A stretch of DNA of 64,000 nucleotides, from the IMG/VR virus record IMGVR_UViG_3300029908_000007, positions 1-64,000 of that record; one strand, written 5' to 3'. The notes below the pieces were generated by a model. The model saw nothing but the letters and a program-made list of their open reading frames with translations, did not search any database and was not told the DNA's origin. Each line of letters opens with the position of its first letter. Position 1 is the first letter of the stretch. Shown here piece after piece: positions 1 to 64,000 of the stretch. This DNA is from a virus. The position numbers and the translations under genes are program-made.

Positions 1-103
1 CGTGCGATTCGAGCCAGGTTAGGGCGTGCGATTCGAGCCAGGTTACGGCGTATGGTTCGAGCCAGGTTAGGGCGTGCGATTCGAGCCAGGTTACGGCGTA
101 TGG
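1..103 (+). repeat. 24-bp tandem repeat encoding an octapeptide repeat
   Basis: Four head-to-tail copies of a 24-bp unit (1-24, 25-48, 49-72, 73-96) and a 7-bp partial copy. Copies differ at only a few positions (aggg/acgg and tgcga/tatgg variants). The unit length is eight codons, and the third reading frame is open through all copies and continues in frame into the gene ending at 578. The array runs off the left edge, so the total copy number is unknown. Confidence 0.9.
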
Positions 104-578
104 AAATTCTATGATAGCCGTACTATCTGCGCTTGTAATTTTGCACAAAATTAAACAATATGCAATTGTCGCGCTTGACGGCGTTAAGGTGAAATTGCCG
201 AAGAAAGATAAGACGGCTACGGTTATCAAGCGTAAATTGGTACTACACAACATTAAATCATTTGTTGACATCTACGATCTAAAGATAGAGGATGATTCGG
301 TTATTCTTTATAAATCGGTCAATCCTGATACGCTCTGCGATTTTCAAACAGGTAAGGTAAAGTATGAGGGTACCGTAGAGGCATTGGATTTTGATCCAAG
401 TAAGGAAAGGGAATGCGGAGGAGGATTGCATTTGTGTGCTACTCCGGAATTAACCCAAACTTTCAATGTAGGTAAGATATTGAAATGTAAAGTCAAGCTT
501 AAAGACATTGGAGTCTATGGCAAAAACATTATGAAAGTACGGTGTCGCAAGGTAGAGGTTTTGGGAGAGGTGGGGTAA
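3..578 (+). CDS. 3' part of octapeptide-repeat (solenoid-like) protein with conserved C-terminal domain
   Basis: 5'-truncated gene; the frame is open from base 3 and joins the ATG at 111 without interruption, so the ATG is probably internal. The visible N-terminal part is built of octapeptides of the type A-(C/Y)-(D/G)-S-S-Q-V-(R/T), ending AYGNS. Repeats of this kind occur in phage proteins and are expected to form a beta-solenoid stalk. The remaining ~155 residues hold a basic segment and a C-terminal domain with GGGLHLC-x-TPEL and a final KVRCRKVEVL, resembling a small conserved domain found at the C-terminus of phage repeat proteins (DUF7666-like, from memory). The function is unknown; a virion stalk or a recognition protein are both possible. 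The alternative start at 111 cannot be excluded. Confidence 0.7.
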   Translation, partial: CDSSQVRACDSSQVTAYGSSQVRACDSSQVTAYGNSMIAVLSALVILHKIKQYAIVALDGVKVKLPKKDKTATVIKRKLVLHNIKSFVDIYDLKIEDDSVILYKSVNPDTLCDFQTGKVKYEGTVEALDFDPSKERECGGGLHLCATPELTQTFNVGKILKCKVKLKDIGVYGKNIMKVRCRKVEVLGEVG

Positions 579-598
579 GGGTTGAAATTGATAACAAA

Positions 599-629
599 CT
601 TTTGGGTTATCCAAAAGTGTTTTTGAGGA
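599..629 (+). promoter_or_regulatory. Repeated stem-loop plus Shine-Dalgarno module, copy 1
   Basis: A perfect 7-bp stem CTTTTGG/CCAAAAG with loop GTTAT is followed by TGTTTTTGAGGAG. The T-run makes it terminator-like, yet it ends directly in a strong ribosome binding site for the gene at 637. A near-identical copy is at 2330 and a degenerate one at 1704. It may act as an attenuator, an mRNA processing site or an mRNA 5'-end stabiliser. Confidence 0.7.
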
Positions 630-636
630 GAACGGT

Positions 637-807
637 ATGGCACTTATATTTTGGGTTTGTTTGACTCTTGGTCTAACCGATACCTTGCTGGGGTTGGTCT
701 TCGCGAACACCGAGGCGCTTGTCTTGGGACTGCTGATGCTAGGCATAGACGTGGCGCTGGTATACCGGGGTAGAGTTAAAAATCGTAAGCAAGGAAATAA
801 GAATTGA
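637..807 (+). CDS. Small two-helix membrane protein
   Basis: 56-residue protein with two hydrophobic stretches (about residues 3-22 and 28-43) and a very basic C-terminal tail (RGRVKNRKQGNKN), so probably an inner-membrane hairpin with a cytoplasmic tail. AGGAG lies about 7 bases before the ATG, within the repeated stem-loop module. No family recognised; the size and topology also fit a holin-like protein, but nothing specific supports this. Confidence 0.65.
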   Translation: MALIFWVCLTLGLTDTLLGLVFANTEALVLGLLMLGIDVALVYRGRVKNRKQGNKN

Positions 808-834
808 AAAGTGAATTTTAACAAAGGAGACTAT

Positions 835-1704
835 ATGAAGACTATGAAAACGCAGATTAAGGAAGCCGCTCTAGTGGTGTTGGGATTGGGATTGCTAGCT
901 ATTGCAGTAAGTGCGCTGACGGGTTGCGGACGCCAGGAGTTCTACCAAGGACTTCAAGGGCCTCAAGGAGCGCAGGGCAATACAGGAGCGCAGGGGCAAG
1001 GCGCTGGGGTTCAAGTAACCGAAGCTACTAGCTGTCCCGCTGGTGGTATTAACCTGGAAACATTTATCGATCCTTTCAATACGGGTATCTTTCAGACCGG
1101 CGATACAGTTACATCGTTGTCTACTATCTGTAATGGAAATAATGGCTCAAATGGTACGAATGGCCAAAACGGCGATAGCTTTCAGGTAACTCAGATCGCG
1201 GCTACAGTAGCACAATGTACTACGGGCGGTGTAGTTTATTCTACTACAGAAAAAGATGGCAACGGAAATGTGTTATCTACTAGTCAAGCCGTGGTTTGTA
1301 ATGGATTAGTTGGACAAACGGGAGCTACTGGAAATACTGGTGCTACGGGCGCGACTGGCCAAACAGGAGCTACAGGAGCCGCTGGCCAAAATGCACCGGC
1401 AATGCTTGGGGTTGAAAAGTTTATTGCTCCATGCGGAACTGCGAGCAGTCCTTGGAAGGAACAGCTTGTGTGTTTTTCAAACGGTACATTGCTTGCGGAC
1501 TTCAGTGCTACTATGTCCGGAGATGAGACTCGACTCAGCTTCATTCCAGCTGGGAGTTATGAAGATACCGATGCCAGCGGGTGTAACTTCAGTGTTGCGA
1601 TTGACAGTCATGGCAATAGTACGGTGAGCTACGCTGCGGGTAGCAACCAATACGCTACATGGGTGGCGGGTAGTCAAGTTTGTACTAATAGCTTGGGTAA
1701 CTAG
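835..1704 (+). CDS. Collagen-like lipoprotein
   Basis: 289-residue exported lipoprotein. The start at 835 is preferred over the in-frame GTG at 811 because AAAGGAG lies just upstream and the signal peptide then begins normally (MKTMKTQIK, hydrophobic core, lipobox L-T-G-C with Cys31). Gly-X-Y collagen-like repeats follow at about residues 39-58 and 158-187, with an N-G rich stretch near 100-113 and a globular Cys-containing C-terminal part. Lipidated at the outer or inner membrane. Collagen-like repeats also occur in phage tail fibres, but the signal peptide and lipobox argue for a host-envelope protein made during infection. It heads a run of exported and membrane proteins, which suggests an envelope-directed role such as surface change or superinfection exclusion (inference). 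Confidence 0.85.
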   Translation: MKTMKTQIKEAALVVLGLGLLAIAVSALTGCGRQEFYQGLQGPQGAQGNTGAQGQGAGVQVTEATSCPAGGINLETFIDPFNTGIFQTGDTVTSLSTICNGNNGSNGTNGQNGDSFQVTQIAATVAQCTTGGVVYSTTEKDGNGNVLSTSQAVVCNGLVGQTGATGNTGATGATGQTGATGAAGQNAPAMLGVEKFIAPCGTASSPWKEQLVCFSNGTLLADFSATMSGDETRLSFIPAGSYEDTDASGCNFSVAIDSHGNSTVSYAAGSNQYATWVAGSQVCTNSLGN

Positions 1705-1724
1705 AAAAGTGTTTTTGAGGAGGA
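1704..1724 (+). promoter_or_regulatory. Degenerate copy of stem-loop/RBS module
   Basis: Carries the right half of the module (AAAAGTGTTTTTGAGGAGG) found at 611-630 and 2344-2358, directly before the ATG at 1728. The left arm is degenerate and overlaps the end of the upstream lipoprotein gene, so the stem is no longer perfect. Confidence 0.55.
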
Positions 1725-1727
1725 CTT

Positions 1728-1898
1728 ATGGACGATGTTAAATTTATTAAAATAGTTTTCGCTTACGGAGTTGGTCAAAACAAGAGAACAGAATCTTTCG
1801 AAGTCGAGGAAGATATGTCTGACCAGGAATTAGATGAAATGCTCAATGACTGGATTTTAGAAAATGTCAATGGATACTGGAAAAAGGAAAATGTATGA
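1728..1898 (+). CDS. Small acidic hypothetical protein
   Basis: 56-residue soluble, acidic protein (acidic stretch around VEEDMSDQELDEM) ending W-K-K-E-N-V. A strong GAGGAGG precedes the ATG, and its stop overlaps the next start as ATGA (1895-1898), so the two are translationally coupled. No family recognised. Confidence 0.7.
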   Translation: MDDVKFIKIVFAYGVGQNKRTESFEVEEDMSDQELDEMLNDWILENVNGYWKKENV

Positions 1899-2326
1899 AA
1901 CTATTAATGATTGCGATGTTCTTGGTTCCCGGATTAGCTCTAGCAGATGGAAAGACTATGCCTAATGGACAGAAGTGTGCTGACGGCTGGCTCTGCGTGC
2001 CACCGGGCAAGCCTAAAATCCATAAGAAAATGGCACAGAAACCAAAACCGAAACCAGCACCTACAGTATGTCCTAAGCTGGTTGTGGTAGAGACCAAAGA
2101 AGTTGTGAAAGAAGTCCAGACAGTCCAGAACAACCACCTGAGACTCTTAGGTGGAGTTGGTCCTACCGGCTTAGGAGCGAGCGGAGTCAATCCAGTTGTC
2201 TTTACTACGAATCGAATGGCGGTATTTGGGCTGGGCTACGGCAGGAATGTCAGTGGACGATGGAGCCTGGAGGGTGAAGCCGAGACCAATGGAACGGTGA
2301 TGGTGGGTGTGGGTTATCAATGGTGA
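1895..2326 (+). CDS. Exported protein with outer-membrane-like C-terminus
   Basis: 143 residues. An N-terminal signal peptide (MKLLMIAMFLVPGLALA, cleavage before DGK) is followed by a region with Cys pairs, a K/P-rich linker (about residues 43-56) and a coil-like VVVETKEVVKEVQTVQ. The final ~60 residues contain alternating hydrophobic strands and end in G-V-G-Y-Q-W, an aromatic terminus typical of outer-membrane beta-barrel strands. It is too short for a whole barrel, so it may oligomerise or form a periplasmic beta domain. Coupled to the upstream gene by an ATGA overlap; part of the envelope-protein cluster. Confidence 0.7.
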   Translation: MKLLMIAMFLVPGLALADGKTMPNGQKCADGWLCVPPGKPKIHKKMAQKPKPKPAPTVCPKLVVVETKEVVKEVQTVQNNHLRLLGGVGPTGLGASGVNPVVFTTNRMAVFGLGYGRNVSGRWSLEGEAETNGTVMVGVGYQW

Positions 2327-2329
2327 CAG

Positions 2330-2358
2330 CTTTTGGGTTATCCAAAAGTGTTTTTTGA
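2330..2358 (+). promoter_or_regulatory. Repeated stem-loop plus RBS module, copy 2
   Basis: Same 7-bp stem CTTTTGG/CCAAAAG and loop GTTAT as at 599-617, followed by TGTTTTTTGAGG and then a second purine-rich RBS (AAAAGGAG) before the ATG at 2374. Starts four bases after the previous stop codon. Confidence 0.7.
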
Positions 2359-2373
2359 GGAAAAGGAGACCGA

Positions 2374-2625
2374 ATGAAATACCTAACATTGGCTTTACTG
2401 TTGCTTTCAGGATGTGTGAGGGATCTGCAAGTGGGCGAATGTATTATTATTCGACACAAAACCAAACCTGCTCAGGCTTTGAAAGTTGTTGAGGTAGGTG
2501 AGTATAGTGTTAAATTTATTGATACAATAGGCACTCACTTTATTATAACAAAAGAAGATTTGAATACTAATGGAATCGATAGACTAGATTGCTTCAACTT
2601 TTTTGATAAAGGCGGTGGCAAATGA
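2374..2625 (+). CDS. Small lipoprotein
   Basis: 83 residues. N-terminus MKYLTLALLLLSGC contains a lipobox (L-S-G-C, Cys14). The mature part is short and mixed (a VGEC motif, KVVEVGEYSVKFID strand-like section). The start has an AAGGAG at the right distance. The stop overlaps the next ATG (ATGA). It resembles the second lipoprotein at 5717 in size and opening (MKYL-L-LLSGC), suggesting related proteins. Confidence 0.75.
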   Translation: MKYLTLALLLLSGCVRDLQVGECIIIRHKTKPAQALKVVEVGEYSVKFIDTIGTHFIITKEDLNTNGIDRLDCFNFFDKGGGK

Positions 2626-2807
2626 ACAAAGCACAGAAAGTATTTTTGGAGTTACTGGTCTGGCTAGGGTATGTGCTGGTTACTATGGCCTCTCTGATAA
2701 ATGCTATGTTTGATAACAGTATGGGAGCCCAGCTATTGCCAGTAGTTCTAATAGGTTCTGGGATCGGTATGATATTCATCATCCTAGGCAAAGAGAGGAA
2801 CAAATGA
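2622..2807 (+). CDS. Small two-helix membrane protein
   Basis: 61 residues with two clear transmembrane segments (about 8-28 and 37-55) separated by a short polar loop, and a basic end (KERNK). Coupled by ATGA overlaps on both sides. No family recognised; a small inner-membrane protein in the envelope cluster. Confidence 0.7.
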   Translation: MNKAQKVFLELLVWLGYVLVTMASLINAMFDNSMGAQLLPVVLIGSGIGMIFIILGKERNK

Positions 2808-2992
2808 ACAATCAAGAAGTCAAAGATTACGCGCTCAAAGTCCTAACAAGTATTCGTATCTATTGTGAAACCAGTAGCGCCAGTGGATACAGCGAAGATA
2901 TGCTGGAATGTGTCAATAAAGAGCTTGAACCAATCCTGGAGATATGCAATAATTCGATTAGAAAGATTCGAGGACAAGATGAAAACATTTGA
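2804..2992 (+). CDS. Small helical hypothetical protein
   Basis: 62 residues, predicted mainly helical, with three Cys residues (YCET, LECV, EICN). Start overlaps the preceding stop as ATGA; its 3' end overlaps the gene at 2979 by 14 bases. No family recognised. Confidence 0.65.
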   Translation: MNNQEVKDYALKVLTSIRIYCETSSASGYSEDMLECVNKELEPILEICNNSIRKIRGQDENI

Positions 2993-3146
2993 AATCTTAT
3001 ACACTGCGACGGTAAAAACAGCTTATGTTGTCCAGGCCGAAACCAGTGAAGAGGCCGAGGCAAAGTTTGATAGAGGCGTCTATGGGCGTGAGAGAGAAAT
3101 AGACCTATACGATGTAGAAATTATTGCAACTAAGGAGATTCCATGA
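2979..3146 (+). CDS. DpnD/PcfM-like small protein
   Basis: 55 residues from the ATG at 2979 (MKTFEILYTATVKTAYVVQA). The longer in-frame reading from 2865 overlaps the upstream gene and is unlikely. The pattern F-E-I-x-x-T-x-T-V...V-V-Q-A-E-T-S-E-E-A-E resembles the short DpnD/PcfM-type fold found on phages and conjugative elements; the role is unknown. Overlaps next gene by 4 bases. Confidence 0.6.
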   Translation: MKTFEILYTATVKTAYVVQAETSEEAEAKFDRGVYGREREIDLYDVEIIATKEIP

Positions 3147-3397
3147 AAAACAAAGAACTCAAGCAATGGGATTTTGCCGCTGTCTTTGATGAACGCTATG
3201 GCCACCTCAACTTTGATTGCTACAACAAGCCACCACAAGAGAAGGGCTGGGCTCAAGTATTTGTTTGCGCGGAACAGCCTATTCCACAGGAATGGCGGGA
3301 TGCTTTTTTAGATGAGATTACCAGTGAAGACGTGGGTTATAAGAAGATGCTCGAAGAAGATCTAAGAACTTTTGGTGTAAGATGGCTGTCTTCGTAA
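3143..3397 (+). CDS. Hypothetical protein
   Basis: 84-residue acidic, tryptophan-containing soluble protein, coupled to the upstream gene by an ATGA-type overlap. GGAG in AAGGAGATTCC precedes the start. No family recognised. Confidence 0.65.
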   Translation: MKNKELKQWDFAAVFDERYGHLNFDCYNKPPQEKGWAQVFVCAEQPIPQEWRDAFLDEITSEDVGYKKMLEEDLRTFGVRWLSS

Positions 3398-3468
3398 GCG
3401 TTACGTTACTATCAATTGCTTGGTTTATGGTTGGATGGCACGTTGGTGAATTTTATAGAGGGAAATGA
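3382..3468 (+). CDS. Tiny single-pass membrane protein
   Basis: 28-residue reading frame (MAVFVSVTLLSIAWFMVGWH...) overlapping the end of the previous gene by 16 bases and ending one base before the next ATG. One hydrophobic helix with a short polar tail. Supported by position between two genes without another reading frame and by its membrane-like composition; no RBS is obvious. Confidence 0.4.
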   Translation: MAVFVSVTLLSIAWFMVGWHVGEFYRGK

Positions 3469-3469
3469 T

Positions 3470-3694
3470 ATGAAGTTTAAATTTAACGATAAGGTTAGGG
3501 TTACTCAAGAAGGTTTTTATGAAGGTTGTACGGGAAGAGTGAAGAGCTACGCAAAATTCGATGTCTCTCCAACGAAACAAATTTGTTACGATGTAGACTT
3601 CAAAGGCCAACAAGCTCAATTCTGGCAACACGAGTTGGAGTTGTTTGTAAAGCCACGACCAAAACCTACGCCTACGCCTTCTAAGGTACGATGA
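3470..3694 (+). CDS. Small KOW/SH3-like protein
   Basis: 74 residues from the ATG at 3470, with AGAGGGA upstream; the longer frame from 3416 overlaps the tiny gene before it. N-terminus KFNDKVRVTQEGFYEGCTGRV resembles a KOW/SH3-like barrel opening (V-R-V-x(7)-G-x-x-G-x-V), and the protein ends in a proline-rich tail (PRPKPTPTP). Possibly nucleic-acid or protein binding; inferred from pattern only. Confidence 0.6.
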   Translation: MKFKFNDKVRVTQEGFYEGCTGRVKSYAKFDVSPTKQICYDVDFKGQQAQFWQHELELFVKPRPKPTPTPSKVR

Positions 3695-3695
3695 G

Positions 3696-4199
3696 GTGAC
3701 ACTTAAACGCGCCTTCAAATACAGCCTAGCCCTCCACGCCGTCTTGCTATTCCTCATGGCGGGCAGTCCCACCGGATGTGGTGGCGGTGGTAAAGGTGAC
3801 AGCGACAGCGATGGCAAAGATAAAAAGAATGGTGGCGGCGAAAAGAAACAGCGTATTGTGGAGAAGCCCCATGTAACCAAGATCGATCTCGTCGATCCTT
3901 CCGAGGTCGGTGAGGGTAAAAAGAAACCAAAGTATAAAGATCGAGACTGTGGAAAATATTCTTGGTTTGGGGGCGTGGGTTTAGAAGAAAGTACGTCGAT
4001 CACTGGCACCAAGGTAGTCGTCAATATTTATAAAGATTATCCCGCCTACAAAGCTGGCGTGCGTGTAGGAGATGTACTTGGTAATCCCGGTATGTTAAAG
4101 GGACCTCCTGGAACTCAGGTCAAGATCATGTATTCCAGAAATGGAAAATATTACGCCGTTGAAGTTATCAGAGAGAAGATCTGTGTTGAAGACAATTAA
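3696..4199 (+). CDS. PDZ-domain lipoprotein
   Basis: 167 residues, GTG start right after the previous stop (ATGAGGTGA). Hydrophobic N-terminus ending in a lipobox-like P-T-G-C (about residue 28), then a low-complexity G/S/D/K linker, then a PDZ-like domain in the last ~70 residues: a GGVGLEES strand, the YPAYKAGVRVGDVL helix/turn and the PGTQVKIMYSRNGK strand, all hallmarks of PDZ domains in periplasmic proteases and secretion proteins. No protease domain is attached, so it would bind C-termini of envelope proteins or regulate a host protease (inference). Confidence 0.75.
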   Translation: MTLKRAFKYSLALHAVLLFLMAGSPTGCGGGGKGDSDSDGKDKKNGGGEKKQRIVEKPHVTKIDLVDPSEVGEGKKKPKYKDRDCGKYSWFGGVGLEESTSITGTKVVVNIYKDYPAYKAGVRVGDVLGNPGMLKGPPGTQVKIMYSRNGKYYAVEVIREKICVEDN

Positions 4200-4512
4200 T
4201 TGTGAAATCCAGGGATGCTCGCGGAAGATAAGAGCAAGGAAGCTCTGTAGCACTCACTATAATCGCATGATGAAAAAGGGAAGACTTCAAAAACTCCATG
4301 TATTCGATGGCCGTTGCAAAGACTGCGAACAACCCAAGATTAGAATTAGAAGCGAACGCAGGAAGTCTAAGACCAGCTTTCATTACGTCGATGATCGTGG
4401 ACGTTTGTGGAATGGATTTGTCTGTCCTGATTGCAAGAACCCGAAACTATTGGTGAATAATAAGACAAAAAAACGCAAAGAAAGTGTTGACGATGATTTC
4501 ATTTATTGCTAA
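4183..4512 (+). CDS. Zinc-finger protein
   Basis: About 109 residues from the GTG at 4183, which follows AGAGAAG; the ATG at 4141 would overlap the PDZ gene much further. A first cluster C-E-I-Q-G-C...K-L-C-S-T-H-Y resembles the C-x4-C...L-C-x2-H zinc motif common in phage DNA-binding and HNH-associated proteins. Two more CxxC pairs (CKDC, CPDC) follow. Probably a DNA-binding regulator; no catalytic motif seen. Confidence 0.6.
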   Translation: MLKTINCEIQGCSRKIRARKLCSTHYNRMMKKGRLQKLHVFDGRCKDCEQPKIRIRSERRKSKTSFHYVDDRGRLWNGFVCPDCKNPKLLVNNKTKKRKESVDDDFIYC

Positions 4513-4531
4513 GTTGGTTATGAGGTGACCT

Positions 4532-5071
4532 ATGCTTGGATCTAGACCACTGGAAAATAAAGAAATCGAATTAATGCTAGCTGAAATGCGTTGTCTGCGC
4601 GACCAATGTCTCCTGGTTGTAGGGCTCAAAACTGGATTTAGAATCAGCGAGCTGCTCAGCTTAACCGTAGACAGCGTCATGCAATACGGAGAAATCAGGA
4701 ACTCTATTACCGTCAGTCGGGCCAATATGAAGGGTAAGATCAGCAGTAGAACCGTGGTACTTCACGACGACGCTAAGAAGATTCTCAAAGAATATTTGTC
4801 ACAAAAACAGCTACAAATTTGTGACAAACTCTTCCCTATTAGTAGGATGCAAGCCAGCAGAATCATTAGGAATGCAGCTAAGCGTGCGCGAGTAGGGGGT
4901 AAGGTGACCAGCCATAGCTGCCGCAAGACGTTTGCTAAGAAAGTTTATTACGCTTTGAAGAAAGATCTCATCTCTACACAGAAAGCGTTGGGCCATAAAA
5001 GCGTTAATAGTACGGTGAGCTATCTTAGTTTCGACCAGAACGAAATCGACGCAGCAATTAAGGGTGTATAG
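4532..5071 (+). CDS. Tyrosine recombinase, catalytic domain only
   Basis: 179 residues covering just the C-terminal catalytic domain of the integrase/XerC-D family. Catalytic residues visible in order: Arg37 (TGFRISEL), Lys67 or Lys69 in the beta-hairpin, His128 and Arg131 (HSCRKTF), His155 (LGHKSV) and nucleophile Tyr164 (STVSYL). The usual ~100-residue core-binding N-terminal domain is absent and no upstream frame supplies it. AGGTGACC precedes the ATG. It could act in resolution of concatemers, integration or inversion; no attachment site is visible nearby. Confidence 0.85.
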   Translation: MLGSRPLENKEIELMLAEMRCLRDQCLLVVGLKTGFRISELLSLTVDSVMQYGEIRNSITVSRANMKGKISSRTVVLHDDAKKILKEYLSQKQLQICDKLFPISRMQASRIIRNAAKRARVGGKVTSHSCRKTFAKKVYYALKKDLISTQKALGHKSVNSTVSYLSFDQNEIDAAIKGV

Positions 5072-5139
5072 GTATTAGATAGTGACTACAAGTTCTACGG
5101 ATTTAAAAAGTTGGTGATTTGAAAACATTGGGAAATTAA

Positions 5140-5157
5140 TTGGCACGAAGATAGCAA
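5140..5157 (+). promoter_or_regulatory. Possible sigma-54-type promoter
   Basis: TTGGCACG-N4-TAGCAA matches the -24/-12 consensus (TGGCACG-N4-TTGCW) except for one base, with GG (5142) and GC (5154) exactly 12 bases apart. A sigma-70 reading (TTGGCA, 16-bp spacer, TATAAA at 5162) also exists but would start transcription inside the RBS. A chance match is possible and no enhancer-binding protein was seen. Confidence 0.3.
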
Positions 5158-5183
5158 TAGATATAAAATAGGAGATTAACAAA

Positions 5184-5717
5184 ATGTCAAAATTTACAAA
5201 CGCATTAGTTCCTTCGGTTCAACGCTTGATCGATGCCCTGCAGGTAAGTGTTATGACTTTATCTGAGATCCAAGAAGATCCCGAACTTGCAAAGGCTTTC
5301 GAAAACGTTCCCAGCGATTATCAGGGATGCTATCATCCCGTAGAAGACGTCATCATGATTAGAGATGAATACCTGTACAACTCTACTGAGATCGTTCTTC
5401 ACGAACTCATTCACTGGGCTGGTGCTGAAGGCCGATTGAACCGTAAATGGATTTTAAATAGTCGAGCTGCGATGATGACGTCAGACGCAGACGTTATCAG
5501 CGATCTTATGGATACCAAAGATACCGAAGAAGCTACGGCTCAGATCGGGATGTTAAAGCTGGTAATCGTATTGGGACTAAATCCCGCGCTGTACAGCGAT
5601 CTTACCTTGGAATACCTGGAGAGTCTGCTTAGCTTTAATCTGGCCAAAGCGGATCGGGACAGTGATAAGGCCGTGGAACACTTGGTTAGCTTTCTAGGGA
5701 TGCGGAAGGTGGCGTGA
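5184..5717 (+). CDS. ArdC-like zincin metallopeptidase
   Basis: 177 residues. The motif HELIHWAGAEGRLNR (His73, Glu74, His77) matches the polyvalent-protein/ArdC-type zincin signature (HElxHWTGxxxRLxR), and TEEATAQIG (Glu115/116) fits the downstream third-ligand helix of that family. In ArdC the domain accompanies single-strand DNA binding and protects incoming DNA from restriction; here only the peptidase module is present. GGAG lies 10 bases before the ATG. An anti-restriction or host-takeover role is inference. Coupled to the next gene by TGATG. Confidence 0.7.
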   Translation: MSKFTNALVPSVQRLIDALQVSVMTLSEIQEDPELAKAFENVPSDYQGCYHPVEDVIMIRDEYLYNSTEIVLHELIHWAGAEGRLNRKWILNSRAAMMTSDADVISDLMDTKDTEEATAQIGMLKLVIVLGLNPALYSDLTLEYLESLLSFNLAKADRDSDKAVEHLVSFLGMRKVA

Positions 5718-6022
5718 TGAAATACCTACTTGTGTTGATGGTGTTATTGAGTGGGTGCAACAGCAGTCCAAAGTTTAAAGTGGGGGACTTGGTTTGTAGC
5801 AATTCTGCTGTTGAGAGCGAGTTCTCGCGCACTTTGACGGCCAATGACATTACAATGGTTAGAATTGAAAAAGTAGGAAAGAAACACTATCTTTACGTAA
5901 TCTGGAACCATTACGATCAAGTCTGGATCAAAAGTGAGCCCTACGAGGATTCGTTTCGGCTACTAGATGACTACAGGCATATCTGTACTAATGACGAATT
6001 AATGGCTGTCAGCTTCGAATAA
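5717..6022 (+). CDS. Small lipoprotein
   Basis: 101 residues starting at the ATG of TGATG (the GTG one codon earlier is possible). MKYLLVLMVLLSGC carries a lipobox (L-S-G-C, Cys14). The mature part contains KFKVGDLVCS and YLYVIWNHYDQVWIKSEPY, which looks like a small SH3-like beta barrel. It resembles the lipoprotein at 2374. Confidence 0.75.
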   Translation: MKYLLVLMVLLSGCNSSPKFKVGDLVCSNSAVESEFSRTLTANDITMVRIEKVGKKHYLYVIWNHYDQVWIKSEPYEDSFRLLDDYRHICTNDELMAVSFE

Positions 6023-6032
6023 AGGAGAACGC

Positions 6033-6224
6033 GTGTCAGAAGAATTGGTTTTGTTAAGAGAATATGCTAGTAGTTTGGGTTTAATAGGCAAAGAACTTGA
6101 TGACGAAGACTGGGCCATGCTAAGAGCTGAACTTAACGATGCCGGAGAGTTCGGTCTGTACGGATGGGTTCGGGGACTTAAGAGCGCAAAAGAATTAGAA
6201 GAGTACTTGGGAGAAGAAGAATGA
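6033..6224 (+). CDS. Small acidic helical protein
   Basis: 63 residues with a GTG start, well supported by AAAGGAG. Very acidic and helical (ELDDEDWAMLRAEL, AKELEEYLGEEE). Stop overlaps the next ATG as ATGA. No family recognised. Confidence 0.7.
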   Translation: MSEELVLLREYASSLGLIGKELDDEDWAMLRAELNDAGEFGLYGWVRGLKSAKELEEYLGEEE

Positions 6225-6442
6225 TTCATGGTAAGAACTGTATCGTCTATGTTTGCACTTGTAAAAAGCTCGTTCCCTTCGAGAAACTTAAGAAACTAAT
6301 AGCCGAAGATCCAATTATAGAAGCCATTGTTTTGGATAGAATGAGATCTCTGTTAGCCGCAAACGCTCTTCTATTTGAAGATAAATATATCTCGCCAGAA
6401 GACGCGGCATTTTTGAGAAGCTTTAATAAAAAGAAAGACTAG
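6221..6442 (+). CDS. Hypothetical protein
   Basis: 73 residues with a CxC cluster near the N-terminus (YVCTCKK) and a helical C-terminal part. Last gene of the plus-strand block; its stop overlaps the stop of the convergent gene by 4 bases, with no terminator between them. Confidence 0.65.
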   Translation: MIHGKNCIVYVCTCKKLVPFEKLKKLIAEDPIIEAIVLDRMRSLLAANALLFEDKYISPEDAAFLRSFNKKKD

Positions 6443-6930
6443 CCTTCATTCTCCGAATTGTTCAATCTACGTATGGCTTCAAAATTAAGGCCCCCCTGGG
6501 AGGGCAATTTCTCGGCTTCGGGTTTCGTGTTTTCAGAAGTGGCTTCTTCAAAAGACTTAATAACCTTCTTTTCCAAGCTTTTATGGATGGACCGACCGGT
6601 CCTGACTCTATCCGCTTCGTCTTCCACGATCCTTCGCATTTCGTCGCGTATCGCCTGCTCTTTTTTCTGGTCGTAATCGGGATCCGAAAGATGGCCAAGC
6701 AAATCGCGTAAATCGTCGATACGCTCTTCTTTATCCCAATCCGAGAGTTGGTCGGCGTAAACCATCTTGATGACAAAAGCGGGATCCAACGCCATGACTT
6801 CGAGCAAGGGTGTATAGAACTTTTGAGAGTAGCGACGGCAATAGTCTTCGTAGACGGAGATCTCCGACGCCTGAAGCTTGTCGGCTAAAGCCAAAGCCTG
6901 GGCGGTCTGGAGGACGTCTATGAAGGACAT
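6439..6930 (-). CDS. Hypothetical charged helical protein
   Basis: 163 residues, predicted alpha-helical, rich in D/E/R/K, with an unstructured C-terminal tail. No family recognised. Last of four minus-strand genes (8863 to 6439) that are packed end to end, consistent with one operon. The position and composition would fit a tail-assembly or scaffold-like factor, but nothing specific supports this. Confidence 0.6.
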   Translation of the reverse strand: MSFIDVLQTAQALALADKLQASEISVYEDYCRRYSQKFYTPLLEVMALDPAFVIKMVYADQLSDWDKEERIDDLRDLLGHLSDPDYDQKKEQAIRDEMRRIVEDEADRVRTGRSIHKSLEKKVIKSFEEATSENTKPEAEKLPSQGGLNFEAIRRLNNSENEG

Positions 6931-6931
6931 A

Positions 6932-7273
6932 TTAAGTCAGACGAGTTTTCAGCATAAAGGGTTCGGAGTCGGCATTACCGCTTCCTCCGGATTGGATTGA
7001 ACCCAGAGGAAGGCCTGGCCCTGTTAGAGTAATACTACCGCCGTTCGGACTCTCGGAAACGCTCACATTACCATAAGGGAATCCTGGGCCAGGGGGATAG
7101 GTTAAGCCAGGATACGCGGGATTGTACGGAGGTGTATAGGGTAGGGTCTGAACACTGGGAAGGAACGAAACAGCGGGAGCGTTGAGACGTTGGATTTCTT
7201 TTTCCAAAAGTCCAATGATCTTTTCTTTGTCGGCGATAGTGGCTTTGAGAGCGGTGATTAGTTCTTGTTCCAT
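6932..7273 (-). CDS. Coiled-coil protein with Pro/Gly-rich tail
   Basis: 113 residues: an N-terminal heptad-type coil (about 5-30, ALKATIADKEKIIGLLEKEI), then a P/Y/G-rich segment with TPPYNP and YPPGPGFPYG, then a beta-like tail. Possibly a virion protein that trimerises through the coil. No family recognised. Confidence 0.6.
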   Translation of the reverse strand: MEQELITALKATIADKEKIIGLLEKEIQRLNAPAVSFLPSVQTLPYTPPYNPAYPGLTYPPGPGFPYGNVSVSESPNGGSITLTGPGLPLGSIQSGGSGNADSEPFMLKTRLT

Positions 7274-7274
7274 A

Positions 7275-8384
7275 TTATTCCTCTTTATCAGAAATTAAAG
7301 TTTTTAGATCAGTATTTACTTCGTTAATGAGAGATTCGATCTCCCCCAAAAAGTGTTGCTCTTCTTTTTTTGATTGCCATTTCTTTTCTTCTTCATATTG
7401 TCTCTTGAGTTTTTTATCAAGATATTCTTTCTGTTCTTTACAACTTTTAAGATACGCGTCTTGGCGCTCTTTTGCTTCGTGTTCAAAGATATTAACTTCT
7501 TCGATTTCATAAGTTTTACGAAGTTCGGAATTACCAATAGCTCCTTCGAGTGTTTCAGTTTTAAGACCAAAAAGTTTATTAAGAGCTTCTGGTTTGTATC
7601 CTTCTTCCCGCCATTTTTCTTTGCCCACTAATTTTTCAAGTCTTCGATCATCCAGAAATAAGAGACAACCCAATACATAAGAAAGTTCTCCGGAACCAGT
7701 TGTGTCCGCTAATTGGAGTTGAAAGGGCATCGCTAGATGGCCTACAATAAGTTTCCTACCAGATAAAATTTTAAGATCATTTGTAAGGATTTCAACAGCC
7801 TTATCACGATTAGATTCGTCAAAACTGAGAGATAGATAACGACAAGGGGTAACGCGACGCGTATAGCCCGCTATGGGCAGGAGTGGAATAGATTTGATAT
7901 TGCCACGGAGTGCCCATAGACCATCGTCTCCTAGTTTGTGGTCGGGCATCCCACCTAACTTTTCCCATTGATCTTTGGCCCATTTGGTATTGATTTTATT
8001 TACAATCCAATTATAGGGGATAGCAATGGGATTTAAAAGATATTTATACCATTCCGATCTGCAATTATATTGGTATAACATGCTTTTAATTTTTTGTTTC
8101 TCCAACTGTTTTTTTATCTCGGGGAAATTTTCTAACACATCTTTGGCTTCTTGAATCGCCAATACACCAATACCATAAGCATTGTTTACTTTTGGCATTT
8201 CAACGGCAACACTATTGTCACCAGTTTCTTTTTTGACGTATTCGACAACCATTTCCTCTACGGATTTATTGTCTGATAGGGCTTTGCCGAGTGTAACATA
8301 GTAATGTTTGATCTTATTCCCTTCAAGAATTCTAGCATAGGTTGTTGAAAGTCCAATAGTGGCTAAGCGTCTAAGTACAATCAT
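7275..8384 (-). CDS. Hypothetical protein with C-terminal coiled coil
   Basis: 369 residues. The first ~270 residues look globular and mixed alpha/beta without a recognised motif; residues ~295-350 form a highly charged coiled coil. Two bases after its upstream neighbour's stop. Could be a structural or assembly protein; not recognised. Confidence 0.6.
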   Translation of the reverse strand: MIVLRRLATIGLSTTYARILEGNKIKHYYVTLGKALSDNKSVEEMVVEYVKKETGDNSVAVEMPKVNNAYGIGVLAIQEAKDVLENFPEIKKQLEKQKIKSMLYQYNCRSEWYKYLLNPIAIPYNWIVNKINTKWAKDQWEKLGGMPDHKLGDDGLWALRGNIKSIPLLPIAGYTRRVTPCRYLSLSFDESNRDKAVEILTNDLKILSGRKLIVGHLAMPFQLQLADTTGSGELSYVLGCLLFLDDRRLEKLVGKEKWREEGYKPEALNKLFGLKTETLEGAIGNSELRKTYEIEEVNIFEHEAKERQDAYLKSCKEQKEYLDKKLKRQYEEEKKWQSKKEEQHFLGEIESLINEVNTDLKTLISDKEE

Positions 8385-8386
8385 TT

Positions 8387-8863
8387 TTATTCTTCCTTTG
8401 CTTCTAATTTAGGGTTCATGTTTTCTTGAATAGTTTTAATGGCTTCTGCGGCTTTCAATACGGCTTCGTCACGCTTCTTCTTCAATTCTTCTTTGTATAA
8501 ACTTTCGGAACTGATCGCTTTGTCAAGTACTAACGTCAGAATGTTTGTGTCGGGCAGGTTGCCTTCGATCATGCTTTCCGTTGTTTTCCAAAAAGATGGC
8601 GCTTTAATAATACGGAATTTTAATTGACTCAGACTAAAGGCCACAAAGCGCTCCAATTCGCTGGCATTCTGAATATCAGTGCCTAGGAGTTCGCGGTAGA
8701 GCTTACCAGCGGCGAGTTGGTCCAAAGGGTTGAGGAAGCATTTGAAAACGAAGACTCCGGCATAGGTGTGGCCAGTGGAGTCGCCTTCCTCGCGAAGCGC
8801 GAATGTGGAAGTCCCATCGGGGTTAAGAGTGAAAGAAGAATCAGAGGGTTTTTGGTCGGTCAT
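8387..8863 (-). CDS. Hypothetical protein, first gene of minus operon
   Basis: 158 residues. N-terminal beta-rich part (NPDGTSTFALREEGD) followed by helices and an acidic-basic C-terminal helix. The opening and length are reminiscent of tail-assembly chaperone genes, but without a sequence match. The ATG lies only 6 bases after an extended -10 box, so its mRNA is probably leaderless; no RBS is present. Confidence 0.55.
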   Translation of the reverse strand: MTDQKPSDSSFTLNPDGTSTFALREEGDSTGHTYAGVFVFKCFLNPLDQLAAGKLYRELLGTDIQNASELERFVAFSLSQLKFRIIKAPSFWKTTESMIEGNLPDTNILTLVLDKAISSESLYKEELKKKRDEAVLKAAEAIKTIQENMNPKLEAKEE

Positions 8864-8869
8864 GGTGGG

Positions 8870-8880
8870 TTTATATCATA
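8870..8880 (-). promoter_or_regulatory. Extended -10 promoter, leaderless type
   Basis: On the minus strand TATG-A-TATAAA, followed by CCCACC and the ATG at 8863. Matches the TRTGnTATAAT extended -10 seen at 11267, 24167, 58458, 61358 and 63401. The 6-base distance to ATG places the transcription start at or next to the start codon. Confidence 0.6.
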
Positions 8881-9450
8881 AGTCTTATATACAGGATTTG
8901 AGGCTATACAAAAAAATAGTATAGCAGTCCGAGGTCCAAAACGAGTACAAAAATAGTGGTTGTAATCATTGATCTTTTTAGATCGATTTTGGGCTCCTTT
9001 GACCGTGGCGAGGCGATCGGCGTTGAGATAAGGGGGTAGGTAGTGTTTTTGGCGATCGTCGATCCTAGGGCATTTTAGGAATTCGGATTTCCCCGGCTAC
9101 TTTGTTGAAGATAGTCCGGCTGCGCCGGGGCCGTAGAGAAAACTCTTTTTCTATATTTAGTAATTATTTATAGAATAAACAACATAGTTGTATTCTTTTA
9201 TTCTTTAATTAGCAAAATCGGGACATACTCCCTAACAGAAATCCTAAATCCAAATCCCTGATCCATAACATGGTTAGTATTAAATTAAGGATTGCGTGGA
9301 GTATTGAAGAAGTATTGTGTGGAGTATTGCTTTCAATCTTCTCTAAACCCATATATTTGAGATAATCCAATCTTTTTTCTTGACTTTTAAAAATAGAGAT
9401 GGTAGTTTACGATATAAGCAAGTGGATAATATCCCAGCTTATAAATTCGG

Positions 9451-9500
9451 CTCCCTACCTGAATGGAGGTAGCCATTCATACACCCATAAGGGTAGGGAG
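9451..9500 (+). promoter_or_regulatory. 5' leader hairpin that hides the ribosome binding site
   Basis: CTCCCTACC (9451-9459) is perfectly complementary to GGTAGGGAG (9492-9500), which contains the RBS of the gene at 9506. A second stem GAATGG/CCATTC (9461-9466 with 9473-9478) sits inside the loop. Opening of the structure would be needed for translation; a TACGATATAAG box (9408-9418) upstream could start this leader. Confidence 0.65.
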
Positions 9501-9505
9501 TCTCT

Positions 9506-10108
9506 ATGTCTGAAAAAAAACTGTCTAGCTTAAAACCCCTCGTTAAGAAAAATTTCACCGATTACGATACGCTAGTTATTCCATCGCTGTATAAATTATG
9601 CCAAGTAATCCCCGTGAAATATAACGAATCAGATCCTATCTTAAATCAAATCTATAAACTGTGTACGGCAAAAGGAAGAAACAATAAGAACGATATCGTT
9701 AAAAATCAAATAGGGCTTGTCGCTTTGGCCTGTCTTACTCAGGGGATAACTATTTTCATGTGCTCCCGCCGTATCATGGTCGAACTCTTTGATGTTAATC
9801 GAAAGGTGAATTCTTTTATTAAAAGAGGCTCTTTGAATAAGAATGAGGCCGACAGATTTCTAGCTTGGGCTACGGACAACGGATTCTTTGCGAGAGTTGA
9901 GCGCCCAGAAGACGTTCCGGAGATTAAGGGCGGTTTTAATTCTAAATTCTACAAATTAGCACCCCCAGATCTTGTTAATTGTATTGAGAAAGGCCTATTA
10001 GAAGATCTAGTCGAAGATCGTCTAGCAAAATTACATGAGGAGCAGAATGAAGCCGAAGAGAAGGACTCTTTTTCTTCTTGCTACGATGACGTGGGGAATT
10101 TGTTATGA
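9506..10108 (+). CDS. Hypothetical protein under leader-hairpin control
   Basis: 200 residues, soluble, basic N-terminus and acidic C-terminus. The middle (about 75-135: IMVELFDVNRKVNSFIKRG, ADRFLAWATDNGFF) suggests a winged-helix-like DNA-binding arrangement, but I recognise no family. The RBS is sequestered in a stable hairpin, so autoregulation is conceivable. Stop overlaps the next ATG (ATGA). Confidence 0.6.
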   Translation: MSEKKLSSLKPLVKKNFTDYDTLVIPSLYKLCQVIPVKYNESDPILNQIYKLCTAKGRNNKNDIVKNQIGLVALACLTQGITIFMCSRRIMVELFDVNRKVNSFIKRGSLNKNEADRFLAWATDNGFFARVERPEDVPEIKGGFNSKFYKLAPPDLVNCIEKGLLEDLVEDRLAKLHEEQNEAEEKDSFSSCYDDVGNLL

Positions 10109-10452
10109 GATATGTTCGTCCAATTATAAAACAAAAATTACGTTTTGATGTTCTTAGCAGAGACTCTTTTAAATGCCAGTATTGCGGTATTGCGGATAGT
10201 ACGAATTCGCAACTAGTTATAGACCATATTGTTCCCGTATGCGATGGTGGAACAAATCATATTTTAAATCTATCCAGTGCTTGTATTGATTGCAACAGTG
10301 GGAAAGCAGGAAAAAGACTGAGTGTAAAAAATATGCCTGAAAAATTGCGAAAGCAATTAACGGTGGCTTTGGAAGAACGTGAATTTTGGAGAAAAATTAA
10401 CAGCCGTTCAAATTACATTTACGATGAAAGAGATGACTATGACAAAGCCTAA
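10105..10452 (+). CDS. HNH endonuclease
   Basis: 115 residues. Complete HNH motif: C-Q-Y-C zinc knuckle, then VIDHIVPVCDGG (the D-H of the active site), NLSSACIDCNSGKAGK (Asn plus second CxxC). This is the compact McrA/HNH type that cuts DNA as a homing or packaging-linked nuclease. ATGA-coupled to the gene upstream, unlike the other endonucleases in the window, which have their own promoters. Confidence 0.85.
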   Translation: MRYVRPIIKQKLRFDVLSRDSFKCQYCGIADSTNSQLVIDHIVPVCDGGTNHILNLSSACIDCNSGKAGKRLSVKNMPEKLRKQLTVALEEREFWRKINSRSNYIYDERDDYDKA

Positions 10453-10615
10453 CCTACGGATTGTTAAAACAAATACCGAACACTTTCAATGTCCTAATTG
10501 CAAGGGCCATGACTTCGTAATTGTTGGTCAATTGGGTAAGGCTTGTTTTAATTGTCACCAATATGTTCCGTCTGAGTTGGTTCGTGATATACAGAGTAAG
10601 AGGGAAAATCTATGA
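10439..10615 (+). CDS. Zinc-ribbon protein
   Basis: 58 residues from the ATG at 10439 (GAAAGAG at 10426-10432; ATG 10433 would leave no spacing). Two Cys pairs, C-P-N-C and C-F-N-C, 16 residues apart, form a zinc ribbon. Overlaps the HNH gene's end. Function unknown; transcription- or nucleic-acid-linked by analogy. Confidence 0.65.
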   Translation: MTKPNLRIVKTNTEHFQCPNCKGHDFVIVGQLGKACFNCHQYVPSELVRDIQSKRENL

Positions 10616-10866
10616 ATATCAATTTACGTGTTTTGAAAGTTCAGCATTACGGAGAAACTCCAGCAGATGATCTATGGATTACCTTAGCGGGTCCGATCAT
10701 CAAGATGCTTACGGTTAGAGATGGGATGGTTCAGAATCGGCCTATCAAAGAAACCACGATCTTTTTTCACAATGACCCCGAGCCCGTGGAGCTTAATCTC
10801 AACGAAATTGATCTAGCTCAGGTTGAGCACGTAGTGGGAGCGTATGGAATGGCTGAGGAATACTGA
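10612..10866 (+). CDS. Hypothetical protein
   Basis: 84 residues, beta-rich (WITLAGPIIKMLTV, ETTIFFHNDPEPVELNL), ATGA overlap with the gene upstream. Its stop abuts the stop of the convergent gene at 10867. No family recognised. Confidence 0.65.
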   Translation: MNINLRVLKVQHYGETPADDLWITLAGPIIKMLTVRDGMVQNRPIKETTIFFHNDPEPVELNLNEIDLAQVEHVVGAYGMAEEY

Positions 10867-11232
10867 TTACTTGCCGACCAAGCGCGTCAAAAGTGATATG
10901 AGCTGTGAGTGCTGTTCATTGAGTTGGTCGCGTAGTTCGGATATCTTGGTTCCTAGAACTTTGATTTCTGAGTTATAGACTTCCCTGATGTGTTCGTGTT
11001 CGACAAGATCTGTGGCTTTGTGAGCTTCGAATTCAGTCTCAAGCTTCTGTATCTTGGTCTCTAGGGCTTCCTTGACAGCGTGGGCTTCTTTTTTGGCCTC
11101 GGCTAGGATCTCCAGCCTATGGCGCTCTCTCTTCATCTCTGTGAGGCTTACGACGCGTCTGATGCCACCGTATACAGTGCCTACGGCGGTAAGGGCTCCT
11201 GCTATAATGCCAATCGTGGTGTTTAAGTCCAT
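10867..11232 (-). CDS. Membrane-anchored coiled-coil protein
   Basis: 121 residues: a short N-terminal hydrophobic segment (about 6-24) followed by ~85 residues of charged coiled coil. This architecture is typical of inner-membrane spanins and of phage coiled-coil accessory proteins; proximity to the lysis-like genes on the other strand favours a lysis role (inference). An AATCTTTA box lies 16 bases upstream of its ATG. Confidence 0.6.
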   Translation of the reverse strand: MDLNTTIGIIAGALTAVGTVYGGIRRVVSLTEMKRERHRLEILAEAKKEAHAVKEALETKIQKLETEFEAHKATDLVEHEHIREVYNSEIKVLGTKISELRDQLNEQHSQLISLLTRLVGK

Positions 11233-11247
11233 GCAAAGTCCTCGAAA

Positions 11248-11255
11248 TAAAGATT
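11248..11255 (-). promoter_or_regulatory. AATCTTTA promoter-like box
   Basis: Minus-strand AATCTTTA upstream of the gene starting at 11232, followed by TTTCGAGGAC and the ATG. One of twelve copies all directed toward a gene. Confidence 0.55.
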
Positions 11256-11266
11256 GTTTTTTGGGT

Positions 11267-11277
11267 TATGATATAAG
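11267..11277 (+). promoter_or_regulatory. Extended -10 promoter
   Basis: TATG-A-TATAAG, with the gene at 11296 downstream behind a normal RBS (TAGGAG). It lies back to back with the minus-strand AATCTTTA box at 11248, giving a divergent promoter region. Confidence 0.6.
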
Positions 11278-11295
11278 AACGGGTAGGAGACGGTT

Positions 11296-11571
11296 ATGAT
11301 GGAACAAATCACACAATATTTAGTTAATTTCCTTAATGTTATTCAGGGATTGCGTAAGACCGCAGTTATGTTTGGTCTGATGGCTATTGCCGTCGTTTTG
11401 AGGATTAAAGGGTATATGGATGGAACCAATGTCAGTGATCTTTTAAAAGGAACCGCAGTTGCCTTCTTTGCTGCCAATGGTTTAGAGCATGTGACGACGA
11501 CCGTCAAAACCTATATCAATTCTAAAGGAAAAATTAAGGACGAGAGTATTGTCAACGTCGAGGAACGCTAA
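11296..11571 (+). CDS. Putative holin-like membrane protein
   Basis: 91 residues with a hydrophobic helix (about 22-38) and a second weaker one (LLKGTAVAFFAANGLEHV), then a charged C-terminal tail. Size and topology fit a phage holin, and it heads four small membrane or exported genes. No specific family match. Confidence 0.5.
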   Translation: MMEQITQYLVNFLNVIQGLRKTAVMFGLMAIAVVLRIKGYMDGTNVSDLLKGTAVAFFAANGLEHVTTTVKTYINSKGKIKDESIVNVEER

Positions 11572-11687
11572 TGAATAAATCCAAACTCCTCGTCATCCTG
11601 GCTATCATCCTCTGCCTGCTTTCACAAAGCTATCGGGTTTACCGTTTCTCACAAAAACAACTGACAAGGAGTTCAAATGCTCGTTAA
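11571..11687 (+). CDS. Small membrane peptide
   Basis: 38-residue frame starting on the last base of the upstream stop (TAATG) and overlapping the next start. One hydrophobic helix (LLVILAIILCLL) and a basic tail (YRVYRFSQKQLTRSSNAR). Supported by tight packing and membrane-like content. Confidence 0.5.
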   Translation: MNKSKLLVILAIILCLLSQSYRVYRFSQKQLTRSSNAR

Positions 11688-11991
11688 ATTAAAAGCTATT
11701 GCTGCAACGGTTTGGGCTGATGTTGTTGATACCTACAAACGTTGCAAAATTATTTTACTAGCCGTAGGAGCCTGTATAGTTTATTTAGAATTCAATAAAA
11801 TAAAAGAAGCCCTTTTAGTCTCTGGAGAGAAAAAAGAAATGGCTTCTGATAATAAACAGGATCAGGCCTTAGCCACTAAAGAGAAGACCGAGAATGATGC
11901 CGCCAATGTTCTTGTAGCAGATGCTAATAAGCTAGGCCAGCAATCTACCACCCCTGTGGATCCGGATTGGTACGAAAAGGATAAAAAATGA
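11677..11991 (+). CDS. Membrane-anchored periplasmic-type protein
   Basis: 104 residues: one transmembrane helix (about 24-41, CKIILLAVGACIVYLEF) and a polar Lys/Glu/Ala-rich tail. Overlaps the preceding small gene and the next gene by 4 bases. Topology fits an inner-membrane spanin subunit, but no family is recognised. Confidence 0.55.
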   Translation: MLVKLKAIAATVWADVVDTYKRCKIILLAVGACIVYLEFNKIKEALLVSGEKKEMASDNKQDQALATKEKTENDAANVLVADANKLGQQSTTPVDPDWYEKDKK

Positions 11992-12380
11992 AAAAACTTA
12001 TTTCTTTTGTTTTAGCCCTGTGTTTGTTTTCCAATATCGCTTTTGCTGATAGCTGTGACTGGAGCACAATTAAAAAATTGCCTGACGGCGGATTTGAGTA
12101 TTCCGCACAACTAAATCTTTGCGTAGGAGCTTTGGTTCAACAAGCGCCGACACAAACACAGCAGCTGTCTGATCTCACACAGGCTTTGAGTCTCAAGAAT
12201 GCCGCATTACTGACTTCGGATCAGCGCACAGAGATGTGGATTAAAAACGCACAGGATTCTCAAGACAGGCTGTCTAAGATCTCAGCGGACCAAAAGACCA
12301 ATGAGTGGTTGTTTTTTGGCCTTGGAGTTGCGACCACGTTCCTCGCTGGTTATATGGCTTCTAGACTATTACATCCTTAA
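11988..12380 (+). CDS. Exported protein with C-terminal membrane anchor
   Basis: 130 residues. Signal peptide (MKKLISFVLALCLFSNIAFA), a Cys pair in the mature part, a helical Gln-rich centre and a C-terminal transmembrane helix (WLFFGLGVATTFLAGYMA). Last gene of the membrane cassette; its stop overlaps the convergent gene's stop by 4 bases. A lysis or envelope role is inferred from context only. Confidence 0.65.
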   Translation: MKKLISFVLALCLFSNIAFADSCDWSTIKKLPDGGFEYSAQLNLCVGALVQQAPTQTQQLSDLTQALSLKNAALLTSDQRTEMWIKNAQDSQDRLSKISADQKTNEWLFFGLGVATTFLAGYMASRLLHP

Positions 12381-12919
12381 AGTCTAACGGATTCTACTAA
12401 CTCAAAATATTCAGGATGGGCTATAAAAATACTTTGTAAGTCAGCAGGAGCAATTGCGCCGTCTCCGTACCCACTCAATACGCTTAACAAACCGCACGCT
12501 TTTAGGTAAGCAACACATAGTTGAGAGCAGATAATCCCACTATTTACTGCCCAGTTACTCTGATCCTTAATATCTTTACCAAAAGCTAAACAGATTCTGC
12601 GCCATACAAACCAAGCAAATTCCAGATATCCATACCCGACTTCTAGATCGTTTAGGATAGACACTATGGCTTTATCTTTAATAGACTGATCTATTTTTAT
12701 ATTCCAGACTTGATAGCCTTCTCCTAAGTTGTTCACGTATCCGGTGTCGAATCTAACATAGTCTACACCACCCCCTGCGGCCTCTATACACATTGGAATC
12801 CCTAATACGTCTGGTGTGGTAACAAAACTATGGCTAAACTGAGATTTGGTAATCCACTTTATAGAATTTGGAACAAAACCAGATTTGGTATCTGCTAAGA
12901 CAATGTATCCATGAGACAT
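12377..12919 (-). CDS. YiiX/NlpC-P60-like papain-fold hydrolase
   Basis: 180 residues. His30 (KSQFSHSFV), Glu46 (CIEAAGGGV) and Cys131 (SGIICSQLC) occur in the order His...Cys, as in permuted NlpC/P60 enzymes of the YiiX/YebB type, and a late APADL motif fits that family's fold. These enzymes hydrolyse amide or ester bonds in cell-wall peptides or lipids. It sits at the 3' end of the tail-fibre operon, so it may be a virion cell-wall enzyme. Confidence 0.6.
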   Translation of the reverse strand: MSHGYIVLADTKSGFVPNSIKWITKSQFSHSFVTTPDVLGIPMCIEAAGGGVDYVRFDTGYVNNLGEGYQVWNIKIDQSIKDKAIVSILNDLEVGYGYLEFAWFVWRRICLAFGKDIKDQSNWAVNSGIICSQLCVAYLKACGLLSVLSGYGDGAIAPADLQSIFIAHPEYFELVESVRL

Positions 12920-12920
12920 A

Positions 12921-13718
12921 TTAATTCAACCTCGCCCATTGAAAATTGATTCTAATTCCGCCAGTTGTGACACCGGATGGCCTGCAATACTGTATTTTTA
13001 AATAGAATCCACTTGGACAAAACGCATATCCGGCGATAGATTCTACTTCGGTTTCCCCTACAGCTGAAAGATTGTTGCCCTGAGCCACGGGCCAAAAGTA
13101 CCATCCCGAGTTTTCAGATGGGGTTTCATCGTCATAATAGGTTTTAATTATTGGATAATTAGGAAGAGCCATACCTATTGCTGCTATTACGCCCATCCCT
13201 TGAATAATGGCATCAGCAACTGGAGCAGTAGCAGCGGGATTCATGGCAAGAGCCACCATCATGGCTATATTTCTGTCATCATCCGAAATCCATACTAAGG
13301 CGTAATCGTCTTTGTTGTAGTCTTCGGTCGTTGCGTATCCGCCTTCTATGTATCTACCGTCTGCGCTTCCAAATGTACCGGGAACCCTCATGCTTATAGT
13401 AGCCTGACCCGTAGCAGGATCAACCTCTGCACAAGCTCTGGCCAACTTTAAGTCTTTATTGTTTAATTCAAATTGGGTAGTGACTAATAAGTTTTGCGGA
13501 ACTATTTTATTAATCGCATTCCATGCGTCTGATGGCGAAGAGATGTCATTCACTCCATCATTTAAAACAAAAGTTCCAGAACTAAGAAGGCCAAATGTTT
13601 GATTATCCGCTAACTGATTAAGATTTCCGAGTGCCAGCTGCGTATAAGAGTTTGCTATAAAGTTAATCCCGCTATTTTTATGAAGAATGTTTGAACTAGT
13701 CGTATTTTTCATCTGCAT
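12921..13718 (-). CDS. Putative tail-fibre-associated structural protein
   Basis: 265 residues, Asn/Ser/Thr/Ala-rich and without charged clusters, as is usual for virion proteins. C-terminal region with CPSGFYLKIQYCRPSG suggests a beta-rich tip domain with two cysteines. Lies in the fibre operon; no family recognised. Confidence 0.5.
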   Translation of the reverse strand: MQMKNTTSSNILHKNSGINFIANSYTQLALGNLNQLADNQTFGLLSSGTFVLNDGVNDISSPSDAWNAINKIVPQNLLVTTQFELNNKDLKLARACAEVDPATGQATISMRVPGTFGSADGRYIEGGYATTEDYNKDDYALVWISDDDRNIAMMVALAMNPAATAPVADAIIQGMGVIAAIGMALPNYPIIKTYYDDETPSENSGWYFWPVAQGNNLSAVGETEVESIAGYAFCPSGFYLKIQYCRPSGVTTGGIRINFQWARLN

Positions 13719-13719
13719 A

Positions 13720-14310
13720 TTAATATCCTAAATGAATTTGAAGTACTGGATTTCCCGGAGAGTCTCCAGATTGTAGATAGGCTGAAATCTCCGCACTTTC
13801 TTCTACTGATATAAAAGGAGAAAAGGTTATATTTGTAGAATAAGATCCAACTGGAATTGAGATAGACGCGCCCTCTATATCCACAAAAGTATTTACGTCG
13901 GTCCTTTCCTGCAACTGAAAGATCATAGGATTGGAAATCACAGTGTTAGTATTGGTAACTGACATCCCGATTATAAAATTTCTTCCCAGCACAGACTGGC
14001 CACTATTGCTACTAGACACAGATCCGCTATTCAAATAAGTGCCAGGGGTCATAGCAGGCGCATTTTTAGAAAAAAGTAAACAAATACTTCCATTTATAGT
14101 ATCCTCTTCAACGCCATCATCTGGGGACTGAAAAGATATTCCATCAAAGGTCCAGCCAACAGCAGGCCTGGGATATAAAAAATCTATCTGTAGGACAAAA
14201 TCGTATGGTTGACCTGTAGTGGGATCATTCAAGAAGAGATTCAAAATAGAGATATCATTGAGCAAAATAGTATTTTTTATTATACCATTTGCTATTTGAG
14301 CGAATACCAT
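13720..14310 (-). CDS. Tail fibre accessory protein
   Basis: 196 residues. The N-terminus (FAQIANGIIKNTILLND) resembles the short opening motif F-A-x-I-x-N-G-x-V shared by phage tail-fibre and fibre-assembly proteins, also visible in the next gene. The rest is beta-rich. Overlaps 14310 by one base (TAATG). Confidence 0.55.
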   Translation of the reverse strand: MVFAQIANGIIKNTILLNDISILNLFLNDPTTGQPYDFVLQIDFLYPRPAVGWTFDGISFQSPDDGVEEDTINGSICLLFSKNAPAMTPGTYLNSGSVSSSNSGQSVLGRNFIIGMSVTNTNTVISNPMIFQLQERTDVNTFVDIEGASISIPVGSYSTNITFSPFISVEESAEISAYLQSGDSPGNPVLQIHLGY

Positions 14311-14795
14311 TAGAACCTTACCTTTCTCAAGGCGTCATAAAGTTTTTGTGCATCGTCCCACGTAATTTCAAATTTTCCATGAGTGGGTCCCGTTTTAAGC
14401 GCGGTAAAATAGGTCGTAGTTTGCTGTTTGTCAATTAAAAGTTTATGCAACGTATCTAACATTCCGACAGCGGAATATTTCTTACATCCGATTGTTATCA
14501 CACCATTTTCGTAAGAAACAGAATATTTCGATATTTGGAACGGCTTAAATCCATTTTCAGTCCCAGTATGAAGATGGGCAGAAGATAGGTCTACAGGAAT
14601 TCGATGGTCGGTTAAATGGTTGGCTACAAATGTCTTAGTATCGGGATAATAGCTATCTCCAGTTGCAGGTCTTAAGCCCTCACTTACATCGATGGCAAAA
14701 TCGTATTTGCCCCTTATATTTTCTAAGAAATCATCGTTTCCAACTATAACGGCCTCTACTAAGTTATTTTTAATTAAAGCGAAATGTTTTTCCAT
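14310..14795 (-). CDS. Tail fibre accessory protein
   Basis: 161 residues. N-terminus HFALIKNNLVEAVIVGNDDF followed by an ATGDSYYPDTKTF motif, a pattern common in small phage tail proteins next to fibre genes. The C-terminal half is helical. Role in fibre attachment or assembly inferred from neighbours. Confidence 0.6.
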   Translation of the reverse strand: MEKHFALIKNNLVEAVIVGNDDFLENIRGKYDFAIDVSEGLRPATGDSYYPDTKTFVANHLTDHRIPVDLSSAHLHTGTENGFKPFQISKYSVSYENGVITIGCKKYSAVGMLDTLHKLLIDKQQTTTYFTALKTGPTHGKFEITWDDAQKLYDALRKVRF

Positions 14796-15656
14796 CTATT
14801 CCACCCATTGGACTATGATTTGTCCAGCACTTCCAGCACTACCATTGCCGCCACTTCCGCCAGTTCCGCTAGAACCGCCTCCGCCACCGCCTGATCCCCC
14901 GATCCCTCCACCGCCAGCACTAGTAGTCGATCCAGCAGTTCCATTGCTACCTGCGGAGCCCGAAGCTCCACCCGCTGCACCACTGGAACCTACAACGGAT
15001 GTTGCATCACCAGCACCACCAGAAGCAGAGCCTCCGCCACCTCCACCACCACTAGTACCGCCTCCAGAACCTCCAAAAGCTCCAGAATTTTCTAAAAAGA
15101 AAGGAGAGGCAGCACCAACATTTGCGGCGCCATCAGCGGCTTTTCCACCTGCCGCACCGGGATTACCAGCTCCGCCAGCACCACTGTTTCCAGGAGTAGT
15201 TGTAAATAGGCCTACACCGGGATTACCAGCAGCCCCACCATTTCCGTTAATCGTATTTCCGGCTCCGCCACCAGTTCCACCGGTAGTCCCTATGAAGTTT
15301 ACTATGGTTCCAAAAGAAGAATTGCCACCATCACCACCGGCAGTGCCTGCGTGACCATCACTAGTTAATGTCGAAACCGCTCCCCCGGTTCCAGCAGTAC
15401 CAGCGGCACCAATAGTTATGGTGTAAGAAGTTCCAGGAACTACCGTTGCAAGATACATCATAGATGGCGCTTGTCCACCTGATCCACCGGCTCCTCCGCC
15501 CCCGCCTCCACCATTGGCGCCATTTCCACCTGCTCCACCCCCGCCTCCGCCACCTCCGCCTGTTCCGCCTCTTCCCCAGAGAGTTATATTCGTAACCCCT
15601 GCAGGTGCAATCCAAGTTCCAGAAGACGTAAATATCTTTTTAACGTATTTTGCCAT
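14796..15656 (-). CDS. Glycine-rich tail adhesin, paralogue 1
   Basis: 286 residues. A conserved N-terminal module (KIFTSSGTWIAPAGVTNITLWG) is followed by long glycine-rich segments with alternating beta-like strands (YTITIGAAG) and ends in I-V-Q-W-V-E. Glycine-rich proteins of this type form polyglycine-II-like receptor-binding tips in some T-even-like phages (gp38). One of three tandem paralogues, probably host recognition. Confidence 0.75.
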   Translation of the reverse strand: MAKYVKKIFTSSGTWIAPAGVTNITLWGRGGTGGGGGGGGGAGGNGANGGGGGGGAGGSGGQAPSMMYLATVVPGTSYTITIGAAGTAGTGGAVSTLTSDGHAGTAGGDGGNSSFGTIVNFIGTTGGTGGGAGNTINGNGGAAGNPGVGLFTTTPGNSGAGGAGNPGAAGGKAADGAANVGAASPFFLENSGAFGGSGGGTSGGGGGGGSASGGAGDATSVVGSSGAAGGASGSAGSNGTAGSTTSAGGGGIGGSGGGGGGSSGTGGSGGNGSAGSAGQIIVQWVE

Positions 15657-16520
15657 CTATTCCACCCACTGAACTATGAGGTATCCATCTGTACCTGCTG
15701 CACCTGCACTACCATTCCCACCAGCAGTGCCAGTTGTAGCTAATGCTCCGCCTCCGCCACCTCCGCCGCCTCCAGATCCGCCTGTTCCAGCGGTTGTTGT
15801 TGCAGCGGCTGGTGCATTTCCTCCAGCAGAACCTGCGGCACCACCAGCTCCACCATTTGTACCATTCTGTCCAGCGGCATCTCCAGCTGGAGATGAAGCA
15901 CTAGCTCCACCTCCACCACCATTAGTAGTTCCGCTACCGCCAGCGGCTCCTCCTGTCCCAGGTGTTCCGCTCGAAAACCAAGGAGCGGTAGCTCCAACAG
16001 GAGCCGAACCGTTCTTTCCAACAAGACCTGCTGTTCCACCGTCACCACCAACTACAGCAATTATACCAAAAACACCTGTACCGCTGTTACCACCAATTCC
16101 GGTTGTTGAAATGCCACCAGCAGTTCCAGCCCCTCCACCGCTGCCACCTTGAAAGGACATAAGAGAGCTAAACGATGTATTTCCACCGTTTCCACCGTTT
16201 CCACCAGCAGTTCCCGTTGATCCTGCAGCAGCAGCGGTTCCTCCAGCTCCTGATGCACCAGCTGTTCCGCCCAATCCAATAGTTATGGTATAAGCAGTAC
16301 CAGGAACCACTGTGAGTTCATATGCGAGAGAAGGCACCGAACCACCGCTTTGACCTGAACCTCCACCTCTACCTCCAGCAGTAGTCGAACCACCACCGCC
16401 TCCACTACCACCACTTCCGCCACCAGATCCACCTCTTCCGAAGACTACAACCATGGTAATGCCTGCGGGGCAAGTCCAGGTTCCACTAGTAGTAAAAAGT
16501 TGTCGTACCGATTTTGACAT
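15657..16520 (-). CDS. Glycine-rich tail adhesin, paralogue 2
   Basis: 287 residues. Same plan as its neighbours: QLFTTSGTWTCPAGITMVVV N-terminal module, a shared VPGTAYTITIGLGG strand, glycine-rich remainder and I-V-Q-W-V-E end. Stop/start junction has the same GGTGGAATAGATGG context as the gene downstream, indicating duplication of the whole cistron. Confidence 0.75.
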   Translation of the reverse strand: MSKSVRQLFTTSGTWTCPAGITMVVVFGRGGSGGGSGGSGGGGGSTTAGGRGGGSGQSGGSVPSLAYELTVVPGTAYTITIGLGGTAGASGAGGTAAAAGSTGTAGGNGGNGGNTSFSSLMSFQGGSGGGAGTAGGISTTGIGGNSGTGVFGIIAVVGGDGGTAGLVGKNGSAPVGATAPWFSSGTPGTGGAAGGSGTTNGGGGGASASSPAGDAAGQNGTNGGAGGAAGSAGGNAPAAATTTAGTGGSGGGGGGGGGALATTGTAGGNGSAGAAGTDGYLIVQWVE

Positions 16521-17389
16521 TATTCAATCCACACAATGACTATTTGCCCATTACTTCCTGTTGCACCAGTTGCACCAGCTCCGCCAGCAGATCCGGTTGT
16601 AACAGTGGCTGCTCCGCCTCCGCCACCTCCGCCGCCACTTCCACCGGCTCCCGCAGAAGAACTTGGAGGACTAGGAGCGGCACCACCAGCTCCACCGCTT
16701 GTACCTGTTGTTCCACCGATTCCGCCAGCTCCACCATTTGAACCCGTAGCATTGGCAGCAACAGGAGCAGCACTTCCGCCGCCGCCGCCGCCACCATGAG
16801 GAGGTGTACCAGCTGCGCCTCCAGATCCACCGGTTCCATTAGAAAAAAATGGAGAAATTGCTCCAACAGGAACAGCACCAGTAGTACCAGCGCTCCCTGC
16901 TGTTCCACCATTACCACTTGTTGGACCTTCATCATTAAACACTCCAAAGCCAGCCGTACCCCCAGTGCCTGTAGTGGTTAATGACGCCGCACCTCCAGCT
17001 GCGCCTCCAGAACCTGGTTGAAAAGCAAGAAGACTACCAAATGTAGAAGAAGTTCCTACAGATCCAGCTGTACCTGCTGAACCCGCTGCTCCACCTGCTG
17101 CAGCAGTTGCTCCAGCACCGCCAGCACCACCTGCTCCACCAGAACCAATAGTTATAGTGTATGTGGTTCCAGGAACAACAGTGATTTGATATGGTAATGA
17201 TGGAACCGATCCACCAACACCACCGGCCCCTCCGCCTCTAGCTCCCAAAGCAGTGCTTCCGCCTCCGCCTCCGCCACCTCCGCCGCCACCGCCAGCACCA
17301 CCCCTACCCCATACAACAACTGTGGTAATGCCCGCAGGGCAAGTCCAAGTTCCAGAAGAAGTAAATGTTACCTTAGTGTATTTGGACAT
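16520..17389 (-). CDS. Glycine-rich tail adhesin, paralogue 3
   Basis: 289 residues. N-terminal VTFTSSGTWTCPAGITTVVV module, VPGTTYTITIGSGG strand, glycine-rich lattice and I-V-I-W-I-E end. First of the three tandem copies after the long fibre gene. The plus-strand proline-rich frames in this region are only shadows of the GC-rich glycine codons. Confidence 0.75.
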   Translation of the reverse strand: MSKYTKVTFTSSGTWTCPAGITTVVVWGRGGAGGGGGGGGGGGGSTALGARGGGAGGVGGSVPSLPYQITVVPGTTYTITIGSGGAGGAGGAGATAAAGGAAGSAGTAGSVGTSSTFGSLLAFQPGSGGAAGGAASLTTTGTGGTAGFGVFNDEGPTSGNGGTAGSAGTTGAVPVGAISPFFSNGTGGSGGAAGTPPHGGGGGGGSAAPVAANATGSNGGAGGIGGTTGTSGGAGGAAPSPPSSSAGAGGSGGGGGGGGAATVTTGSAGGAGATGATGSNGQIVIVWIE

Positions 17390-17390
17390 A

Positions 17391-20300
17391 TTATCCTATT
17401 GTCCACCAGTTTCCGGATACATCTGCCGTCAAGACCAAAGATCCGTAATTGGTTTGATATACTTTTGAAGCAGCCAGTCCCTCGATCAGCTCAGAAGCAT
17501 GTCTTGCAATGGTGATATTGTTTGTCTGAGCGTTTCCTGAAATATCAACAATTGTTAGCGTTCTTCCATTAGTAGGCGTAGGCAACGTAATAGTTATCCC
17601 AGCGCTTTGGTTGCAAAAAATAATATCATCCGTTGTGGTAGTATCTACTGTCAAACTACCCGTAATAGTTCTAGTAGTTCTAATCCAACCGCCATTGACG
17701 GTATGGAGATCAGTGCTTGCGCTTTGAGGACCAAGAGTTACGCCGGTTGCAGCCACTCTCATATGTTCCGCAGAAGTTACGGAACCGGTGGGGGTTGCCT
17801 GAAACTGTAGATAGGTCATGTTAGAAGTATTTGTAAAGTTTTCACCGGCAACAATGTTCATCACGCCAGTAGAAGCTGCAGCAAACTGAGAAGTTCCATA
17901 GCCTCTGCCAGAAATCACGCTCAGCGTATCTCCGCTCTGAGTAGCCGTTGGACTCAGTAAGGTACCTCTGGCAAATCTACCTCTATATCCGGTTGTCGAT
18001 CCGGTTCCATAACCAGTCATTTGAACTAGCTTAGAGGCACCAGAAGTATTAACCCCATCGATCATTACCGTAGTTGCAGGCTGAACTCCAATACCTAATG
18101 CGTTATTGACAGAATCATGCACAAAAGATGTACTATTAATAACTAAAGCCGATGTAGAAGCAGGAATGATATTTACTGTTCCAGTGAAGGTTTTATTGCC
18201 AGCAAAACTTTGCGTAGCAGTATTTACCATACCAGGATTAGAAACAGAGGCACTTTGAGTAGATAAAGTGTTCCCCGAGATAAATAGGCCATTGGAGTTA
18301 GCGTTGGTATCAATAGCGCCAATAGTGGTTACCGTACCAAGCATCGTGTTCACTTGAGAGACTGTTAAATCAGTAACATTAGCAGTAGAGCCAGTATTGT
18401 TCCCCTTCAATGTATCTGCAGGTGCTTGTGCCAACTTAGAGTTACTGACAACGTTGGCTTGGATTGTGGTTGCACCCGAGCTTGCAATATTAATATCACC
18501 CGACATCGTAACAGCGGCTGGCTGATTCGATCCATTACCAACATAAATATCGTTAGTAGGAAGAGCTAGCATATAAGGTGCAGTCAACGGAGTTCCGTTC
18601 CATACGCCAGAAGTAATAGTTCCAACAGAAGTTAAAGAGGAGGAGACGACAGTACTATTTAAAGTAGTACCCGTAAGAGTTCCTGCAGGAGCGACCACTA
18701 CACTAGTAGATGCGGCGGTTATCAGTCCTTTGGCATTGACAGTAAACGATGGAATAGCAGTAGAAGAGCCAAAAGATCCTACATTTGAATTTACAGTAGA
18801 TAATGTAAACGTAACCGAACCAGGACCTGTTGCCGTACCATCTCCAGTTAAAGCAGTGATTGCAGATCCAACAGTGGCACTAACCTGTGCTTGTAAGTTC
18901 TCAAAAGCAGTGAGAATAGAGTTTGTAGCAATAATAGGAGTATTGGTTCCGGTTGTATATCCGGTCAGCAATTTGCCGGTTACGGTAGTGGAAGCAATGG
19001 AAGTAGCACCTGAACTAACAATGCTAACATCTCCACTCATAGCTACTGCAGCGGGCTGGTTAGAGCCATTGCCTACATATATTTCATTAGTAGGAAGGGC
19101 GAGCATATATGGGGCAGTCAATGCGGTACCATTCCATACACCGGAAACGATTGTGCCAACAGAAGTTAAAGATGAATTTACAACATTAGATGCCAATGTG
19201 GTACCAGTAAGGGTCCCAGCGGGTGCTACTACTGCGTTACCACTCGCTGCAGTGATCAAACCTTTTGCATTCACAGTGAAACTAGGAATACTTGTAGAAC
19301 CACCAAAACTACCGACATTGGTATTCACTGTCGCAAGAGTAAAAATTGCTGAACCGGGGCCCGTTGCGGTGCCATCCCCGGTTAAAGCTGTTATAGCACT
19401 TCCGACTGTAGCTGAGATTTGCGCCTGTAAATTTTCGAATGCTGTTAAGATTGAGTTAGTCGCTAGTATAGGCGTATTTGTACCCGTGGTATAACCAGTG
19501 AGTAGTTTTCCAGTGACTGTGGTAGAAGATATAGAGGTAGCACTTTGAGTACCGGTTACATCACCAGACAAAGAACCTGTGAAATTAACAGCAGTCGTAG
19601 CATTGGTAGCTGTTCCAGTCAAGTTTGATGTAATGGTACCGGCGGAGAAATTACCAGAAGCATCTCTAAGAACTAAAGTAGAAGCCGTATTAGAAGATGT
19701 CGCTGCTTGAGTGGCAGCCACTGAGGTTGCCACAGCGGAAGCAGTTACACCGCCTACTGTGGAAACAACTGTTGCGGTCTGAGTTCCAGTTACGTCTCCG
19801 GATAAAGAACCTGTGAAATTAACAGCAGTAGTAGCATTTGTTGCGGTTCCCGTTAGATTTGCAGTAATTGTACCAGCAGAAAAGTTGCCAGAAGCATTTC
19901 TAAGAACTAATGTAGAAGCCGTATTTGAAGACGTTGCATTACCAACTATTACAACGGTGGCAGCAATTGCAGATGCGCTTTGTCCTCCCACAGAATTAAC
20001 TGTTGCCGTTGCCGATCCAGGACCCGTAGCTGAAACATCCCCGGTTAAAGCTGTTATAGCACTTCCAGTAGTTCCACTTACCTGTGCTTGAAGTTTTTCA
20101 AAAGCAATGAGTATGGAATCAGTTGATAGGATAGGAGTGTTTGTACCAGTTGTGTAGCCGGTAAGTAATTTACCCGTAACTGTGGCAGAAGATATAGAGG
20201 TAGCACTTTGAGTACCAGTTACGTCTCCAGATAAAGAGCCGGTGAAATTAACCGATGTAATTGCATTTGTTGCATTTGTAGCGGTACCGGTTAAGTTAGC

Positions 20301-21116
20301 CGTAATAGTGCCAGCAGAAAAGTTGCCAGAACCGTCTCTAAGAACTAATGTAGAAGCCGTATTTGAGGAAGTTGCTGCCGCTACAGCAATTGCTGCAGTT
20401 GCAACAGCAGTAGCACTTTGCCCACCAACTGTGGAAACAACCGTAGCGCTTTGAGTACCGGTTACATCACCAGATAAAGATCCGGTGAAATTAGTTGATG
20501 TCGTAGAAGTAGTTGCGTTACCACTTAAATTAGCGGTGACAATACCGGCGGAGAAATTACCAGAAGCATCTCTTTTTACGATCGTAGACGCCGTGTTAGA
20601 GGGAGTAGCTGCATTAGCTAAAAGTTCCGCAGAATGTACGCTTGCCGCAGAACTTCCGCCCACAAACGAAACAACTGTAGCACTTTGAGTACCGGTTACA
20701 TCACCTACCAAAGAACCCGTAAAGTTAACGGAAGTGGTTGCATTTGTAGCGGTACCGGTTAAGTTAGCCGTAATAGTGCCAGCAGAAAAGTTGCCAGAAC
20801 CGTCTCTAAGAACTAATGTGCTTGGGATATTAGCACTCGTTGCGGCGAAGTAAGCAGCAGTCGCAGAAGCAACGTTAGCGGCACTTTCACCGCCAACAAA
20901 ATTTACAGTAGTTACAGCAGACCCAGGTCCTACTGCACTTACATCACCTGTTAATGCAGTGATTGCATTGGTAGCACCAAAAGTAAATACGTTTCCAAAA
21001 GAATCTTCTATATTAACGGTGTTGTCTGTTTTAATATATAGAACATAAGACCCTGTTGGGGGTGGCGAAGGAGTGGTGGCTAATGCTGGAAACTGAATCG
21101 TACCTGGTATACTCAT
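17391..21116 (-). CDS. Long modular tail fibre
   Basis: 1241 residues, almost entirely Thr/Ser/Ala/Asn/Gly. About five copies of a ~75-residue module (RDGSGNFSAGTI...ANLTGTATNAT...NFTGSL-SGDVTGTQ) alternate with four TGDxxATGPGS-type modules; two longer units with GVWNGT and YVGNGSNQPAAV follow. The C-terminal ~200 residues are distinct and contain NGRTLTIVDISGNA and an ANWWTIG-like end (GNWWTIG), as in fibre tips. No signal peptide. Very likely the side-tail fibre shaft; the same modules are known from bacterial surface proteins. Confidence 0.85.
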   Translation of the reverse strand: MSIPGTIQFPALATTPSPPPTGSYVLYIKTDNTVNIEDSFGNVFTFGATNAITALTGDVSAVGPGSAVTTVNFVGGESAANVASATAAYFAATSANIPSTLVLRDGSGNFSAGTITANLTGTATNATTSVNFTGSLVGDVTGTQSATVVSFVGGSSAASVHSAELLANAATPSNTASTIVKRDASGNFSAGIVTANLSGNATTSTTSTNFTGSLSGDVTGTQSATVVSTVGGQSATAVATAAIAVAAATSSNTASTLVLRDGSGNFSAGTITANLTGTATNATNAITSVNFTGSLSGDVTGTQSATSISSATVTGKLLTGYTTGTNTPILSTDSILIAFEKLQAQVSGTTGSAITALTGDVSATGPGSATATVNSVGGQSASAIAATVVIVGNATSSNTASTLVLRNASGNFSAGTITANLTGTATNATTAVNFTGSLSGDVTGTQTATVVSTVGGVTASAVATSVAATQAATSSNTASTLVLRDASGNFSAGTITSNLTGTATNATTAVNFTGSLSGDVTGTQSATSISSTTVTGKLLTGYTTGTNTPILATNSILTAFENLQAQISATVGSAITALTGDGTATGPGSAIFTLATVNTNVGSFGGSTSIPSFTVNAKGLITAASGNAVVAPAGTLTGTTLASNVVNSSLTSVGTIVSGVWNGTALTAPYMLALPTNEIYVGNGSNQPAAVAMSGDVSIVSSGATSIASTTVTGKLLTGYTTGTNTPIIATNSILTAFENLQAQVSATVGSAITALTGDGTATGPGSVTFTLSTVNSNVGSFGSSTAIPSFTVNAKGLITAASTSVVVAPAGTLTGTTLNSTVVSSSLTSVGTITSGVWNGTPLTAPYMLALPTNDIYVGNGSNQPAAVTMSGDINIASSGATTIQANVVSNSKLAQAPADTLKGNNTGSTANVTDLTVSQVNTMLGTVTTIGAIDTNANSNGLFISGNTLSTQSASVSNPGMVNTATQSFAGNKTFTGTVNIIPASTSALVINSTSFVHDSVNNALGIGVQPATTVMIDGVNTSGASKLVQMTGYGTGSTTGYRGRFARGTLLSPTATQSGDTLSVISGRGYGTSQFAAASTGVMNIVAGENFTNTSNMTYLQFQATPTGSVTSAEHMRVAATGVTLGPQSASTDLHTVNGGWIRTTRTITGSLTVDTTTTDDIIFCNQSAGITITLPTPTNGRTLTIVDISGNAQTNNITIARHASELIEGLAASKVYQTNYGSLVLTADVSGNWWTIG

Positions 21117-21124
21117 TTAAACTC

Positions 21125-21457
21125 CTAAACTATAATTATATCAGCGCCGCTATCGATTACTATTGAGCCAGCTAGAGAAATTTCTAAACTAGGTGCAATC
21201 CATGTTTCATCGGTATTAACGATCACATTACCTGTAACGCTTCTCATGGTAATAAAGCCCTGAGCTTCGATAGCCCCACTGTCTTGAACTGAAGTGCCGG
21301 GACTATTTTTAATAGTGGTACCCGTTGTATCAGCCCACCGCGTAATAGCGTCAATCGTAGTAGGCGAGATGCCAGTTACATTTCCAGATCCACTACTAGA
21401 AGTGTTAACCAGCTGTAATTCCCCAGTAAAATAGTTCAGTGCAACTTTGTAAGCCAT
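21125..21457 (-). CDS. Short tail fibre segment protein
   Basis: 110 residues, beta-rich. N-terminus YKVALNYFTGELQLVN resembles the start of baseplate-linked fibre proteins; the middle shares the (I)TRWADTTGTTIKNS pattern seen in modular fibres. Overlaps both neighbours or abuts them, so part of the fibre operon; may connect fibre and baseplate. Confidence 0.55.
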   Translation of the reverse strand: MAYKVALNYFTGELQLVNTSSSGSGNVTGISPTTIDAITRWADTTGTTIKNSPGTSVQDSGAIEAQGFITMRSVTGNVIVNTDETWIAPSLEISLAGSIVIDSGADIIIV

Positions 21458-22152
21458 TATGTTCTCACCACACTAAGAAGATTAGCGGCCCCATCGTAAG
21501 TCAATGTGAGGGTAGCTACAGTCACCGTAGCTTGTTTATAGACCACAATTGTAGGGACGACTTGCCCACCAATAGTAGAATTAGTGAGATCGATTTCGTT
21601 GAACTTGTCGGGGACTAATTGAGCAAGATTAATAGTATTTATGCTACCGTCAGCGTTTACGTCGAGTTGATTCTTATCTGGAGCGGGCCCAACAATTCCT
21701 ACTTCTCCAATAGATATGGTTCCGTCAAACGTAACAGGTTTGGGGTTATTTGGACCGTAAGGATTTCCGTATGGGTCAATATCTATAACTCTATCAGCCA
21801 TGACAGGAGCTGGCAGATATACGGCGTTGTAATGGTCATCTCGTGGAATGGGAAAATTGTTTTGTTCGGGTGCAGAAATAGTCGCGTCATCAGCAACCAA
21901 ATAAGCACTAATATCGCTGTGATTTGTGGGAGAAGCCTTGAGACTATTATTATTTGGACCCACTATCAATTGGGTGGGGCTAAGAATGTTTTTGATTTGA
22001 AATAATGCTTGTTGGAGCGCGTTGGATTGGAGATTGATTTGCTGTTTTATATAGAAACCAGCGGTACTGTCAATGGTAACAACGCCCAAAGACGTACCAT
22101 TAGATGTGAAAGCCTGCGGGGGTACCGCAGCCAATTTCTGTTCAAAAGCCAT
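21457..22152 (-). CDS. Fibre-operon structural protein
   Basis: 231 residues from the ATG at 22152 (a TTG three codons upstream is possible). AAGGAT precedes the start. N-terminal SNGTSLGVVTIDSTAGFYIK and a central NFPIPRDDHYNAVYLPAP segment suggest a baseplate or fibre-base protein. First gene of the fibre operon, behind an AATCTTTA box and a leader with two hairpins. Confidence 0.6.
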   Translation of the reverse strand: MAFEQKLAAVPPQAFTSNGTSLGVVTIDSTAGFYIKQQINLQSNALQQALFQIKNILSPTQLIVGPNNNSLKASPTNHSDISAYLVADDATISAPEQNNFPIPRDDHYNAVYLPAPVMADRVIDIDPYGNPYGPNNPKPVTFDGTISIGEVGIVGPAPDKNQLDVNADGSINTINLAQLVPDKFNEIDLTNSTIGGQVVPTIVVYKQATVTVATLTLTYDGAANLLSVVRT

Positions 22153-22180
22153 TTTATCCAATCCTTACATTAAGTTAGGA

Positions 22181-22241
22181 GTTAGTGCCACCACTAACAA
22201 TACTTTTAGCCCACGCTGAAAGCCCCTGTATTGCTACAGGG
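22181..22241 (-). promoter_or_regulatory. Two leader stem-loops of the fibre operon
   Basis: Perfect 7-bp hairpins GTTAGTG/CACTAAC (22181-22198, 4-base loop) and CCCTGTA/TACAGGG (22224-22241, loop TTGC). They lie between the AATCTTTA box at 22249 and the first fibre gene. The second hairpin would be at the very 5' end of the transcript, a position where hairpins stabilise mRNA. The rest of the 22153-22375 gap holds no gene. Confidence 0.6.
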
Positions 22242-22248
22242 TATATGG

Positions 22249-22256
22249 TAAAGATT
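22249..22256 (-). promoter_or_regulatory. AATCTTTA promoter-like box
   Basis: Minus-strand AATCTTTA (context ACC-AATCTTTA-CCATATACC), upstream of the fibre operon. Distance to the first ATG is about 97 bases, filled by two hairpins. Confidence 0.55.
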
Positions 22257-22375
22257 GGTTTGGAAGGTCACTATTGTGTAATTCTTAAAAATTCCAAACA
22301 CTTTTGTATACAAGATTAACACTCTACAATTAAAAAGTCAACATATTTTATATTATAGAGATAACTTATTGATAT

Positions 22376-24142
22376 TTAAGGTCTATTATTTGCTTCATTT
22401 GTTAATTGATTGGGATCGGCACAAATTTTTTGATATTCTGCGTCAGCCCGTGCTTCACTTCTTTCGAACTCATTGTCCCTAGGTGAAACCACAATCCCCC
22501 CTAGGGTACCTAACACCCCAGCAATGCTCACAGCGTTCACCAGACTCTCTTCCACGGCTTTGGTGGCATCAAACAACCCCAACTCTATGGCATCTCCATA
22601 CGTCTCATTTTCTACGTCGTAAACCAATTCAGGATTACCGATGAGCTTTGAAATGACTTCGGCGATTTCCTCGACGTTATGGCCAGCATTGTCTAGAAGC
22701 GTTTTGGGTAGACTCAAGAGAGCTTCCATGAGGACTTCTCTGGCGGGATCTCCTTCGGGAAGAGTTTCCGCGAGTTTAATAGCCATGTCAATGGCAATCC
22801 TGGTGCCACCAGGCAAACAGCCATATTTAATAGCTGACCGCATAGCCATAGTTGCGTCTTCGATACGATCGTGTTTTTCTTTGAGATCAGCTCCAGAGCC
22901 AGCAAAAACTGTGAACTTGGCGATACCACAGGTCAGTAGGGCTACTCTTTCTTGAAGCCAAAGCTTTTCAGCCTTGGTTTCAGAATTTGCAATCATTTTA
23001 GTTAAGTCACCAGCTCTAACCTCGACATTCATGGGTTCTGGGTCTCCAACTACCGTGGATCTAAACCGATAACTCTCGAAATATTCCATGCCGCCGCCGA
23101 GATCGTTGATATTAGCTCCAGACAGCTGATCTTTGATGCCGAATACCTTGGCTCCAGTGAAAGCGGCTAGATCGTATAAAAAAGCTTGTTGGGAATTGGT
23201 GAAGCCTCGCATAGGGGTCTTCAAGGGCATAATATTGATAGTGCTAGTGTTGACGAAATTGAACGTCAACGTGGTGAGTACGTTATCCGAAAATCCATGA
23301 GCAACTACGACGGTGTTTTTGAAATCTTCGTCGCCAGCCGCATATCTTTCGCCGACCTCGTTTAGAATAGGGGTGATTTGGATGAGATCGTTGATCATAC
23401 CATCGAATAAGATGAAGCGGGGTTTCTCAAGATAGGCCCTTTGGTTTCCCTGATCATTGATAAAAACATTGTTAAACTTTCCCAGATCTTCGAGTCCGGA
23501 ATAAATGGGCAATCCGTCGATTCTTTCAATTTTATAATCCTCGGGTCCTGATAATTCTTTGATAGTGATATGAGAGCCTTCGCCGAATCCAATGAGTTCG
23601 AAACATTCATAGACTTTATTGGCCATTTCAAGATCGCCGTTGGCACTAATCTTGCCTACCTGTCTGAGAAGGTCTTTGTTGTCTTCGCTGATCGTGATAG
23701 CACGGCTTTGAATATAGGGTACCAGAATGTCGGAGACCGCTTTTTTGATTTTACGAACGGCTTTCTGAGGACTATATTTGGGATTATTTTGGCAAAATTC
23801 GAAAAGATTTTTGATAAGTTGGTGGGCTAGGATAGTGGTGGTTGTGGTGCCGTCGCCCGCGCCTTCGCCGACGCGCTGAGCACTGTCTCTAGAGGTTTCG
23901 ATGATGACGTGATCGATGGAATCGATGGAACCAAGACTGGTGTAAACGCTGACGCCGTCTTTGCTGATGCGATTACTAATACCGGGAAGGTCGCTCTCAA
24001 TTAAAACGGTTTTTCCACCGGGCCCGAGGGTACCCCCAACTATGTCCGCGATTCTACTGGTAATATTGAGGACTTTCCGCTTAATAAGCTCGCGGTCGCT
24101 GATGAACATTTTTGGGGTGGTCTTGGCTTTACGATGGGACAT
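22376..24142 (-). CDS. GroEL-type chaperonin (phage-encoded)
   Basis: 588 residues (GroEL ~548). ATP-binding motifs of group I chaperonins are all visible: TLGPGGKT (38-45), SKDGVSV (60-66), GEGAGDGTTTTT (93-102) with the key Asp, KISANGD, RIEDATMAMRSAIKYG with the catalytic-Asp region, PGGT, and GDAIELGLFDATKAVEESL near the C-terminus. The GGM-repeat tail of bacterial GroEL is absent (ends TNEANNRP). Folds phage or host proteins in the cytoplasm, perhaps the capsid protein encoded nearby. No GroES-like gene is seen in the window, as for phage chaperonins that act without one. AAAGGAG precedes the ATG. Confidence 0.93.
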   Translation of the reverse strand: MSHRKAKTTPKMFISDRELIKRKVLNITSRIADIVGGTLGPGGKTVLIESDLPGISNRISKDGVSVYTSLGSIDSIDHVIIETSRDSAQRVGEGAGDGTTTTTILAHQLIKNLFEFCQNNPKYSPQKAVRKIKKAVSDILVPYIQSRAITISEDNKDLLRQVGKISANGDLEMANKVYECFELIGFGEGSHITIKELSGPEDYKIERIDGLPIYSGLEDLGKFNNVFINDQGNQRAYLEKPRFILFDGMINDLIQITPILNEVGERYAAGDEDFKNTVVVAHGFSDNVLTTLTFNFVNTSTINIMPLKTPMRGFTNSQQAFLYDLAAFTGAKVFGIKDQLSGANINDLGGGMEYFESYRFRSTVVGDPEPMNVEVRAGDLTKMIANSETKAEKLWLQERVALLTCGIAKFTVFAGSGADLKEKHDRIEDATMAMRSAIKYGCLPGGTRIAIDMAIKLAETLPEGDPAREVLMEALLSLPKTLLDNAGHNVEEIAEVISKLIGNPELVYDVENETYGDAIELGLFDATKAVEESLVNAVSIAGVLGTLGGIVVSPRDNEFERSEARADAEYQKICADPNQLTNEANNRP

Positions 24143-24166
24143 AGGGCTCCTTTGATATCTGAGCCT

Positions 24167-24177
24167 GTTATATCATA
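24167..24177 (-). promoter_or_regulatory. Extended -10 promoter of the chaperonin
   Basis: Minus-strand TATG-A-TATAAC about 24 bases before the ATG at 24142. It overlaps the stop codon region of the endonuclease gene upstream. Here the transcript keeps a leader with RBS, unlike the leaderless genes. Confidence 0.6.
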
Positions 24178-25570
24178 AGTCTATGATCCATCGTTTCTTT
24201 CCACAATCCCAGATTCGAACGTAGCCAAGTGATTGAGCCATTTCTTTCTCAGTTTCTCCTATAGCACCCTTTTCAAGAAGATGCTTTTTTTGACAAGATT
24301 GTTTTGAAATTCTCTTATTTCGATATACATAGGAATAGTCAGGTTTTAAATTCTCTTCCATGACGAATCCCGTTTTTTCATAAACCCCTCCAATAGACCA
24401 ACGATTGTCGGACCAGGAAACAAGTTTTTTATAACTATTTTTCTTAGCATAATCTATAAGAGAAGTCAGCAATTTAGAAGAACCTCCGGAAACAGAAATT
24501 CCTCTTTTAAAAACCAATCTATTAAGCGCTAAAATCTCTCCATCTCCTTGACGATGATGATTGTTTCCCGTTACTAAACCGACTAGCTCTTCGTTATAGT
24601 ACAATCCAAAAGCTATTTTGATTGGAGCAGATCCTTGGATATGATGTTCGTCTAAAAAAACTCTAGCTACTTCCTTAGGAACTTCTTGAATTTGAGTCTT
24701 CCTTCCCATAATTTTTGTAGGATTTTTACCAATAGTAGACAGCAAAAAGTTTTTAATTTGATCCTTTCTTTCGGACCATTCGTCGCCAAAGATAGTTATC
24801 AAGCGTATTCCGTCATTTTGAGCCTTAATCATTTTATTAAAGTGGTACATTTCTTCTCTTGGAGTAGGACTTTCTTCGTTATGCCAGTATAGTCCACAAT
24901 ATTCTATGCCTATATTAAGTTCTGGTAAGTGTATGTCTATTTCGCTTCCACCAGCTCTATGTTTAAACTTATATTTTTCTACCTTCAAACCCAGACTTTC
25001 CATCCATTCTTTTATTTCTATTTCAAAACTAGAAGTTCTATTGCATCCAGAACAGTGCATGCACGAATTTTTAATGACGGTATGGATTTTACTAGTTTCT
25101 CTAGTATTTAGACATTTAAGGCATTTAATAATAAAAGATTTTGTTTTGCTTTGAAACCCAGAAACATACTCAAATCCTCTTTCGTTGAGCATTAGTTTTA
25201 TTTGCTCTAGCGCTTCTGGAGATCCAGCCTGTTCCTTATAAGCATTCCTCATATTTTCCATAGCAAGCGGATCTTTAGCTAATTTTGCTTTATAGGCATG
25301 CTTTTGACGTTCTTCTGGAGAAAGGAGGACGTTTTTTTCTTTATTAATTTCTTTTACTTTACTAAGTTTTACACCGCTTAACGCCACTATTTCTTTGTTG
25401 GTTTTACCTTGTTTTTTTAAGGAAACCACGAAATCAATCTGCTCTTCGGTATATTTTATCTTGCTTTTAGCAACGATAGCGGCAGTACACTCTTTCGAAC
25501 AAGAGTTTCCTCTGCCTATCCATTTATATTCAAATTCTTTACTGCAGTTTTTGCAATTCGCAACTTTCAT
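24173..25570 (-). CDS. Free-standing homing-type endonuclease with GNAT-like C-terminal domain
   Basis: 465 residues from the ATG at 25570 (longer in-frame starts at 25582 and TTG 25606 overlap the promoter). Zinc clusters CKNC...CSKEC at the N-terminus, a helix-turn-helix-like centre, CLKC/CMHC, then a Vsr/PD-(D/E)XK-like core GSEIDIHLPELNIGIEYCG followed by YWHNEE. The C-terminal ~200 residues (KIMGRKTQIQEVPK, HHIQGSAP, YKKLVSWSDNRWS) match the same region of the endonuclease at 48876. Inserted between the chaperonin and the capsid genes; typical mobile intergenic nuclease. Confidence 0.75.
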   Translation of the reverse strand: MKVANCKNCSKEFEYKWIGRGNSCSKECTAAIVAKSKIKYTEEQIDFVVSLKKQGKTNKEIVALSGVKLSKVKEINKEKNVLLSPEERQKHAYKAKLAKDPLAMENMRNAYKEQAGSPEALEQIKLMLNERGFEYVSGFQSKTKSFIIKCLKCLNTRETSKIHTVIKNSCMHCSGCNRTSSFEIEIKEWMESLGLKVEKYKFKHRAGGSEIDIHLPELNIGIEYCGLYWHNEESPTPREEMYHFNKMIKAQNDGIRLITIFGDEWSERKDQIKNFLLSTIGKNPTKIMGRKTQIQEVPKEVARVFLDEHHIQGSAPIKIAFGLYYNEELVGLVTGNNHHRQGDGEILALNRLVFKRGISVSGGSSKLLTSLIDYAKKNSYKKLVSWSDNRWSIGGVYEKTGFVMEENLKPDYSYVYRNKRISKQSCQKKHLLEKGAIGETEKEMAQSLGYVRIWDCGKKRWIIDL

Positions 25571-25577
25571 ATCTAAT

Positions 25578-25606
25578 AGCATATAATAAAGATTGCGGCT
25601 TGTCAA
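25578..25606 (-). promoter_or_regulatory. Promoter of endonuclease gene (with AATCTTTA in the spacer)
   Basis: TTGACA (25606-25601), 17-base spacer, TATGCT (25583-25578), then 7 bases to the ATG at 25570, giving a leaderless transcript. The spacer contains AATCTTTA (25594-25587), itself 4 bases before the alternative ATG at 25582, so two promoter types may overlap. Confidence 0.5.
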
Positions 25607-25610
25607 CCAC

Positions 25611-25648
25611 GAAATAAAAAAGGCTCCCTATTTTTTAATAGGGAGCCT
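25611..25648 (-). terminator. Strong intrinsic terminator after the capsid gene
   Basis: Perfect 12-bp stem AGGCTCCCTATT/AATAGGGAGCCT (25621-25632 with 25637-25648) and a 4-base loop. On the minus strand it is followed by TTTTTTATTTC, so it ends the capsid operon transcript and separates it from the endonuclease promoter at 25606. Confidence 0.9.
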
Positions 25649-25675
25649 TAAATAATTGATTTTAAACGATTTCTA

Positions 25676-27061
25676 TTAGCTGAGCTGGCCAGTAATATTG
25701 TCGATTAACACGTTTTTTCTTGGCTGGTAAGCTGCCAATGACAGAAACCTAAAATGCGCCTCGGGGAGGCTGAGGTCGCTCACAGCAAGTTTAAGTTTGC
25801 TATAAGGAGCAAGCTGAGCGATACCGAGTGTATTGCCCTGGATCAGGAATCCCGTCACAGAACCTGGCTGTTTGTTGCCCAAGTCGGTGAATACAGGGTT
25901 GCCCGAACTCTGCTTGATCTTACCAATGAACTTGGCTTGTGCAGCGGTTCCGCCAACACCTGAGCGATATACGTTGTAGTATGAAGCTCCGGATACAGCG
26001 GTAATCGTCACAGTCACTTTGTCCCCAGCAGCGGTAACCGTTGCCGTTTGTGGAGCGCCTGGAAGAGATTCGCCCAAGATCGACACGCCCGTCGCGTAGT
26101 ACACATAGGTACCGGCTTGGAGCAATGACCCAGCAGCACCGGCATCAGCAACAGTAATTGCTGGAGCCGAAGGCGTGCCTTGGCGTGAACGAGCAGGCTG
26201 CGTTTTTCCAGAGAGGAAGCGTGAAGCTTCGAGGGAAACAACAGCGCTAGAAGTCCACTGCGTGCGAAGGTGAGCGCCAGTAGCTTCCTGGGCAGACCCA
26301 GCGAGCATAATGCGTTCTTTGGCATGCGCGATTTTGTTATAAGCACTCAGAGAGATCGGATCAAGGATTAAGCGATCAGCAGCGCCCATGTTCATGGCCG
26401 AGCGAACCGAAGAATCTTCGATGATTGACTGAGTCAGTGTTCCGCCCGAAGACAGTACAACCGTTTGGTTGGATCCGAATTCAGCGAACATCAAGTCTTG
26501 CGTGTTAGCTTGCCCATCAGACTGGCGAACCTGTTGGTCGACACCGATCATATTAGGAAGCTGAGCAACAACCGTTGGATTGCCGTCGAAAACACCGGCG
26601 TTCGAGAAATCAGCTTGTCCACGGAACAAGTCGAATTCGATATCGCCAGCGAGTTTCATCGCAGCATCGGCAGAAGAGCGGTCTTCAGCCTTAACGCCGT
26701 CGAAGGCGCCAATCATGTTTGCAGCAACGGTCACACGACGGATCGTGCTGTAGTATGCCATAGGCACAACAGCGCGAATGAAGTTCGACACGTCTTCTTC
26801 GCCGACGCCGCCTTCAAATTGAGCGGATCCACCGAAGATACCGTAGTCTAGCTGACGGTTGAATTGATGAAGTTGCGATTTAACTTCCTTGGAAGGAAGG
26901 ATTTTCTGCAATTTGATGTGGGAATCGTCGAACGTGACGTTTTGCATCACAGGCGACAAATCTTCCATCATAAGGGCGGCGCCCTGTTCCAGGTTCTGTG
27001 GGGAGGCCATGTAACTGCCCGCTTCGAGAGCCTTCATTAGTGACTGAAGTTGTTCGATCAT
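25676..27061 (-). CDS. Major capsid protein
   Basis: 461 residues. The N-terminal 150 residues (long helix GAALMMEDLSPVMQNVTF, then HQFNRQLDYGIFGGSAQFEGG) and the central segment DGNPTVVAQLPN...DLMFAEFG...DRLILDPISLSAYNKI fit the HK97-fold capsid proteins of large myophages. Around residues 300-385 a beta-rich insert (TYVYYATGVSILGESLPG, YYNVYRSGVGG) looks like a fibronectin III/Ig-like domain, common as a capsid surface decoration. Follows a scaffold-like gene and ends at a strong terminator, as expected for a highly expressed capsid gene. Not proven by homology. Confidence 0.75.
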   Translation of the reverse strand: MIEQLQSLMKALEAGSYMASPQNLEQGAALMMEDLSPVMQNVTFDDSHIKLQKILPSKEVKSQLHQFNRQLDYGIFGGSAQFEGGVGEEDVSNFIRAVVPMAYYSTIRRVTVAANMIGAFDGVKAEDRSSADAAMKLAGDIEFDLFRGQADFSNAGVFDGNPTVVAQLPNMIGVDQQVRQSDGQANTQDLMFAEFGSNQTVVLSSGGTLTQSIIEDSSVRSAMNMGAADRLILDPISLSAYNKIAHAKERIMLAGSAQEATGAHLRTQWTSSAVVSLEASRFLSGKTQPARSRQGTPSAPAITVADAGAAGSLLQAGTYVYYATGVSILGESLPGAPQTATVTAAGDKVTVTITAVSGASYYNVYRSGVGGTAAQAKFIGKIKQSSGNPVFTDLGNKQPGSVTGFLIQGNTLGIAQLAPYSKLKLAVSDLSLPEAHFRFLSLAAYQPRKNVLIDNITGQLS

Positions 27062-27090
27062 ATTTTCATTCTCCTTTAATTAAAGACACC

Positions 27091-27930
27091 TTATTTGAGC
27101 AGGTGGCTAATACTGTTAATGTTTACCTGCCCATTGAGGTAAAACGAATTGATTGCGTCTCTATCGGACTTCTCAAGCTTGGACGGATCCTTCGCCATAA
27201 GAATTTTGTGAATCTCGCTCTTAGTAGGAGTCTTCACTTCAACTGGCGTTTCGCTTTTGGCGATAACGTCAAGGGAAGTAATTGCCTTACCTTGAGGAAC
27301 GGTTTTCTTAGCAAGAGCCGTCAAGAATTCCTTAATCGCTGCCTTTTCAGCTTTTTCAGCTGCAAGTTCGTTTTTAAGAAGTTCGACTTCTGTGTTTTCT
27401 GATTTTTCCATCTGCTCTCCATCTGCTTTGCTGGCGGGCGATTTAGCGCCTGGGGTCTTAGAAGGAGCATCGGCAGACATTTCTCCGCCGCTTTTGTGTC
27501 CTTCAGTACCTAGGTCTTTTGCCTTTTCGTGTTTTTCCATCTCGGCTGGTTTGGCTTCAGTTTTACCCATACACTTTTGAAGACAGCTATGATGAGCGCT
27601 TTGCTCTGCCGGAGACATTGAGCGATACATTTTGTCCATGTGCGCCATGTCTTCTTCGTCATAGTCATGACCCTGTTCATGGCCTTCTTTGGCTTCATGT
27701 TCGGGTTTTTCTTCGTGATGCTCTTCTTTGCCTTCTTCCTTAGCTTCTGGCTTCTCGCCTTCAGCAGGAGCGGCTTCTTTGTGTTCGGGCTTCTCTTCAT
27801 GCTTGTCTTCAGCTGGCTTTTCGCCATCTTCGGACTTCGCAAGAGTTGACTTTTTATTAGCCAATTCAGCAGTAAATGCTAGTTCCACATCGGCTACGAG
27901 TTTTGCAACGGCTTCTGGTGTGTACTTCAT
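27091..27930 (-). CDS. Scaffold-like/capsid assembly protein
   Basis: 279 residues from the ATG at 27930, which has AAAGGAG (the ATG at 27945 has no RBS). Very charged Glu/Lys/His-rich N-terminal half (repeats of E-E-K-P-E-H), a short MDKMYRSMSPAEQSAHHSCL section, and a helical C-terminal half with AAEKAEKAAIKEFL coil. Composition and position directly before the capsid gene suit an internal scaffold or head-core protein. Confidence 0.6.
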   Translation of the reverse strand: MKYTPEAVAKLVADVELAFTAELANKKSTLAKSEDGEKPAEDKHEEKPEHKEAAPAEGEKPEAKEEGKEEHHEEKPEHEAKEGHEQGHDYDEEDMAHMDKMYRSMSPAEQSAHHSCLQKCMGKTEAKPAEMEKHEKAKDLGTEGHKSGGEMSADAPSKTPGAKSPASKADGEQMEKSENTEVELLKNELAAEKAEKAAIKEFLTALAKKTVPQGKAITSLDVIAKSETPVEVKTPTKSEIHKILMAKDPSKLEKSDRDAINSFYLNGQVNINSISHLLK

Positions 27931-27971
27931 ATTTACTCCTTTCATTATTATATTGGTTAAAAAGTCTATAA

Positions 27972-28442
27972 TTATACGCCCTTAGTAGGCCAGTACAATT
28001 GGTCAAGGCTAGCCGTAGGAGCAGCAAGCGAAGCCAAAGCAGCAGCAGGAGTAACGGCAGTTCCGTTAGCAATTGGAGCTAGGTTGTATGCGATACCGAA
28101 TGGGAAAAGTTCCCATTTGATCGTGTCGAGATCGGCAGCGGCGGGAATTGGATATCCGCCAGAAGTCAGCTCATAAGAGAGTGAAGACGTCGAAGGCGTA
28201 TAAGCAAGTTCTGCGTTTCCGAAAATGTCGTTGCTAACCATTGGAATTTGTTGCAAATATACAAGAGCAACAGGGCTACCTTCCGTAACGGTTCCGTTAT
28301 GGGACAAAGTAAGAATCTGTCCACCTTGCGAATCCGAAGCATAGGTGACAGTGTTAAGTCCAGAGTTGTTTTGTAAACGAATTGCAAGTCTGTTGCCAAG
28401 ATCGCGGGCGACGGCTTGAATTTTTTGTGGTGATAGGATCAT
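27972..28442 (-). CDS. Capsid-associated structural protein
   Basis: 156 residues, Ala/Ser/Thr/Pro-rich with low charge. N-terminus IQAVARDLGNRLAIRLQNNS is helical, the rest beta-rich. First gene of the capsid operon (AAAGGAG before ATG). May be a decoration or head-completion protein. No family recognised. Confidence 0.5.
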   Translation of the reverse strand: MILSPQKIQAVARDLGNRLAIRLQNNSGLNTVTYASDSQGGQILTLSHNGTVTEGSPVALVYLQQIPMVSNDIFGNAELAYTPSTSSLSYELTSGGYPIPAAADLDTIKWELFPFGIAYNLAPIANGTAVTPAAALASLAAPTASLDQLYWPTKGV

Positions 28443-28562
28443 AATAAATCTCCTTTAAAAAAGTTAGCCCACATGGGGGCATAAATACGCGTATCTACAG
28501 TTAAACATTGTTCTTAATATAGAAAACACTGCAATTTCAATAAGTTAATTAAAATAAAAAGC

Positions 28563-28590
28563 TTGACTTCTTTAATAGTTATGATATAAC
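28563..28590 (+). promoter_or_regulatory. Sigma-70-type promoter with extended -10
   Basis: TTGACT (28563-28568), 16-base spacer ending ATGA, TATAAC (28585-28590). Drives the HNH gene at 28643. Confidence 0.65.
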
Positions 28591-28601
28591 TTACATAGAA
28601 C

Positions 28602-28624
28602 GGTAATCTTTAATTAGGATTACC
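28602..28624 (+). promoter_or_regulatory. AATCTTTA box inside an inverted repeat
   Basis: AATCTTTA (28605-28612) overlaps the perfect inverted repeat GGTAATC/GATTACC (28602-28608 with 28618-28624). In the transcript from the promoter at 28563 it would form a 7-bp hairpin just ahead of the RBS (TAGGAG). Confidence 0.5.
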
Positions 28625-28642
28625 AGAAAATAGGAGCTATGT

Positions 28643-29269
28643 ATGAGAGGCCACAATTTATTAGGCAAAACGTTTGGAAAGCTAACAGCAGTAGAAAGAA
28701 TTGTGCGCGAAAATCCCGAAAAGGGGGAGCAAAGAAGTCGATGGCTTTTTAATTGTGAATGCGGGAGTACTAGAATATCCAAAGCAAGTGCTGTGGTTAA
28801 GGGCTTTATTAAAAGTTGTAAAGAATGTACCGCTAAAGAATACAAAAGTGCTCAAGGAGCACGCGGAAGAAATAAGAAATTTGAACCAAAAGAAGCTTCA
28901 TTCAGAGCAAAGGCTTCTAACGTCAAAGCTCACGCTAAAATTAGAAACATCCCATGGGCTTTGACTTTAGAGCAAACTTCCGAAATATTAAAAATGGATT
29001 GTCATTATTGTGGATGTGGGCCCTCCAATCCTTACAATACTTTTAAAAATAGGAGTTGGAAACAGTCTCTTAAATATCCCAAAGAAAATGTTTTGGAGAA
29101 AGGTGAAATATTGTATAACGGTGTTGATAGGTTAGATAGTGATATTGGTTACACACCCGAAAATTCGGTCCCATGTTGTACTTTTTGCAATGTCGCTAAA
29201 AATGATAGACCTGTAGAAGAATTTCTAATTTGGCTGGATAAATTAGTTAAATTTAGGAGCAAAATATGA
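28643..29269 (+). CDS. HNH-type endonuclease
   Basis: 208 residues. N-terminal zinc-ribbon-like part with FNCECGS and CKECT, then basic helices, CHYCGCGPSNP, and the HNH-like end NGVDRLDSDIGYTPENSVPC followed by CTFCNVAKND, typical of phage HNH homing enzymes. Own promoter; the start overlaps nothing upstream and its stop overlaps the phosphoesterase start (ATGA). Confidence 0.8.
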   Translation: MRGHNLLGKTFGKLTAVERIVRENPEKGEQRSRWLFNCECGSTRISKASAVVKGFIKSCKECTAKEYKSAQGARGRNKKFEPKEASFRAKASNVKAHAKIRNIPWALTLEQTSEILKMDCHYCGCGPSNPYNTFKNRSWKQSLKYPKENVLEKGEILYNGVDRLDSDIGYTPENSVPCCTFCNVAKNDRPVEEFLIWLDKLVKFRSKI

Positions 29270-29928
29270 AACTGACTCTTATTTCCGACACCCACTGCCG
29301 CTTAAGAAAAATTATCGTACCCGAAAGCGATCTTCTTTTGCATGCCGGAGATCTCACCTTCCAGGGCAACGTTCAAGAGATCTCCCAAGAACTTCGAGAA
29401 CTTGGCCGTATCGCCAAGAATTTTAAACACGGCTGTATCCTAACTCCAGGTAATCATGACCGACTTTTTGAAAACAACTGGGCTCTTGCAAAACAAATGT
29501 GCGAGGATGAGGGCATAAAAGTTCTTCATCAAGAAGGAATTGAGGTAGAAGGCCTGAAAATATGGGCATCGGCTAACTCTCCGGCGTTCTGTAATTGGGC
29601 TTTTAATGTCGATCGTCTAGAGATAGCCAAGTATTGGGCGGAAATTCCCGACGACACCCACGTCCTTATAACACACGGACCCCCAATGGGTATTCTAGAT
29701 GGAGTCGAACGTTTTAATGGGAAATTATGCGAATTCGAAATCGAACATGTCGGTTGTTATGCCCTAAAAGAAAGGATTTCGGAGTTAAAACAACTTAAGC
29801 TCCACGTCTTTGGCCATATTCACGGAGGATATGGAAAACTCCAAGTAGGCGATATTACTTATGTAAACGCATCAAATTGCACAGAACAATATAGACCAAC
29901 CAATCCTCCAATCATAGTAGAGTTATAA
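29266..29928 (+). CDS. Calcineurin-like metallophosphoesterase
   Basis: 220 residues with the full metal-binding set: SDTHC (Asp8, His10), HAGD (Asp29), PGNHDR (Asn63, His64), THGPP, and GHIHGG. Acts on phosphomonoesters or cyclic nucleotides; many phages carry such enzymes, but the substrate cannot be read from the sequence. ATGA-coupled to the HNH gene. Confidence 0.85.
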   Translation: MKLTLISDTHCRLRKIIVPESDLLLHAGDLTFQGNVQEISQELRELGRIAKNFKHGCILTPGNHDRLFENNWALAKQMCEDEGIKVLHQEGIEVEGLKIWASANSPAFCNWAFNVDRLEIAKYWAEIPDDTHVLITHGPPMGILDGVERFNGKLCEFEIEHVGCYALKERISELKQLKLHVFGHIHGGYGKLQVGDITYVNASNCTEQYRPTNPPIIVEL

Positions 29929-29935
29929 GCGAATT

Positions 29936-29943
29936 AATCTTTA
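29936..29943 (+). promoter_or_regulatory. AATCTTTA promoter-like box
   Basis: Located 53 bases before the ATG at 29997 (context AATT-AATCTTTA-CATTGAATATT). The leader contains CCAACCAACGTTGG, a possible small hairpin, and an AAAGGAG RBS. Confidence 0.6.
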
Positions 29944-29996
29944 CATTGAATATTCCCCAACCAACGTTGGGTTCAACTTTAAAGGAGATTTTTAAA

Positions 29997-30473
29997 ATGG
30001 CAACTCAACAGACGCCTTCACTTTCGCAAAATACCAAAACCAGGATCGTAGAAGCTGTTACCGCTGTACAACAGGGTAATGAAATCATCGGATCTCTCGG
30101 CCTTATGGGCGGAGCTAGAATTAATGCCAGTGCTGACACCGTAGCTTATTCTACTGGAGACGTATCGATCGCATTGGATTCCGGTGGCGCCCCATGTACC
30201 TACAGAATCACCTTCCCAGCTACCAATTCACAGATTACCGGCATCAATTGGTTCGAAGTAAAAGGATTCACTCCTCGTGCGCCAAGTGCAGTCGAAACCC
30301 TTGATACGCTGGTTTGTGGATATAACTATGATACCACGCTTAATCAATGGTACATTACGGTTCAAATCGTAACCTATGGAACCGGAGCCGCAGTGTCGAC
30401 CGTAACCTCAGCGGGTTATGTTATCGGTGTACGCGCCGCTGTTTCTTTGAACGCTAACGCAAATCGCCCGTAA
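29997..30473 (+). CDS. Putative structural protein
   Basis: 158 residues from ATG 29997 (AAAGGAG upstream; the in-frame start at 29946 lacks an RBS). Beta-rich, Thr/Ala/Gly-rich, low charge, resembling a virion decoration protein. Single-gene unit between an AATCTTTA box and a strong terminator, which suggests high late expression. Confidence 0.6.
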   Translation: MATQQTPSLSQNTKTRIVEAVTAVQQGNEIIGSLGLMGGARINASADTVAYSTGDVSIALDSGGAPCTYRITFPATNSQITGINWFEVKGFTPRAPSAVETLDTLVCGYNYDTTLNQWYITVQIVTYGTGAAVSTVTSAGYVIGVRAAVSLNANANRP

Positions 30474-30498
30474 TTAGTTCTACAAGCTAAAATTTGAG

Positions 30499-30535
30499 GG
30501 GTGTCCGATTTATTTCGGGCACCCTTTTTATTTTT
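30499..30535. terminator. Intrinsic terminator between convergent genes
   Basis: GGGTGTCCG/CGGGCACCC stem (30499-30507 with 30516-30524, one G-U pair) followed by TTTTTATTTTT. Ends the plus-strand gene at 30473; on the minus strand it has only A-rich flank inside the end of the kinase gene, so it works mainly for the plus strand. Confidence 0.85.
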
Positions 30536-31211
30536 CGTAAGTCGCAGGAATAGAATCTAGCAAAGCGTAAAAATCTTCTATAGTTCCTTTATTGGGAATG
30601 GACAAGTCATGCGGGAAATCTACGAGATCGAGTTCTGAAGGATCCGAAGAAGGCGAGCTGTCGAATCTATTGATCCTGGCCGTCGTTAGTTTGGATCCAA
30701 ACGCCTCTCTTAGCTGATTTACCTCGCTTTTGTAGCGCATATCAGTAATGACGACATTCTTGGTTTGCAGACCCGCTTTTACCAAAGCCTGCTTTACCCA
30801 ATGCGCGGAATCCACACTGCGCATCGTAGATCCATGCAAGATGGCAAGGGCGCGGGGTGTCCAAAAAAGGTCTTCGTAGATCGGCTTTCCATTGGCGTCT
30901 TGAACCAAACCTTGATTTACGGTGGTAAAGAAAACCTGTGAGGTCTTTCCTTCTTTGGTTCGGAATTCCTTAACCAGGAAATTAGCGATCATCTTGGAGT
31001 AAGCGTCTTGGGGTTTGACTGGATAGTTTAAGAGAGGCGCTTCTTTGAAATTGGGATCATCTAAACTGTCTCTGGGAATGCCAAACATCTCCGCCGCGAT
31101 ATCTTTCAGGGGATCGGCGAATGCGACACGGACGAAATCGTGGTTTTTGACCAGGTAATCTGCGGCCAAATCTTTTCCGCTTCCCTTGAAAGCGCTGAGA
31201 GCTAAAATCAT
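30528..31211 (-). CDS. Deoxynucleoside monophosphate kinase (T4 gp1-like)
   Basis: 227 residues. P-loop SAFKGSGKD (6-14), then ADPLKDIAAEMFGIPRDSL, the VVITDMRYKSEVNQLR region and a late INRF strand, the layout of T4 gene 1 dNMP kinases. Converts dNMPs, including modified ones, to dNDPs for phage DNA synthesis. ATGA overlap with the small gene upstream. Confidence 0.85.
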   Translation of the reverse strand: MILALSAFKGSGKDLAADYLVKNHDFVRVAFADPLKDIAAEMFGIPRDSLDDPNFKEAPLLNYPVKPQDAYSKMIANFLVKEFRTKEGKTSQVFFTTVNQGLVQDANGKPIYEDLFWTPRALAILHGSTMRSVDSAHWVKQALVKAGLQTKNVVITDMRYKSEVNQLREAFGSKLTTARINRFDSSPSSDPSELDLVDFPHDLSIPNKGTIEDFYALLDSIPATYEK

Positions 31212-31387
31212 ACTATCTCCTTTTTAAGATTTACTGCGGTTTCAATTTGTACGTAGATCTTCTCTACGAGTTCTTTATTTCGAGCTTCGCATCCAACACA
31301 GCAGGTTAGATCGGGTAACATCTTAAAAGCCAGGAATGAGGATTCAATAATCTGCTCTAATTTTGCGATTTTCTCTTGATCAGTCAT
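31208..31387 (-). CDS. Small Cys-containing helical protein
   Basis: 59 residues (MTDQEKIAKLEQIIES...), mostly helical, with a cysteine cluster LTCCVGCE that could bind metal. Coupled by ATGA overlaps on both sides. No family recognised. Confidence 0.65.
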   Translation of the reverse strand: MTDQEKIAKLEQIIESSFLAFKMLPDLTCCVGCEARNKELVEKIYVQIETAVNLKKEIV

Positions 31388-31587
31388 TTGCGCCTGAGTC
31401 CGAAGATTTTCATAAGGCCGTCAACCCAACTGGGATGATTTTCTTTTTTAGCCTGCTCAATGATTTCTTGCTCAAGGGCTGTGTACTCTTTTATGATATT
31501 TTCATAGGTTAAACCAATGAGGCTATCTGGTTTCGCCTTCTTTTTCCCCTTCTTATGGCTTTTCTTCGTTTTCTTCTTAGTTTTCAT
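31384..31587 (-). CDS. Small basic hypothetical protein
   Basis: 67 residues with an extremely Lys-rich N-terminus (KTKKKTKKSHKKGKKKAK) and a helical rest. Likely binds nucleic acid through the tail. First gene of the short minus-strand unit with the dNMP kinase. Confidence 0.6.
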   Translation of the reverse strand: MKTKKKTKKSHKKGKKKAKPDSLIGLTYENIIKEYTALEQEIIEQAKKENHPSWVDGLMKIFGLRRK

Positions 31588-31617
31588 GTAGTTACCCCAA
31601 TTCTGGCTTAAAAGATC

Positions 31618-31625
31618 AATCTTTA
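31618..31625 (+). promoter_or_regulatory. AATCTTTA promoter-like box
   Basis: Context GATC-AATCTTTA-CATC, 54 bases before the ATG at 31680; the leader has a GGGAGG and a later AAGGGG near the start codon. Confidence 0.6.
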
Positions 31626-31679
31626 CATCAAAAGCTTATCCTATTTGGGAGGCTTTGTCAAGACAATTAAGGGGAACTT

Positions 31680-32108
31680 ATGCCCAGGCTGAGTGCAAAA
31701 CCAATCATAAACTTTCAGAATATTAACAGTTTTAAATACGCCAATCAATGGACAGTTCAGGCAGGAAACTCTAGTACTCTCTATTTCCAACTCGTGGATT
31801 TGGATCAATGCAATCTCAGGTACTTAGCCGGAATCGGAACCAGCAATCAACCCGCTGCGGTTAGGGTGTTCTTTCCGTCAATTGACTGTAGTCAGGTTTT
31901 AATGCTTCTGGCCGTACAGAACCCAAACGATGAGAGTGTTTGGAGTGTTGTGATCCCCAGCACGAATACGCCCCAAACCGGGGCTGTGAAGTTTGTACTA
32001 TTTGAGGGTAACACCCAGACCAATTTCCAGGTGCAACAGATGTTGGTTGTAGAATACTTGGCTGATGGTTCTGATCCAAACCTGCCAGATAATACGTTTT
32101 TCTTTTAA
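31680..32108 (+). CDS. Putative structural protein
   Basis: 142 residues, beta-rich, with WTVQAGNSSTLYFQLVDLDQ and ANPND-like turns (QNPNDESVWSV), resembling small virion proteins. AAGGGG precedes the start. It is alone between its AATCTTTA box and the next promoter. No family recognised. Confidence 0.55.
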   Translation: MPRLSAKPIINFQNINSFKYANQWTVQAGNSSTLYFQLVDLDQCNLRYLAGIGTSNQPAAVRVFFPSIDCSQVLMLLAVQNPNDESVWSVVIPSTNTPQTGAVKFVLFEGNTQTNFQVQQMLVVEYLADGSDPNLPDNTFFF

Positions 32109-32114
32109 ATTTAG

Positions 32115-32144
32115 TTGACAAAACAAAAGGTTATGTGATATATT
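32115..32144 (+). promoter_or_regulatory. Promoter of endonuclease gene, leaderless
   Basis: TTGACA (32115-32120), 18-base spacer ending TGTGA, TATATT (32139-32144), then 8 bases to the ATG at 32153. Confidence 0.65.
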
Positions 32145-32152
32145 AAGGGTGT

Positions 32153-33160
32153 ATGAGGAAGAATTGGGACTATCCAGACGAAATAATTCAACTAGCCCTG
32201 AAACACGGGAGTATGACGGATTTTATCAAAAATAGCGCCGGAGCATGGCAGGCCGCGAAACGCTTTGGCATAGACAAAAAGATCAAATCTCTTATGCCTG
32301 TAAAAAAGAGAGGCGCTTACACTTACGAAGAATTAAAAGAATTTGCTCTTTCGTGCGGAACTAGAGGAGAATTTAAAAAGAAATCTCCGTCTAAGTATAA
32401 CGCAGCTCGTGATATGGAAATTTTAGACGAAATTTGTTCTCACATGCCTCCTCCAAAAACGGAGGCTTACACGTATGAGGAATTAGAAGCTCTAGTAAAA
32501 ACTTGCTCTTCTAATCAGGAATTTAGAGATAAATATCCTGGGGCCTATACTGTTGCTTGTAGCAGAAAAGTGTTAAAAAAACTGTGTAAAGATTTTCCAG
32601 AAGCTAAAAATAAGAAACATACAAGAGAAGAAGTGGTAGCATTTTTTGGTAAAGATGGATACGAAGTAGTTAGCGAAAAATATGTAAACGCCAACACTCG
32701 TCTAGAAACCATTTGTCCGGCTGGCCACACTTATTTTGTTAGATATGGCGATTTCTATACTGGTTATAGATGCGCCGATTGCGTACTTAATAATGTCTCT
32801 AAAATGGAGTTGGAACTTCTAGAAGCTCTTAGAAAATACGTTCCAGAATTAAAAAGAAAAAAGTTTAAGGTTACCGTTCTGAATAAATCCCATATTAAAG
32901 CTTTTGAAGTTGATATGTATGACTCAGAAAAGAAAATTGGAATTGAATTTGATGGAGAATACTATCATTCTTTTGAGTACATGAGAAGCGATAAAAAGAA
33001 AAAGAAATGGTCCGATGAAGATATTCGAAATTATCATGAAATTAAGGATAGCGCTTTAATGGACTGTCACGGTATTTTGGTATTACACATTAAAGAAGAA
33101 GAGTGGAAAGTCGACAAACAAGCTTGTATCAACAAAGCTTTAAGGTTTCTAGGAGTATAA
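32153..33160 (+). CDS. Repeat-containing PD-(D/E)XK-type homing endonuclease
   Basis: 335 residues. Three ~45-residue N-terminal repeats, each with a pattern like YTYEELKEFA...F-x-x-x-x-P-x-x-Y-x-x-A-R...LDEICSHM, thought to bind DNA. A zinc-knuckle-like section (TICPAGHTYF, CADC) follows, then the nuclease core FEVDMYDSEKKIGIEFDGEYYH and LHIKEEEW, as in Vsr-like enzymes. Same family as 48876 and 55532. Sits between structural genes with its own promoter. Confidence 0.75.
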   Translation: MRKNWDYPDEIIQLALKHGSMTDFIKNSAGAWQAAKRFGIDKKIKSLMPVKKRGAYTYEELKEFALSCGTRGEFKKKSPSKYNAARDMEILDEICSHMPPPKTEAYTYEELEALVKTCSSNQEFRDKYPGAYTVACSRKVLKKLCKDFPEAKNKKHTREEVVAFFGKDGYEVVSEKYVNANTRLETICPAGHTYFVRYGDFYTGYRCADCVLNNVSKMELELLEALRKYVPELKRKKFKVTVLNKSHIKAFEVDMYDSEKKIGIEFDGEYYHSFEYMRSDKKKKKWSDEDIRNYHEIKDSALMDCHGILVLHIKEEEWKVDKQACINKALRFLGV

Positions 33161-33161
33161 A

Positions 33162-34016
33162 ATGGCAGATTTCTCAGCCTCAAGGACATTTCAAACCGCG
33201 CAATACCCCGTACACGCATCCCAAACTTCTGGATTGCTTAAGCGCGTAGAACCATTTCTAACTCCCGAACTTTTTATAAACAGATTTCTTTTGGGAGTCC
33301 CTCTTAAATTTGCAAACGGACAGTCATTTACCGATGAGATTATAAAAGATCGTATCATGCTCGCAATGAACGAATCAGAAGCGCAAATCGGAACCACAAT
33401 CACAAGAGAAGAGTTTAAGGATAAACTAGGATTTGACGCCAATTTATACCGCAGCTTTATACATTTAAAGCCACGGCATTCTCCAATTATAAGCATTGAA
33501 AGTTTAGCTATTGTTGCGAGCAATGACGAAGTTATTTTTGTTGTACCTAGTATGTGGATAGAGCTATCTTCTTTATCAATGGGTTACATTAACGTCGTCC
33601 CACTTTTAGCTGCTTTTGGAAGTTTTTCTGTCACCGGTTCACCAATCACAGCAACGAATCAGGGGGCGGGCGTTGCTTTCCTGGCCCTGTGGGGACAAAA
33701 TGGCTCATCGCAACACGTCCCAGGATATTGGCAACTTAATTACAGTGCAGGTCTTTCAAATCGCGAAGGACACGTTCCGACTATCGTCAATCAACTCATC
33801 GGAACAAATGCGGCCATCAACATTCTCAGCCAAATAGCACAATCTTTTACAACTACTTCTCAAACATTGAGTCAAGATGGAATTTCACAAAGCAGTTCGG
33901 GTTTGGGTCCTCGCACCTACGCACTTCGCCTCGAAGAACTCACAAAGAACAGGGATGAACTTATAAAGAAAATCAAGGGAATCTTCGCTAAATCCTATGT
34001 AATCGGAGAATACTAA
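33162..34016 (+). CDS. Putative head-tail connector/neck protein
   Basis: 284 residues. Order of motifs ITREEFKDKLGFDANLYRSF, HLKPRHSPIISIESLAI, VPSMWIELSSLSMGYINVVP is typical of phage neck or adaptor proteins. C-terminal helix EELTKNRDELIKKIKGIF. AGGAG precedes the start. The previous endonuclease ends just one base before its ATG. Confidence 0.6.
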   Translation: MADFSASRTFQTAQYPVHASQTSGLLKRVEPFLTPELFINRFLLGVPLKFANGQSFTDEIIKDRIMLAMNESEAQIGTTITREEFKDKLGFDANLYRSFIHLKPRHSPIISIESLAIVASNDEVIFVVPSMWIELSSLSMGYINVVPLLAAFGSFSVTGSPITATNQGAGVAFLALWGQNGSSQHVPGYWQLNYSAGLSNREGHVPTIVNQLIGTNAAINILSQIAQSFTTTSQTLSQDGISQSSSGLGPRTYALRLEELTKNRDELIKKIKGIFAKSYVIGEY

Positions 34017-35243
34017 ATGTCCTTGCTTAAGCATCTCCGCAAAGCTCTTACCGAAGAGTACTCGCTGAAGAAAGCTGAGGATCCCGTTGCCTACGCTAAG
34101 ACCGCTTCCACTGGTTTCATTCTTGCTCACCCTGTAAAGATCAACGGCGAAAGTCACAGAAAAGATAATGGTATCGATTACCATTCCACTGTAAAATTCT
34201 TCGATAAAGAAAAAGACAACCACGACGACGCCCACAAAACCGCTTCCCAATTAGACCTCACCCCACCCGATCCCAAAGAAACCCATATCGGCACCAATGT
34301 GATTAAAGATCGCATGGGTAACGACGTATACGCGATAACTTTGCATGGCAAGCACGCCGACAAGCTCAAAGAGAATCATAAAAAGTTCGATCACATGGGT
34401 CACAAAGAAAACTATGACTGGAACGCCCACATCAGTGTGCCTAAAGCCGTACACGATGAAATCAAAGCCAGCGGCCATAAGACCGCGCATGAAGCCGGAA
34501 TTGAATTCGGGCCAGCACAGCTGAAGCGTGGCAAAGAAGTTATTCATACTTATAAATTAAAAGAGCCGATGAAAAAGTCCGAAGGCGACGCTCCCTCAAC
34601 CGTCAAGCCTCCTGTCAAAATCAATCCCGAACACGGTAAGGCCATAGCAGATGCCTACGAGGGTATGAAACACGAGCCCAATAGCCCACACGTCAAAGCC
34701 GCCTACGATGCTTTGACCAACGAGACCGGCAAACAATTCAAAGACATCATGGGATCCGGACTTAAGATCTCGCAAATCAAACCCGGTCAAGCCAATCCCT
34801 ACAAAAGTTCCAAAGAAATGCATAACGACATCAAGAATAACAAACATCTGTGGTACTTCCCAACCGAACAGGGCTTTGGTAGTGGTGGGCAAGCTTCGGA
34901 CCACCCAATGTTGGGCCCCAGCGGTTTCAAACACGACGGCAAGTCTTTGGTACACAACGACATCTTTAGAATCGTTCACGACATCAACGGCCATCACGCC
35001 GGTGGAGAAACCGGATTTGGGCCAACCGGGGAGCACCAAGCCTATCTCACCCATAAGAAAATGTATAGCCCTCTAGCGGGAAAAGCATTGGCTACAGAAA
35101 CTATGGGACAAAATAATTGGGTGAATTTTGGTCCTCACGGAGAAAACAATAGAAAAAATCCAGCCCAGACAAAGTTTGCGGATCAAAAAGCGGGATTGTT
35201 ACCAGAACACATTACCAATGGAGACTGGCACAATGCATCATAA
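34017..35243 (+). CDS. Polyvalent virion protein with HDxxGHH domain
   Basis: 408 residues in two modules. Residues ~80-170 (THIGTNVIKDRMGNDVYAIT, NAHISVPKAVHDEI) form a compact domain of unknown role. Residues ~205-400 hold NPYKSSKEMHNDI, WYFPTEQGFG and IFRIVHDINGHHAGGETG, then KMYSPLAGKALATETMGQNN and WVNFGPHGENN. This second module recurs in phage polyvalent proteins as I recall; its H-D-x-x-G-H-H motif suggests a metal site. Such proteins are injected with DNA and act against host defences. Substrate unknown. Confidence 0.55.
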   Translation: MSLLKHLRKALTEEYSLKKAEDPVAYAKTASTGFILAHPVKINGESHRKDNGIDYHSTVKFFDKEKDNHDDAHKTASQLDLTPPDPKETHIGTNVIKDRMGNDVYAITLHGKHADKLKENHKKFDHMGHKENYDWNAHISVPKAVHDEIKASGHKTAHEAGIEFGPAQLKRGKEVIHTYKLKEPMKKSEGDAPSTVKPPVKINPEHGKAIADAYEGMKHEPNSPHVKAAYDALTNETGKQFKDIMGSGLKISQIKPGQANPYKSSKEMHNDIKNNKHLWYFPTEQGFGSGGQASDHPMLGPSGFKHDGKSLVHNDIFRIVHDINGHHAGGETGFGPTGEHQAYLTHKKMYSPLAGKALATETMGQNNWVNFGPHGENNRKNPAQTKFADQKAGLLPEHITNGDWHNAS

Positions 35244-36426
35244 TCAGTGGAAGAAAGAATTTGAAGATTCCGTGGAACCATCTTTACGTAAAGCCGAAGA
35301 TCTCCATCTAGTCCACTATTCCCCCCAAGCCGGTCTCAAATACATCGACCCAAAGTTCAGCGGAACCGGCGTCGACAGCAGAACCAAAGGCCGCAGCACC
35401 GAACACCCACACTCCTTCTATTATAGGCATGGAACCGAACCCGAAGAAGTGGTAACCGGTAGAGCTGCTAACAAATACCACGTTAAAATCGGCGCCGACA
35501 AACCCATTTACGATATTGGTAAAGATCCTAAGGGCTTGGTCAGACAAGCCATCGAGGAAAATCAAGGTATTACTAATATGGATACCGTACACTCCAAAAT
35601 CAAAGAACACGGCTTCCATGGATTCCATAATAGCGGGCACCCCAGTCTTTCCAATGTAGTGGCTATGTATCACCCGCAGCCGGTTCAGAACGACAGCATG
35701 CAGAAATCCGAAATCCAACCCCTTCTAAAACCCTGGTCCAGCCAAGCTCAAGCCGCATGGGGTCATTCACCTGAAGGTAAAGCCGCGCTTGGTGGAGAAG
35801 CCGCTGTGAAGGAATGGGATAACGCTACCAAAGGCAAGCATCTGCCAAAGCATGTTAAAAAGAACGAATCCCTCGAAAAAGGCGCACTCAAAAATCTCCT
35901 AACCGCTGGAACCATGGGCGCTGCTTTGGCCTCCGCTGTTCCCTCAGAAGCCCACGCGCCCAATCACGAACCCCTACATCCCCAAGCCGGTGCTCACCCA
36001 ACTACGGGCTACGATCGAAAAAAGATGTTAGACGCTATTTCACAAGTTGAGAGTAGCGGCGGAAAAAATACCGTGCACAAGCCAACCTCCATGGGCCGAG
36101 CATATGGCCGATTTGCCGAAATGCCCGACATGATCCACGACACTATTCGCCTCAACCCCGATCTGAAACGCCAGCATCAAAAAGCCCTAAATCTTCAGGG
36201 TGACGATCTCCACCGTTACATGCAGGACAACCCAAAGTTAGAAGAGCAGATCGCCGATAAACATCTTTCCAGACTCGAACACCATTTCGGCCAGAATCCC
36301 AGCCTAATAGCGTTTTCTTGGAACCAAGGTGTCACAGGTACGAATCGCGCCTTAAATCAAAAACACGACATTTCCTCGCACCCATATGTGCAGAAATTTA
36401 AACACGCCTACGAAGGCAAGGAGTAA
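35233..36426 (+). CDS. Polyvalent virion protein with lytic transglycosylase-like C-terminus
   Basis: 397 residues from ATG 35233, overlapping the upstream gene by 11 bases. N-terminal module (HLVHYSPQAGLKYIDPKFSG, RHGTEPEEVVTG, KPIYDIGKDPKGL) resembles the ADP-ribosyltransferase-like domain found in phage polyvalent proteins; I cannot verify it. After a Lys-rich linker, the C-terminal ~130 residues are a lysozyme-like SLT domain: AISQVESSGGKN (catalytic Glu), MGRAYGRFAEMP, SLIAFSWNQG. This would open peptidoglycan during DNA entry. Confidence 0.7.
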   Translation: MHHNQWKKEFEDSVEPSLRKAEDLHLVHYSPQAGLKYIDPKFSGTGVDSRTKGRSTEHPHSFYYRHGTEPEEVVTGRAANKYHVKIGADKPIYDIGKDPKGLVRQAIEENQGITNMDTVHSKIKEHGFHGFHNSGHPSLSNVVAMYHPQPVQNDSMQKSEIQPLLKPWSSQAQAAWGHSPEGKAALGGEAAVKEWDNATKGKHLPKHVKKNESLEKGALKNLLTAGTMGAALASAVPSEAHAPNHEPLHPQAGAHPTTGYDRKKMLDAISQVESSGGKNTVHKPTSMGRAYGRFAEMPDMIHDTIRLNPDLKRQHQKALNLQGDDLHRYMQDNPKLEEQIADKHLSRLEHHFGQNPSLIAFSWNQGVTGTNRALNQKHDISSHPYVQKFKHAYEGKE

Positions 36427-36428
36427 TT

Positions 36429-36920
36429 ATGTCAATGAATATTCGCCCCGAAGATATTGATACCATTGAAGACGCAGGTATTTTAGATGGACAACCGGTT
36501 AAACTCATCAGAACCCGTGGTGGATTTTGGATGAGCATTATCAACGGCAAAGTCGTTGCAGGCGGATCTCACCCAGCGATCGTTAAGCACAGTGTGTCTA
36601 AGATGTTCCCTAACTTCCAAGCCGCTCTCTGCAAAAGTGAAAACGCTGGCATGGACGCCATCGTTGACAAACACTCACACTTCTTATCTGACGATCTGCG
36701 TAAAAGTGGTCACGACATCTACAGTATCCAAGAAAACGACGCCATCGAATTCCAAGTCACCAAGCACAACATCAAAGTTGCTGGTATTAACGGTTCCATG
36801 GTTGAGGGCTCCCTATCTTTGGAAGCCATCGACTTCCCCGAAGAGTTCAAAAAATCTCTAGCTGCGGCTACAACCGAAAAAGCTCTCTCTGTTAAAGCTA
36901 AAACCATCCGGATCAAATAA
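36429..36920 (+). CDS. Hypothetical virion-region protein
   Basis: 163 residues. N-terminal beta hairpin (ILDGQPVKLIRTRGGFWMSI) and GGSHPAIVKHSVSKMFPNF; C-terminal half beta-rich. AAGGAG precedes the ATG. The gene lies between polyvalent and neck genes; no family recognised. Confidence 0.55.
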   Translation: MSMNIRPEDIDTIEDAGILDGQPVKLIRTRGGFWMSIINGKVVAGGSHPAIVKHSVSKMFPNFQAALCKSENAGMDAIVDKHSHFLSDDLRKSGHDIYSIQENDAIEFQVTKHNIKVAGINGSMVEGSLSLEAIDFPEEFKKSLAAATTEKALSVKAKTIRIK

Positions 36921-36921
36921 T

Positions 36922-37269
36922 ATGTGCGTAGAACTTGTTAAGAGTGAAACCCAAGTCAGTTTTAAACCCGAACTTCCTCTAGAAGAGCAAATCTGTGGAT
37001 GCCAGGAAGCTATTATTGACTGCGAACCCGATTGCCCGAAGGTACTGAAGTTCTTGGCCGAAGTCGAAAAGGCCTGCCAATATGGGAAATCGTTGGGAAT
37101 CAAACTTAGCCTAGTTGATACACACAACTTCGGATTGTTTAAAAAAGTTAAGGATTTAAACCAAGCCATCGCTACTTCTGATATAATACATCAGATAGTT
37201 TTGTTTCACGACAAAGCCGATCGTAGACTAGAAGAGATTGCTAACATGTGTAGGAAACCGAATGAATAA
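36922..37269 (+). CDS. Cys-rich hypothetical protein
   Basis: 115 residues with an N-terminal cysteine group (QICGCQEAIIDCEPDCPK) and a helical remainder. Overlaps the next gene by 8 bases. No family recognised; metal-binding is possible. Confidence 0.6.
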   Translation: MCVELVKSETQVSFKPELPLEEQICGCQEAIIDCEPDCPKVLKFLAEVEKACQYGKSLGIKLSLVDTHNFGLFKKVKDLNQAIATSDIIHQIVLFHDKADRRLEEIANMCRKPNE

Positions 37270-38254
37270 AAAGCCCGAAGGCGAACAGATCGAAACTATT
37301 TCTTCTGAAGCACCTTATATTCAGGAATCTTTCGATTTAAATCGAATGGACGCTTTTGTAAAGAGTTTAGGTGTTCTCCTAACTCATTGGAAAGCCACGC
37401 CTTCACCAATTGGCTTAAACGATAAAGGCGACTATCGTAGAAATACCGGGCAAGTCGATGTTATGACTAGCAACGGCTATATATATAGTTTGGCAGGACT
37501 ATTCGTTGGTGTTATGACTGGAAACAGCAAAGACCAGCGGCGCCCTGTTGAAGGCGGATTGCTAGACTCAGCGCAGGCCAACCTAATACTACCCAGGTAT
37601 TACGAGCGCAAACAGACCAACGACGTGGCTTGCGGCGAAGACGGCTGTGTTGTTGATACCGATAAAAACGAAAGAATCTATCTCACCCCCGGAGATAGGT
37701 TATACTACGGTGATCCACAAGCCGACGACTTAGTGGTTGGCAAAGAATTGATGAATTTTGAGATCGACAAAGACACCGTTCCCATGTACCCCATTATTAA
37801 GATGGACGCACCTATCGTTGATTCTCGCGGAATTTCATATCAACAGAACATCGATTTCGTCATCACTAATTGCGGCGACATTCGGTGGATAGAAGGAAGG
37901 CCAAATCCGGGTATTGATCCAAGTACTGGAGAAGGCAGGACATTTTCGGCCCGCTACCTTTATAAAGCGTTTTACTACGTCACCTCTATCTTAAGAGAAG
38001 TTAGGATCACCAACACCAGCAAGTTTGGCGAGCCGAGCTGCGACAACCAGGGCCTGAGAAGCGCGGAACGCATGCCGATGTTTGTGCAACTAACCCGTGA
38101 ATACCTCTATCACAACATCAACAAGGGTTCGGAGACCAATAAAGCACCTCAAAAAGGTGCGGAACTCAGACAGACCGTTGAACCCCCTAGTACGGTTCCA
38201 ATACAGACTGGAATTGTTAGGGTAGAAACCACGGACCTCGATTTTGATGAATAA
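37262..38254 (+). CDS. Putative neck/tail structural protein
   Basis: 330 residues from ATG 37262. Mixed beta protein with VTGNSKDQRRP, PGDRLYYGDPQADDLVVGK and a late helix region KAFYYVTSILREVRI. Context between head-tail connector and tail genes suggests a neck or tail completion role. No family recognised. Confidence 0.5.
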   Translation: MNKKPEGEQIETISSEAPYIQESFDLNRMDAFVKSLGVLLTHWKATPSPIGLNDKGDYRRNTGQVDVMTSNGYIYSLAGLFVGVMTGNSKDQRRPVEGGLLDSAQANLILPRYYERKQTNDVACGEDGCVVDTDKNERIYLTPGDRLYYGDPQADDLVVGKELMNFEIDKDTVPMYPIIKMDAPIVDSRGISYQQNIDFVITNCGDIRWIEGRPNPGIDPSTGEGRTFSARYLYKAFYYVTSILREVRITNTSKFGEPSCDNQGLRSAERMPMFVQLTREYLYHNINKGSETNKAPQKGAELRQTVEPPSTVPIQTGIVRVETTDLDFDE

Positions 38255-38306
38255 TTTAAAAAGCTTAAGGAAATCGGTATCCTGCAGGCTTTAAAATAAA
38301 GCAATG

Positions 38307-38314
38307 AATCTTTA
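38307..38314 (+). promoter_or_regulatory. AATCTTTA promoter-like box
   Basis: Context CAATG-AATCTTTA-ATTAGTAAAGG, 22 bases before the ATG at 38337. Confidence 0.6.
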
Positions 38315-38336
38315 ATTAGTAAAGGAAAACAATAAC

Positions 38337-38807
38337 ATGGCCAACGTTTCAAAGCGCAATATTCCAGGTAATCAAGTTCAGGACCCCTCAGCCATTGGTA
38401 TCTTGACATACTCAGACCAAGCGGGCTCAGTAAAGACATCAGAAGTCGGCAGAAGTCTAGCGCCTCTTGGCGATGGCGCTGGTGGATTTACCACCGATGC
38501 TTCAACGGCGCGTATTTTACCCGGTGCTGGCCAAAATCTTGCCATTTATAATAAAAGCGGAACCGTACAATCGGTTACGGTTAGTTCTAGTGGCTCGACA
38601 ACGGCTTTGTCAATTGGAGCAACCAATGCAGCTGGCAATGTCGGCGTCGCGTGTACTCCTAATTCCTGGACTTACGTTGCTTGTAATCAATCCAACTGGG
38701 TCGTCACGGATTCCTCTAATCTGGTCGTATATTTAATCAATGATTATTCCAGCATCCAAGCCGTGGCACCGGTTTTGGTCAGCCAACCCAACTATCCTCA
38801 GCTCTAA
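38337..38807 (+). CDS. Small structural protein
   Basis: 156 residues, Ser/Thr/Ala/Gly/Asn-rich, beta-rich (NLAIYNKSGTVQSVTVSSSG), ending in PVLVSQPNYPQL. Resembles decoration or tail-tube-like proteins in composition. First gene after an AATCTTTA box. No family recognised. Confidence 0.55.
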   Translation: MANVSKRNIPGNQVQDPSAIGILTYSDQAGSVKTSEVGRSLAPLGDGAGGFTTDASTARILPGAGQNLAIYNKSGTVQSVTVSSSGSTTALSIGATNAAGNVGVACTPNSWTYVACNQSNWVVTDSSNLVVYLINDYSSIQAVAPVLVSQPNYPQL

Positions 38808-38811
38808 TTAG

Positions 38812-39738
38812 ATGAAACCGAACGCCGAGTACTTTCTCAGAAAGACACTTGGAGAAGACCTTAAAGAGTCGTTAGGCGAAGTCCTATCTAAGTCCGAAGT
38901 CTATAAGCAAGGTACTCGTACTATTACCGATACCGACGATCTTTTTCAAGGTCTTCAAATCGTTCCACGAGCACTACTAAGTCTTTTGGTTAGAGAGTTG
39001 TCTCCCATGCAAATCGGAGAAAATAAAGAAATTCGCATTCCAGGAAAAGAAGACACCACGGTTCAGGTTACCAAGCATGAGCGTGATTCCTATAGTGGTC
39101 AAATAATTCAAAACAACGTTAAAATCAACGACTTTATGCACCGCTCATTACCGGGTTTAGGTTTGGTTTTGATGACAATGCTAGAACTATACGACTTCGA
39201 AGATCTCAAAGAAACTCCTTCCGCCGACCACTCCCATATCAACAAGCTCATCGACGAACGCATGCATCTTCACTCCCTCATCAACCAAGTCGTAGATGGC
39301 AAGCTCATGCACCGCGACGCCGTTGAACAGCTTCTCATGACCAAGCTAAATCAGATGGGCACCGAACATAAAGAGATTAAAGAAGAACACAAAGAAATCA
39401 TGAAGCCCGAAGAACCTAAGGCAACAGTGGTTATTAACATCGAAACCGCTAAAAAACGTCGTCCGTTATCGGAATTCGTGGAAAATCGTAAAAAGAAACT
39501 TGCCAAGAAAGAGCATTTTATAGAAATGAAAAAATCCGAAGAAATTTCATGCCCGGATTGCGGGAACGTTATTTTTTCTGAGGGTGCTTACAGCGGCTGT
39601 ATTTGTTTTGGTGATAGCGATAAAAAGCTTTATGTTAAAAAATCTGAAAACGGCTATATGGTGCGCCCTGGTCGTGGGTGGGATGAAGAGAATCTGGAAA
39701 TGCTTTTGGAAGCTTTGAGGGGTAATAAAAATGGGTAG
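38812..39738 (+). CDS. Virion-region protein with C-terminal zinc ribbon
   Basis: 308 residues. Helical N-terminal half with EIRIPGKEDTTVQVTKHERD; a strongly charged helix (EHKEIKEEHKEIMK) in the middle; a C-terminal ribbon SCPDCGNVIF...GCICFGD. Overlaps the start of the inserted endonuclease by 8 bases. Similar zinc ribbons occur in large-phage head proteins; function unknown. Confidence 0.55.
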   Translation: MKPNAEYFLRKTLGEDLKESLGEVLSKSEVYKQGTRTITDTDDLFQGLQIVPRALLSLLVRELSPMQIGENKEIRIPGKEDTTVQVTKHERDSYSGQIIQNNVKINDFMHRSLPGLGLVLMTMLELYDFEDLKETPSADHSHINKLIDERMHLHSLINQVVDGKLMHRDAVEQLLMTKLNQMGTEHKEIKEEHKEIMKPEEPKATVVINIETAKKRRPLSEFVENRKKKLAKKEHFIEMKKSEEISCPDCGNVIFSEGAYSGCICFGDSDKKLYVKKSENGYMVRPGRGWDEENLEMLLEALRGNKNG

Positions 39739-40480
39739 CGGCGGCAAGAACAGACTATCCGTTGAAGAAGTTGAGCGGAGGGTTCAACTTGCTCATGGTG
39801 GCATGGTTACAATGGTCGGATCTACCTACAAAGGTATGCTTAAAAAAGCATTGTTCGTCGACAAGGATCATGGGGAATGGTGGACAAAACCGGGTGACGT
39901 AACATTTAAGAAATCGGGCCATCCCTTAAGATCTTTAGAAAAATCAAGAAATACCTTTACGAGTAAATACGGTATTGGTATCATTAATGCCAGTCAAGTA
40001 GAAGAAATAAAAGAAAAAAAGAAAGCAACTACATTCAAAAACCATGGTGTTAAGCATCCTTCTCAGAGTAAGGCGATCAGAGAAAAGGCTCAAAACACGA
40101 CCCTAGAAAGGCATGGGGCTTTATTCCCGTATCAATGTTCAGACATTGCTCTCAAGGCCGCAAAAAAAGTAAACAATCCCAGTACAAAAATTCATTGGAA
40201 AACCGGAGAAGAACTATTTTGTCAAGGCGGATATGAAGCCAAAACTGTTGACTATCTTAATGCCAACCAAATTAACTTCGAATGGCAGCCCAAGACATTC
40301 AAAATGCCTGATGGTAAAACATATCGTCCTGACCTATACCTGTCTGACACAGGCATTTGGGTTGAAATAAAAGGCTGGATGAGAAAAGATGCTGAGTTAA
40401 AGTGGGACTGGCTCAAATCTGAATACCCTAACGCAGAACTTTGGAATCAAAAGAAACTAGAAGAAATGGGGATATTGTAA
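39731..40480 (+). CDS. Putative PD-(D/E)XK homing endonuclease
   Basis: 249 residues. N-terminal ~130 residues contain KxxTxxxxxGVxHPSQSKxxxEKxxxTxxxxHG repeats (ATTFKNHGVKHPSQS, NTTLERHGALFPYQC) found with phage endonucleases. The C-terminal part has the nuclease motif YRPDLYLSDTGIWVEIKGW (Asp...Glu-x-Lys). Overlaps both neighbours (8 bases and 1 base), so it was inserted without breaking translational coupling. Confidence 0.65.
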   Translation: MGSGGKNRLSVEEVERRVQLAHGGMVTMVGSTYKGMLKKALFVDKDHGEWWTKPGDVTFKKSGHPLRSLEKSRNTFTSKYGIGIINASQVEEIKEKKKATTFKNHGVKHPSQSKAIREKAQNTTLERHGALFPYQCSDIALKAAKKVNNPSTKIHWKTGEELFCQGGYEAKTVDYLNANQINFEWQPKTFKMPDGKTYRPDLYLSDTGIWVEIKGWMRKDAELKWDWLKSEYPNAELWNQKKLEEMGIL

Positions 40481-42150
40481 TGGATACTAATACGTCCCAG
40501 CACTTAGTCTTCGCCGGAGATGGCGATAACATTGGTCAAAGACACGCTCGGGCCATTTTGTCCGATGACATCGCTCAAGTAAGAGAAGTTTCGGAACATA
40601 TCACCGAAGGAAATAATTTTGTAAGAGACTTTGTTGAATCCCATGGGGGCGAATGGATTAGTGGCGGCGGCGACGAATTCTCATTTATGGCTCCTCCTGA
40701 GTTTGTGGAGCTTCTCGATCAGCTCCGAAAAGATTATGAATATATAGTTCAAGCCACACTATCCGTTGGATATGGAGATACTATCTCTCAAGCCGGTAAA
40801 GCACTTTTGGTTGCTAAAAGTCGCGGAAAAGATCAAGTCGTACAGTACGAAGATTCGATGGAAGACGAGCTTCAGCGTATCGGTGAAGAAGAAAATTCTC
40901 CCGACGCAGAAGCAAAAAAAATAAAAGGTGTACTTACTAGCGATAACGGCACGCAAGCACAAGAACCTGGAAACGCGCCTCCAGAATCTGACAAGGTATT
41001 GCCAGAAGGATCTGACGCTGCTGTTAACGAACCCACTTCTTGTGAGCCACCAGTTGAAGATAATAATAACGGATATGATTCGGGTTATAAAAATAGCAAT
41101 CCCACCACTAGAAAAGACTCTTATAGAGCCGAGGATATGACTCCTCCTACGATTGCAAAACCTAACCTAAAACAGCAAACGCCGGTCAAAGAAGCGGTTT
41201 CTACCGATATTCAAGAGACCAACCGTCAAATGAATGAAGAACCCGCCAATCCAGATGAAGAGGCTCCTATGATTGAAAAACCAGCACCAAAAGCATACCA
41301 TGGACAAGCTGAGGGCGACGAAGAAGTCCCACAAAGCAATGTTCCACAAAGTGAGGCTCAGCCTAGAGATAACGATAAACCCGGTGATCTTAAATATGGA
41401 CCCGGCGAAGGCGAACAGATTCAGCCCGAAGCCGATGTTCCCGTTGAAAACGCTACCACAGATGAAGCCGAAGCCACTGAAGACCAGGACATGGAAACCA
41501 AACATTGTGAGAGCTGTACTTGCGCAGATCACAAAGACGCAGAAACTACTTTGGACGAACACGTTGACAATGCTCAGGATTTTGAAAATACCTTAGATGA
41601 CGGCCAACCTGAAGGCGCGGAAGAAACTTTAGACCAGCACATCGATAATGCCACCGATATGCAAGATAACATGGATCAAGATGGAATTAGTCGTCCCGAA
41701 GACTATGACGATAAACGCGAAGACATGGGACTTAGCGAAGAAGACTCCGGCGAACCCGACCTAGACGGCGTTCTTCGCGATGGACTTGATGAGCACGCAG
41801 AAAATATCCAGAAAGAAAAAGTTGTCAACATGGTTGGAGAAGCCCTGGAAGGATTCAAGAGTCAGAAAGCAATTCTCGATAAAGCGAAGGAACAAGCGCC
41901 AGAATTGTACGCAAGTTGCATTTCCATGTTACGCGCTATGATCGAACTCTGCTCATTGGCTGGAATCAACGATGGTGAAGCCGAACAAGAAGTTAATGAA
42001 ATCGAAGGTCAGAGTACTGCTCCAGAAGAAACTCCTGGAGAAGAGGGTACGCCAGCTGAAGCCCCTGCTGAAAGCGCATGTCCTAGTTGTGGAAAACCTC
42101 ACGATGAAGCGGCTCCCCAGGAGGGGCCGCCTGGAGCCCCACAGCAGTAA
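40480..42150 (+). CDS. GGDEF/mCpol-like domain protein with long acidic tail
   Basis: 556 residues from the ATG that shares a base with the previous stop. Residues ~8-120 resemble a minimal nucleotide-cyclase palm: FAGDGDNIGQ (Asp14/Asp16), WISGGGDEFSFM (GGDEF 63-67) and TLSVGYGDTISQAGKALLVAKSRGKDQV. This is the arrangement of GGDEF/mCpol domains that make cyclic (di)nucleotides. The remaining ~430 residues are Glu/Asp/Pro-rich and probably disordered, with LDEHxDNAxDxxxxxD repeats, ending in ACPSCGKPHDE. Lies among head and tail genes, so it may be a virion protein. Activity is inference. Confidence 0.65.
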   Translation: MDTNTSQHLVFAGDGDNIGQRHARAILSDDIAQVREVSEHITEGNNFVRDFVESHGGEWISGGGDEFSFMAPPEFVELLDQLRKDYEYIVQATLSVGYGDTISQAGKALLVAKSRGKDQVVQYEDSMEDELQRIGEEENSPDAEAKKIKGVLTSDNGTQAQEPGNAPPESDKVLPEGSDAAVNEPTSCEPPVEDNNNGYDSGYKNSNPTTRKDSYRAEDMTPPTIAKPNLKQQTPVKEAVSTDIQETNRQMNEEPANPDEEAPMIEKPAPKAYHGQAEGDEEVPQSNVPQSEAQPRDNDKPGDLKYGPGEGEQIQPEADVPVENATTDEAEATEDQDMETKHCESCTCADHKDAETTLDEHVDNAQDFENTLDDGQPEGAEETLDQHIDNATDMQDNMDQDGISRPEDYDDKREDMGLSEEDSGEPDLDGVLRDGLDEHAENIQKEKVVNMVGEALEGFKSQKAILDKAKEQAPELYASCISMLRAMIELCSLAGINDGEAEQEVNEIEGQSTAPEETPGEEGTPAEAPAESACPSCGKPHDEAAPQEGPPGAPQQ

Positions 42151-42364
42151 GCCCGAAGCTCAGGCCGAGGGCGCCGTAGGATCGGTTAAGAAATTGCCGA
42201 CTAAACATTCTACACCACATATTCCCAAAGAGACCACTCCGGTTGGAGGCGTCAATGCTAAAGGCCAGAAACGCTATATCGATCCCTCTACGGGAAAAGA
42301 TGCTTACATCGACATGAAAACCCCTAGAGTTAAGGGACCAAGAGGTCTTCCCGTAAAAGGCTAG
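42104..42364 (+). CDS. Small basic protein overlapping the acidic gene
   Basis: About 86 residues in the +1 frame relative to the gene at 40480, overlapping its last 47 bases. The supported part is KPEAQAEGAVGSVKKLPTKH...PRVKGPRGLPVKG. The ATG at 42104 has only GGAAAA upstream, while a strong AGGAGGGG at 42119 is followed by no usual start. Either this start is right, or the segment is fused to the upstream protein by +1 frameshifting near the GC hairpin at 42111-42138. Confidence 0.45.
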   Translation: MKRLPRRGRLEPHSSKPEAQAEGAVGSVKKLPTKHSTPHIPKETTPVGGVNAKGQKRYIDPSTGKDAYIDMKTPRVKGPRGLPVKG

Positions 42365-42365
42365 C

Positions 42366-43214
42366 ATGCTAAAATTCAATATTGACCCCAAAGATATATT
42401 GGCTGCATGTAAGGATTCCCAAGAAGAGGTTAAAAAAGCCTTAACTAAAGGTGTAAAAGATCTCGCAGTTGCGGCTCAAGGACATATTGTCGAACTTGCT
42501 AAAGGCGAACTGAGTCCGGCTTTGTTTAAGATCTTTAAGGGTGACCAAAAAGAACCCACACTTCGCATAGATACTATTGACGCCAATACCCATGTTATAA
42601 CCTTATCGGGCTCTGCTTACTGGATTGAAGAAGGCATTGAGCCGGGCAGTGATATGAAAACGGACAAGTGGCTTTTTAAATCTAAAAAGACCAGAACTTC
42701 TAAAGAAGGTTACCGCTATTTATTTGTACCATTTGAACATTCAGCACCTCCTAGCACCCAGACCGGCTATGAAAAAGGCCTAACCGACCGCGTTAAGTTC
42801 GAACTCAAGGCTAAAAACAAACAACGTAAACAGAATGGCCTATCTCAGATTCCTTGGATGGGGATAGAAAGAGATGAGCATGGTAAACCCAAAGAGGGTT
42901 TGATCCATGAATTTGATTTCAAAGGCACCAAAGCAAAAGATAGTTGGACATCTAATCCATTAGAACGTTTGAGGGTCTATCAAGCCGTTGAAAGAGATAA
43001 AGAAGGAAAAGCTAAGCTCACTAAAGGCGGCAAAGAAAAAGTAACCCGATCGTGGATGACGTTCCGTACTGCTTCCGAAAATCCAAAAAGTAAAGATAAG
43101 TTTATACACCCCGGTTATACCGGCAACAAGTTTATGGATAAAACTAAAGAATGGGCTGAAACCGAATTCTACGGCAAAATCCTACCTGACATTTTTGCGA
43201 AGTGGAAGGACTAA
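42366..43214 (+). CDS. HK97 gp10-like neck/tail completion protein
   Basis: 282 residues. N-terminal helix (KKALTKGVKDLAVAAQGHIV), a strand ITLSGSAYWIEEGIEPG, YRYLFVPFEHSAP and the C-terminal FRTASENPKSKDKFIHPGYTG match the pattern of gp10-type proteins in which a phage tail/neck protein has W-I-E-x-G and H-P-G motifs. Role at the head-tail joint inferred. Confidence 0.65.
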   Translation: MLKFNIDPKDILAACKDSQEEVKKALTKGVKDLAVAAQGHIVELAKGELSPALFKIFKGDQKEPTLRIDTIDANTHVITLSGSAYWIEEGIEPGSDMKTDKWLFKSKKTRTSKEGYRYLFVPFEHSAPPSTQTGYEKGLTDRVKFELKAKNKQRKQNGLSQIPWMGIERDEHGKPKEGLIHEFDFKGTKAKDSWTSNPLERLRVYQAVERDKEGKAKLTKGGKEKVTRSWMTFRTASENPKSKDKFIHPGYTGNKFMDKTKEWAETEFYGKILPDIFAKWKD

Positions 43215-43215
43215 T

Positions 43216-44229
43216 ATGGGTGGAATATTTCAAACCGACGCACTGCTTAAGACCATACTTGAAGAATCTCTGCAGGATGTTAAGAATAATCTGTGGCTTG
43301 TCGAATACATATTAGAAGATTTCACTCAAAACAAGTTCTTGCGCACAAAATTTGGACAAAAGCAAATCGCTGCTGCCAAAGAATTCTTTTTAAATAACAA
43401 TGTCAATGTTCAGTTACAGTTCTCCAAAGATAAAGAGAAATTCCCAGCTATCTTCTTAACGATGGGCAGTAGTAATGAATTTCAAGAAAATCGCACCATG
43501 GGCGACGTTGGAGAAAGAAATATCATTTTACAGCCGTCACAGGTTGGTTTAAAAATACCTTATGTGGTACCACCCTTTATTCCCACAAGTTTTGATGTCG
43601 CCACAGGAACTATCGGGGTCCCTGAAGGAATTGATCTCATGCCAGTTTCTCCAGGCATGGTCGTACTGAATCCTGAAAATGGTAACGGCTACCCAGTAAT
43701 CAGTATTAACGGTCAAAGTATTATGGTTCAAGCCGGGATCGAATTAGACGCGTCCCAACTCGGGGTTGTTCCTCAATATCGTTATTTCCAATCCCGTCTG
43801 GGACGTTCATTCTTCGAAGAAACCTGGGCCATGACTATTGCAACGAATGATCCTCAGACGTTGCTTTGGCTTCATAGTTTGGTAGTTTACACACTTCTCA
43901 GATATCGTGAGTTTTTTGAACACAATGGCTTTTTGGAAACCAAACTGAATAGTACCGACATTTTTACTCCCGAGTTTAGCAATGCCGGTGGCGAAGAAAT
44001 CTACTGTAGACAAGTTACCATGAGCGGTCGCGTAGTCCAGAGCTGGATTCGTGGTCTTCATAAGAAAATCGAATCCGTTCTTATTAGAGATATTAATCCT
44101 GCCGCTGTTACTTTAGCCGATCCTTCAGGCTATGTCGGCGGCATACGCATCGTTAGTAACCTAACAACTCCTCCTCTTCAACAGAATGATACGACCTATT
44201 TTACCGAAAATCCGGAAGACGAAGAGTAA
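43216..44229 (+). CDS. Putative tail terminator/neck protein
   Basis: 337 residues from ATG 43216 (GGAAGGA upstream; the longer frame lacks an RBS). Helical N-terminus, then beta-rich body with VVLNPENGNGYPVISIN and a helical WAMTIATNDPQTLLWLHSLV section. Such proteins between gp10-like and sheath genes are usually tail terminator or completion proteins. Family not confirmed. Confidence 0.55.
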   Translation: MGGIFQTDALLKTILEESLQDVKNNLWLVEYILEDFTQNKFLRTKFGQKQIAAAKEFFLNNNVNVQLQFSKDKEKFPAIFLTMGSSNEFQENRTMGDVGERNIILQPSQVGLKIPYVVPPFIPTSFDVATGTIGVPEGIDLMPVSPGMVVLNPENGNGYPVISINGQSIMVQAGIELDASQLGVVPQYRYFQSRLGRSFFEETWAMTIATNDPQTLLWLHSLVVYTLLRYREFFEHNGFLETKLNSTDIFTPEFSNAGGEEIYCRQVTMSGRVVQSWIRGLHKKIESVLIRDINPAAVTLADPSGYVGGIRIVSNLTTPPLQQNDTTYFTENPEDEE

Positions 44230-44501
44230 TGAAACTACCCAAAACCCCCAAACTCGGTGCTACTTTGGGCTCGACTCTGGGTACAACTTTAGGTACGCCC
44301 GCCGCTAGTGCTCCTAAAGACATAACCAAAATTGGTAAGCAAGGTGTGGCTGCGAAAATGCCAAAGCCAAAAGCGCCACGCGATGCATTTGCGCCGCCAA
44401 GCGTGTTTTTTGGGAAAAGTGAAGATAAGCCAAAACATCTAAGTGTCTGTAAATTAAAGGATTTTATTGAACATAAAATGAAAAAACGGGCTCAAAAATG
44501 A
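44229..44501 (+). CDS. Small basic Pro/Ala-rich protein
   Basis: 90 residues: an LGxTLGSTLGTTLGTP repeat, K/P-rich centre and helical basic end (FIEHKMKKRAQK). Start overlaps the upstream stop (TAATG). The end (K-L-S...FIEHKMKKRAQK) resembles the C-terminal helix of the gene at 44538 (KLSKFMEFRHAKKKAQ), so they may share a binding partner. Confidence 0.6.
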   Translation: MKLPKTPKLGATLGSTLGTTLGTPAASAPKDITKIGKQGVAAKMPKPKAPRDAFAPPSVFFGKSEDKPKHLSVCKLKDFIEHKMKKRAQK

Positions 44502-44511
44502 TTAGGGAATC

Positions 44512-44519
44512 AATCTTTA
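44512..44519 (+). promoter_or_regulatory. AATCTTTA promoter-like box
   Basis: Context GAATC-AATCTTTA-TGTGTATAAGG, 18 bases before the ATG at 44538, which has an AAGGGG. Confidence 0.6.
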
Positions 44520-44537
44520 TGTGTATAAGGGGCAACT

Positions 44538-45224
44538 ATGGCCGAAAACAATAAAACAGTTTCAGCACGCGATGCAATTCTAGCCGTTCTCGCCAAGGCC
44601 AAACAAGTCCTTGAAACTTCCGATCTTGTTAAATCCGAATACAAGACTGAAAATTCCCCTAAGCCCGGCGTTAAGTATGGCAAAATTGAAACCGCTCAAA
44701 AAGCGACCGAACGCGATTATAAAGAATATGAAGTGAAATCAGGTGGTTCCAAGGATTCTACCGGCCCTCGTGTTGCTAAGCAAATTTCTCCAAGTGGTAA
44801 TCCAAAAGAAGAAGCTGAAGGCAACAATAAGCCCGATGGCATGGAACCCCACTACGAGTTTAAAGACAAGGTTGCCGGAGAATTGGCTAAAGAAAAGAAA
44901 GCTTTAGGCAAGGCTGAAAATCCAGATAAAGAGCAAGACGCTGCGCTTGGTGAAAAAGTCGAGAACGACGTCGAAGAACATTTTAAAGAAAATGCAGGCG
45001 CTGAACGACAAGAAGGACATTCTATGGCTAATCCTGAAGATAAGACCGACAAAGCAACAACGATTCCAAGGCTGATTTTGTCGGCTAAACTATCGAAATT
45101 TATGGAATTTCGCCACGCAAAGAAAAAAGCTCAAGAATCCGCCGCCGCCGTAGGATCTCCAGCCGCTTCTGCTCCAGCCCCAAGATCGACCCAGGATAGT
45201 CAACCGGACACAAAGAAGATATAA
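44538..45224 (+). CDS. Charged virion-region protein
   Basis: 228 residues, Lys/Glu-rich and probably extended, with a helical N-terminus (SARDAILAVLAKAKQVLETS) and a C-terminal helix KLSKFMEFRHAKKKAQ. Composition suits a scaffold-like or internal head protein. No family recognised. Confidence 0.6.
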   Translation: MAENNKTVSARDAILAVLAKAKQVLETSDLVKSEYKTENSPKPGVKYGKIETAQKATERDYKEYEVKSGGSKDSTGPRVAKQISPSGNPKEEAEGNNKPDGMEPHYEFKDKVAGELAKEKKALGKAENPDKEQDAALGEKVENDVEEHFKENAGAERQEGHSMANPEDKTDKATTIPRLILSAKLSKFMEFRHAKKKAQESAAAVGSPAASAPAPRSTQDSQPDTKKI

Positions 45225-45226
45225 TA

Positions 45227-45823
45227 ATGAAAACCTGTTCGAAGTGCGAAATCACAAAAGACCTTGAATGTTTTGGGAAAGCTCCCCAAAACAAAGACGG
45301 TCTTAATGGGCAATGCAAAGAGTGTAGAGCCGCTTATTTACTAGATTATAATGAAAAAAACAAAGAAAAGGTTATGGCGGGTCAAAGAAGATATTATAAA
45401 GAAAACAGGGTAGAGATTATAGAAGAAAAAAAGATCTATCGTGCTTTGAATTTAGAAACTATCAAACCCAAAACCAATGCTAGACTCAGGGCTAGAAGAA
45501 AAAATGATCCTCAATTTAAATTGGCAGCTAATTTAAGAGGACGTCTTAATATGGCTATTAAAAGAGGGTACAAGGCAGGTTCGGCGGTAGATGATTTGGG
45601 ATGTTCTGTAGAATCTTTTAAATCTTATATAGAAGGTCTACTCCAGCCGGGCATGACATGGGCTAACTATAGCCCAAGAGGATGGCATTTGGATCATAAA
45701 GTCCCCTTGGCTAGCTTTGATTTAACAGATAGAGAACAGTTTTTGAAGGCTTGTCATTACACCAATTTACAGCCTTTGTGGGCCGTAGACAATATTAAGA
45801 AAGGTGACAAAATTTATGGCTAA
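45227..45823 (+). CDS. HNH endonuclease
   Basis: 198 residues. N-terminal zinc motif CSKCEITKDLECF...CKECR, basic helices, then the HNH core GWHLDHKVPLASFDLTD and NLQPLWAVDNIKKGD. Typical free-standing phage HNH nuclease, inserted between the gene at 44538 and the small gene at 45816, overlapping the latter by 8 bases. Confidence 0.85.
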   Translation: MKTCSKCEITKDLECFGKAPQNKDGLNGQCKECRAAYLLDYNEKNKEKVMAGQRRYYKENRVEIIEEKKIYRALNLETIKPKTNARLRARRKNDPQFKLAANLRGRLNMAIKRGYKAGSAVDDLGCSVESFKSYIEGLLQPGMTWANYSPRGWHLDHKVPLASFDLTDREQFLKACHYTNLQPLWAVDNIKKGDKIYG

Positions 45824-46082
45824 GAAACAAACTCAAGCCGCAGAGATGACTCTAGAAGAAGCGAAGGCTTTTCGAGCTGCTTTAGCTCGTCCCCAAGAAA
45901 AAACTTTGTCCGGTAAACAAAGACGCGAAGCTTTTAAAGCCTTTTGGGCCCAAAATAAAAAAGCCTACGGCATGACCAATAAGCTAGAAGAAATTCTTTG
46001 GCTTCATATGGTTGCCACTAAGAACGATGAACCCGCTAATTTCGAAGCCGGTTTAAAACATTTTGGAATCAAGAAAGTTTAA
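45816..46082 (+). CDS. Small helical protein before the tail sheath
   Basis: 88 residues, helical (MTLEEAKAFRAALARP, KLEEILWLHMVATK). ATG 45816 lies inside the end of the endonuclease gene. Position directly before the sheath suggests a tail-related or assembly gene. No family recognised. Confidence 0.6.
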   Translation: MAKKQTQAAEMTLEEAKAFRAALARPQEKTLSGKQRREAFKAFWAQNKKAYGMTNKLEEILWLHMVATKNDEPANFEAGLKHFGIKKV

Positions 46083-46097
46083 TAGGGAGAAATACAA

Positions 46098-48236
46098 ATG
46101 AATCAGCAATTAGTCACTCCAAATGTGTCGACAAACATTCCAGGCACTTATGTTAATTATACCGTACTAAGTCAGCCAATCGGCGTAACTTCCAGCGGTA
46201 TTCTTTTGATCATGGGCGAAGCCGCAGGCGGCCCTAGCTACGAACAAGTCGCGCTTAAAAACAGCGTTTACACACCCGATCAGCTTCAAAAGGTCATCCA
46301 GACCTACACCAGCGGTCAGATCGTCGACGCTTTCCAGGCCATTACCGCTCCTTCTAACGACGCCAACATCTCGGGTACCGCTACCCAAATCTACGTCGTT
46401 AAGACCAACACGGGAACCAAAGCTAATGCGACACTTCCTAGTTCTTATGGAACGCTAACCGATATCAACTGGGGAGTTCTTGGAAATCAAGACCAATATC
46501 AAACTTTAGCTGTTCAAGCCGAAGTCGCTCCCACTGTGACCGGTGGAACCATTCCTTCTTTCAGTGCAACTCCCAACGCTACTTTTACCGTTCGCTTGAA
46601 CGGTGGCGCTGCTATGGTTGCAACGGTTGGATCCGGTCCCTATACTACGGGCGCTCAAGTCGCTGCTTCCATCACCGGGCTCCCATCTGGTATCACCGCT
46701 AGCGGTAACGCTACTTCTATCACTTTAACTGTCACTGCAGACGCTTCTGCTTGGGGTAAAGGTTGGGGTAAGAGCTTCGAGCTTATCGACAGCACTCCAG
46801 GCGATCTGGCAGCTTTAGGTCTTGCTCCTGGTTTGACCGTTTCTTCGGAAGAACCTGAAATCGAACTCCAAGATTCCAATGCTTCTCGCGGTGTCAGCGA
46901 AACCTTAACTGCCAACGCAGCGGTAGCTCTTGCTGTTGGTTATGCTGGAACCACAGCTACTCTCACTATTGCCTTGGTTTCTGGCGTCTATACCTTAACC
47001 ACAACGGTTACCGGCGGCAGCGGTGGAAATCTGAGCATTAACTTAAGCCAGTATTCCACAATCGGCGCTTTGGCGACATTCATTGCAAGTCAAATCGGCT
47101 ACTCCGCCACTGTCATTCCTGCCGCTAATTCTCTTCCTACTTCGGCATTGGACGCGGTTTCTGCAATAGGTATTTGCGCAACTGGCGCTGGAGACGAACC
47201 CGGTCGTATTAAAATGGGACTTTATCAGTTCGAACAAGCGATGGCCACCAGCAAACAGTTGGTTTTCACGCCAATCGCAACCGCAGGGCTTCCCGCTCCT
47301 ATGACCGCCCCCGCTTATCTGACTGGCGGAACCATCGGCGCCACTCTGGCTGCTGATATCGTTAATGTCGTCGACACCCTGGGCGGTGTAAACGTTGACA
47401 TTATCGTTCCATTGTTCTCGCAAAACGCTAGCGCCGATATCATCGCTGGTTTGACGGATCCTGCTTCGACTTATACGATTGCCGCTATCAATGCATTGCT
47501 TAAGAGTCATTGTATTGAGGAAAGCAATCCGAGCCTTAACAGAAACCGTATTTGTATCTTGTCTATGAACAGTACGTTTGCAATTGCCGCAGCCGCCGCT
47601 CAAGGCCTTGCAAGCGCTCTGTGTTCTTTGACCTTCCAGAATGTAACACAGGTTAATAGCCTTGGTGTTATCACTCAGTTCCAACCTTGGTACGCCTCGG
47701 TTGTCGCTGCTGGCATGCAGTTGGGCGGATTTTACAAAGCCATTGTAAACAAATACGCAAACCTGATCAGTATCATCGATCCATCGGACTACGATAGTGG
47801 GTCTCCTGGCGATACCTCAGAAGCTTTGTCTGCTGGTTTGCTTCCTCTATATACCGATATCGGTGGACCTAAATGGGTTAGCGATCAAACAACCTACGGA
47901 ATCGATTCCAACTTTGTGTGGAATTCAATCCAGGCCGTGTACGACGCCAACTTGATCGCAAAAGATCTGAAAGTCAGTTTCACCAATGCTTTTGTTGGTC
48001 AAAGTTTGGCCGACGTTTCCGCAGCATCAGCTTCTGCTTTCTTAACGCAGAAGATGGCTGGCTACATGCAGCTTAAACTGATTGCGCCTAGCAATGGTGC
48101 CCCACTTGGTTTCAACAATGCGAAGATCACAATTGTCGCACCTACAATGACCGTGGCCGTGAACATCTATCTCGCAACGGCGATTTATTTTATTCCAATC
48201 AGCTTCAGTATCTCAGCTGTGGAACAATCGGCTTAA
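46098..48236 (+). CDS. Contractile tail sheath protein
   Basis: 712 residues. N-terminus NVSTNIPGTYVNYTVLSQPIG, a central inserted beta domain (about 140-330, Thr/Ala/Gly-rich), and the conserved C-terminal domain (AKDLKVSFTNAFVGQSLADV, FLTQKMAGYM, ITIVAPTMTVAVNIYLA) as in myovirus sheath proteins. Polymerises round the tube and contracts on infection. GGGAG precedes the ATG; the tube gene follows. Confidence 0.85.
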   Translation: MNQQLVTPNVSTNIPGTYVNYTVLSQPIGVTSSGILLIMGEAAGGPSYEQVALKNSVYTPDQLQKVIQTYTSGQIVDAFQAITAPSNDANISGTATQIYVVKTNTGTKANATLPSSYGTLTDINWGVLGNQDQYQTLAVQAEVAPTVTGGTIPSFSATPNATFTVRLNGGAAMVATVGSGPYTTGAQVAASITGLPSGITASGNATSITLTVTADASAWGKGWGKSFELIDSTPGDLAALGLAPGLTVSSEEPEIELQDSNASRGVSETLTANAAVALAVGYAGTTATLTIALVSGVYTLTTTVTGGSGGNLSINLSQYSTIGALATFIASQIGYSATVIPAANSLPTSALDAVSAIGICATGAGDEPGRIKMGLYQFEQAMATSKQLVFTPIATAGLPAPMTAPAYLTGGTIGATLAADIVNVVDTLGGVNVDIIVPLFSQNASADIIAGLTDPASTYTIAAINALLKSHCIEESNPSLNRNRICILSMNSTFAIAAAAAQGLASALCSLTFQNVTQVNSLGVITQFQPWYASVVAAGMQLGGFYKAIVNKYANLISIIDPSDYDSGSPGDTSEALSAGLLPLYTDIGGPKWVSDQTTYGIDSNFVWNSIQAVYDANLIAKDLKVSFTNAFVGQSLADVSAASASAFLTQKMAGYMQLKLIAPSNGAPLGFNNAKITIVAPTMTVAVNIYLATAIYFIPISFSISAVEQSA

Positions 48237-48258
48237 TTTAGTATAAGGAGAATGAAAA

Positions 48259-48789
48259 ATGGCTGGAGCACAACTACCTAATTTAAATCCCACCAATGGT
48301 GGAACAGGTCAAAGCTACACCGTAACTGGTGGAAGAGCTTTGCTTTATTTACCTAATCAATCTGGGCAACTGGTGTTGGCTGGGACCTTTGATACCGTTA
48401 GCAGAGGCCGAGGACTTGGGACTGAAGCAATTCATACCCTCGGTCAATATTCGGCCCGCGAAATTGCAATTACTTCTTACAACGAAGTTACTGTAAATTG
48501 TAGCGGATTCCGTGTAGTCGGAGCTGGAACTACGGTTCTTGGTCATTTCCCCACACTTGCTGAGATCTTAAACTATTCATCTGTCACAATCAAAGTTGTT
48601 GACAGGCAGACTGGCGATACGATTTTAGTCGTAACCGGCGCTGTTCCTACTACAGACAATGAGAACTATTCGAGCCGAGCCACCACCAAGACATCGATTT
48701 CTTATACGGGAATCGCGGCTTTCGATGAATCGACCACTGATTCTTCGGGTAATCCGACAGATGGTGAAGGCACGCCAAGTTGGCCATAA
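48259..48789 (+). CDS. Tail tube protein
   Basis: 176 residues, beta-rich, right behind the sheath with an AAGGAG RBS. Short, polar N-terminus followed by VTGGRALLYLPNQSGQLV and a late helix region; length and position are those of a myovirus tail tube. It ends at a strong terminator, consistent with abundant expression. Confidence 0.75.
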   Translation: MAGAQLPNLNPTNGGTGQSYTVTGGRALLYLPNQSGQLVLAGTFDTVSRGRGLGTEAIHTLGQYSAREIAITSYNEVTVNCSGFRVVGAGTTVLGHFPTLAEILNYSSVTIKVVDRQTGDTILVVTGAVPTTDNENYSSRATTKTSISYTGIAAFDESTTDSSGNPTDGEGTPSWP

Positions 48790-48822
48790 GTATTTGACAC
48801 TACATAGTTAAATTATTATTTG

Positions 48823-48856
48823 AGGCCGTCAAAATAAAAACTTGACGGCCTTTTTA
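48823..48856 (+). terminator. Intrinsic terminator after tail tube
   Basis: GGCCGTCAA/TTGACGGCC 9-bp stem (48824-48832 with 48842-48850, extended by A-T at its base), 9-base A-rich loop, then TTTTT. The right arm contains the TTGACG that also serves as the -35 of the next promoter. Confidence 0.9.
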
Positions 48857-48869
48857 TATATGATATAGT
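48842..48869 (+). promoter_or_regulatory. Promoter nested in a terminator, leaderless gene
   Basis: TTGACG (48842-48847), 16-base spacer ending ATGA, TATAGT (48864-48869), then 6 bases to the ATG at 48876. The -35 box lies in the right arm of the sheath-tube terminator. Confidence 0.65.
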
Positions 48870-48875
48870 GGGTAT

Positions 48876-50210
48876 ATGAATAGAACTTGGACTTTAGAAA
48901 AATTACAGAACGAAGCTATAAAATACACAAAAAGATCTGCTTTCCAAAAGGGAAGTAAGACGGCCTACAATACGGCTCAGCGCAAAAACCTACTGGACAT
49001 TATCTGTAAGCACATGGAAGCCTTTAACATCAATGGCGACAGAAATCCTAATTTTAAATGGTCCCTGGATATTTTAAAACAAGAAGCTCTGAAGTACAAT
49101 TCAAAAAGCGAATTTAAAGATAAAAATCCAAAAGCTTACCACGCAGCTTGGTACAGCGATGTGCTAGATGAAATCTGCTCCCATATGAAAAACCTTCTCC
49201 ATTATTGGACGGACGAAGAATTGGCCAAAGAAGCTTTAAAACATAAAAGCAGAACCAAATTTGAAGAAAAAAGCGGAAGTGCCTATCTAACCGCTTGTAG
49301 ACGAGGTCTTATAGATGAAATCTGCGTACATGCTCCAAAAAATGAGAAGAAAAGCTATGTACAAAAAGAAATATTTGATTTCATTAACTCTTTTTATCCT
49401 GATACCGTATACGATACTAGAAAAGTAATATCTCCGTTGGAACTAGATATTTACATACCATCATTGAAGCTAGCCATTGAATATTGTGGCCTATATTGGC
49501 ACTCAGAAGAATATAAAGAAAATAGCTACCATTATGATAAAATGAAATTTTGCAATGAAAAAGGTATAAGACTGATTACAATATTTGAAGATGAATGGCT
49601 AAAAAGGCAGGATCAAGTAAAGAACCTTCTTAAGTCGGTTATCAATAAAAATGAGTTCAAAATAATGGGAAGGAAAACTAAAATTAAAGAAGTGCCCAAA
49701 AAAGAAGCTAAAGAATTCTTAGAACAAAATCATATTCAAGGGTCTTCTGTATTTGAAATATCGTTTGGTTTGTATTATTTTAACGAACTACAAGCAGTAA
49801 TTACCGGCAACAAACATCATAGACAAGGCCATTCCGACACGCTAGTTTTAAATAGATTGGCTTTTAAGACCGATGTGTCTATTGCTGGAGGCCCTTCTAA
49901 ACTTTTCAATCGTTTAGTGAGCTATGCGAAAGAAAGGGGATACAAGAGGTTAATTTCCTGGTCCGACAATAGGTGGTCTGAAGGAAATGTTTACAAAAAG
50001 TTAGAATTTGAATTAACTGAAAATTTACCTGCCGACTATTCTTATTTTAGCAATCAGTCTAGAATATCCAAACAATCTTGTCAGAAAAAGATGTTAATTA
50101 AAAAAGGTGCTAAAGGAGATATGTCTATGACCGAAAAAGAATTGGCTTTAAGTCTAGGTCTATATAGAATTTATGACTGCGGTAAGAAACAGTGGTCCAT
50201 TAATTTATAG
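48876..50210 (+). CDS. Repeat-containing homing endonuclease with GNAT-like C-terminal domain
   Basis: 444 residues. Three N-terminal repeats (A-x-K-Y...SAFQKGSKTAYNTAQ...LDIICKHM type), then a Vsr/PD-(D/E)XK-like core (LELDIYIPSLKLAIEYCGLY, WHSEEY) and a C-terminal part KIMGRKTKIKEVPKKEAKEF, HHRQGHSDT, RLISWSDNRWSEGNVY that is clearly homologous to the gene at 24173. The two enzymes differ in the N-terminal domain, showing module exchange. Confidence 0.75.
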   Translation: MNRTWTLEKLQNEAIKYTKRSAFQKGSKTAYNTAQRKNLLDIICKHMEAFNINGDRNPNFKWSLDILKQEALKYNSKSEFKDKNPKAYHAAWYSDVLDEICSHMKNLLHYWTDEELAKEALKHKSRTKFEEKSGSAYLTACRRGLIDEICVHAPKNEKKSYVQKEIFDFINSFYPDTVYDTRKVISPLELDIYIPSLKLAIEYCGLYWHSEEYKENSYHYDKMKFCNEKGIRLITIFEDEWLKRQDQVKNLLKSVINKNEFKIMGRKTKIKEVPKKEAKEFLEQNHIQGSSVFEISFGLYYFNELQAVITGNKHHRQGHSDTLVLNRLAFKTDVSIAGGPSKLFNRLVSYAKERGYKRLISWSDNRWSEGNVYKKLEFELTENLPADYSYFSNQSRISKQSCQKKMLIKKGAKGDMSMTEKELALSLGLYRIYDCGKKQWSINL

Positions 50211-50264
50211 CACCCACAACCTCTTGTTTTACCTACTCTTTTTGGATTCAGACCCCCTAAAAAC

Positions 50265-50272
50265 AATCTTTA
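50265..50272 (+). promoter_or_regulatory. AATCTTTA box four bases from an ATG
   Basis: Context AAAAAC-AATCTTTA-CCTT-ATG. The spacing leaves no room for an RBS, and transcription from this box would start near the start codon. Confidence 0.55.
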
Positions 50273-50276
50273 CCTT

Positions 50277-52130
50277 ATGGCGACAGAAACTCCTAAAACC
50301 GGCCCAACATATATCCATGGTGTTGGATCTAGCACTGCAATTGATACTGCCGGAGAAATTGTGGATTTGGCCGGTATCGACTGTTCTGCACTTCTGCAAG
50401 GCCCATTTTCCTGGGAACATCAAAATACTCAACCAAATCAACTAGTTGGAAAAATATTAGAATACAAAAAGATCTTTTCTGAAGCTGATTGCGAAAACGA
50501 ACATCACAAACGCTTTTGGGAAAAATGCCAAAATCCGTTCCTTTATGTAATGGGACGTCTTTTTGATGATAAAAAGGACTCTTCAAAAGAAGTCGCTGCC
50601 TTATTCATAGACGATGCGGAACATCCTGATGAGCCCCCAATGGTTGGATTCAGCATCGAGGGCAGCAAAGTCGACAAAAAGGGTATTATAGTGACAAAAT
50701 CTATTGCTCGCAAAGTAACCGTGACAAATGCTCCCGCCAATAAACAGTGCGTCGCCGAACTCATTCCCGGCCCTGAAGTCAAACAAAAATCCGAAGACTC
50801 CATCTTTAAATCCGAATTCACCCATACCATCGATCTTGTAAAAACCGAACTTAAAAAAGACGGCAACATGCCCGCTCCTGCGGCCTCACCAAAACCTGAT
50901 CTGGGTTGGACCGCTAATCCTACCCCTTTTGGTAATCCTATGAGCAATCTAATGTCAGGACTTGGAATGGGTAAAAAAGAAATGAAAAAATCCCAGGTTC
51001 CTGGTAGCAAATATCCGCCGAAGTCTGATGTTAAGCCTGGAACTCCTCCCCAAGAAAAAGTTGGAGGCATTCCTAAGTTTGGACCCATTGCTAAACCAAC
51101 ACCCAAACCTTTAGAAAAAGCCCGTGTTGATGAAGGCAAGACTCCGGAACGAAAAGCTTGGGATAGATCTGCTAGAAATGATAGAACTGGCACCACAACT
51201 ACAACTTGGATTAAACGTCCTAGTGCGGTTGGAGAATTGCTGGGTGCAAAACCTAAAAAAGAAACTCAAACCAATACTCGTTCCCATGCAGCCGCCGGTA
51301 ACATCGATATGAGAATCGGAACTGCCGCAACCCCAGGACATGCGCCCAGAACATCGTCTACACATGGCGGTGGGACCGTTACGTCGAGTAGAAAAGTAAT
51401 AGGTACACCTGCTAAATCAATGCAAAAAGCAATGACCGCTGGATCCGGTATGGCTGGACCCGGTACCCTTAGTGGTGGTGCCGCGCTTAGTAAGGAAAGT
51501 CTTGACAAGAAGATGAAAAAGGCCGAACTTTTGAAACGCGCCAAAGAAGCCTACCAGACCTGGGAAAAGAGAGAAGCTTTTGAGAATTTTATGGCAAAAA
51601 GTATGCCAGAACTTACGAAGCATGAAATTATTGCTATTGGTCAAACGATTGCTTTGTCTAAGTCCTTAAAAGCTGAAGCCAAATTAGCCAAGATGCTAAC
51701 TTCTAAAGAAGCTATTGATGAGAACGAAATCGGGACCAAGTTCGACAAGAACATGGCAGGCGACAATATCAGTTCTTATGTTTCGCCTGCAACTGGCAAT
51801 CTAGGTGCTTCTGAAGATTTTAAGAAAGCTGAAAAGAAAGCCCCTGGTGAATATGGTAATGTTGAGCCACATACTAGCCATAAAGGTATGATGGGTTTAG
51901 GTTTCGACTTTCACATGAAACAGAGTGGGATCCATAAGGAACACGCCGAAAAAGCCCATACTAGCGGAAATAAAGATTTGGGCCAGAAGCACCGTGAAAT
52001 GGCCGAAATGCATCGCATGTATACTCACGCTCTTCCTCATGAAAAAGATGAGCCGGGTCGTGATTATTCTTCCGCTGAAAAAAGCGCTAAAAAATTAAGG
52101 ATTGCCTTAACAAAATCTGAATCTGAATAG
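50277..52130 (+). CDS. Putative prohead protease with long C-terminal extension
   Basis: 617 residues. Residues ~10-160 resemble the prohead protease fold of large phages: GVGSSTAIDTAGEIVDLAG, FSWEHQNTQPNQLVGKIL (candidate catalytic His) and VTVTNAPANKQCVAEL at the end. The following ~450 residues are Lys/Pro/Gly-rich with Ala-rich coils, ending in a helical HEHAEKAHTSGNKD-like domain (HKEHAEKAHTSGNKDLGQKH). The extension may be a core/scaffold part cleaved during head maturation. The catalytic Ser cannot be assigned with confidence. Confidence 0.6.
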   Translation: MATETPKTGPTYIHGVGSSTAIDTAGEIVDLAGIDCSALLQGPFSWEHQNTQPNQLVGKILEYKKIFSEADCENEHHKRFWEKCQNPFLYVMGRLFDDKKDSSKEVAALFIDDAEHPDEPPMVGFSIEGSKVDKKGIIVTKSIARKVTVTNAPANKQCVAELIPGPEVKQKSEDSIFKSEFTHTIDLVKTELKKDGNMPAPAASPKPDLGWTANPTPFGNPMSNLMSGLGMGKKEMKKSQVPGSKYPPKSDVKPGTPPQEKVGGIPKFGPIAKPTPKPLEKARVDEGKTPERKAWDRSARNDRTGTTTTTWIKRPSAVGELLGAKPKKETQTNTRSHAAAGNIDMRIGTAATPGHAPRTSSTHGGGTVTSSRKVIGTPAKSMQKAMTAGSGMAGPGTLSGGAALSKESLDKKMKKAELLKRAKEAYQTWEKREAFENFMAKSMPELTKHEIIAIGQTIALSKSLKAEAKLAKMLTSKEAIDENEIGTKFDKNMAGDNISSYVSPATGNLGASEDFKKAEKKAPGEYGNVEPHTSHKGMMGLGFDFHMKQSGIHKEHAEKAHTSGNKDLGQKHREMAEMHRMYTHALPHEKDEPGRDYSSAEKSAKKLRIALTKSESE

Positions 52131-52144
52131 ATCTTAATTTCCCC

Positions 52145-52168
52145 TTGACAAATTCTATCTCTTATAAT
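52145..52168 (+). promoter_or_regulatory. Possible promoter with short spacer
   Basis: TTGACA (52145-52150) and TATAAT (52163-52168) lie upstream of the gene at 52191, but only 12 bases apart, which is too close for a normal sigma-70 promoter. Shifting the -10 to AATAAC gives 16 bases but a poor match. Confidence 0.3.
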
Positions 52169-52190
52169 AACCTCTGTACTGGGAGGCATT

Positions 52191-52553
52191 ATGGGCACAA
52201 AAGTGTTTTGTTACAGGAATTTACACCAAAAAGGCGTCGTTTGGTCAGTAAAAAATGTTAAAACCGGATTAGTAATAGATAGATCTAAAACCGTATACAT
52301 TTCAATGGCCGATCTCATAGTTTCTCAAGCCGGACGCGATAGAGTGATAAGAGAGAAGAGAAAGCATGTCCACGCCGGTATCAGGGGTAAAAGGATCAAA
52401 GCAGCCCCTAAGAATGTGGTTTGGATTAAAGCTACTTACAATCCATACTTATATAACTCTTTTGTTACTTCCGAAGATGAAATTCCTATTCATTCTGCCA
52501 GATATGCTAAATTAAATAGGTTTGGTTTGTGGATTGGAAACCTTAAGCGTTGA
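52191..52553 (+). CDS. Conserved small phage protein
   Basis: 120 residues, basic. The run KVFCYRNLHQKGVVWSV...SQAGRDRVIREKRKHVHAGIRG resembles a small conserved protein seen in many phages (pattern Y-R-N-L...W-S-V...A-G-R-x-R-V...K-x-V-H-A), of unknown function. GGGAGG before the ATG. Convergent with the endolysin gene, overlapping by 11 bases. Confidence 0.6.
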   Translation: MGTKVFCYRNLHQKGVVWSVKNVKTGLVIDRSKTVYISMADLIVSQAGRDRVIREKRKHVHAGIRGKRIKAAPKNVVWIKATYNPYLYNSFVTSEDEIPIHSARYAKLNRFGLWIGNLKR

Positions 52554-53145
52554 AATATCTAGCATTCCCAACAGGATGTAGGTCGATATGAATCCATGTT
52601 GGAGTATTGCGTTCCATCCTAATCCCGTACTTCTCTAAAAATGGTTCCAAGATCCCATGCGTTTGTTCTATTGTAAGTTTAGGACTGCAATCGAAATCGC
52701 AAGCCAAAAACTGGGCATGGACATCGTTTGGAATTGCCTTGACTACTTGAGCGTTATACTCCGGAGAACGATACATACAATGCACGGATATAGGGCACCC
52801 CAGCAACGTCCTAATTTCTTCCATCTTATTGCAAAGTACTACTAGTTTTGCTTTCCCATCATCAGTTAAGCCGTCTGCTGCCGTAGCCAGTCGATTCCAA
52901 CTATGTAAAGTAACGGCATCTCCCACAGTGAAATGGGGGGTAATGGAGTAGTCCTTGTTGGTCCAGTCGATCGCCCCCACAGGGGTGATCCCAGCAGCAG
53001 GCGAGGAAGACTCAGGAGCCACCGCAGGTTCTTCCTTAGGCGCCCCAATAGGGATATCTACCGAGATCTCTGTCTTTCCATCAGCCTTATTACTAAGAAA
53101 ACTTAACAGTATCTTACCCAATGTAGCCCAAATCGAATCGCCCAT
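52543..53145 (-). CDS. Peptidase M15-like endolysin
   Basis: 200 residues. A short hydrophobic N-terminus (WATLGKILLSFLS) and Ala/Pro linker precede the M15 peptidase domain: SVHCMYRSPEYNAQV, His143 and Asp150 in HAQFLACD, and WIHIDLH with His186, the zinc ligands of D-Ala-D-Ala carboxypeptidase-type endolysins. Cleaves peptidoglycan cross-links at lysis. Upstream AATCTTTA box and GGAG suggest late expression. Confidence 0.75.
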   Translation of the reverse strand: MGDSIWATLGKILLSFLSNKADGKTEISVDIPIGAPKEEPAVAPESSSPAAGITPVGAIDWTNKDYSITPHFTVGDAVTLHSWNRLATAADGLTDDGKAKLVVLCNKMEEIRTLLGCPISVHCMYRSPEYNAQVVKAIPNDVHAQFLACDFDCSPKLTIEQTHGILEPFLEKYGIRMERNTPTWIHIDLHPVGNARYFNA

Positions 53146-53164
53146 ATTATCTCCTTGACATCGG

Positions 53165-53172
53165 AATCTTTA
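53165..53172 (+). promoter_or_regulatory. AATCTTTA promoter-like box (divergent pair, plus)
   Basis: Context TCGG-AATCTTTA-ACTGG, 35 bases before the ATG at 53208. Faces the minus-strand copy at 53186-53193 in the same 62-bp gap. Confidence 0.6.
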
Positions 53173-53185
53173 ACTGGTAACCTTA

Positions 53186-53193
53186 TAAAGATT
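53186..53193 (-). promoter_or_regulatory. AATCTTTA promoter-like box (divergent pair, minus)
   Basis: Minus-strand AATCTTTA with TATAAGG downstream, 40 bases before the endolysin ATG at 53145. The two boxes overlap each other's leader but both point toward their own gene. Confidence 0.6.
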
Positions 53194-53207
53194 GTCGTGG
53201 TAAATAC

Positions 53208-53522
53208 ATGAGATTAGACATAGTTTTTGGGTCGGATGGGACAAAAAAGAGAGTAGTTTGGGATCAATCTCTTGAGTCCTTCCCAAAGCTCATGTTGTAC
53301 CAGGGCAAGAAATGGGAATGGGCAATGTATAAGGAAACACCATACGCGGATTACGAACTCATTTATTCCCAACTCCCTACCTATGACCCCAATTTCTACG
53401 TGAACGACTACACGGTTTTCGAAGACAGATTTGAGAAAAGCATTGGCTGCGAATGCGGAGCACATTGGACCAGCTTTCCAAATTTTCACATGTTTTATTG
53501 TAAAAAATGGGTAGCCTGGTAA
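53208..53522 (+). CDS. Small Trp/Tyr-rich hypothetical protein
   Basis: 104 residues, rich in Trp, Tyr and Phe; a short cysteine pair (GCECGAHW) and KKWVAW end. No family recognised. Its stop overlaps the next start (TAATG). Confidence 0.6.
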   Translation: MRLDIVFGSDGTKKRVVWDQSLESFPKLMLYQGKKWEWAMYKETPYADYELIYSQLPTYDPNFYVNDYTVFEDRFEKSIGCECGAHWTSFPNFHMFYCKKWVAW

Positions 53523-53890
53523 TGGGTTACAAAAGCCTCTACACAGAACTCGCCTCTGCTTTAGATCACCTAGGTGTAGCGGTTTGCGATCACGACTACA
53601 TGGGCTATTGCTTTCAAACCCTGGGTCTCAGAGGTTTTATCTATATCAAAAGTCGCCTGACCTACAAGGAGAAGTACATGGCACTCTGTCATGAAACCGG
53701 CCACCTGTTTTACATGAAAAAGGGTAAAACGTTGAACTGGTCGAAAAAGCCCAGAACCGAAGAACAAGCCAATTGGTTCGCCATGCAACTGCTTAGACGC
53801 AACGGAATCGACGTCGAAGAATACAAAGAATTTTACAACAAAGCATTAGTAGCTGTTAAAAAAAGAAAGAAATCGTGGTTTGAAATATGA
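53522..53890 (+). CDS. ImmA/IrrE-type metallopeptidase
   Basis: 122 residues. HETGH (His57-His61) with the downstream helix TEEQANWFAMQLL (Glu80/81) is the pattern of the COG2856/ImmA-IrrE zinc peptidases, which cleave repressors or regulators in phage and mobile-element control. No repressor partner gene is next to it, so the target is unknown. Confidence 0.75.
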   Translation: MGYKSLYTELASALDHLGVAVCDHDYMGYCFQTLGLRGFIYIKSRLTYKEKYMALCHETGHLFYMKKGKTLNWSKKPRTEEQANWFAMQLLRRNGIDVEEYKEFYNKALVAVKKRKKSWFEI

Positions 53891-53918
53891 ATGGTGACGA
53901 CTTAATCAATTTGCTGGA

Positions 53919-54680
53919 TTAATCGCGCTGTTTGGCGAGTTCGTCGTGGTCGGCATTGATGTAGGTGATGTGGCCGCTTTTGTTGAACCCATAACCCTGT
54001 GGAACATAAATCATAGTACAGCGGCAGTGTGGGTGCAAAAGCAGGATGGAAGGAAAATCTTCTCCCCTTACGTGATAGCCACCGGAAAGCTCTGACAGTT
54101 TAAATAAACGGGGTTGTCCGGAAGGAGTTAGGTGGACTTTTACACACTCCTTGCAGGTCACATTGTCTCTAATAACGATGAATGCCACGGTTGGATCTTT
54201 ATCGCCGGTTTCCGCAGCTTTCCTTGAGATATCCATCAAAGCGCCGAGATTACGAGTTTTCGTGGCTTCTGAGGCCGCAATCCTCTCCATACCGCTCTTG
54301 GCCTTACCCAGTTCTTCTTGTACAACCTGGTTCAGGGCTTCCTCTGGTATGGGTTGATTGGCGATCCTAGCCTCTCTGGCGAGCCCGTCAAGGCGCTCCG
54401 AGATGGCTGTGGTGGTCTTAGCCTTCAAAGACTCGATATACCCAAAGGCACCCCCTAGGATGCCTTTAATGACGTCGTTTTCGGTATGATTGAGGTATCG
54501 ATTGTTCATTGCCTGGATGAACAGCGTGGCCAGGGTAACGCCCTCGGCGAAGCCTATTAGGGTGATTTTCTTATGGTGGAGTTTGGGAATAGGGCCTAAA
54601 AGGCGCAGGGCGGTCTTATCGAAAAGGTCTTCGACTACTCTGTTGATTTGCTCTTTGGACTGAGAAGAGATGCCATACAT
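53919..54680 (-). CDS. MuF-like minor head protein
   Basis: 253 residues. The C-terminal region VTCKECVKVHLTP...FPSILLLHPHCRCTMIYVPQ carries the Cys/His cluster and HPxCRC motif of phage Mu gpF-type (SPP1 gp7-like) head proteins. N-terminal helical part contains a hydrophobic stretch. Located near portal and terminase, as usual for this protein, which assists head assembly or DNA exit. Confidence 0.7.
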   Translation of the reverse strand: MYGISSQSKEQINRVVEDLFDKTALRLLGPIPKLHHKKITLIGFAEGVTLATLFIQAMNNRYLNHTENDVIKGILGGAFGYIESLKAKTTTAISERLDGLAREARIANQPIPEEALNQVVQEELGKAKSGMERIAASEATKTRNLGALMDISRKAAETGDKDPTVAFIVIRDNVTCKECVKVHLTPSGQPRLFKLSELSGGYHVRGEDFPSILLLHPHCRCTMIYVPQGYGFNKSGHITYINADHDELAKQRD

Positions 54681-54690
54681 GAAACACTAC

Positions 54691-54888
54691 TTAGTTTTTA
54701 ATAATATTAAACAGAAGAGGAAATTTCTTTTTGAGTTCTGAATTGGTCATAATTTTATTGGGCTCTTTTTCAAGCATTCCCATACCCTTTTTAAATTCTT
54801 TAGATTCCAATTTGAACTTTTTCTTTTCCTTTTCAAAGTCCTTAAGAAATTTATCTACTTCTTTTTCTAATTGTTTTACAGTTTTCAT
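54691..54888 (-). CDS. Small coiled-coil protein
   Basis: 65 residues, Lys/Glu-rich, one long helix (LEKEVDKFLKDFEKEKKKF) and a short C-terminal FPLLFNIIKN. Close spacing to both neighbours suggests an operon from 58448 to 53919. Function unknown; perhaps an assembly factor. Confidence 0.65.
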   Translation of the reverse strand: MKTVKQLEKEVDKFLKDFEKEKKKFKLESKEFKKGMGMLEKEPNKIMTNSELKKKFPLLFNIIKN

Positions 54889-54891
54889 AAA

Positions 54892-55530
54892 TCAATCCTT
54901 CTTAACGACTCCATCCACATTGAGAATATTAGAAATGTCTGAAGCCGCTTTTGATTCTTCTTGAGCCCACTTTGCGAAGACGTCGCCGACGATTTTTTCC
55001 TGCATACTGAGAGCTTTCTTGGCGGGTTCCGGCAGGTTGGCCTGGAGTCGTGGGGTGAAGTTAAGAGCAGCCTTAGGGGCTTTACCCATTTTGGTGTTCT
55101 TGATGGCGTCCATGGATTTGGTAAGGTTGATCTGAATTTGAAGTGATTTAATATCTGAAAGCGTCTTCTTGAGATCGCCGAGTTCCATGGAAGTGATTTC
55201 GGATTTGCCAAGCATCCCCTCAAGTTTGGAAATGTGTTGATCGAGTTCGTCGCCATTGGGGTTCTGAGAAACGGGTTGACCCGGCTGTTCCGGGGCTCCG
55301 GCTTCTTCGCCAGGTGCGGCTTCTTCGCCGGGTTGGCCGGGTTGGCCGGGCTGTTGGCCGCCCGCTGCGGCTTGTGCCATAGCGTTGGCATCTTGAACCT
55401 GTTGTGCGGCTTGATCGAGTTGAGATTGCTGGAGACCGGCTTCCACTCCCAACCTGAAAGCCAGGTCAACGGTGCTCTGAAACTTTGTCTTAAGATCTTT
55501 GTATTTTGCTTTGTAGTCGGTTAATGACAT
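54892..55530 (-). CDS. Scaffold-like protein with Gln/Pro/Gly linker
   Basis: 212 residues. N-terminal helices, a GQQPGQPGQPGEEAAPGEEA linker (about 58-90), then helical C-terminal half. Composition and position beside portal and head genes suggest an internal head or scaffolding role. The 194-aa frame at 54885-55469 is a shadow of this gene. Confidence 0.6.
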   Translation of the reverse strand: MSLTDYKAKYKDLKTKFQSTVDLAFRLGVEAGLQQSQLDQAAQQVQDANAMAQAAAGGQQPGQPGQPGEEAAPGEEAGAPEQPGQPVSQNPNGDELDQHISKLEGMLGKSEITSMELGDLKKTLSDIKSLQIQINLTKSMDAIKNTKMGKAPKAALNFTPRLQANLPEPAKKALSMQEKIVGDVFAKWAQEESKAASDISNILNVDGVVKKD

Positions 55531-55531
55531 A

Positions 55532-56587
55532 TTAGGCTACCTCTTTGAGTGAAACTTCTAAAAATTTAAGGCATTGGTCGACACATGCTTGTCGATCTAG
55601 ATCCCAATCGGTTTCTTTGATATGAAGAATTTCTATCCCTTTATTAGCAAACCAGAAATCCTTGATTTTCTGATAGTTGATCAGATCTTCGTCAGGCCAA
55701 TTAGGCCTACCTCTTTTAAGTCCTTCAAAGCTATGATGATATCTTCCATCAAATTCAATACCTTTACGAAGTTCTGGAATATAGATGTCTAACTCAAAAC
55801 CGTGAATATGAGGTTTTCCTTCTATTTTAACTTTTCGATCCCAAAATTTCTGAGCCTTTGGGTAAAGAGCTTTTATTACATTAAAAAGGTCTATTTCAGC
55901 CAATGAAGAGCCAGTATAGTTACTGTTTGGGAAAACTATTTTATCTAAGAGCTTCCTTTTCCATGCAACCCTGTACAGGTTAGGATTTTCCTTAAGAAAT
56001 TCACCCTGACTCCTATATTTAGAACCCTCTTTTATAACGTAAGAATTGGTATAAAGCGCAAGAGGATGGTTTTCTCCTATAGAATCTGTCATATGACCAC
56101 AAAGATCCTCTAATAGTCCTCTTCTATAGATAGCCATATAAGAATCAAAATCGTGTTCCCTAAAAAGAGATATTTTATCATAAAGAAGGGCTATTTTCTT
56201 TAACTTTTTGTGCGTGTGCTTTTTATTGGAATGCTCGTCTCCCGCCGGATTTGCCTCAACAACATGATCTGTAATTTTGTTAAAAATGCCTCTATTGTGA
56301 GCAAGCACATACTCACTAGGGTATTTTTTTCTGAATTCTTTTTTTGTTTTACAACTTCTGGCTTTTTTCTCAATAGCTGCGTCAGTATGCCTAAATTTAG
56401 GATGATTTTCTCCAAACAAAGTTCCGCTGATCATATGAGAACAAGCTTCTTTAAGAATTCGTCTTTTGTGACATAAAGTGTAAGCACTTCTATCCCCCTT
56501 AGAAAAAGCTCCAGGTGTTTCAAAGGATAGCGCTCTTTTAAACAATTCTTCATTAGAAACTGGTTTGTTGCTTTTCCTTTTCTTCAT
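55532..56587 (-). CDS. Repeat-containing PD-(D/E)XK-type homing endonuclease
   Basis: 351 residues from the ATG at 56587, just after the portal stop; the in-frame starts at 56611 lie inside the portal gene. Several N-terminal repeats of the F-x-K-x-x-x-x-A-Y...R-x-I-L-K-E-A-C-S-H-M type, one with EDLCGHM. The nuclease core is FELDIYIPELRKGIEFDGRY followed by HHSF, and LHIKETDWDLDR near the end. Same family as 32153. Inserted between portal and the scaffold-like gene. Confidence 0.75.
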   Translation of the reverse strand: MKKRKSNKPVSNEELFKRALSFETPGAFSKGDRSAYTLCHKRRILKEACSHMISGTLFGENHPKFRHTDAAIEKKARSCKTKKEFRKKYPSEYVLAHNRGIFNKITDHVVEANPAGDEHSNKKHTHKKLKKIALLYDKISLFREHDFDSYMAIYRRGLLEDLCGHMTDSIGENHPLALYTNSYVIKEGSKYRSQGEFLKENPNLYRVAWKRKLLDKIVFPNSNYTGSSLAEIDLFNVIKALYPKAQKFWDRKVKIEGKPHIHGFELDIYIPELRKGIEFDGRYHHSFEGLKRGRPNWPDEDLINYQKIKDFWFANKGIEILHIKETDWDLDRQACVDQCLKFLEVSLKEVA

Positions 56588-56588
56588 T

Positions 56589-58448
56589 TTAGGCGCCTTC
56601 TTCCTCATCAAGAAGCATATCTTCTATTTCCATGGAAAGCAAATCTTTTATTAGTTCGGGTGGTCTAGGAGCATATAAGGCCTTGATAGCGTTAGGATTT
56701 GCTTGCATTAAAAGTTGAAAATTTTGAAGCCAGAAGGCATCACGTTTGAATTTAAGTAAAGGATCAAAAATTGCGCCAGGGTCTCCAAAGAACCTAGTTC
56801 TGACTTCGCCGACGTTCGAATAAAAATCGAGTACCTGTCTATAACGCTCATTAAACGGAACCGCTCCGCCCATTGCCTTACCAACCGGATCTAGATCAAC
56901 TTCTCTTTGTAGCGTATCGTAGTCGTAGAAAAGTGCGGAGTCCTGTTGAAGACGTGCGGCTTCCTGCTCCTTTGATTCGGAATCGAGGCCGGAAAGTTTT
57001 ATTTCTACGATTTGTGCGAGTTCGGCGTCGATGATTGGAAGCAGTCGTTGATTTAAAAATACCTGCCAGCCTAAGATCAAAGGGCGCAAGCCGGAATCAC
57101 GAGCGGCGGTCATTTTAAATTCGTTATTACTTTCGCTGAGAGTTTGAGAATTTGTTCCCTTAGACAGATGTCCATACCCAGGAATTTCATCAGGCGACAC
57201 ACCGAATGCCGCCAAAATATTTCTGGCTATTTGATCGTAAGTATAAGAGAATTCGGAATCGCCAAGTTTGTCCGCCGTACCAATCCACGCGACGTCATCT
57301 TCTTTCGCGATCCCAAAGATCGGGGTTCTAAAAGCGTTGGAGACAGAATTGATAGATGCGTTGAATTGCATTTTAATTGCATCAAGCATCTGTTGATCAA
57401 CCTCGTCGCTCTTGATAACTAACATCCCTTTGGCTGATTTACCGTTACTGAAATATGTTTTCCAGTAGGCTTCGATAGAAATATGCGTGGTGATGCAATT
57501 CATACAGGTATCTAGTGGTGAAACCGGATAGCCGTTGTGCTCGATGTCGGTGCTTGGGAAGAGATTGTAGACAAGCATTTCATTCGACGTAAACGCCTGT
57601 CGTGGCTGCATTTCAATAACTTGTAGCCAGGTATACTCGTCTTCCTTGAGTTTTTGCATGTCGATGTTAAACGACGCGCCTTCCATTTGCTCCAATGCTT
57701 TTAGCGCAAGTTCTCTTAGATTATTTCCAACGCTTTCGCCTTTACGAACGGCACGAAAAATTGTAGCAATATCTACGGGACGAAATCTATGAAAAGGATA
57801 ATTACCGTCTTTGTCGGGATCCTTAGATCTGTCGTAGATAATTTCAGTGCCATGCGATCCAAAAGCAAGTCCGTTTTGAGTTTGAATGCTCAAGTAATCC
57901 GATAACACCATTTGGTCTTGGTGTTCCAAACCCTCGGTGTGTCCGCAATTAAGCAAAATCTTTTCCAGACGTTTGATTCTTTCCACGACTTTTGTGTACT
58001 GCTCAGGAGTCAATAGTTTTAAAAACTCCGGTCTGATATCAACTTCAACACCAACGTCGAAACGGTCCTTTTTGAGGTGACCGTAGAGTTTCATGATGTT
58101 GCCGCGAGTTCTTAGAATGGCGGCGACAAGATGGTCGGTGACACGGATGGCCTTGATGAGTTCGGGAGGAAGCAGACGGGTACGGGCTTTGAACAAGCCT
58201 AAAAAATTTGATTGCGGTGCTGGGAGTTCGGAAAATGCAAGAGAGGGAGCTTTTTTCTTAGCAGCGGTTCCAGACAGAACTCTAATAGCTTCTGATAATG
58301 GTTTGGTTTCGCCCTTGCGTAGATCAGTTCCTGGAACTGCCAAAGCTTCTAACGCTTTGGCCAAAGACGTTAGGCTATGCTCTTGGCTTCCTTCTTCAGG
58401 ACTATCACCAAAGGTAATGCTGACGGTTTTTTTATCTTTGACGTCCAT
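56589..58448 (-). CDS. Portal protein
   Basis: 619 residues. Helical N-terminal part with LLPPELIKAIRVTDHLVAAI, a clip/stem-like centre (YPFHRFRPVDIATIFRAVRK) and the helical end typical of portals, FKMTAARDSGLRPLILGWQV, and DYDTLQREVDLDPVG. Large size fits jumbo-type myophage portals. Forms the dodecameric channel for DNA packaging. Follows a leaderless-type promoter; no RBS is present. Confidence 0.85.
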   Translation of the reverse strand: MDVKDKKTVSITFGDSPEEGSQEHSLTSLAKALEALAVPGTDLRKGETKPLSEAIRVLSGTAAKKKAPSLAFSELPAPQSNFLGLFKARTRLLPPELIKAIRVTDHLVAAILRTRGNIMKLYGHLKKDRFDVGVEVDIRPEFLKLLTPEQYTKVVERIKRLEKILLNCGHTEGLEHQDQMVLSDYLSIQTQNGLAFGSHGTEIIYDRSKDPDKDGNYPFHRFRPVDIATIFRAVRKGESVGNNLRELALKALEQMEGASFNIDMQKLKEDEYTWLQVIEMQPRQAFTSNEMLVYNLFPSTDIEHNGYPVSPLDTCMNCITTHISIEAYWKTYFSNGKSAKGMLVIKSDEVDQQMLDAIKMQFNASINSVSNAFRTPIFGIAKEDDVAWIGTADKLGDSEFSYTYDQIARNILAAFGVSPDEIPGYGHLSKGTNSQTLSESNNEFKMTAARDSGLRPLILGWQVFLNQRLLPIIDAELAQIVEIKLSGLDSESKEQEAARLQQDSALFYDYDTLQREVDLDPVGKAMGGAVPFNERYRQVLDFYSNVGEVRTRFFGDPGAIFDPLLKFKRDAFWLQNFQLLMQANPNAIKALYAPRPPELIKDLLSMEIEDMLLDEEEGA

Positions 58449-58457
58449 ATAGACCCT

Positions 58458-58468
58458 TATATATCACA
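58458..58468 (-). promoter_or_regulatory. Extended -10 promoter of the portal gene, near-leaderless
   Basis: Minus-strand TGTG-A-TATATA, then 9 bases (AGGGTCTAT) to the ATG at 58448. Confidence 0.6.
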
Positions 58469-58470
58469 AC

Positions 58471-59424
58471 TTACTCAGTACTAAGCAAGGTAATGTTGGA
58501 CAGGTTGATCGAGGTATTGGTAACCGCGAGGCTATAGACAGTTGCATTGAGCAAGAATAAACCGGGATTGACTAGACCGTTACTCACGAGCGGAGTAATG
58601 GTTGGACCAGGAGTTCCGCCGTTAATAATCAATTGCGTGTCCTGATCGACTTCCATATAGACCATGGTTTTGGCCATACTGTAAATGGCGACTTCTGTGG
58701 TAATAGGTCCTTCGGTTGGAAGATCCCCGGTATAACTAAACTGAACCCAATAATCGGTTACCAGGGTAATCTGATATGCGTTTTGAGAAACCGGAGAAAA
58801 GCCCGACGTGATCGCCAGAGTATCGCCGATTTGAACACCAGCAGCACTAAAAATCCTAACTTGATTAGCATAATCAGACCCCAAGGTGATAGGACCTTCG
58901 ATATAACCGCTTGGATTTACTACTGTAAAGCTATTACTTGTTTTGGAAATAATCTGCCAAATACCAGTAGTTCCCTGGTTTAGGGGATTGAAATTACTGC
59001 CGATTAATACGTCGTCGCCGGGCTGAACCGAGGTGAGTGTCGGGAGAGTCCCGCCAGTGAAGGTGTAGGTTAGAAGAGGGCCATTTACAGAAGTTGTGAC
59101 CTGAGTCGTAGCGTCGCTGCCGATAGTTCTTAGAGTTCGAAAAGTAGGAGCGGTGCCACCGGTATTGATGAGCTGGTAGATGCTGGTTTGAAACGGAGCG
59201 AGTGCTAGGCTGTATTGAGTGGTTCCATCTTGGGTGAGTGTTCTGGCACCACTAAAGAGCGTCTGTGTGGCGCCTGCGGCAACCTGGAACGTTTCAGAGA
59301 GCGCATTTTCAATAGTGGCGTTACTGATTTCGCGTGTCCATCTAAAATTTTGGGCGCGAGGCTGGTTTGAGGGACAACTGTCTTCGTAAGCATTAAGAAA
59401 AATGAGAGTTTTAAGAGTGGCCAT
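58471..59424 (-). CDS. Putative structural protein
   Basis: 317 residues, Thr/Ser/Gly-rich and beta-rich, with few charges; several strands of the YTFTGGTLPTLTSVQPGDDV type. An AATCTTTA box and GGAG precede its ATG, pointing to late expression. Virion decoration or fibre-like protein; no family recognised. Confidence 0.6.
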   Translation of the reverse strand: MATLKTLIFLNAYEDSCPSNQPRAQNFRWTREISNATIENALSETFQVAAGATQTLFSGARTLTQDGTTQYSLALAPFQTSIYQLINTGGTAPTFRTLRTIGSDATTQVTTSVNGPLLTYTFTGGTLPTLTSVQPGDDVLIGSNFNPLNQGTTGIWQIISKTSNSFTVVNPSGYIEGPITLGSDYANQVRIFSAAGVQIGDTLAITSGFSPVSQNAYQITLVTDYWVQFSYTGDLPTEGPITTEVAIYSMAKTMVYMEVDQDTQLIINGGTPGPTITPLVSNGLVNPGLFLLNATVYSLAVTNTSINLSNITLLSTE

Positions 59425-59445
59425 CGTTTTACGCTCCTGGTAAGA

Positions 59446-59453
59446 TAAAGATT
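59446..59453 (-). promoter_or_regulatory. AATCTTTA promoter-like box
   Basis: Minus-strand AATCTTTA (context GATG-AATCTTTA-TCTTACC) 21 bases before the ATG at 59424. Confidence 0.6.
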
Positions 59454-59494
59454 CATCTTTTGGAACGGGATAGATAAATAATGGTAATTATTGA

Positions 59495-61351
59495 TTAATT
59501 TGTAAAATGAAAGCCGCCTTTTTTCTTGGCCGTGCCGATATAAGTAGATGTACCGGCGATGCGCTTTGCGATTTCCTGTTGCATTTGCTCATTCACCGTG
59601 TAATTGGGTTTTGGAGGAACTCCGGCCTTTCCAGGATCGTCCGTATATCTCACATCAGGTTTGTAAGTTCCTTTAACGGACCAAAGATTCTGTCCTATAT
59701 ATCTCAAAGAATCGCAGATATCGGCAATACCCATTTCATCTGCTGGTTGTGTCGTTACGTTACCTTGGCCATCTAACTGAAAACGATGCTTGGAGATAGC
59801 GTTAATAGATCTCTTATTACTGTCCACATCAAGTATTCTAAGTGCCCTTTTCCCAACGGAATTGGTAATTTTAGAACGAACAGCGGAAATACCTCCAAGT
59901 ACGTCCTTTTTGTATTCGGCGCAACGCATGGCGTTTTTGTTAAAACTCTTAATGTAAGCTGGCATTGCGGTATCACAAAACCATTTCATTGGATTGTACT
60001 TGTCCCTAAATGTTTTTGCGGTTTCCAGCATATCGTCGAATTCCAAGCCAGGACATGCGTAGGTTTCCATTAACCACCAGTCGCCATTAGGAATTCTTGC
60101 CACTACCAAAATTACAAAATCGTGTGTGAATCCCCAATCAACACCGCAATAGAATTCTAGCCCCAATTTTTGCATTTCAATAAGAAGTGTTGTTTCATTG
60201 ATATTTTGAAGTCTAGTTGGCCCCATCAGGGTTTCATAGGCTTCTTTGATCGATATAGCATTTCCGTGTTTGCTGAATCTGGGATAAACCAATCCCTCAC
60301 TACCTGGTCTACGACACAGAAGCTGGGATTCAGAAATTTCTGGATCATTTTCTCGAAATTTCTGAATAACTGATGAAATAGGTTTATAGAAACCACCGGT
60401 GGCCGAGACATCTTTTGTGGCTAATTTTTTCTTACATAGTGGAAGTAATGGACATTTGATACAACCCGTGTGGGCCTGTGATACTAAATCGTATTTATTC
60501 TTCTCAATATCGGGCAAACCCACGTATTCCACCACAGTCAAATTTTTAAGAGGTAGAACTTTCGATACATACATGTCTTGTTTAGGCCCATCAGGTAGAT
60601 GGCGCTCGGTAGGACATCTTTCGGTTAGGTCCATTAAATTCCATCGTAGAACTTTGTAGTTCATGTCCGGAGCTTTTTCTAATGCTTCTGCGACATTACC
60701 AAAAGAATATTTATATGAACTTACATAAATTTGCATCCCATAAACACCACGAGAAAATCCTACGATATTCCGACCCTCTTTTAGTGCGGCTTTATCTGCG
60801 AGATCGAGTTCATCCAAAAAAAGTGCAGAGACATGCAAACCATTCATACCCTTTGACGAACAAATTACCACCTTCAAAAAAGGCGTTTTTCCTTGTGGGG
60901 TTTTGTATTTAATAACGCGCTTATTAGTTGAATGAGGTCTCCACCCAGCAGCCTCTAAAAGAGGTCCTATCTTAAATAAAAAACCTTCGATGTAACCTAA
61001 GGCAATAGAAGACTGCGACTCAATGGCGGCAGCATGCCCAACCTCTAACTGGAAATGCAGCAAAAGAAGAAGTTCAAGAATGGTTACAATAATTGTCTTT
61101 AGACCTTCTCGACAACTAATCATGATAGCGCCTGGTCGCTCATTACCTAGATTGTACTTAAAGGTTTCGTAAATATACCATGCACTGTGTAATGGATTCG
61201 ATGTACTATCAGGATCCGTGTTTTCGGTCGGAATCTCTAAGTCAAGAAAGAACTTCGCCCAATCCTTGATTTCCAGGGCGGAACTCAGGGGTGCTAGCAT
61301 AAATCGTGCCAATTCTTGCTTTCTCTCTTCGGGTAAGGTTGCAAAGTCCAT
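59495..61351 (-). CDS. terL: Terminase large subunit
   Basis: 618 residues. ATPase: an unusual Walker A (ISCREGLKT, with Arg-Glu in place of the usual residues), Walker B ALFLDELDL and SSYK motif III. A Cys cluster CIKCPLLPLC follows. Nuclease: YCGVDWGFTHD (first Asp), KWFCDTAMPA and ADEMGIADICDSL give the RNase-H-fold acidic residues. Packages DNA into the prohead through the portal. Start at 61351 follows an extended -10 box by 6 bases; no RBS. Confidence 0.88.
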   Translation of the reverse strand: MDFATLPEERKQELARFMLAPLSSALEIKDWAKFFLDLEIPTENTDPDSTSNPLHSAWYIYETFKYNLGNERPGAIMISCREGLKTIIVTILELLLLLHFQLEVGHAAAIESQSSIALGYIEGFLFKIGPLLEAAGWRPHSTNKRVIKYKTPQGKTPFLKVVICSSKGMNGLHVSALFLDELDLADKAALKEGRNIVGFSRGVYGMQIYVSSYKYSFGNVAEALEKAPDMNYKVLRWNLMDLTERCPTERHLPDGPKQDMYVSKVLPLKNLTVVEYVGLPDIEKNKYDLVSQAHTGCIKCPLLPLCKKKLATKDVSATGGFYKPISSVIQKFRENDPEISESQLLCRRPGSEGLVYPRFSKHGNAISIKEAYETLMGPTRLQNINETTLLIEMQKLGLEFYCGVDWGFTHDFVILVVARIPNGDWWLMETYACPGLEFDDMLETAKTFRDKYNPMKWFCDTAMPAYIKSFNKNAMRCAEYKKDVLGGISAVRSKITNSVGKRALRILDVDSNKRSINAISKHRFQLDGQGNVTTQPADEMGIADICDSLRYIGQNLWSVKGTYKPDVRYTDDPGKAGVPPKPNYTVNEQMQQEIAKRIAGTSTYIGTAKKKGGFHFTN

Positions 61352-61357
61352 ACCCCC

Positions 61358-61368
61358 TATATATCATA
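61358..61368 (-). promoter_or_regulatory. Extended -10 promoter of the terminase, leaderless
   Basis: Minus-strand TATG-A-TATATA then GGGGGT and ATG. Divergent from the promoter at 61383; the two share the TTGACAA/TTGTCAA element at 61383-61389. Confidence 0.6.
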
Positions 61369-61382
61369 AATGAAAATAGTGC

Positions 61383-61410
61383 TTGACAATTGCCAAAAAT
61401 CAGGTATTGT
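61383..61410 (+). promoter_or_regulatory. Sigma-70-type promoter of the helicase operon
   Basis: TTGACA (61383-61388), 16-base spacer, TATTGT (61405-61410). An AGAGGA RBS precedes the ATG at 61430. Its -35 overlaps the possible -35 of the divergent terminase promoter. Confidence 0.55.
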
Positions 61411-61429
61411 GGGCTATAAGAGGAATAGT

Positions 61430-61897
61430 ATGGGCGATTACACACTTTGCAACCTACATTTTACCTTAAAAGAGGAAACCCCCGAGGAAGTACTGGATTT
61501 TGTTAGTAGAAAACTTACGCATAAACCAGGCCTGCCATCTGATCCCACCTTTCTTGATAATTTTTATCCCTGCTCTTCTGCCTATCACCACATAGAATCT
61601 TTTGTGGAGCAAAAAGATATGTGCAGTGAATTTTATGGAGACTATGAAGGAACAAAATTTAACACCATTTTTCAAGCTAAGTATGGCCGAGGTATTAGCG
61701 AATTTGAGGCCTATATTGGTCCATGGGTTATTGTAAATGAATGGAATCGCGGGTGCATTGGTTGGATTTTAAGTGAATATTGTAATGTTCCAACTTATTT
61801 GTTTGTTAAATCCCAAGAAGAAGATCCCAAAGATAAGTACATACATGAATTAGAAAGTAAATGTCAGGAATTGGTAGAAAAATTGAAAATTAAATGA
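61430..61897 (+). CDS. Hypothetical protein upstream of the helicase
   Basis: 155 residues from ATG 61430 (RBS AGAGGA; the start at 61370 lies in the promoter). Aromatic-rich beta-like domain (YCNVPTYLFVKSQ, GPWVIVNEWNRG), ending in a coiled coil (ELESKCQELVEKLKI). ATGA overlap with the helicase. No family recognised. Confidence 0.6.
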   Translation: MGDYTLCNLHFTLKEETPEEVLDFVSRKLTHKPGLPSDPTFLDNFYPCSSAYHHIESFVEQKDMCSEFYGDYEGTKFNTIFQAKYGRGISEFEAYIGPWVIVNEWNRGCIGWILSEYCNVPTYLFVKSQEEDPKDKYIHELESKCQELVEKLKIK

Positions 61898-63399
61898 AAC
61901 TTAGAATCCTATCCCCCACACGCGCCTACATTGCCGACCATACCGAGTTGGAGATGGAAAGCCTTGTAAAACAGATGAGTTATGTAGATCTTACTGCGAA
62001 ACATGAACTTAAGAGAGTTTCTAAGAATCATTGGTTTAAAACACAAAATCCCGTAAAATGGCAGTTGACGTGTGATCTGCTCAAAGAACAAATCAATCAA
62101 TGTTTGATATTTACCGACAAGACCGGATTCAAATACATTCGTCCCGGCTCCATACCCTATCTTGAGGGCCTCTCACTGGAAATCGAAGATTTTCTAGTAT
62201 ATCCCACACCCAAGAGGATTCCATGGGTAAAACCGATTCCCTACACTTTGTACGATTATCAAACCCTATCCGTTACTAAACTAATAGAAGCAAAACACGG
62301 GAATGTTTCCATAACCACAGGCGGTGGTAAATCCAATATCATTCTATCCATCTGCCGTGAAACCGGATTTAGATGTGCCATCGTTGCCCCCTCCAAGGCC
62401 ATTTTCAACGAATTGGTCGAGAAATTCGAATACCATCTCGGCAAGGGCAATATTGGCAAGTTTGGCGCCGGTAAGAAAAAACTCGGCAAAAGAATTACGA
62501 TCTGTATCGGAGATAGTCTTTGTAACGTGGCAAAGGGCAGCGAGGAGTGGAAGTTCTTTTCTGGTCTGGAAATGCTCGTTATTGATGAAAGCCACACCTG
62601 GGGATCTGAAACCCTGGAAGAAGTATGCCATGGAATTTTCTCCGAGGTTCCCTATAGATTCTTCCTTTCCGCCACCCAGACTCGTGGCGATGGCGGTGTA
62701 AAGCTCTTACAATCTATTATCGGCAAAACCGTACACACCCTAACTACACGGGAAGCTGTCGAAGGTGGCTATATCATTCCCCACGATTACCGCATCGTAC
62801 AGATCGATGGCAGCGATCTCAGCCAGTTGGGCACCGATCCTCTGATGATTAAAAGAGAGCTATTCCTTAGAAATCCAAAGATTGCTAGGTTTTATGCAAA
62901 ATTAGCTAGCGCTCTCGCAAGTAGAGGAGAGCAGACTCTTATTCTAGTAGAGGAATTGGGTCAAATCGCCATGCTAACCAAGCTATTGACGGCCTCCTTT
63001 GGGTACGCACACTCAGAGTCCAATAAGGAGCGTCTGGCTTCTTTGGGATTAGAAAAAGTTGATGTAGCCGAGCAAATTGATCGGTTTAATAAAAATGAGT
63101 TTAAAATACTTATTGTAACTTCTTGCGGGCACGTAGGCGTTAATATCTATCCCATGACCAATACCCTTAACTGGGTGGGCGGAGCTTCAGAAATTAAGAC
63201 CAGGCAGGCCGCCATTGGCCGCTCGATTAGGCTACCGCAAGCCAACCCTTACAAGAGTAAGTGCGGAAATAAGAGCAAATGTACGATCTGGGATTTCGAT
63301 ATAACCGGAAATTATGTCCTTGAGCGCCATTTGGAATCTCGTATTCGATGCTATGCAGATTCTGGACCAAATCTCATCAAGTATATACGCTTGAAATAG
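61894..63399 (+). CDS. UvsW-like SF2 helicase
   Basis: 501 residues. Helicase motifs: YDYQTLSVTKLI (Q-like), Walker A TTGGGKS (~141), motif Ia VAPSKAI, motif II DESHTWG (DESH), motif III LSATQTRGDG, motif V VTSCGHVGVNI and motif VI RQAAIGRSIRLPQ. N-terminal ~110 residues are a separate domain. T4 UvsW-type enzymes unwind branched DNA in recombination and switch off origin-dependent replication. ATGA-coupled to the upstream gene. Confidence 0.85.
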   Translation: MKLRILSPTRAYIADHTELEMESLVKQMSYVDLTAKHELKRVSKNHWFKTQNPVKWQLTCDLLKEQINQCLIFTDKTGFKYIRPGSIPYLEGLSLEIEDFLVYPTPKRIPWVKPIPYTLYDYQTLSVTKLIEAKHGNVSITTGGGKSNIILSICRETGFRCAIVAPSKAIFNELVEKFEYHLGKGNIGKFGAGKKKLGKRITICIGDSLCNVAKGSEEWKFFSGLEMLVIDESHTWGSETLEEVCHGIFSEVPYRFFLSATQTRGDGGVKLLQSIIGKTVHTLTTREAVEGGYIIPHDYRIVQIDGSDLSQLGTDPLMIKRELFLRNPKIARFYAKLASALASRGEQTLILVEELGQIAMLTKLLTASFGYAHSESNKERLASLGLEKVDVAEQIDRFNKNEFKILIVTSCGHVGVNIYPMTNTLNWVGGASEIKTRQAAIGRSIRLPQANPYKSKCGNKSKCTIWDFDITGNYVLERHLESRIRCYADSGPNLIKYIRLK

Positions 63400-63400
63400 T

Positions 63401-63411
63401 TATGATATATA
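63401..63411 (+). promoter_or_regulatory. Extended -10 promoter of the sigma factor gene, near-leaderless
   Basis: TATG-A-TATATA, then AGAGTTGTA (9 bases) and the ATG at 63421. No RBS at a normal distance. Confidence 0.6.
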
Positions 63412-63420
63412 AGAGTTGTA

Positions 63421-64000
63421 ATGGCAAAAACAACTCCGAAAAAGAAATTCGAAACCTTCAGCAATGACTTTTATTGGCTGGCTACGGCTATCTCCCATAT
63501 ATTGGCTAAGAATAAGGAAGACGATACCAGTCAAAAAGAACAGGTAGAAGAGCTGATTTTAAGTGAACACCTCTTTAAAGAAGAAATTCTCAAGTATAAG
63601 TATTCCAGTCAGGTTTACAAGAAATTCATCCAAAAGATCCGCGTTACCGATCACAATATCCTATACGCCAAAGTCTATTTCCGTGAGTCCTCTGACGTTT
63701 TCTCTCAAAAGATCACCCCCTGTCTAAAAAGCGATGATACCGAGGGTCTAAAGAAGTTCAATATTAACTACAATTTGATCCAATTCATTAAAAAAAATTG
63801 GAGGGGGCCTCTAGGCGCTAGAGCTGAAAAACTCTATCTCAGAGTCGAAAGAGCCCGTCGTGTCCTCCAGGAAAACAACCTCCCCTTAGTTATCAACGCC
63901 GCCAAGCTCTTCTATCGAAAAGTCCCTAAAAGCTCCATCACCCTCCTAGACATGATCAACGTAAGCGCTATGGGTTTGAGTTCCGCTATAGACAAATATA
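63421..64000 (+). CDS. Phage sigma factor, 5' part (runs off window)
   Basis: Partial gene, 193 codons, no stop before the edge. The N-terminal ~130 residues are unlike known sigma regions. Residues ~141-193 match sigma-70 region 2: RARRVLQENNLPLVINAAKL, then LLDMINVSAMGLSSAIDKY, aligning to the standard R-x-x-V-x-x-N-L-x-L-V-x-x-x-A and L-D-L-I-Q-E-G-x-x-G-L-x-x-A-x-x-K-F pattern. In T4 a small sigma (gp55) directs late transcription. It could redirect host RNA polymerase to the AATCTTTA boxes (inference). Confidence 0.75.
   Translation, partial: MAKTTPKKKFETFSNDFYWLATAISHILAKNKEDDTSQKEQVEELILSEHLFKEEILKYKYSSQVYKKFIQKIRVTDHNILYAKVYFRESSDVFSQKITPCLKSDDTEGLKKFNINYNLIQFIKKNWRGPLGARAEKLYLRVERARRVLQENNLPLVINAAKLFYRKVPKSSITLLDMINVSAMGLSSAIDKY

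Follow-up and report, generated by a model that had tools for sequence, protein, structure and literature searches.

A repeated gene-directed box as a probable late promoter element in Mx1-like phages with a truncated sigma factor

Results

The 8-mer AATCTTTA, when preceded by C, T or G, is very probably a late promoter element read by a phage sigma factor together with the host core RNA polymerase, with a subset of these promoters predicted to give leaderless mRNAs. This reading was supported by the orientation and position of the copies, the absence of a −35, a purine initiator at a constant distance, conservation across a clade of phages and a phage-encoded sigma without the domain that reads a −35. 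The DNA analysed (the window) was the first 64 kb (64,000 nucleotides) of an IMG/VR phage record of 162,308 bases, the whole of which is here termed G000. Genes were called with a simple home-made dicodon model, and their starts were checked partly by conservation. Overall, we lean towards the wider view that, in a widespread and mostly uncultured Mx1-like clade (150–177 kb in most long contigs), the −35 domain of the late sigma was lost at a single fixed point and about one in ten late mRNAs, including that of the prohead protease here, is leaderless by design, the initiating purine being the A of AUG.

Occurrence and orientation of the box

A total of 15 copies of AATCTTTA were found in the window, exactly at the positions and on the strands listed in the first-pass annotation, a number reached by none of 100 shuffles. 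The chance expectation given there of about two copies per 64 kb proved too low, as the shuffles gave 4.66 ± 1.99 copies because the genome is AT-rich. Twelve copies were intergenic, 4–96 nt upstream of a predicted gene start on the same strand, with never an A before the box nor a G after it, while the other three (4031, 32587 and 51971) were antisense within genes, all of which agreed with the initial description. Furthermore, the whole-genome count that had been proposed as a check gave 29 copies in G000, 22 of them intergenic in a genome of which 9% is intergenic, and the positional bias was seen there as well. With all 8-mers counted and no prior choice, AATCTTTA was the top-ranked upstream 8-mer in G000 (20 of 29 copies, p=4e-25), and it was among the leading ones in the relatives G001–G003 (151–165 kb, with terminase identities of 76–80%). 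The next-ranked upstream signals in G000, TATGATATA and CTTGACTT, each represented one half of a sigma-70-like promoter.

When G000–G003 were pooled, 75 of 93 copies of [CTG]AATCTTTA were intergenic and gene-directed, compared to none of the 25 copies of the A-preceded form AAATCTTTA, and each single-base variant of [CTG]AATCTTTA had at most five such sites. The true element is [CTG]AATCTTTA, the bias being lost when an A comes before the 8-mer. Of the 46 boxes between co-directional genes, 45 pointed with the genes and one against them; moreover, 33 boxes lay between divergent genes and none between convergent genes. A conserved −35 was sought and rejected, in line with the earlier statement that none is shared, as the relative entropy was close to zero over positions −45 to −8 ahead of the box. 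A was weakly preferred at −6, −5 and −3 before the box and barred at −1.

Genes led by the box

The downstream genes had initially been described as mostly structural or lysis genes, which was borne out in part: six of the twelve boxes lead such units, two lead homing/HNH endonucleases and four lead unknown genes. On the plus strand, the box at 28605..28612 (predicted +1 28617) would drive an endonuclease VII/HNH-like gene (28643-29269) and has an early promoter, TTGACT..TATGATATAA, just upstream. Those at 29936..29943 (predicted +1 29948) and 53165..53172 (predicted +1 53177) would drive 29997-30473 and 53208-53522, respectively. The box at 31618..31625 (predicted +1 31630) would lead the unit from 31680, with a tail fibre gene at 33162, and that at 38307..38314 (predicted +1 38319) would lead 38337-42150, whose genes are orthologous to the tail region of Mx1. 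For the box at 44512..44519, which would lead 44538-48789 including the tail sheath gene, the predicted +1 (44524) is a T, off consensus, and for that at 50265..50272 it is 50277, the A of the ATG of the prohead protease gene (50277-52130).

On the minus strand, the boxes at 11248..11255 (predicted +1 11243) and 22249..22256 (predicted +1 22244) would each drive an unknown gene (10867-11232 and 21457-22152, respectively), and that at 25587..25594 a homing/HNH endonuclease gene (24173-25582), with 25582, the A of its ATG, as predicted +1. The box at 53186..53193 (predicted +1 53181) would drive the endolysin gene (52543-53145), and that at 59446..59453 (predicted +1 59441) would lead 58471, then the portal gene (56589-58448), and on to 53919. 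The boxes at 53165 and 53186 face each other within 53165-53193, where the predicted starts at 53177 (+) and 53181 (−) give an overlap of a few bases. Conservation in G001 and G002 was seen for the endolysin box and not for the facing arrangement.

Box-led units held 19 of the 25 genes classed as structural or lysis vs. 2 of the 10 classed as DNA metabolism (p=0.006), with the classes assigned by hand from homology and the units taken from the home-made caller. The boxes are termed late from the genes that they would serve. Some of them lead homing endonuclease, GroEL or dUTPase units, and no exact box was found before the major-capsid operon or the terminase gene, which are expected to be late. 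A one-mismatch variant of uncertain function, AATGTTTA (28502..28509, minus strand), lies 59 nt before the major-capsid operon. This operon has a leader of about 100 nt (28443-28600, minus strand) with a hairpin and the stretch TTAACTGTA.GATACG, common to G000, G002 and G003, and the leader had no match in Rfam. Four homing/HNH endonuclease genes occur among the structural genes (24173-25582, 28643-29269, 32153-33160 and 48876-50210), two with late boxes and two with sigma-70-type promoters.

A phage sigma factor ending at region 4

The gene at 63421-64476 on the plus strand (63421..64000 in the window) encodes a predicted sigma-70-family factor of 351 aa that comprises regions 2–3 and ends at the start of region 4. 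It was orthologous to the 'putative RNA polymerase sigma factor' of Mx1 (32%), and its product matched phrog_351. The similarity of its sequence to known sigma factors is weak: a profile of 24 homologues matched region 2 of SigA/RpoD (E=3e-6), and the Pfam model Sigma70_r2 was detected in just 2 of the 24 members, Pfam being nearly blind to this family. The AlphaFold model rose from a pLDDT of 47 with four sequences to 84 with 64 homologues, and its Foldseek comparison with Thermus SigA covered about 350 columns (E=1.3e-5), the TM-score of 0.4 being low, as expected for a flexible chain of several domains. The fold was shared with Thermus SigA and E. coli RpoD from region 2 through region 3 to where region 4 begins, but the phage sigma differs from them in its predicted −10 recognition and in having no region 4.2 helix-turn-helix.

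The C-terminus was basic and fixed, ending six residues from the start of an L[KR]G motif in 73 of 79 complete homologues. Since the chain stops at the start of region 4, the helix-turn-helix that reads the −35 is missing from the predicted protein. A region 4 (PF04545) was not found elsewhere in G000–G003 in a search that gave matches in control genomes, and all three frames beyond the sigma stop were searched for a split or frameshifted region 4, which was not found. The sigma was present in 20 of 23 box-clade records examined. A search for a single-subunit RNA polymerase gave no match, as it also did in the control genomes.

Conservation of the box in relatives

The closest annotated phage by its chaperonin (39%) was the cultured Myxococcus phage Mx1 (OR576727), which was also the only record matched in a tail sheath search; no closely similar phage record was returned by megablast with 22 kb as query. 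The capsid gene was found at 56–100% identity in 64 loci, and comparison with relatives showed that the signal recurs over this whole range. In particular, AATCTTTA was the top or near-top upstream 8-mer in loci at 68–100% capsid identity, and a related form was weakly enriched at 56–57%. In the other loci, the base before the box was mostly a pyrimidine, and the fourth and fifth bases after it were a T and then a purine.

The 8-mer itself has one copy in Mx1. Absence of the signal from this phage was nevertheless rejected, as the upstream regions of its late genes show the shorter form [CT]AATCTT, found before structural genes, while AAATCTT was never intergenic. Promoters go unmentioned in the Mx1 genome announcement (PMC10720576). 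Two other signals were observed in Mx1 (e.g. L052, L053), namely GATC[CT]GC, which in early-type promoters lies immediately 5′ of the −10, and AGATCAACG(C)AGTA, which in many cases precedes a start codon by 15 nt. The GATC motifs enriched in this phage were rejected as the late signal, as they belong to early-type promoters or to a separate class.

The box core was constant across phages of 37–55% GC, whose hosts presumably differ. This bears on the possibility that the box is recognised by a host alternative sigma, with the sigma homologue of the phage having another role, which the correlative nature of the link between sigma and box, and Mx1 alone having a known host, leave some room for. 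It is an unlikely reading, however, given the one core across such phages, the lack of a −35 together with a phage sigma that has no −35 reader, and the co-conservation of box and sigma.

Predicted transcription starts and leaderless mRNAs

Five bases after the box, a purine was present in 149 of 170 non-leaderless sites (non-redundant and without a nearby ATG), vs. 91 of 160 copies within genes; a purine is selected there, and transcription likely starts on it. Moreover, 21 of 196 sites had an ATG beginning exactly at the fifth base (offset 4), against an average of about three at the neighbouring offsets, and this spike was present in every group of loci. In G000–G003, eleven ATGs lay at 4–5 nt after a box and none at 0–3 or 6, and several N-termini were conserved among relatives. 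The purine and ATG phasings agree on one and the same +1. About one tenth of the promoters would place the A of the ATG at the predicted +1, as at 25582 and 50277 in the window, and the late mRNAs there should for this reason be leaderless. The same ATG spacing was found in Mx1 at 7617, 36563, 75289 and 121405. Leaderless phage late mRNAs are a testable prediction, and the box may serve to predict late units and correct gene starts in unannotated relatives.

The start point also weighs on the idea that a phage activator binds the box and recruits the sigma-70 holoenzyme of the host, in the manner of T4 MotA at −30 of middle promoters. TTGAC was indeed found near about 10 of 76 boxes, and some boxes lie inside a sigma-70 promoter. 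However, the initiator purine five bases after the box places the box at −10, no conserved −10 was found downstream of it, and the ATGs four bases downstream leave no space for a second one, which makes recruitment by an activator quite improbable. That the repeats are another DNA signal (replication, packaging or methylation) or an RNA-level leader signal, as their shortness and putative function might allow, is hardly credible in view of the 45:1 orientation toward genes, the absence between convergent genes, the +1-like purine phasing and boxes as near as 4 nt to an ATG, where there is no leader.

In the late promoter mechanism proposed, [CTG]AATCTTTA would be a −10-type recognition element (about −13 to −5), at which the host RNA polymerase core with the phage sigma (63421-64476) would open the DNA without a −35 and initiate on the purine five bases beyond the box. 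The weakly preferred A positions, at about −18 to −15, may be contacted by sigma region 3. The sigma gene would be read early from a host-sigma-70-type promoter, giving the early-to-late switch, and where an ATG stands exactly four bases past the box, transcription would start on the A of AUG and the leaderless mRNA would be translated as such.

Comparison with T4 and phiEco32

The resemblance to T4-like late promoters that had first been pointed out was retained for the mechanism, in which a single box precedes the start by roughly one helical turn, and not for ancestry, as the sequence differs, no match to gp55 was obtained in a weak test and no T4-type clamp gene was found. The late consensus of T4, TATAAATA, is not the box found here, [CTG]AATCTTTA, in which single substitutions lose the bias. 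T4 late promoters have one 8-bp box and no −35, and gp55 reads them together with gp33 and the gp45 clamp (PMC2988020, PMC7892883). The likeness lies in the single box placed roughly one turn ahead of the start (here a predicted one), the lack of a −35 and a divergent sigma without region 4; unlike gp55, the phage sigma here retains region 3 and ends at a fixed place in a basic C-terminus. An hhalign comparison with a single gp55 sequence, which is a weak test, gave a probability of 0.5%. Neither a gp45-type (PF09116) nor a DnaN-type clamp was found in the four genomes, the controls of the gp45 search holding no T4-like phage.

The gp36 protein of phiEco32, without region-4 homology, reads the 9-bp element tAATGTAtA of middle/late promoters, with no −35 and a start 6–8 bp downstream (PMC8948821). 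This single-element promoter with a sigma lacking region 4 is a closer precedent than T4. On the other hand, the centre bases differ from those of the box here (yAATCTTTA, whose predicted start lies five bases downstream), and the sigmas are of 214 aa in phiEco32 vs. 351 aa here. The comparison of the two sigmas by hhalign gave no match, again a weak test with a single-sequence template, and no leaderless placement was seen among the phiEco32 copies at ≤200 nt from a start in a 50-kb stretch. By analogy, the system described here would work like late transcription by T4 gp55 and phiEco32 gp36, with kinship claimed to neither. It would add a natural one-element sigma with region 3 and without region 4, which helps to ask what replaces the −35 contact.

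Early promoters

The early genes, including that of the sigma, carry predicted promoters of the sigma-70 type. Upstream of the sigma gene, TATGATATA (63401..63409, plus strand), the −10 of its presumed early promoter, was conserved in the four genomes, as would fit a gene transcribed early by the host polymerase. This promoter is so close to the ATG (63401-63421) that the sigma mRNA may itself be leaderless in several relatives.

A composite early/late promoter was observed outside the window at 106236-106265 (+) of G000, where TTGACA is followed by a late box in the spacer and then by a TATGATA-type −10. It was kept in all four genomes (104650 in G001, 105616 in G002 and 98195 in G003) and precedes a GTG/TTG-started gene for a coiled-coil and zinc-ribbon protein (GKSKR...CHEC...CNNC). 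No clear match to this protein was found in the Mx1 stretches searched, and it is a candidate late regulator.

Follow-up and report, generated by a model that had tools for sequence, protein, structure and literature searches.

An mCpol-domain protein encoded among the late virion genes of Mx1-like contractile-tailed phages

The locus and its gene neighbourhood

The DNA analysed here (the window, 64,000 nucleotides) comes from a virus record of 162,308 bases. On its plus strand, an open reading frame extends from an ATG at 40480 to a stop at 42150 and encodes a protein of 556 amino acids. The A of this ATG is also the final base of the TAA closing the upstream gene, giving a 1-base overlap; the program-made version of the frame starts earlier, at a TTG at 40441. 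The features of the gene and of the region downstream are listed below, with equivalent residues given for OptS, the mCpol protein of the Panoptes defence system.

40480..42150, plus strand: mCpol-linker-helix protein, 556 aa (open reading frame; start/stop overlap; orthologues equally placed in about 100 viral loci)
40510..40848, plus strand: mCpol palm domain, residues 11-123 (profile, predicted structure and OptS comparison, detailed below)
40519..40527, plus strand: D14-G-D16, first metal motif, D14 matching OptS D6 (sequence; conservation in relatives)
40666..40680, plus strand: GGDEF hairpin, residues 63-67, D65 matching OptS D57 (sequence; conservation in relatives)
40816..40830, plus strand: K113 to K117, conserved lysines (conservation; lost jointly with the Asp residues in phage Mx1 and locus L098)
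40870..41799, plus strand: acidic low-complexity linker, residues ~131-440, ~310 aa (27% D/E, pI 4.05, GRAVY -1.38)
41800..41964, plus strand: conserved C-terminal helix-like segment, residues ~441-495 (a profile of this segment finds it towards the C-terminus of nearly all orthologues)
42366..43214, plus strand: famA, a conserved downstream gene of phrog_16819 with no assigned function (PHROGs match; synteny)
43195..44229, plus strand: famB, of the SP10_terminator (PF23932) / phrog_1000 family (profile matches)
46098..48236, plus strand: tail sheath (phrog_279, E 4e-24; orthologue of the Mx1 sheath)
48259..48789, plus strand: virion structural protein following the sheath, in a tube-like position (phrog_985, E 2e-5; the Mx1 orthologue lies directly after its sheath)

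The original prediction described residues 1-120 as holding a DGD and an exact GGDEF, and both are there. It went on to describe ~430 disordered acidic residues. The acidity is borne out (residues 131-556 contain 25% D/E, with a pI of 4.05), and the linker is probably disordered; however, residues ~441-495 form the helix-like segment, so the tail does not look disordered throughout. Across the fetched loci, 104 copies of the protein have that segment.

A role for famA as a neck protein was considered and is unconfirmed, its model (pLDDT 86) giving no interpretable match in the PDB. Elsewhere in the window, genes for homing or HNH-type endonucleases are dispersed among the late genes (24173-25606, 32153-33160, 39731-40480 and 48876-50210), the third of these being the gene immediately 5' of the mCpol gene that overlaps its start codon. 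A phage-encoded GroEL-type chaperonin (22376-24142, minus strand) is found near the major capsid gene (25676-27061), and three tandem, similar and extremely Gly-rich proteins of 286, 287 and 289 aa, with IVQWVE-like ends, are encoded at 14796-17389 on the minus strand.

Spread among phages

Scans of IMG/VR yielded about 100 related viral loci with an mCpol domain, which reduce to 63 domains at <90% identity. The mCpol-linker-helix architecture is present in nearly all of these loci, sited just 5' of famA, famB and the sheath gene. Among the 104 protein copies that combine an mCpol domain with the C-terminal segment, counted over loci that were not deduplicated, famA follows at most 350 nt downstream in 99, and famB and the sheath come next in most. 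The earlier placement of the domain in a virion gene cluster thus holds, and the arrangement is constant across the roughly 100 loci.

Myxococcus phage Mx1, a virulent myophage with a morphology similar to that of T2 and T4 (PMC6070905), is alone among annotated phages in having related sheath and famB genes. Two related phage contigs occur inside a metagenome-assembled genome (MAG) that bears the title Deltaproteobacteria and falls in Myxococcota, in agreement with the host of Mx1; the mCpol matches in this MAG are phage-type proteins. PHROGs has no family for the 40480-42150 protein or for 26 of its relatives. A tblastn search of 50,697 phage records with its mCpol domain found nothing, and the same search with the domain of a relative (L091) found only the degenerate Mx1 copy. 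In the reading preferred here, set out below, 40480-42150 is a core late gene of widespread, large, contractile-tailed, Mx1-like phages whose hosts are at least partly Myxococcota.

Assignment of the N-terminal domain

The N-terminal domain is a genuine mCpol (minimal CRISPR polymerase) and not a classical GGDEF cyclase. Residues 11-123 match the Pfam mCpol family PF18182 with an E value of 6e-16 (59.2 bits, cut-off 26.4), and the NCBIfam model NF033576 is also passed (41.5 bits, cut-off 40). As a single-sequence query, the domain finds the solved OptS structures 9mnr and 9nwn at E 4e-5 and 7e-5, and the OptS match strengthens to 1e-20 when a profile of the phage family is used. An AlphaFold2 model, made from the domain together with 30 relatives, has a pLDDT of 95 and a pTM of 0.87. 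OptS chains take the first six places among its PDB matches (Foldseek E 3e-9 to 3e-8), and OptS is also its top VIA match, with Z 17.3 and an rmsd of 1.9 across 120 residues at 24% identity; the palms of GGDEF proteins, Y-family polymerases and Cas10 rank next, at Z of about 12-14. In alignments, D14 and D65 fall on D6 and D57 of OptS, the putative active site of that enzyme (PMC12657218).

The GGDEF family PF00990 has no match anywhere in the 162-kb record, in a search that does detect the separate GGDEF gene of Mx1. Of the two names given to the domain in the original prediction, GGDEF/mCpol, the second therefore stands, on the evidence of PF18182, NF033576 and the OptS fold, and the first does not.

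Active-site conservation and selection

In the set of 63 viral domains, the most strongly conserved columns are the active-site residues and a few glycines. D16 and K113 are each kept in 61 domains, D65, K117 and G64 in 60, and D14 in 50, the D14 position otherwise holding N (10 domains), S (two) or a gap (one). D14, D16, D65, K113 and K117 are intact together in 50 of the 63. The hairpin is more variable at its end: 10 of the 63 relatives have Q or N in place of E66, and the final position is G in 34 and F in only nine, so that the literal F of GGDEF is incidental. By analogy with GGDEF cyclases, K113 and K117 probably bind the triphosphate.

In a tree of 125 columns, many forks of which lack resolution, the D14N rows form a single group (95/97), corresponding to one change, and nine of the 10 members of this clade retain D16, D65, E66 and both lysines. 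Mx1 and L098 form a group of their own (100/100) on a very long internal branch (2.56), and they have jointly lost D14, D65 and both lysines. The cellular mCpols in the comparison, OptS and one Sulfitobacter plasmid copy, group with a set of GGDN-bearing phage domains described below (86/85), but long branches are involved. Three close pairs had a usable dS; in these the domain is under purifying selection, at dN/dS values of about 0.04, 0.08 and 0.10, and its dN is lower than that of the linker.

Residue conservation, low dN/dS and the joint loss in Mx1 and L098 together indicate that the mCpol site is under selection in most lineages and has been released in one. Loss of the active-site Asp in relatives, which the original prediction had named as refuting evidence, does occur in a minority of them: one clade has D14N (10 of the 63 domains), and Mx1 and L098 have lost the site entirely. 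Active-site conservation nevertheless lends good support to reading the domain as a putative active cyclase. As for its product, S38 corresponds to S30 of KpOptS, a position that tunes product choice (PMC12657218). However, the adenine-contacting N34 of OptS is replaced by T42, and the product of the 40480-42150 domain is for this reason not predictable.

Variants, losses and other palm proteins

Three loci (L094, L076 and L082) retain the C-terminal segment but lack the mCpol domain, and no mCpol was found anywhere in the 170,618-base record of L094. In L094 (4550-5983) and L076 (5784-7217), Cys-rich CxxC repeats stand in place of the domain. The D14N clade, the dead domain of Mx1 and L098, and the absence of the domain from L094 show that not every relative needs catalysis. 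At L132 (7977-9380), a single protein carries two mCpol domains, the second of which is degenerate (GTE for GDE), resembling a pair of catalytic enzyme and pseudo-enzyme.

A second group of phages (L148, L149, L151 and L152, and also L150), on contigs of 56-139 kb, has an mCpol domain with DGD and GGDN in another protein. Downstream of the mCpol gene of L151 are genes for a portal and for a protein resembling a head-maturation protease. Together with the Mx1-like phages, these loci place mCpol in the head or tail modules of two or more distinct groups of phages.

Mx1 also encodes a separate second palm protein, WNM70324.1 (L170:17173-17904), with an intact GGDEF and a PF00990 match over the cut-off, as do L200, L201, L202 and L203. 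In Mx1 its gene is located between those for the prohead protease and the major capsid protein, and is annotated as a nucleotide cyclase. Substitution of the lost mCpol site by such a gene was considered, as both Mx1 and L098 have one. However, this is not a strict swap, since G012, G014 and G021 carry a separate GGDEF gene in addition to an above-cut-off mCpol.

Possible functions

The reading preferred here, held at roughly balanced confidence, is that the product of 40480-42150 is a core protein of the late virion module, with a nucleotide-binding mCpol domain that is probably catalytic in most lineages. The palm domain would bind NTPs together with metal ions. In most lineages, this one among them, it would probably also produce a small cyclic nucleotide in the manner of Panoptes OptS. 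The linker, acidic and flexible, would connect it to the conserved C-terminal helix, which probably docks the protein on the virion or the assembling particle, and the protein would be packaged in the particle. Association with the virion is suggested by the gene neighbourhood only. Candidate targets of the cyclic product include host signalling, an anti-phage effector or the control of assembly. It is rather doubtful, though conceivable, that this contractile-tailed phage clade packages an active mCpol cyclase, so that infection would deliver or display an enzyme that makes cyclic nucleotides and sets host or defence signalling.

It may instead be that the mCpol fold was recruited as a non-catalytic module for the assembly of the head-tail region, structural or NTP-binding, with the site residues kept for NTP binding only. 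The fixed position among late genes would fit such a module, as would the D14N clade, which keeps nearly all of the remaining site residues, the retention of the rest of the protein in Mx1 and L098 around a dead domain, and the phages that retain the C-terminal segment alone. However, the full catalytic set in 50 of 63 domains includes the metal-binding D14, which is not obviously needed for mere nucleotide binding, and this alternative is possible at distinctly less than an even chance. An ordinary GGDEF diguanylate cyclase gained from a host would account for the literal GGDEF string, and GGDEF domains are the second-best structural class, but the mCpol profile and the OptS fold are clearly better matches, the genome has no PF00990 match and the F is unconserved; this very improbable reading is largely refuted.

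The original prediction had proposed that a phage cyclase could interfere with or counter defences driven by cyclic nucleotides. In the form considered here, cyclic nucleotides made by the phage would keep OptE-type effectors of Panoptes silent while infection proceeds, or would tie up the effectors of CBASS or type III CRISPR. The fold and active site are OptS-like, as such a role would have them. The mCpol product of Panoptes keeps the effector in check, and sponges made by phages set the effector free (PMC12657218, PMC12657230), so that a phage-made product could in principle take the place of the Panoptes one. The proposal has gained no direct support, however. The mCpol gene is flanked by late phage genes, with no OptE (2TM-beta) effector beside it, and a single-sequence query of limited reach (the presumed OptE, a plasmid protein beside mCpol in L209) detected no homologue in this genome; across 11 phage records, the sole match to the presumed OptE was a weak one in a 1280-aa frame of a relative. 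In the 58 genomes searched from the phylum of the MAG, no mCpol was found apart from the phage-type copies in the MAG itself, and thus these genomes showed no Panoptes for the phages to counter. As a rule, genes against defences are accessory, and counter-defence is needed early. The gene sits in a late module, and its constant place and architecture across very divergent phages are more in keeping with a core role than with that of an accessory anti-defence gene. Given this fixed position and the lack of an effector partner, counter-defence is ranked low and seems unlikely as the main function.

The mCpol family itself is known, and two 2025 papers on Panoptes (PMC12657218, PMC12657230) present it as a host defence enzyme; as far as found, the mCpol-linker-helix architecture and its location in a phage late module are undescribed. 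A search of the open-access literature, outside which much of the literature lies, returned nothing relevant on mCpol or GGDEF proteins in phage virions or virion gene clusters. In the phages described here, mCpol belongs to their own late module as a gene conserved over dozens of divergent genomes, and selection acts on its active site. Were the domain active, phages would make cyclic-nucleotide signals and not only destroy them, and a connection of nucleotide signalling with virion assembly or entry would become directly testable, with the D14N and dead mCpol variants as natural controls.

Comparison with known systems

Among systems related at the level of the palm, the GGDEF diguanylate cyclases (PF00990) share the superfamily, a fold similarity of Z 12-14 and the literal GGDEF hairpin. 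In contrast to them, the phage protein has no PF00990 match, and the exact GG[DE]EF of 40480-42150 is unconserved among its relatives. The Cas10 palm of type III CRISPR is also related (PF22335, E 3e-5, under its cut-off), but the phage protein has a small single domain without HD, CARF-type or crRNA-complex parts. CARF_HEPN_mCpol of PADLOC has the mCpol domain in common with it (E 3e-5, residues 5-121), whereas a profile search found no CARF or HEPN in the phage protein.

The Mx1 protein WNM70340.1, annotated only as hypothetical, is an orthologue with the same neighbours, an mCpol remnant and the C-terminal segment, but its active site is destroyed (SID / LGAVG, with both lysines gone). The closest known system is Panoptes OptS of Klebsiella pneumoniae (PDB 9mnr, 9pd0, 9nwn), which belongs to the same domain family, has the same fold and shares K113 and K117 with the phage domain. 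The hairpin is GGDE in the phage protein and AAD in OptS. OptS stands alone as a protein of about 120 aa and is the operon partner of the effector OptE (PMC12657218), whereas the phage domain shares one polypeptide with a linker and helix and is encoded amid virion genes.
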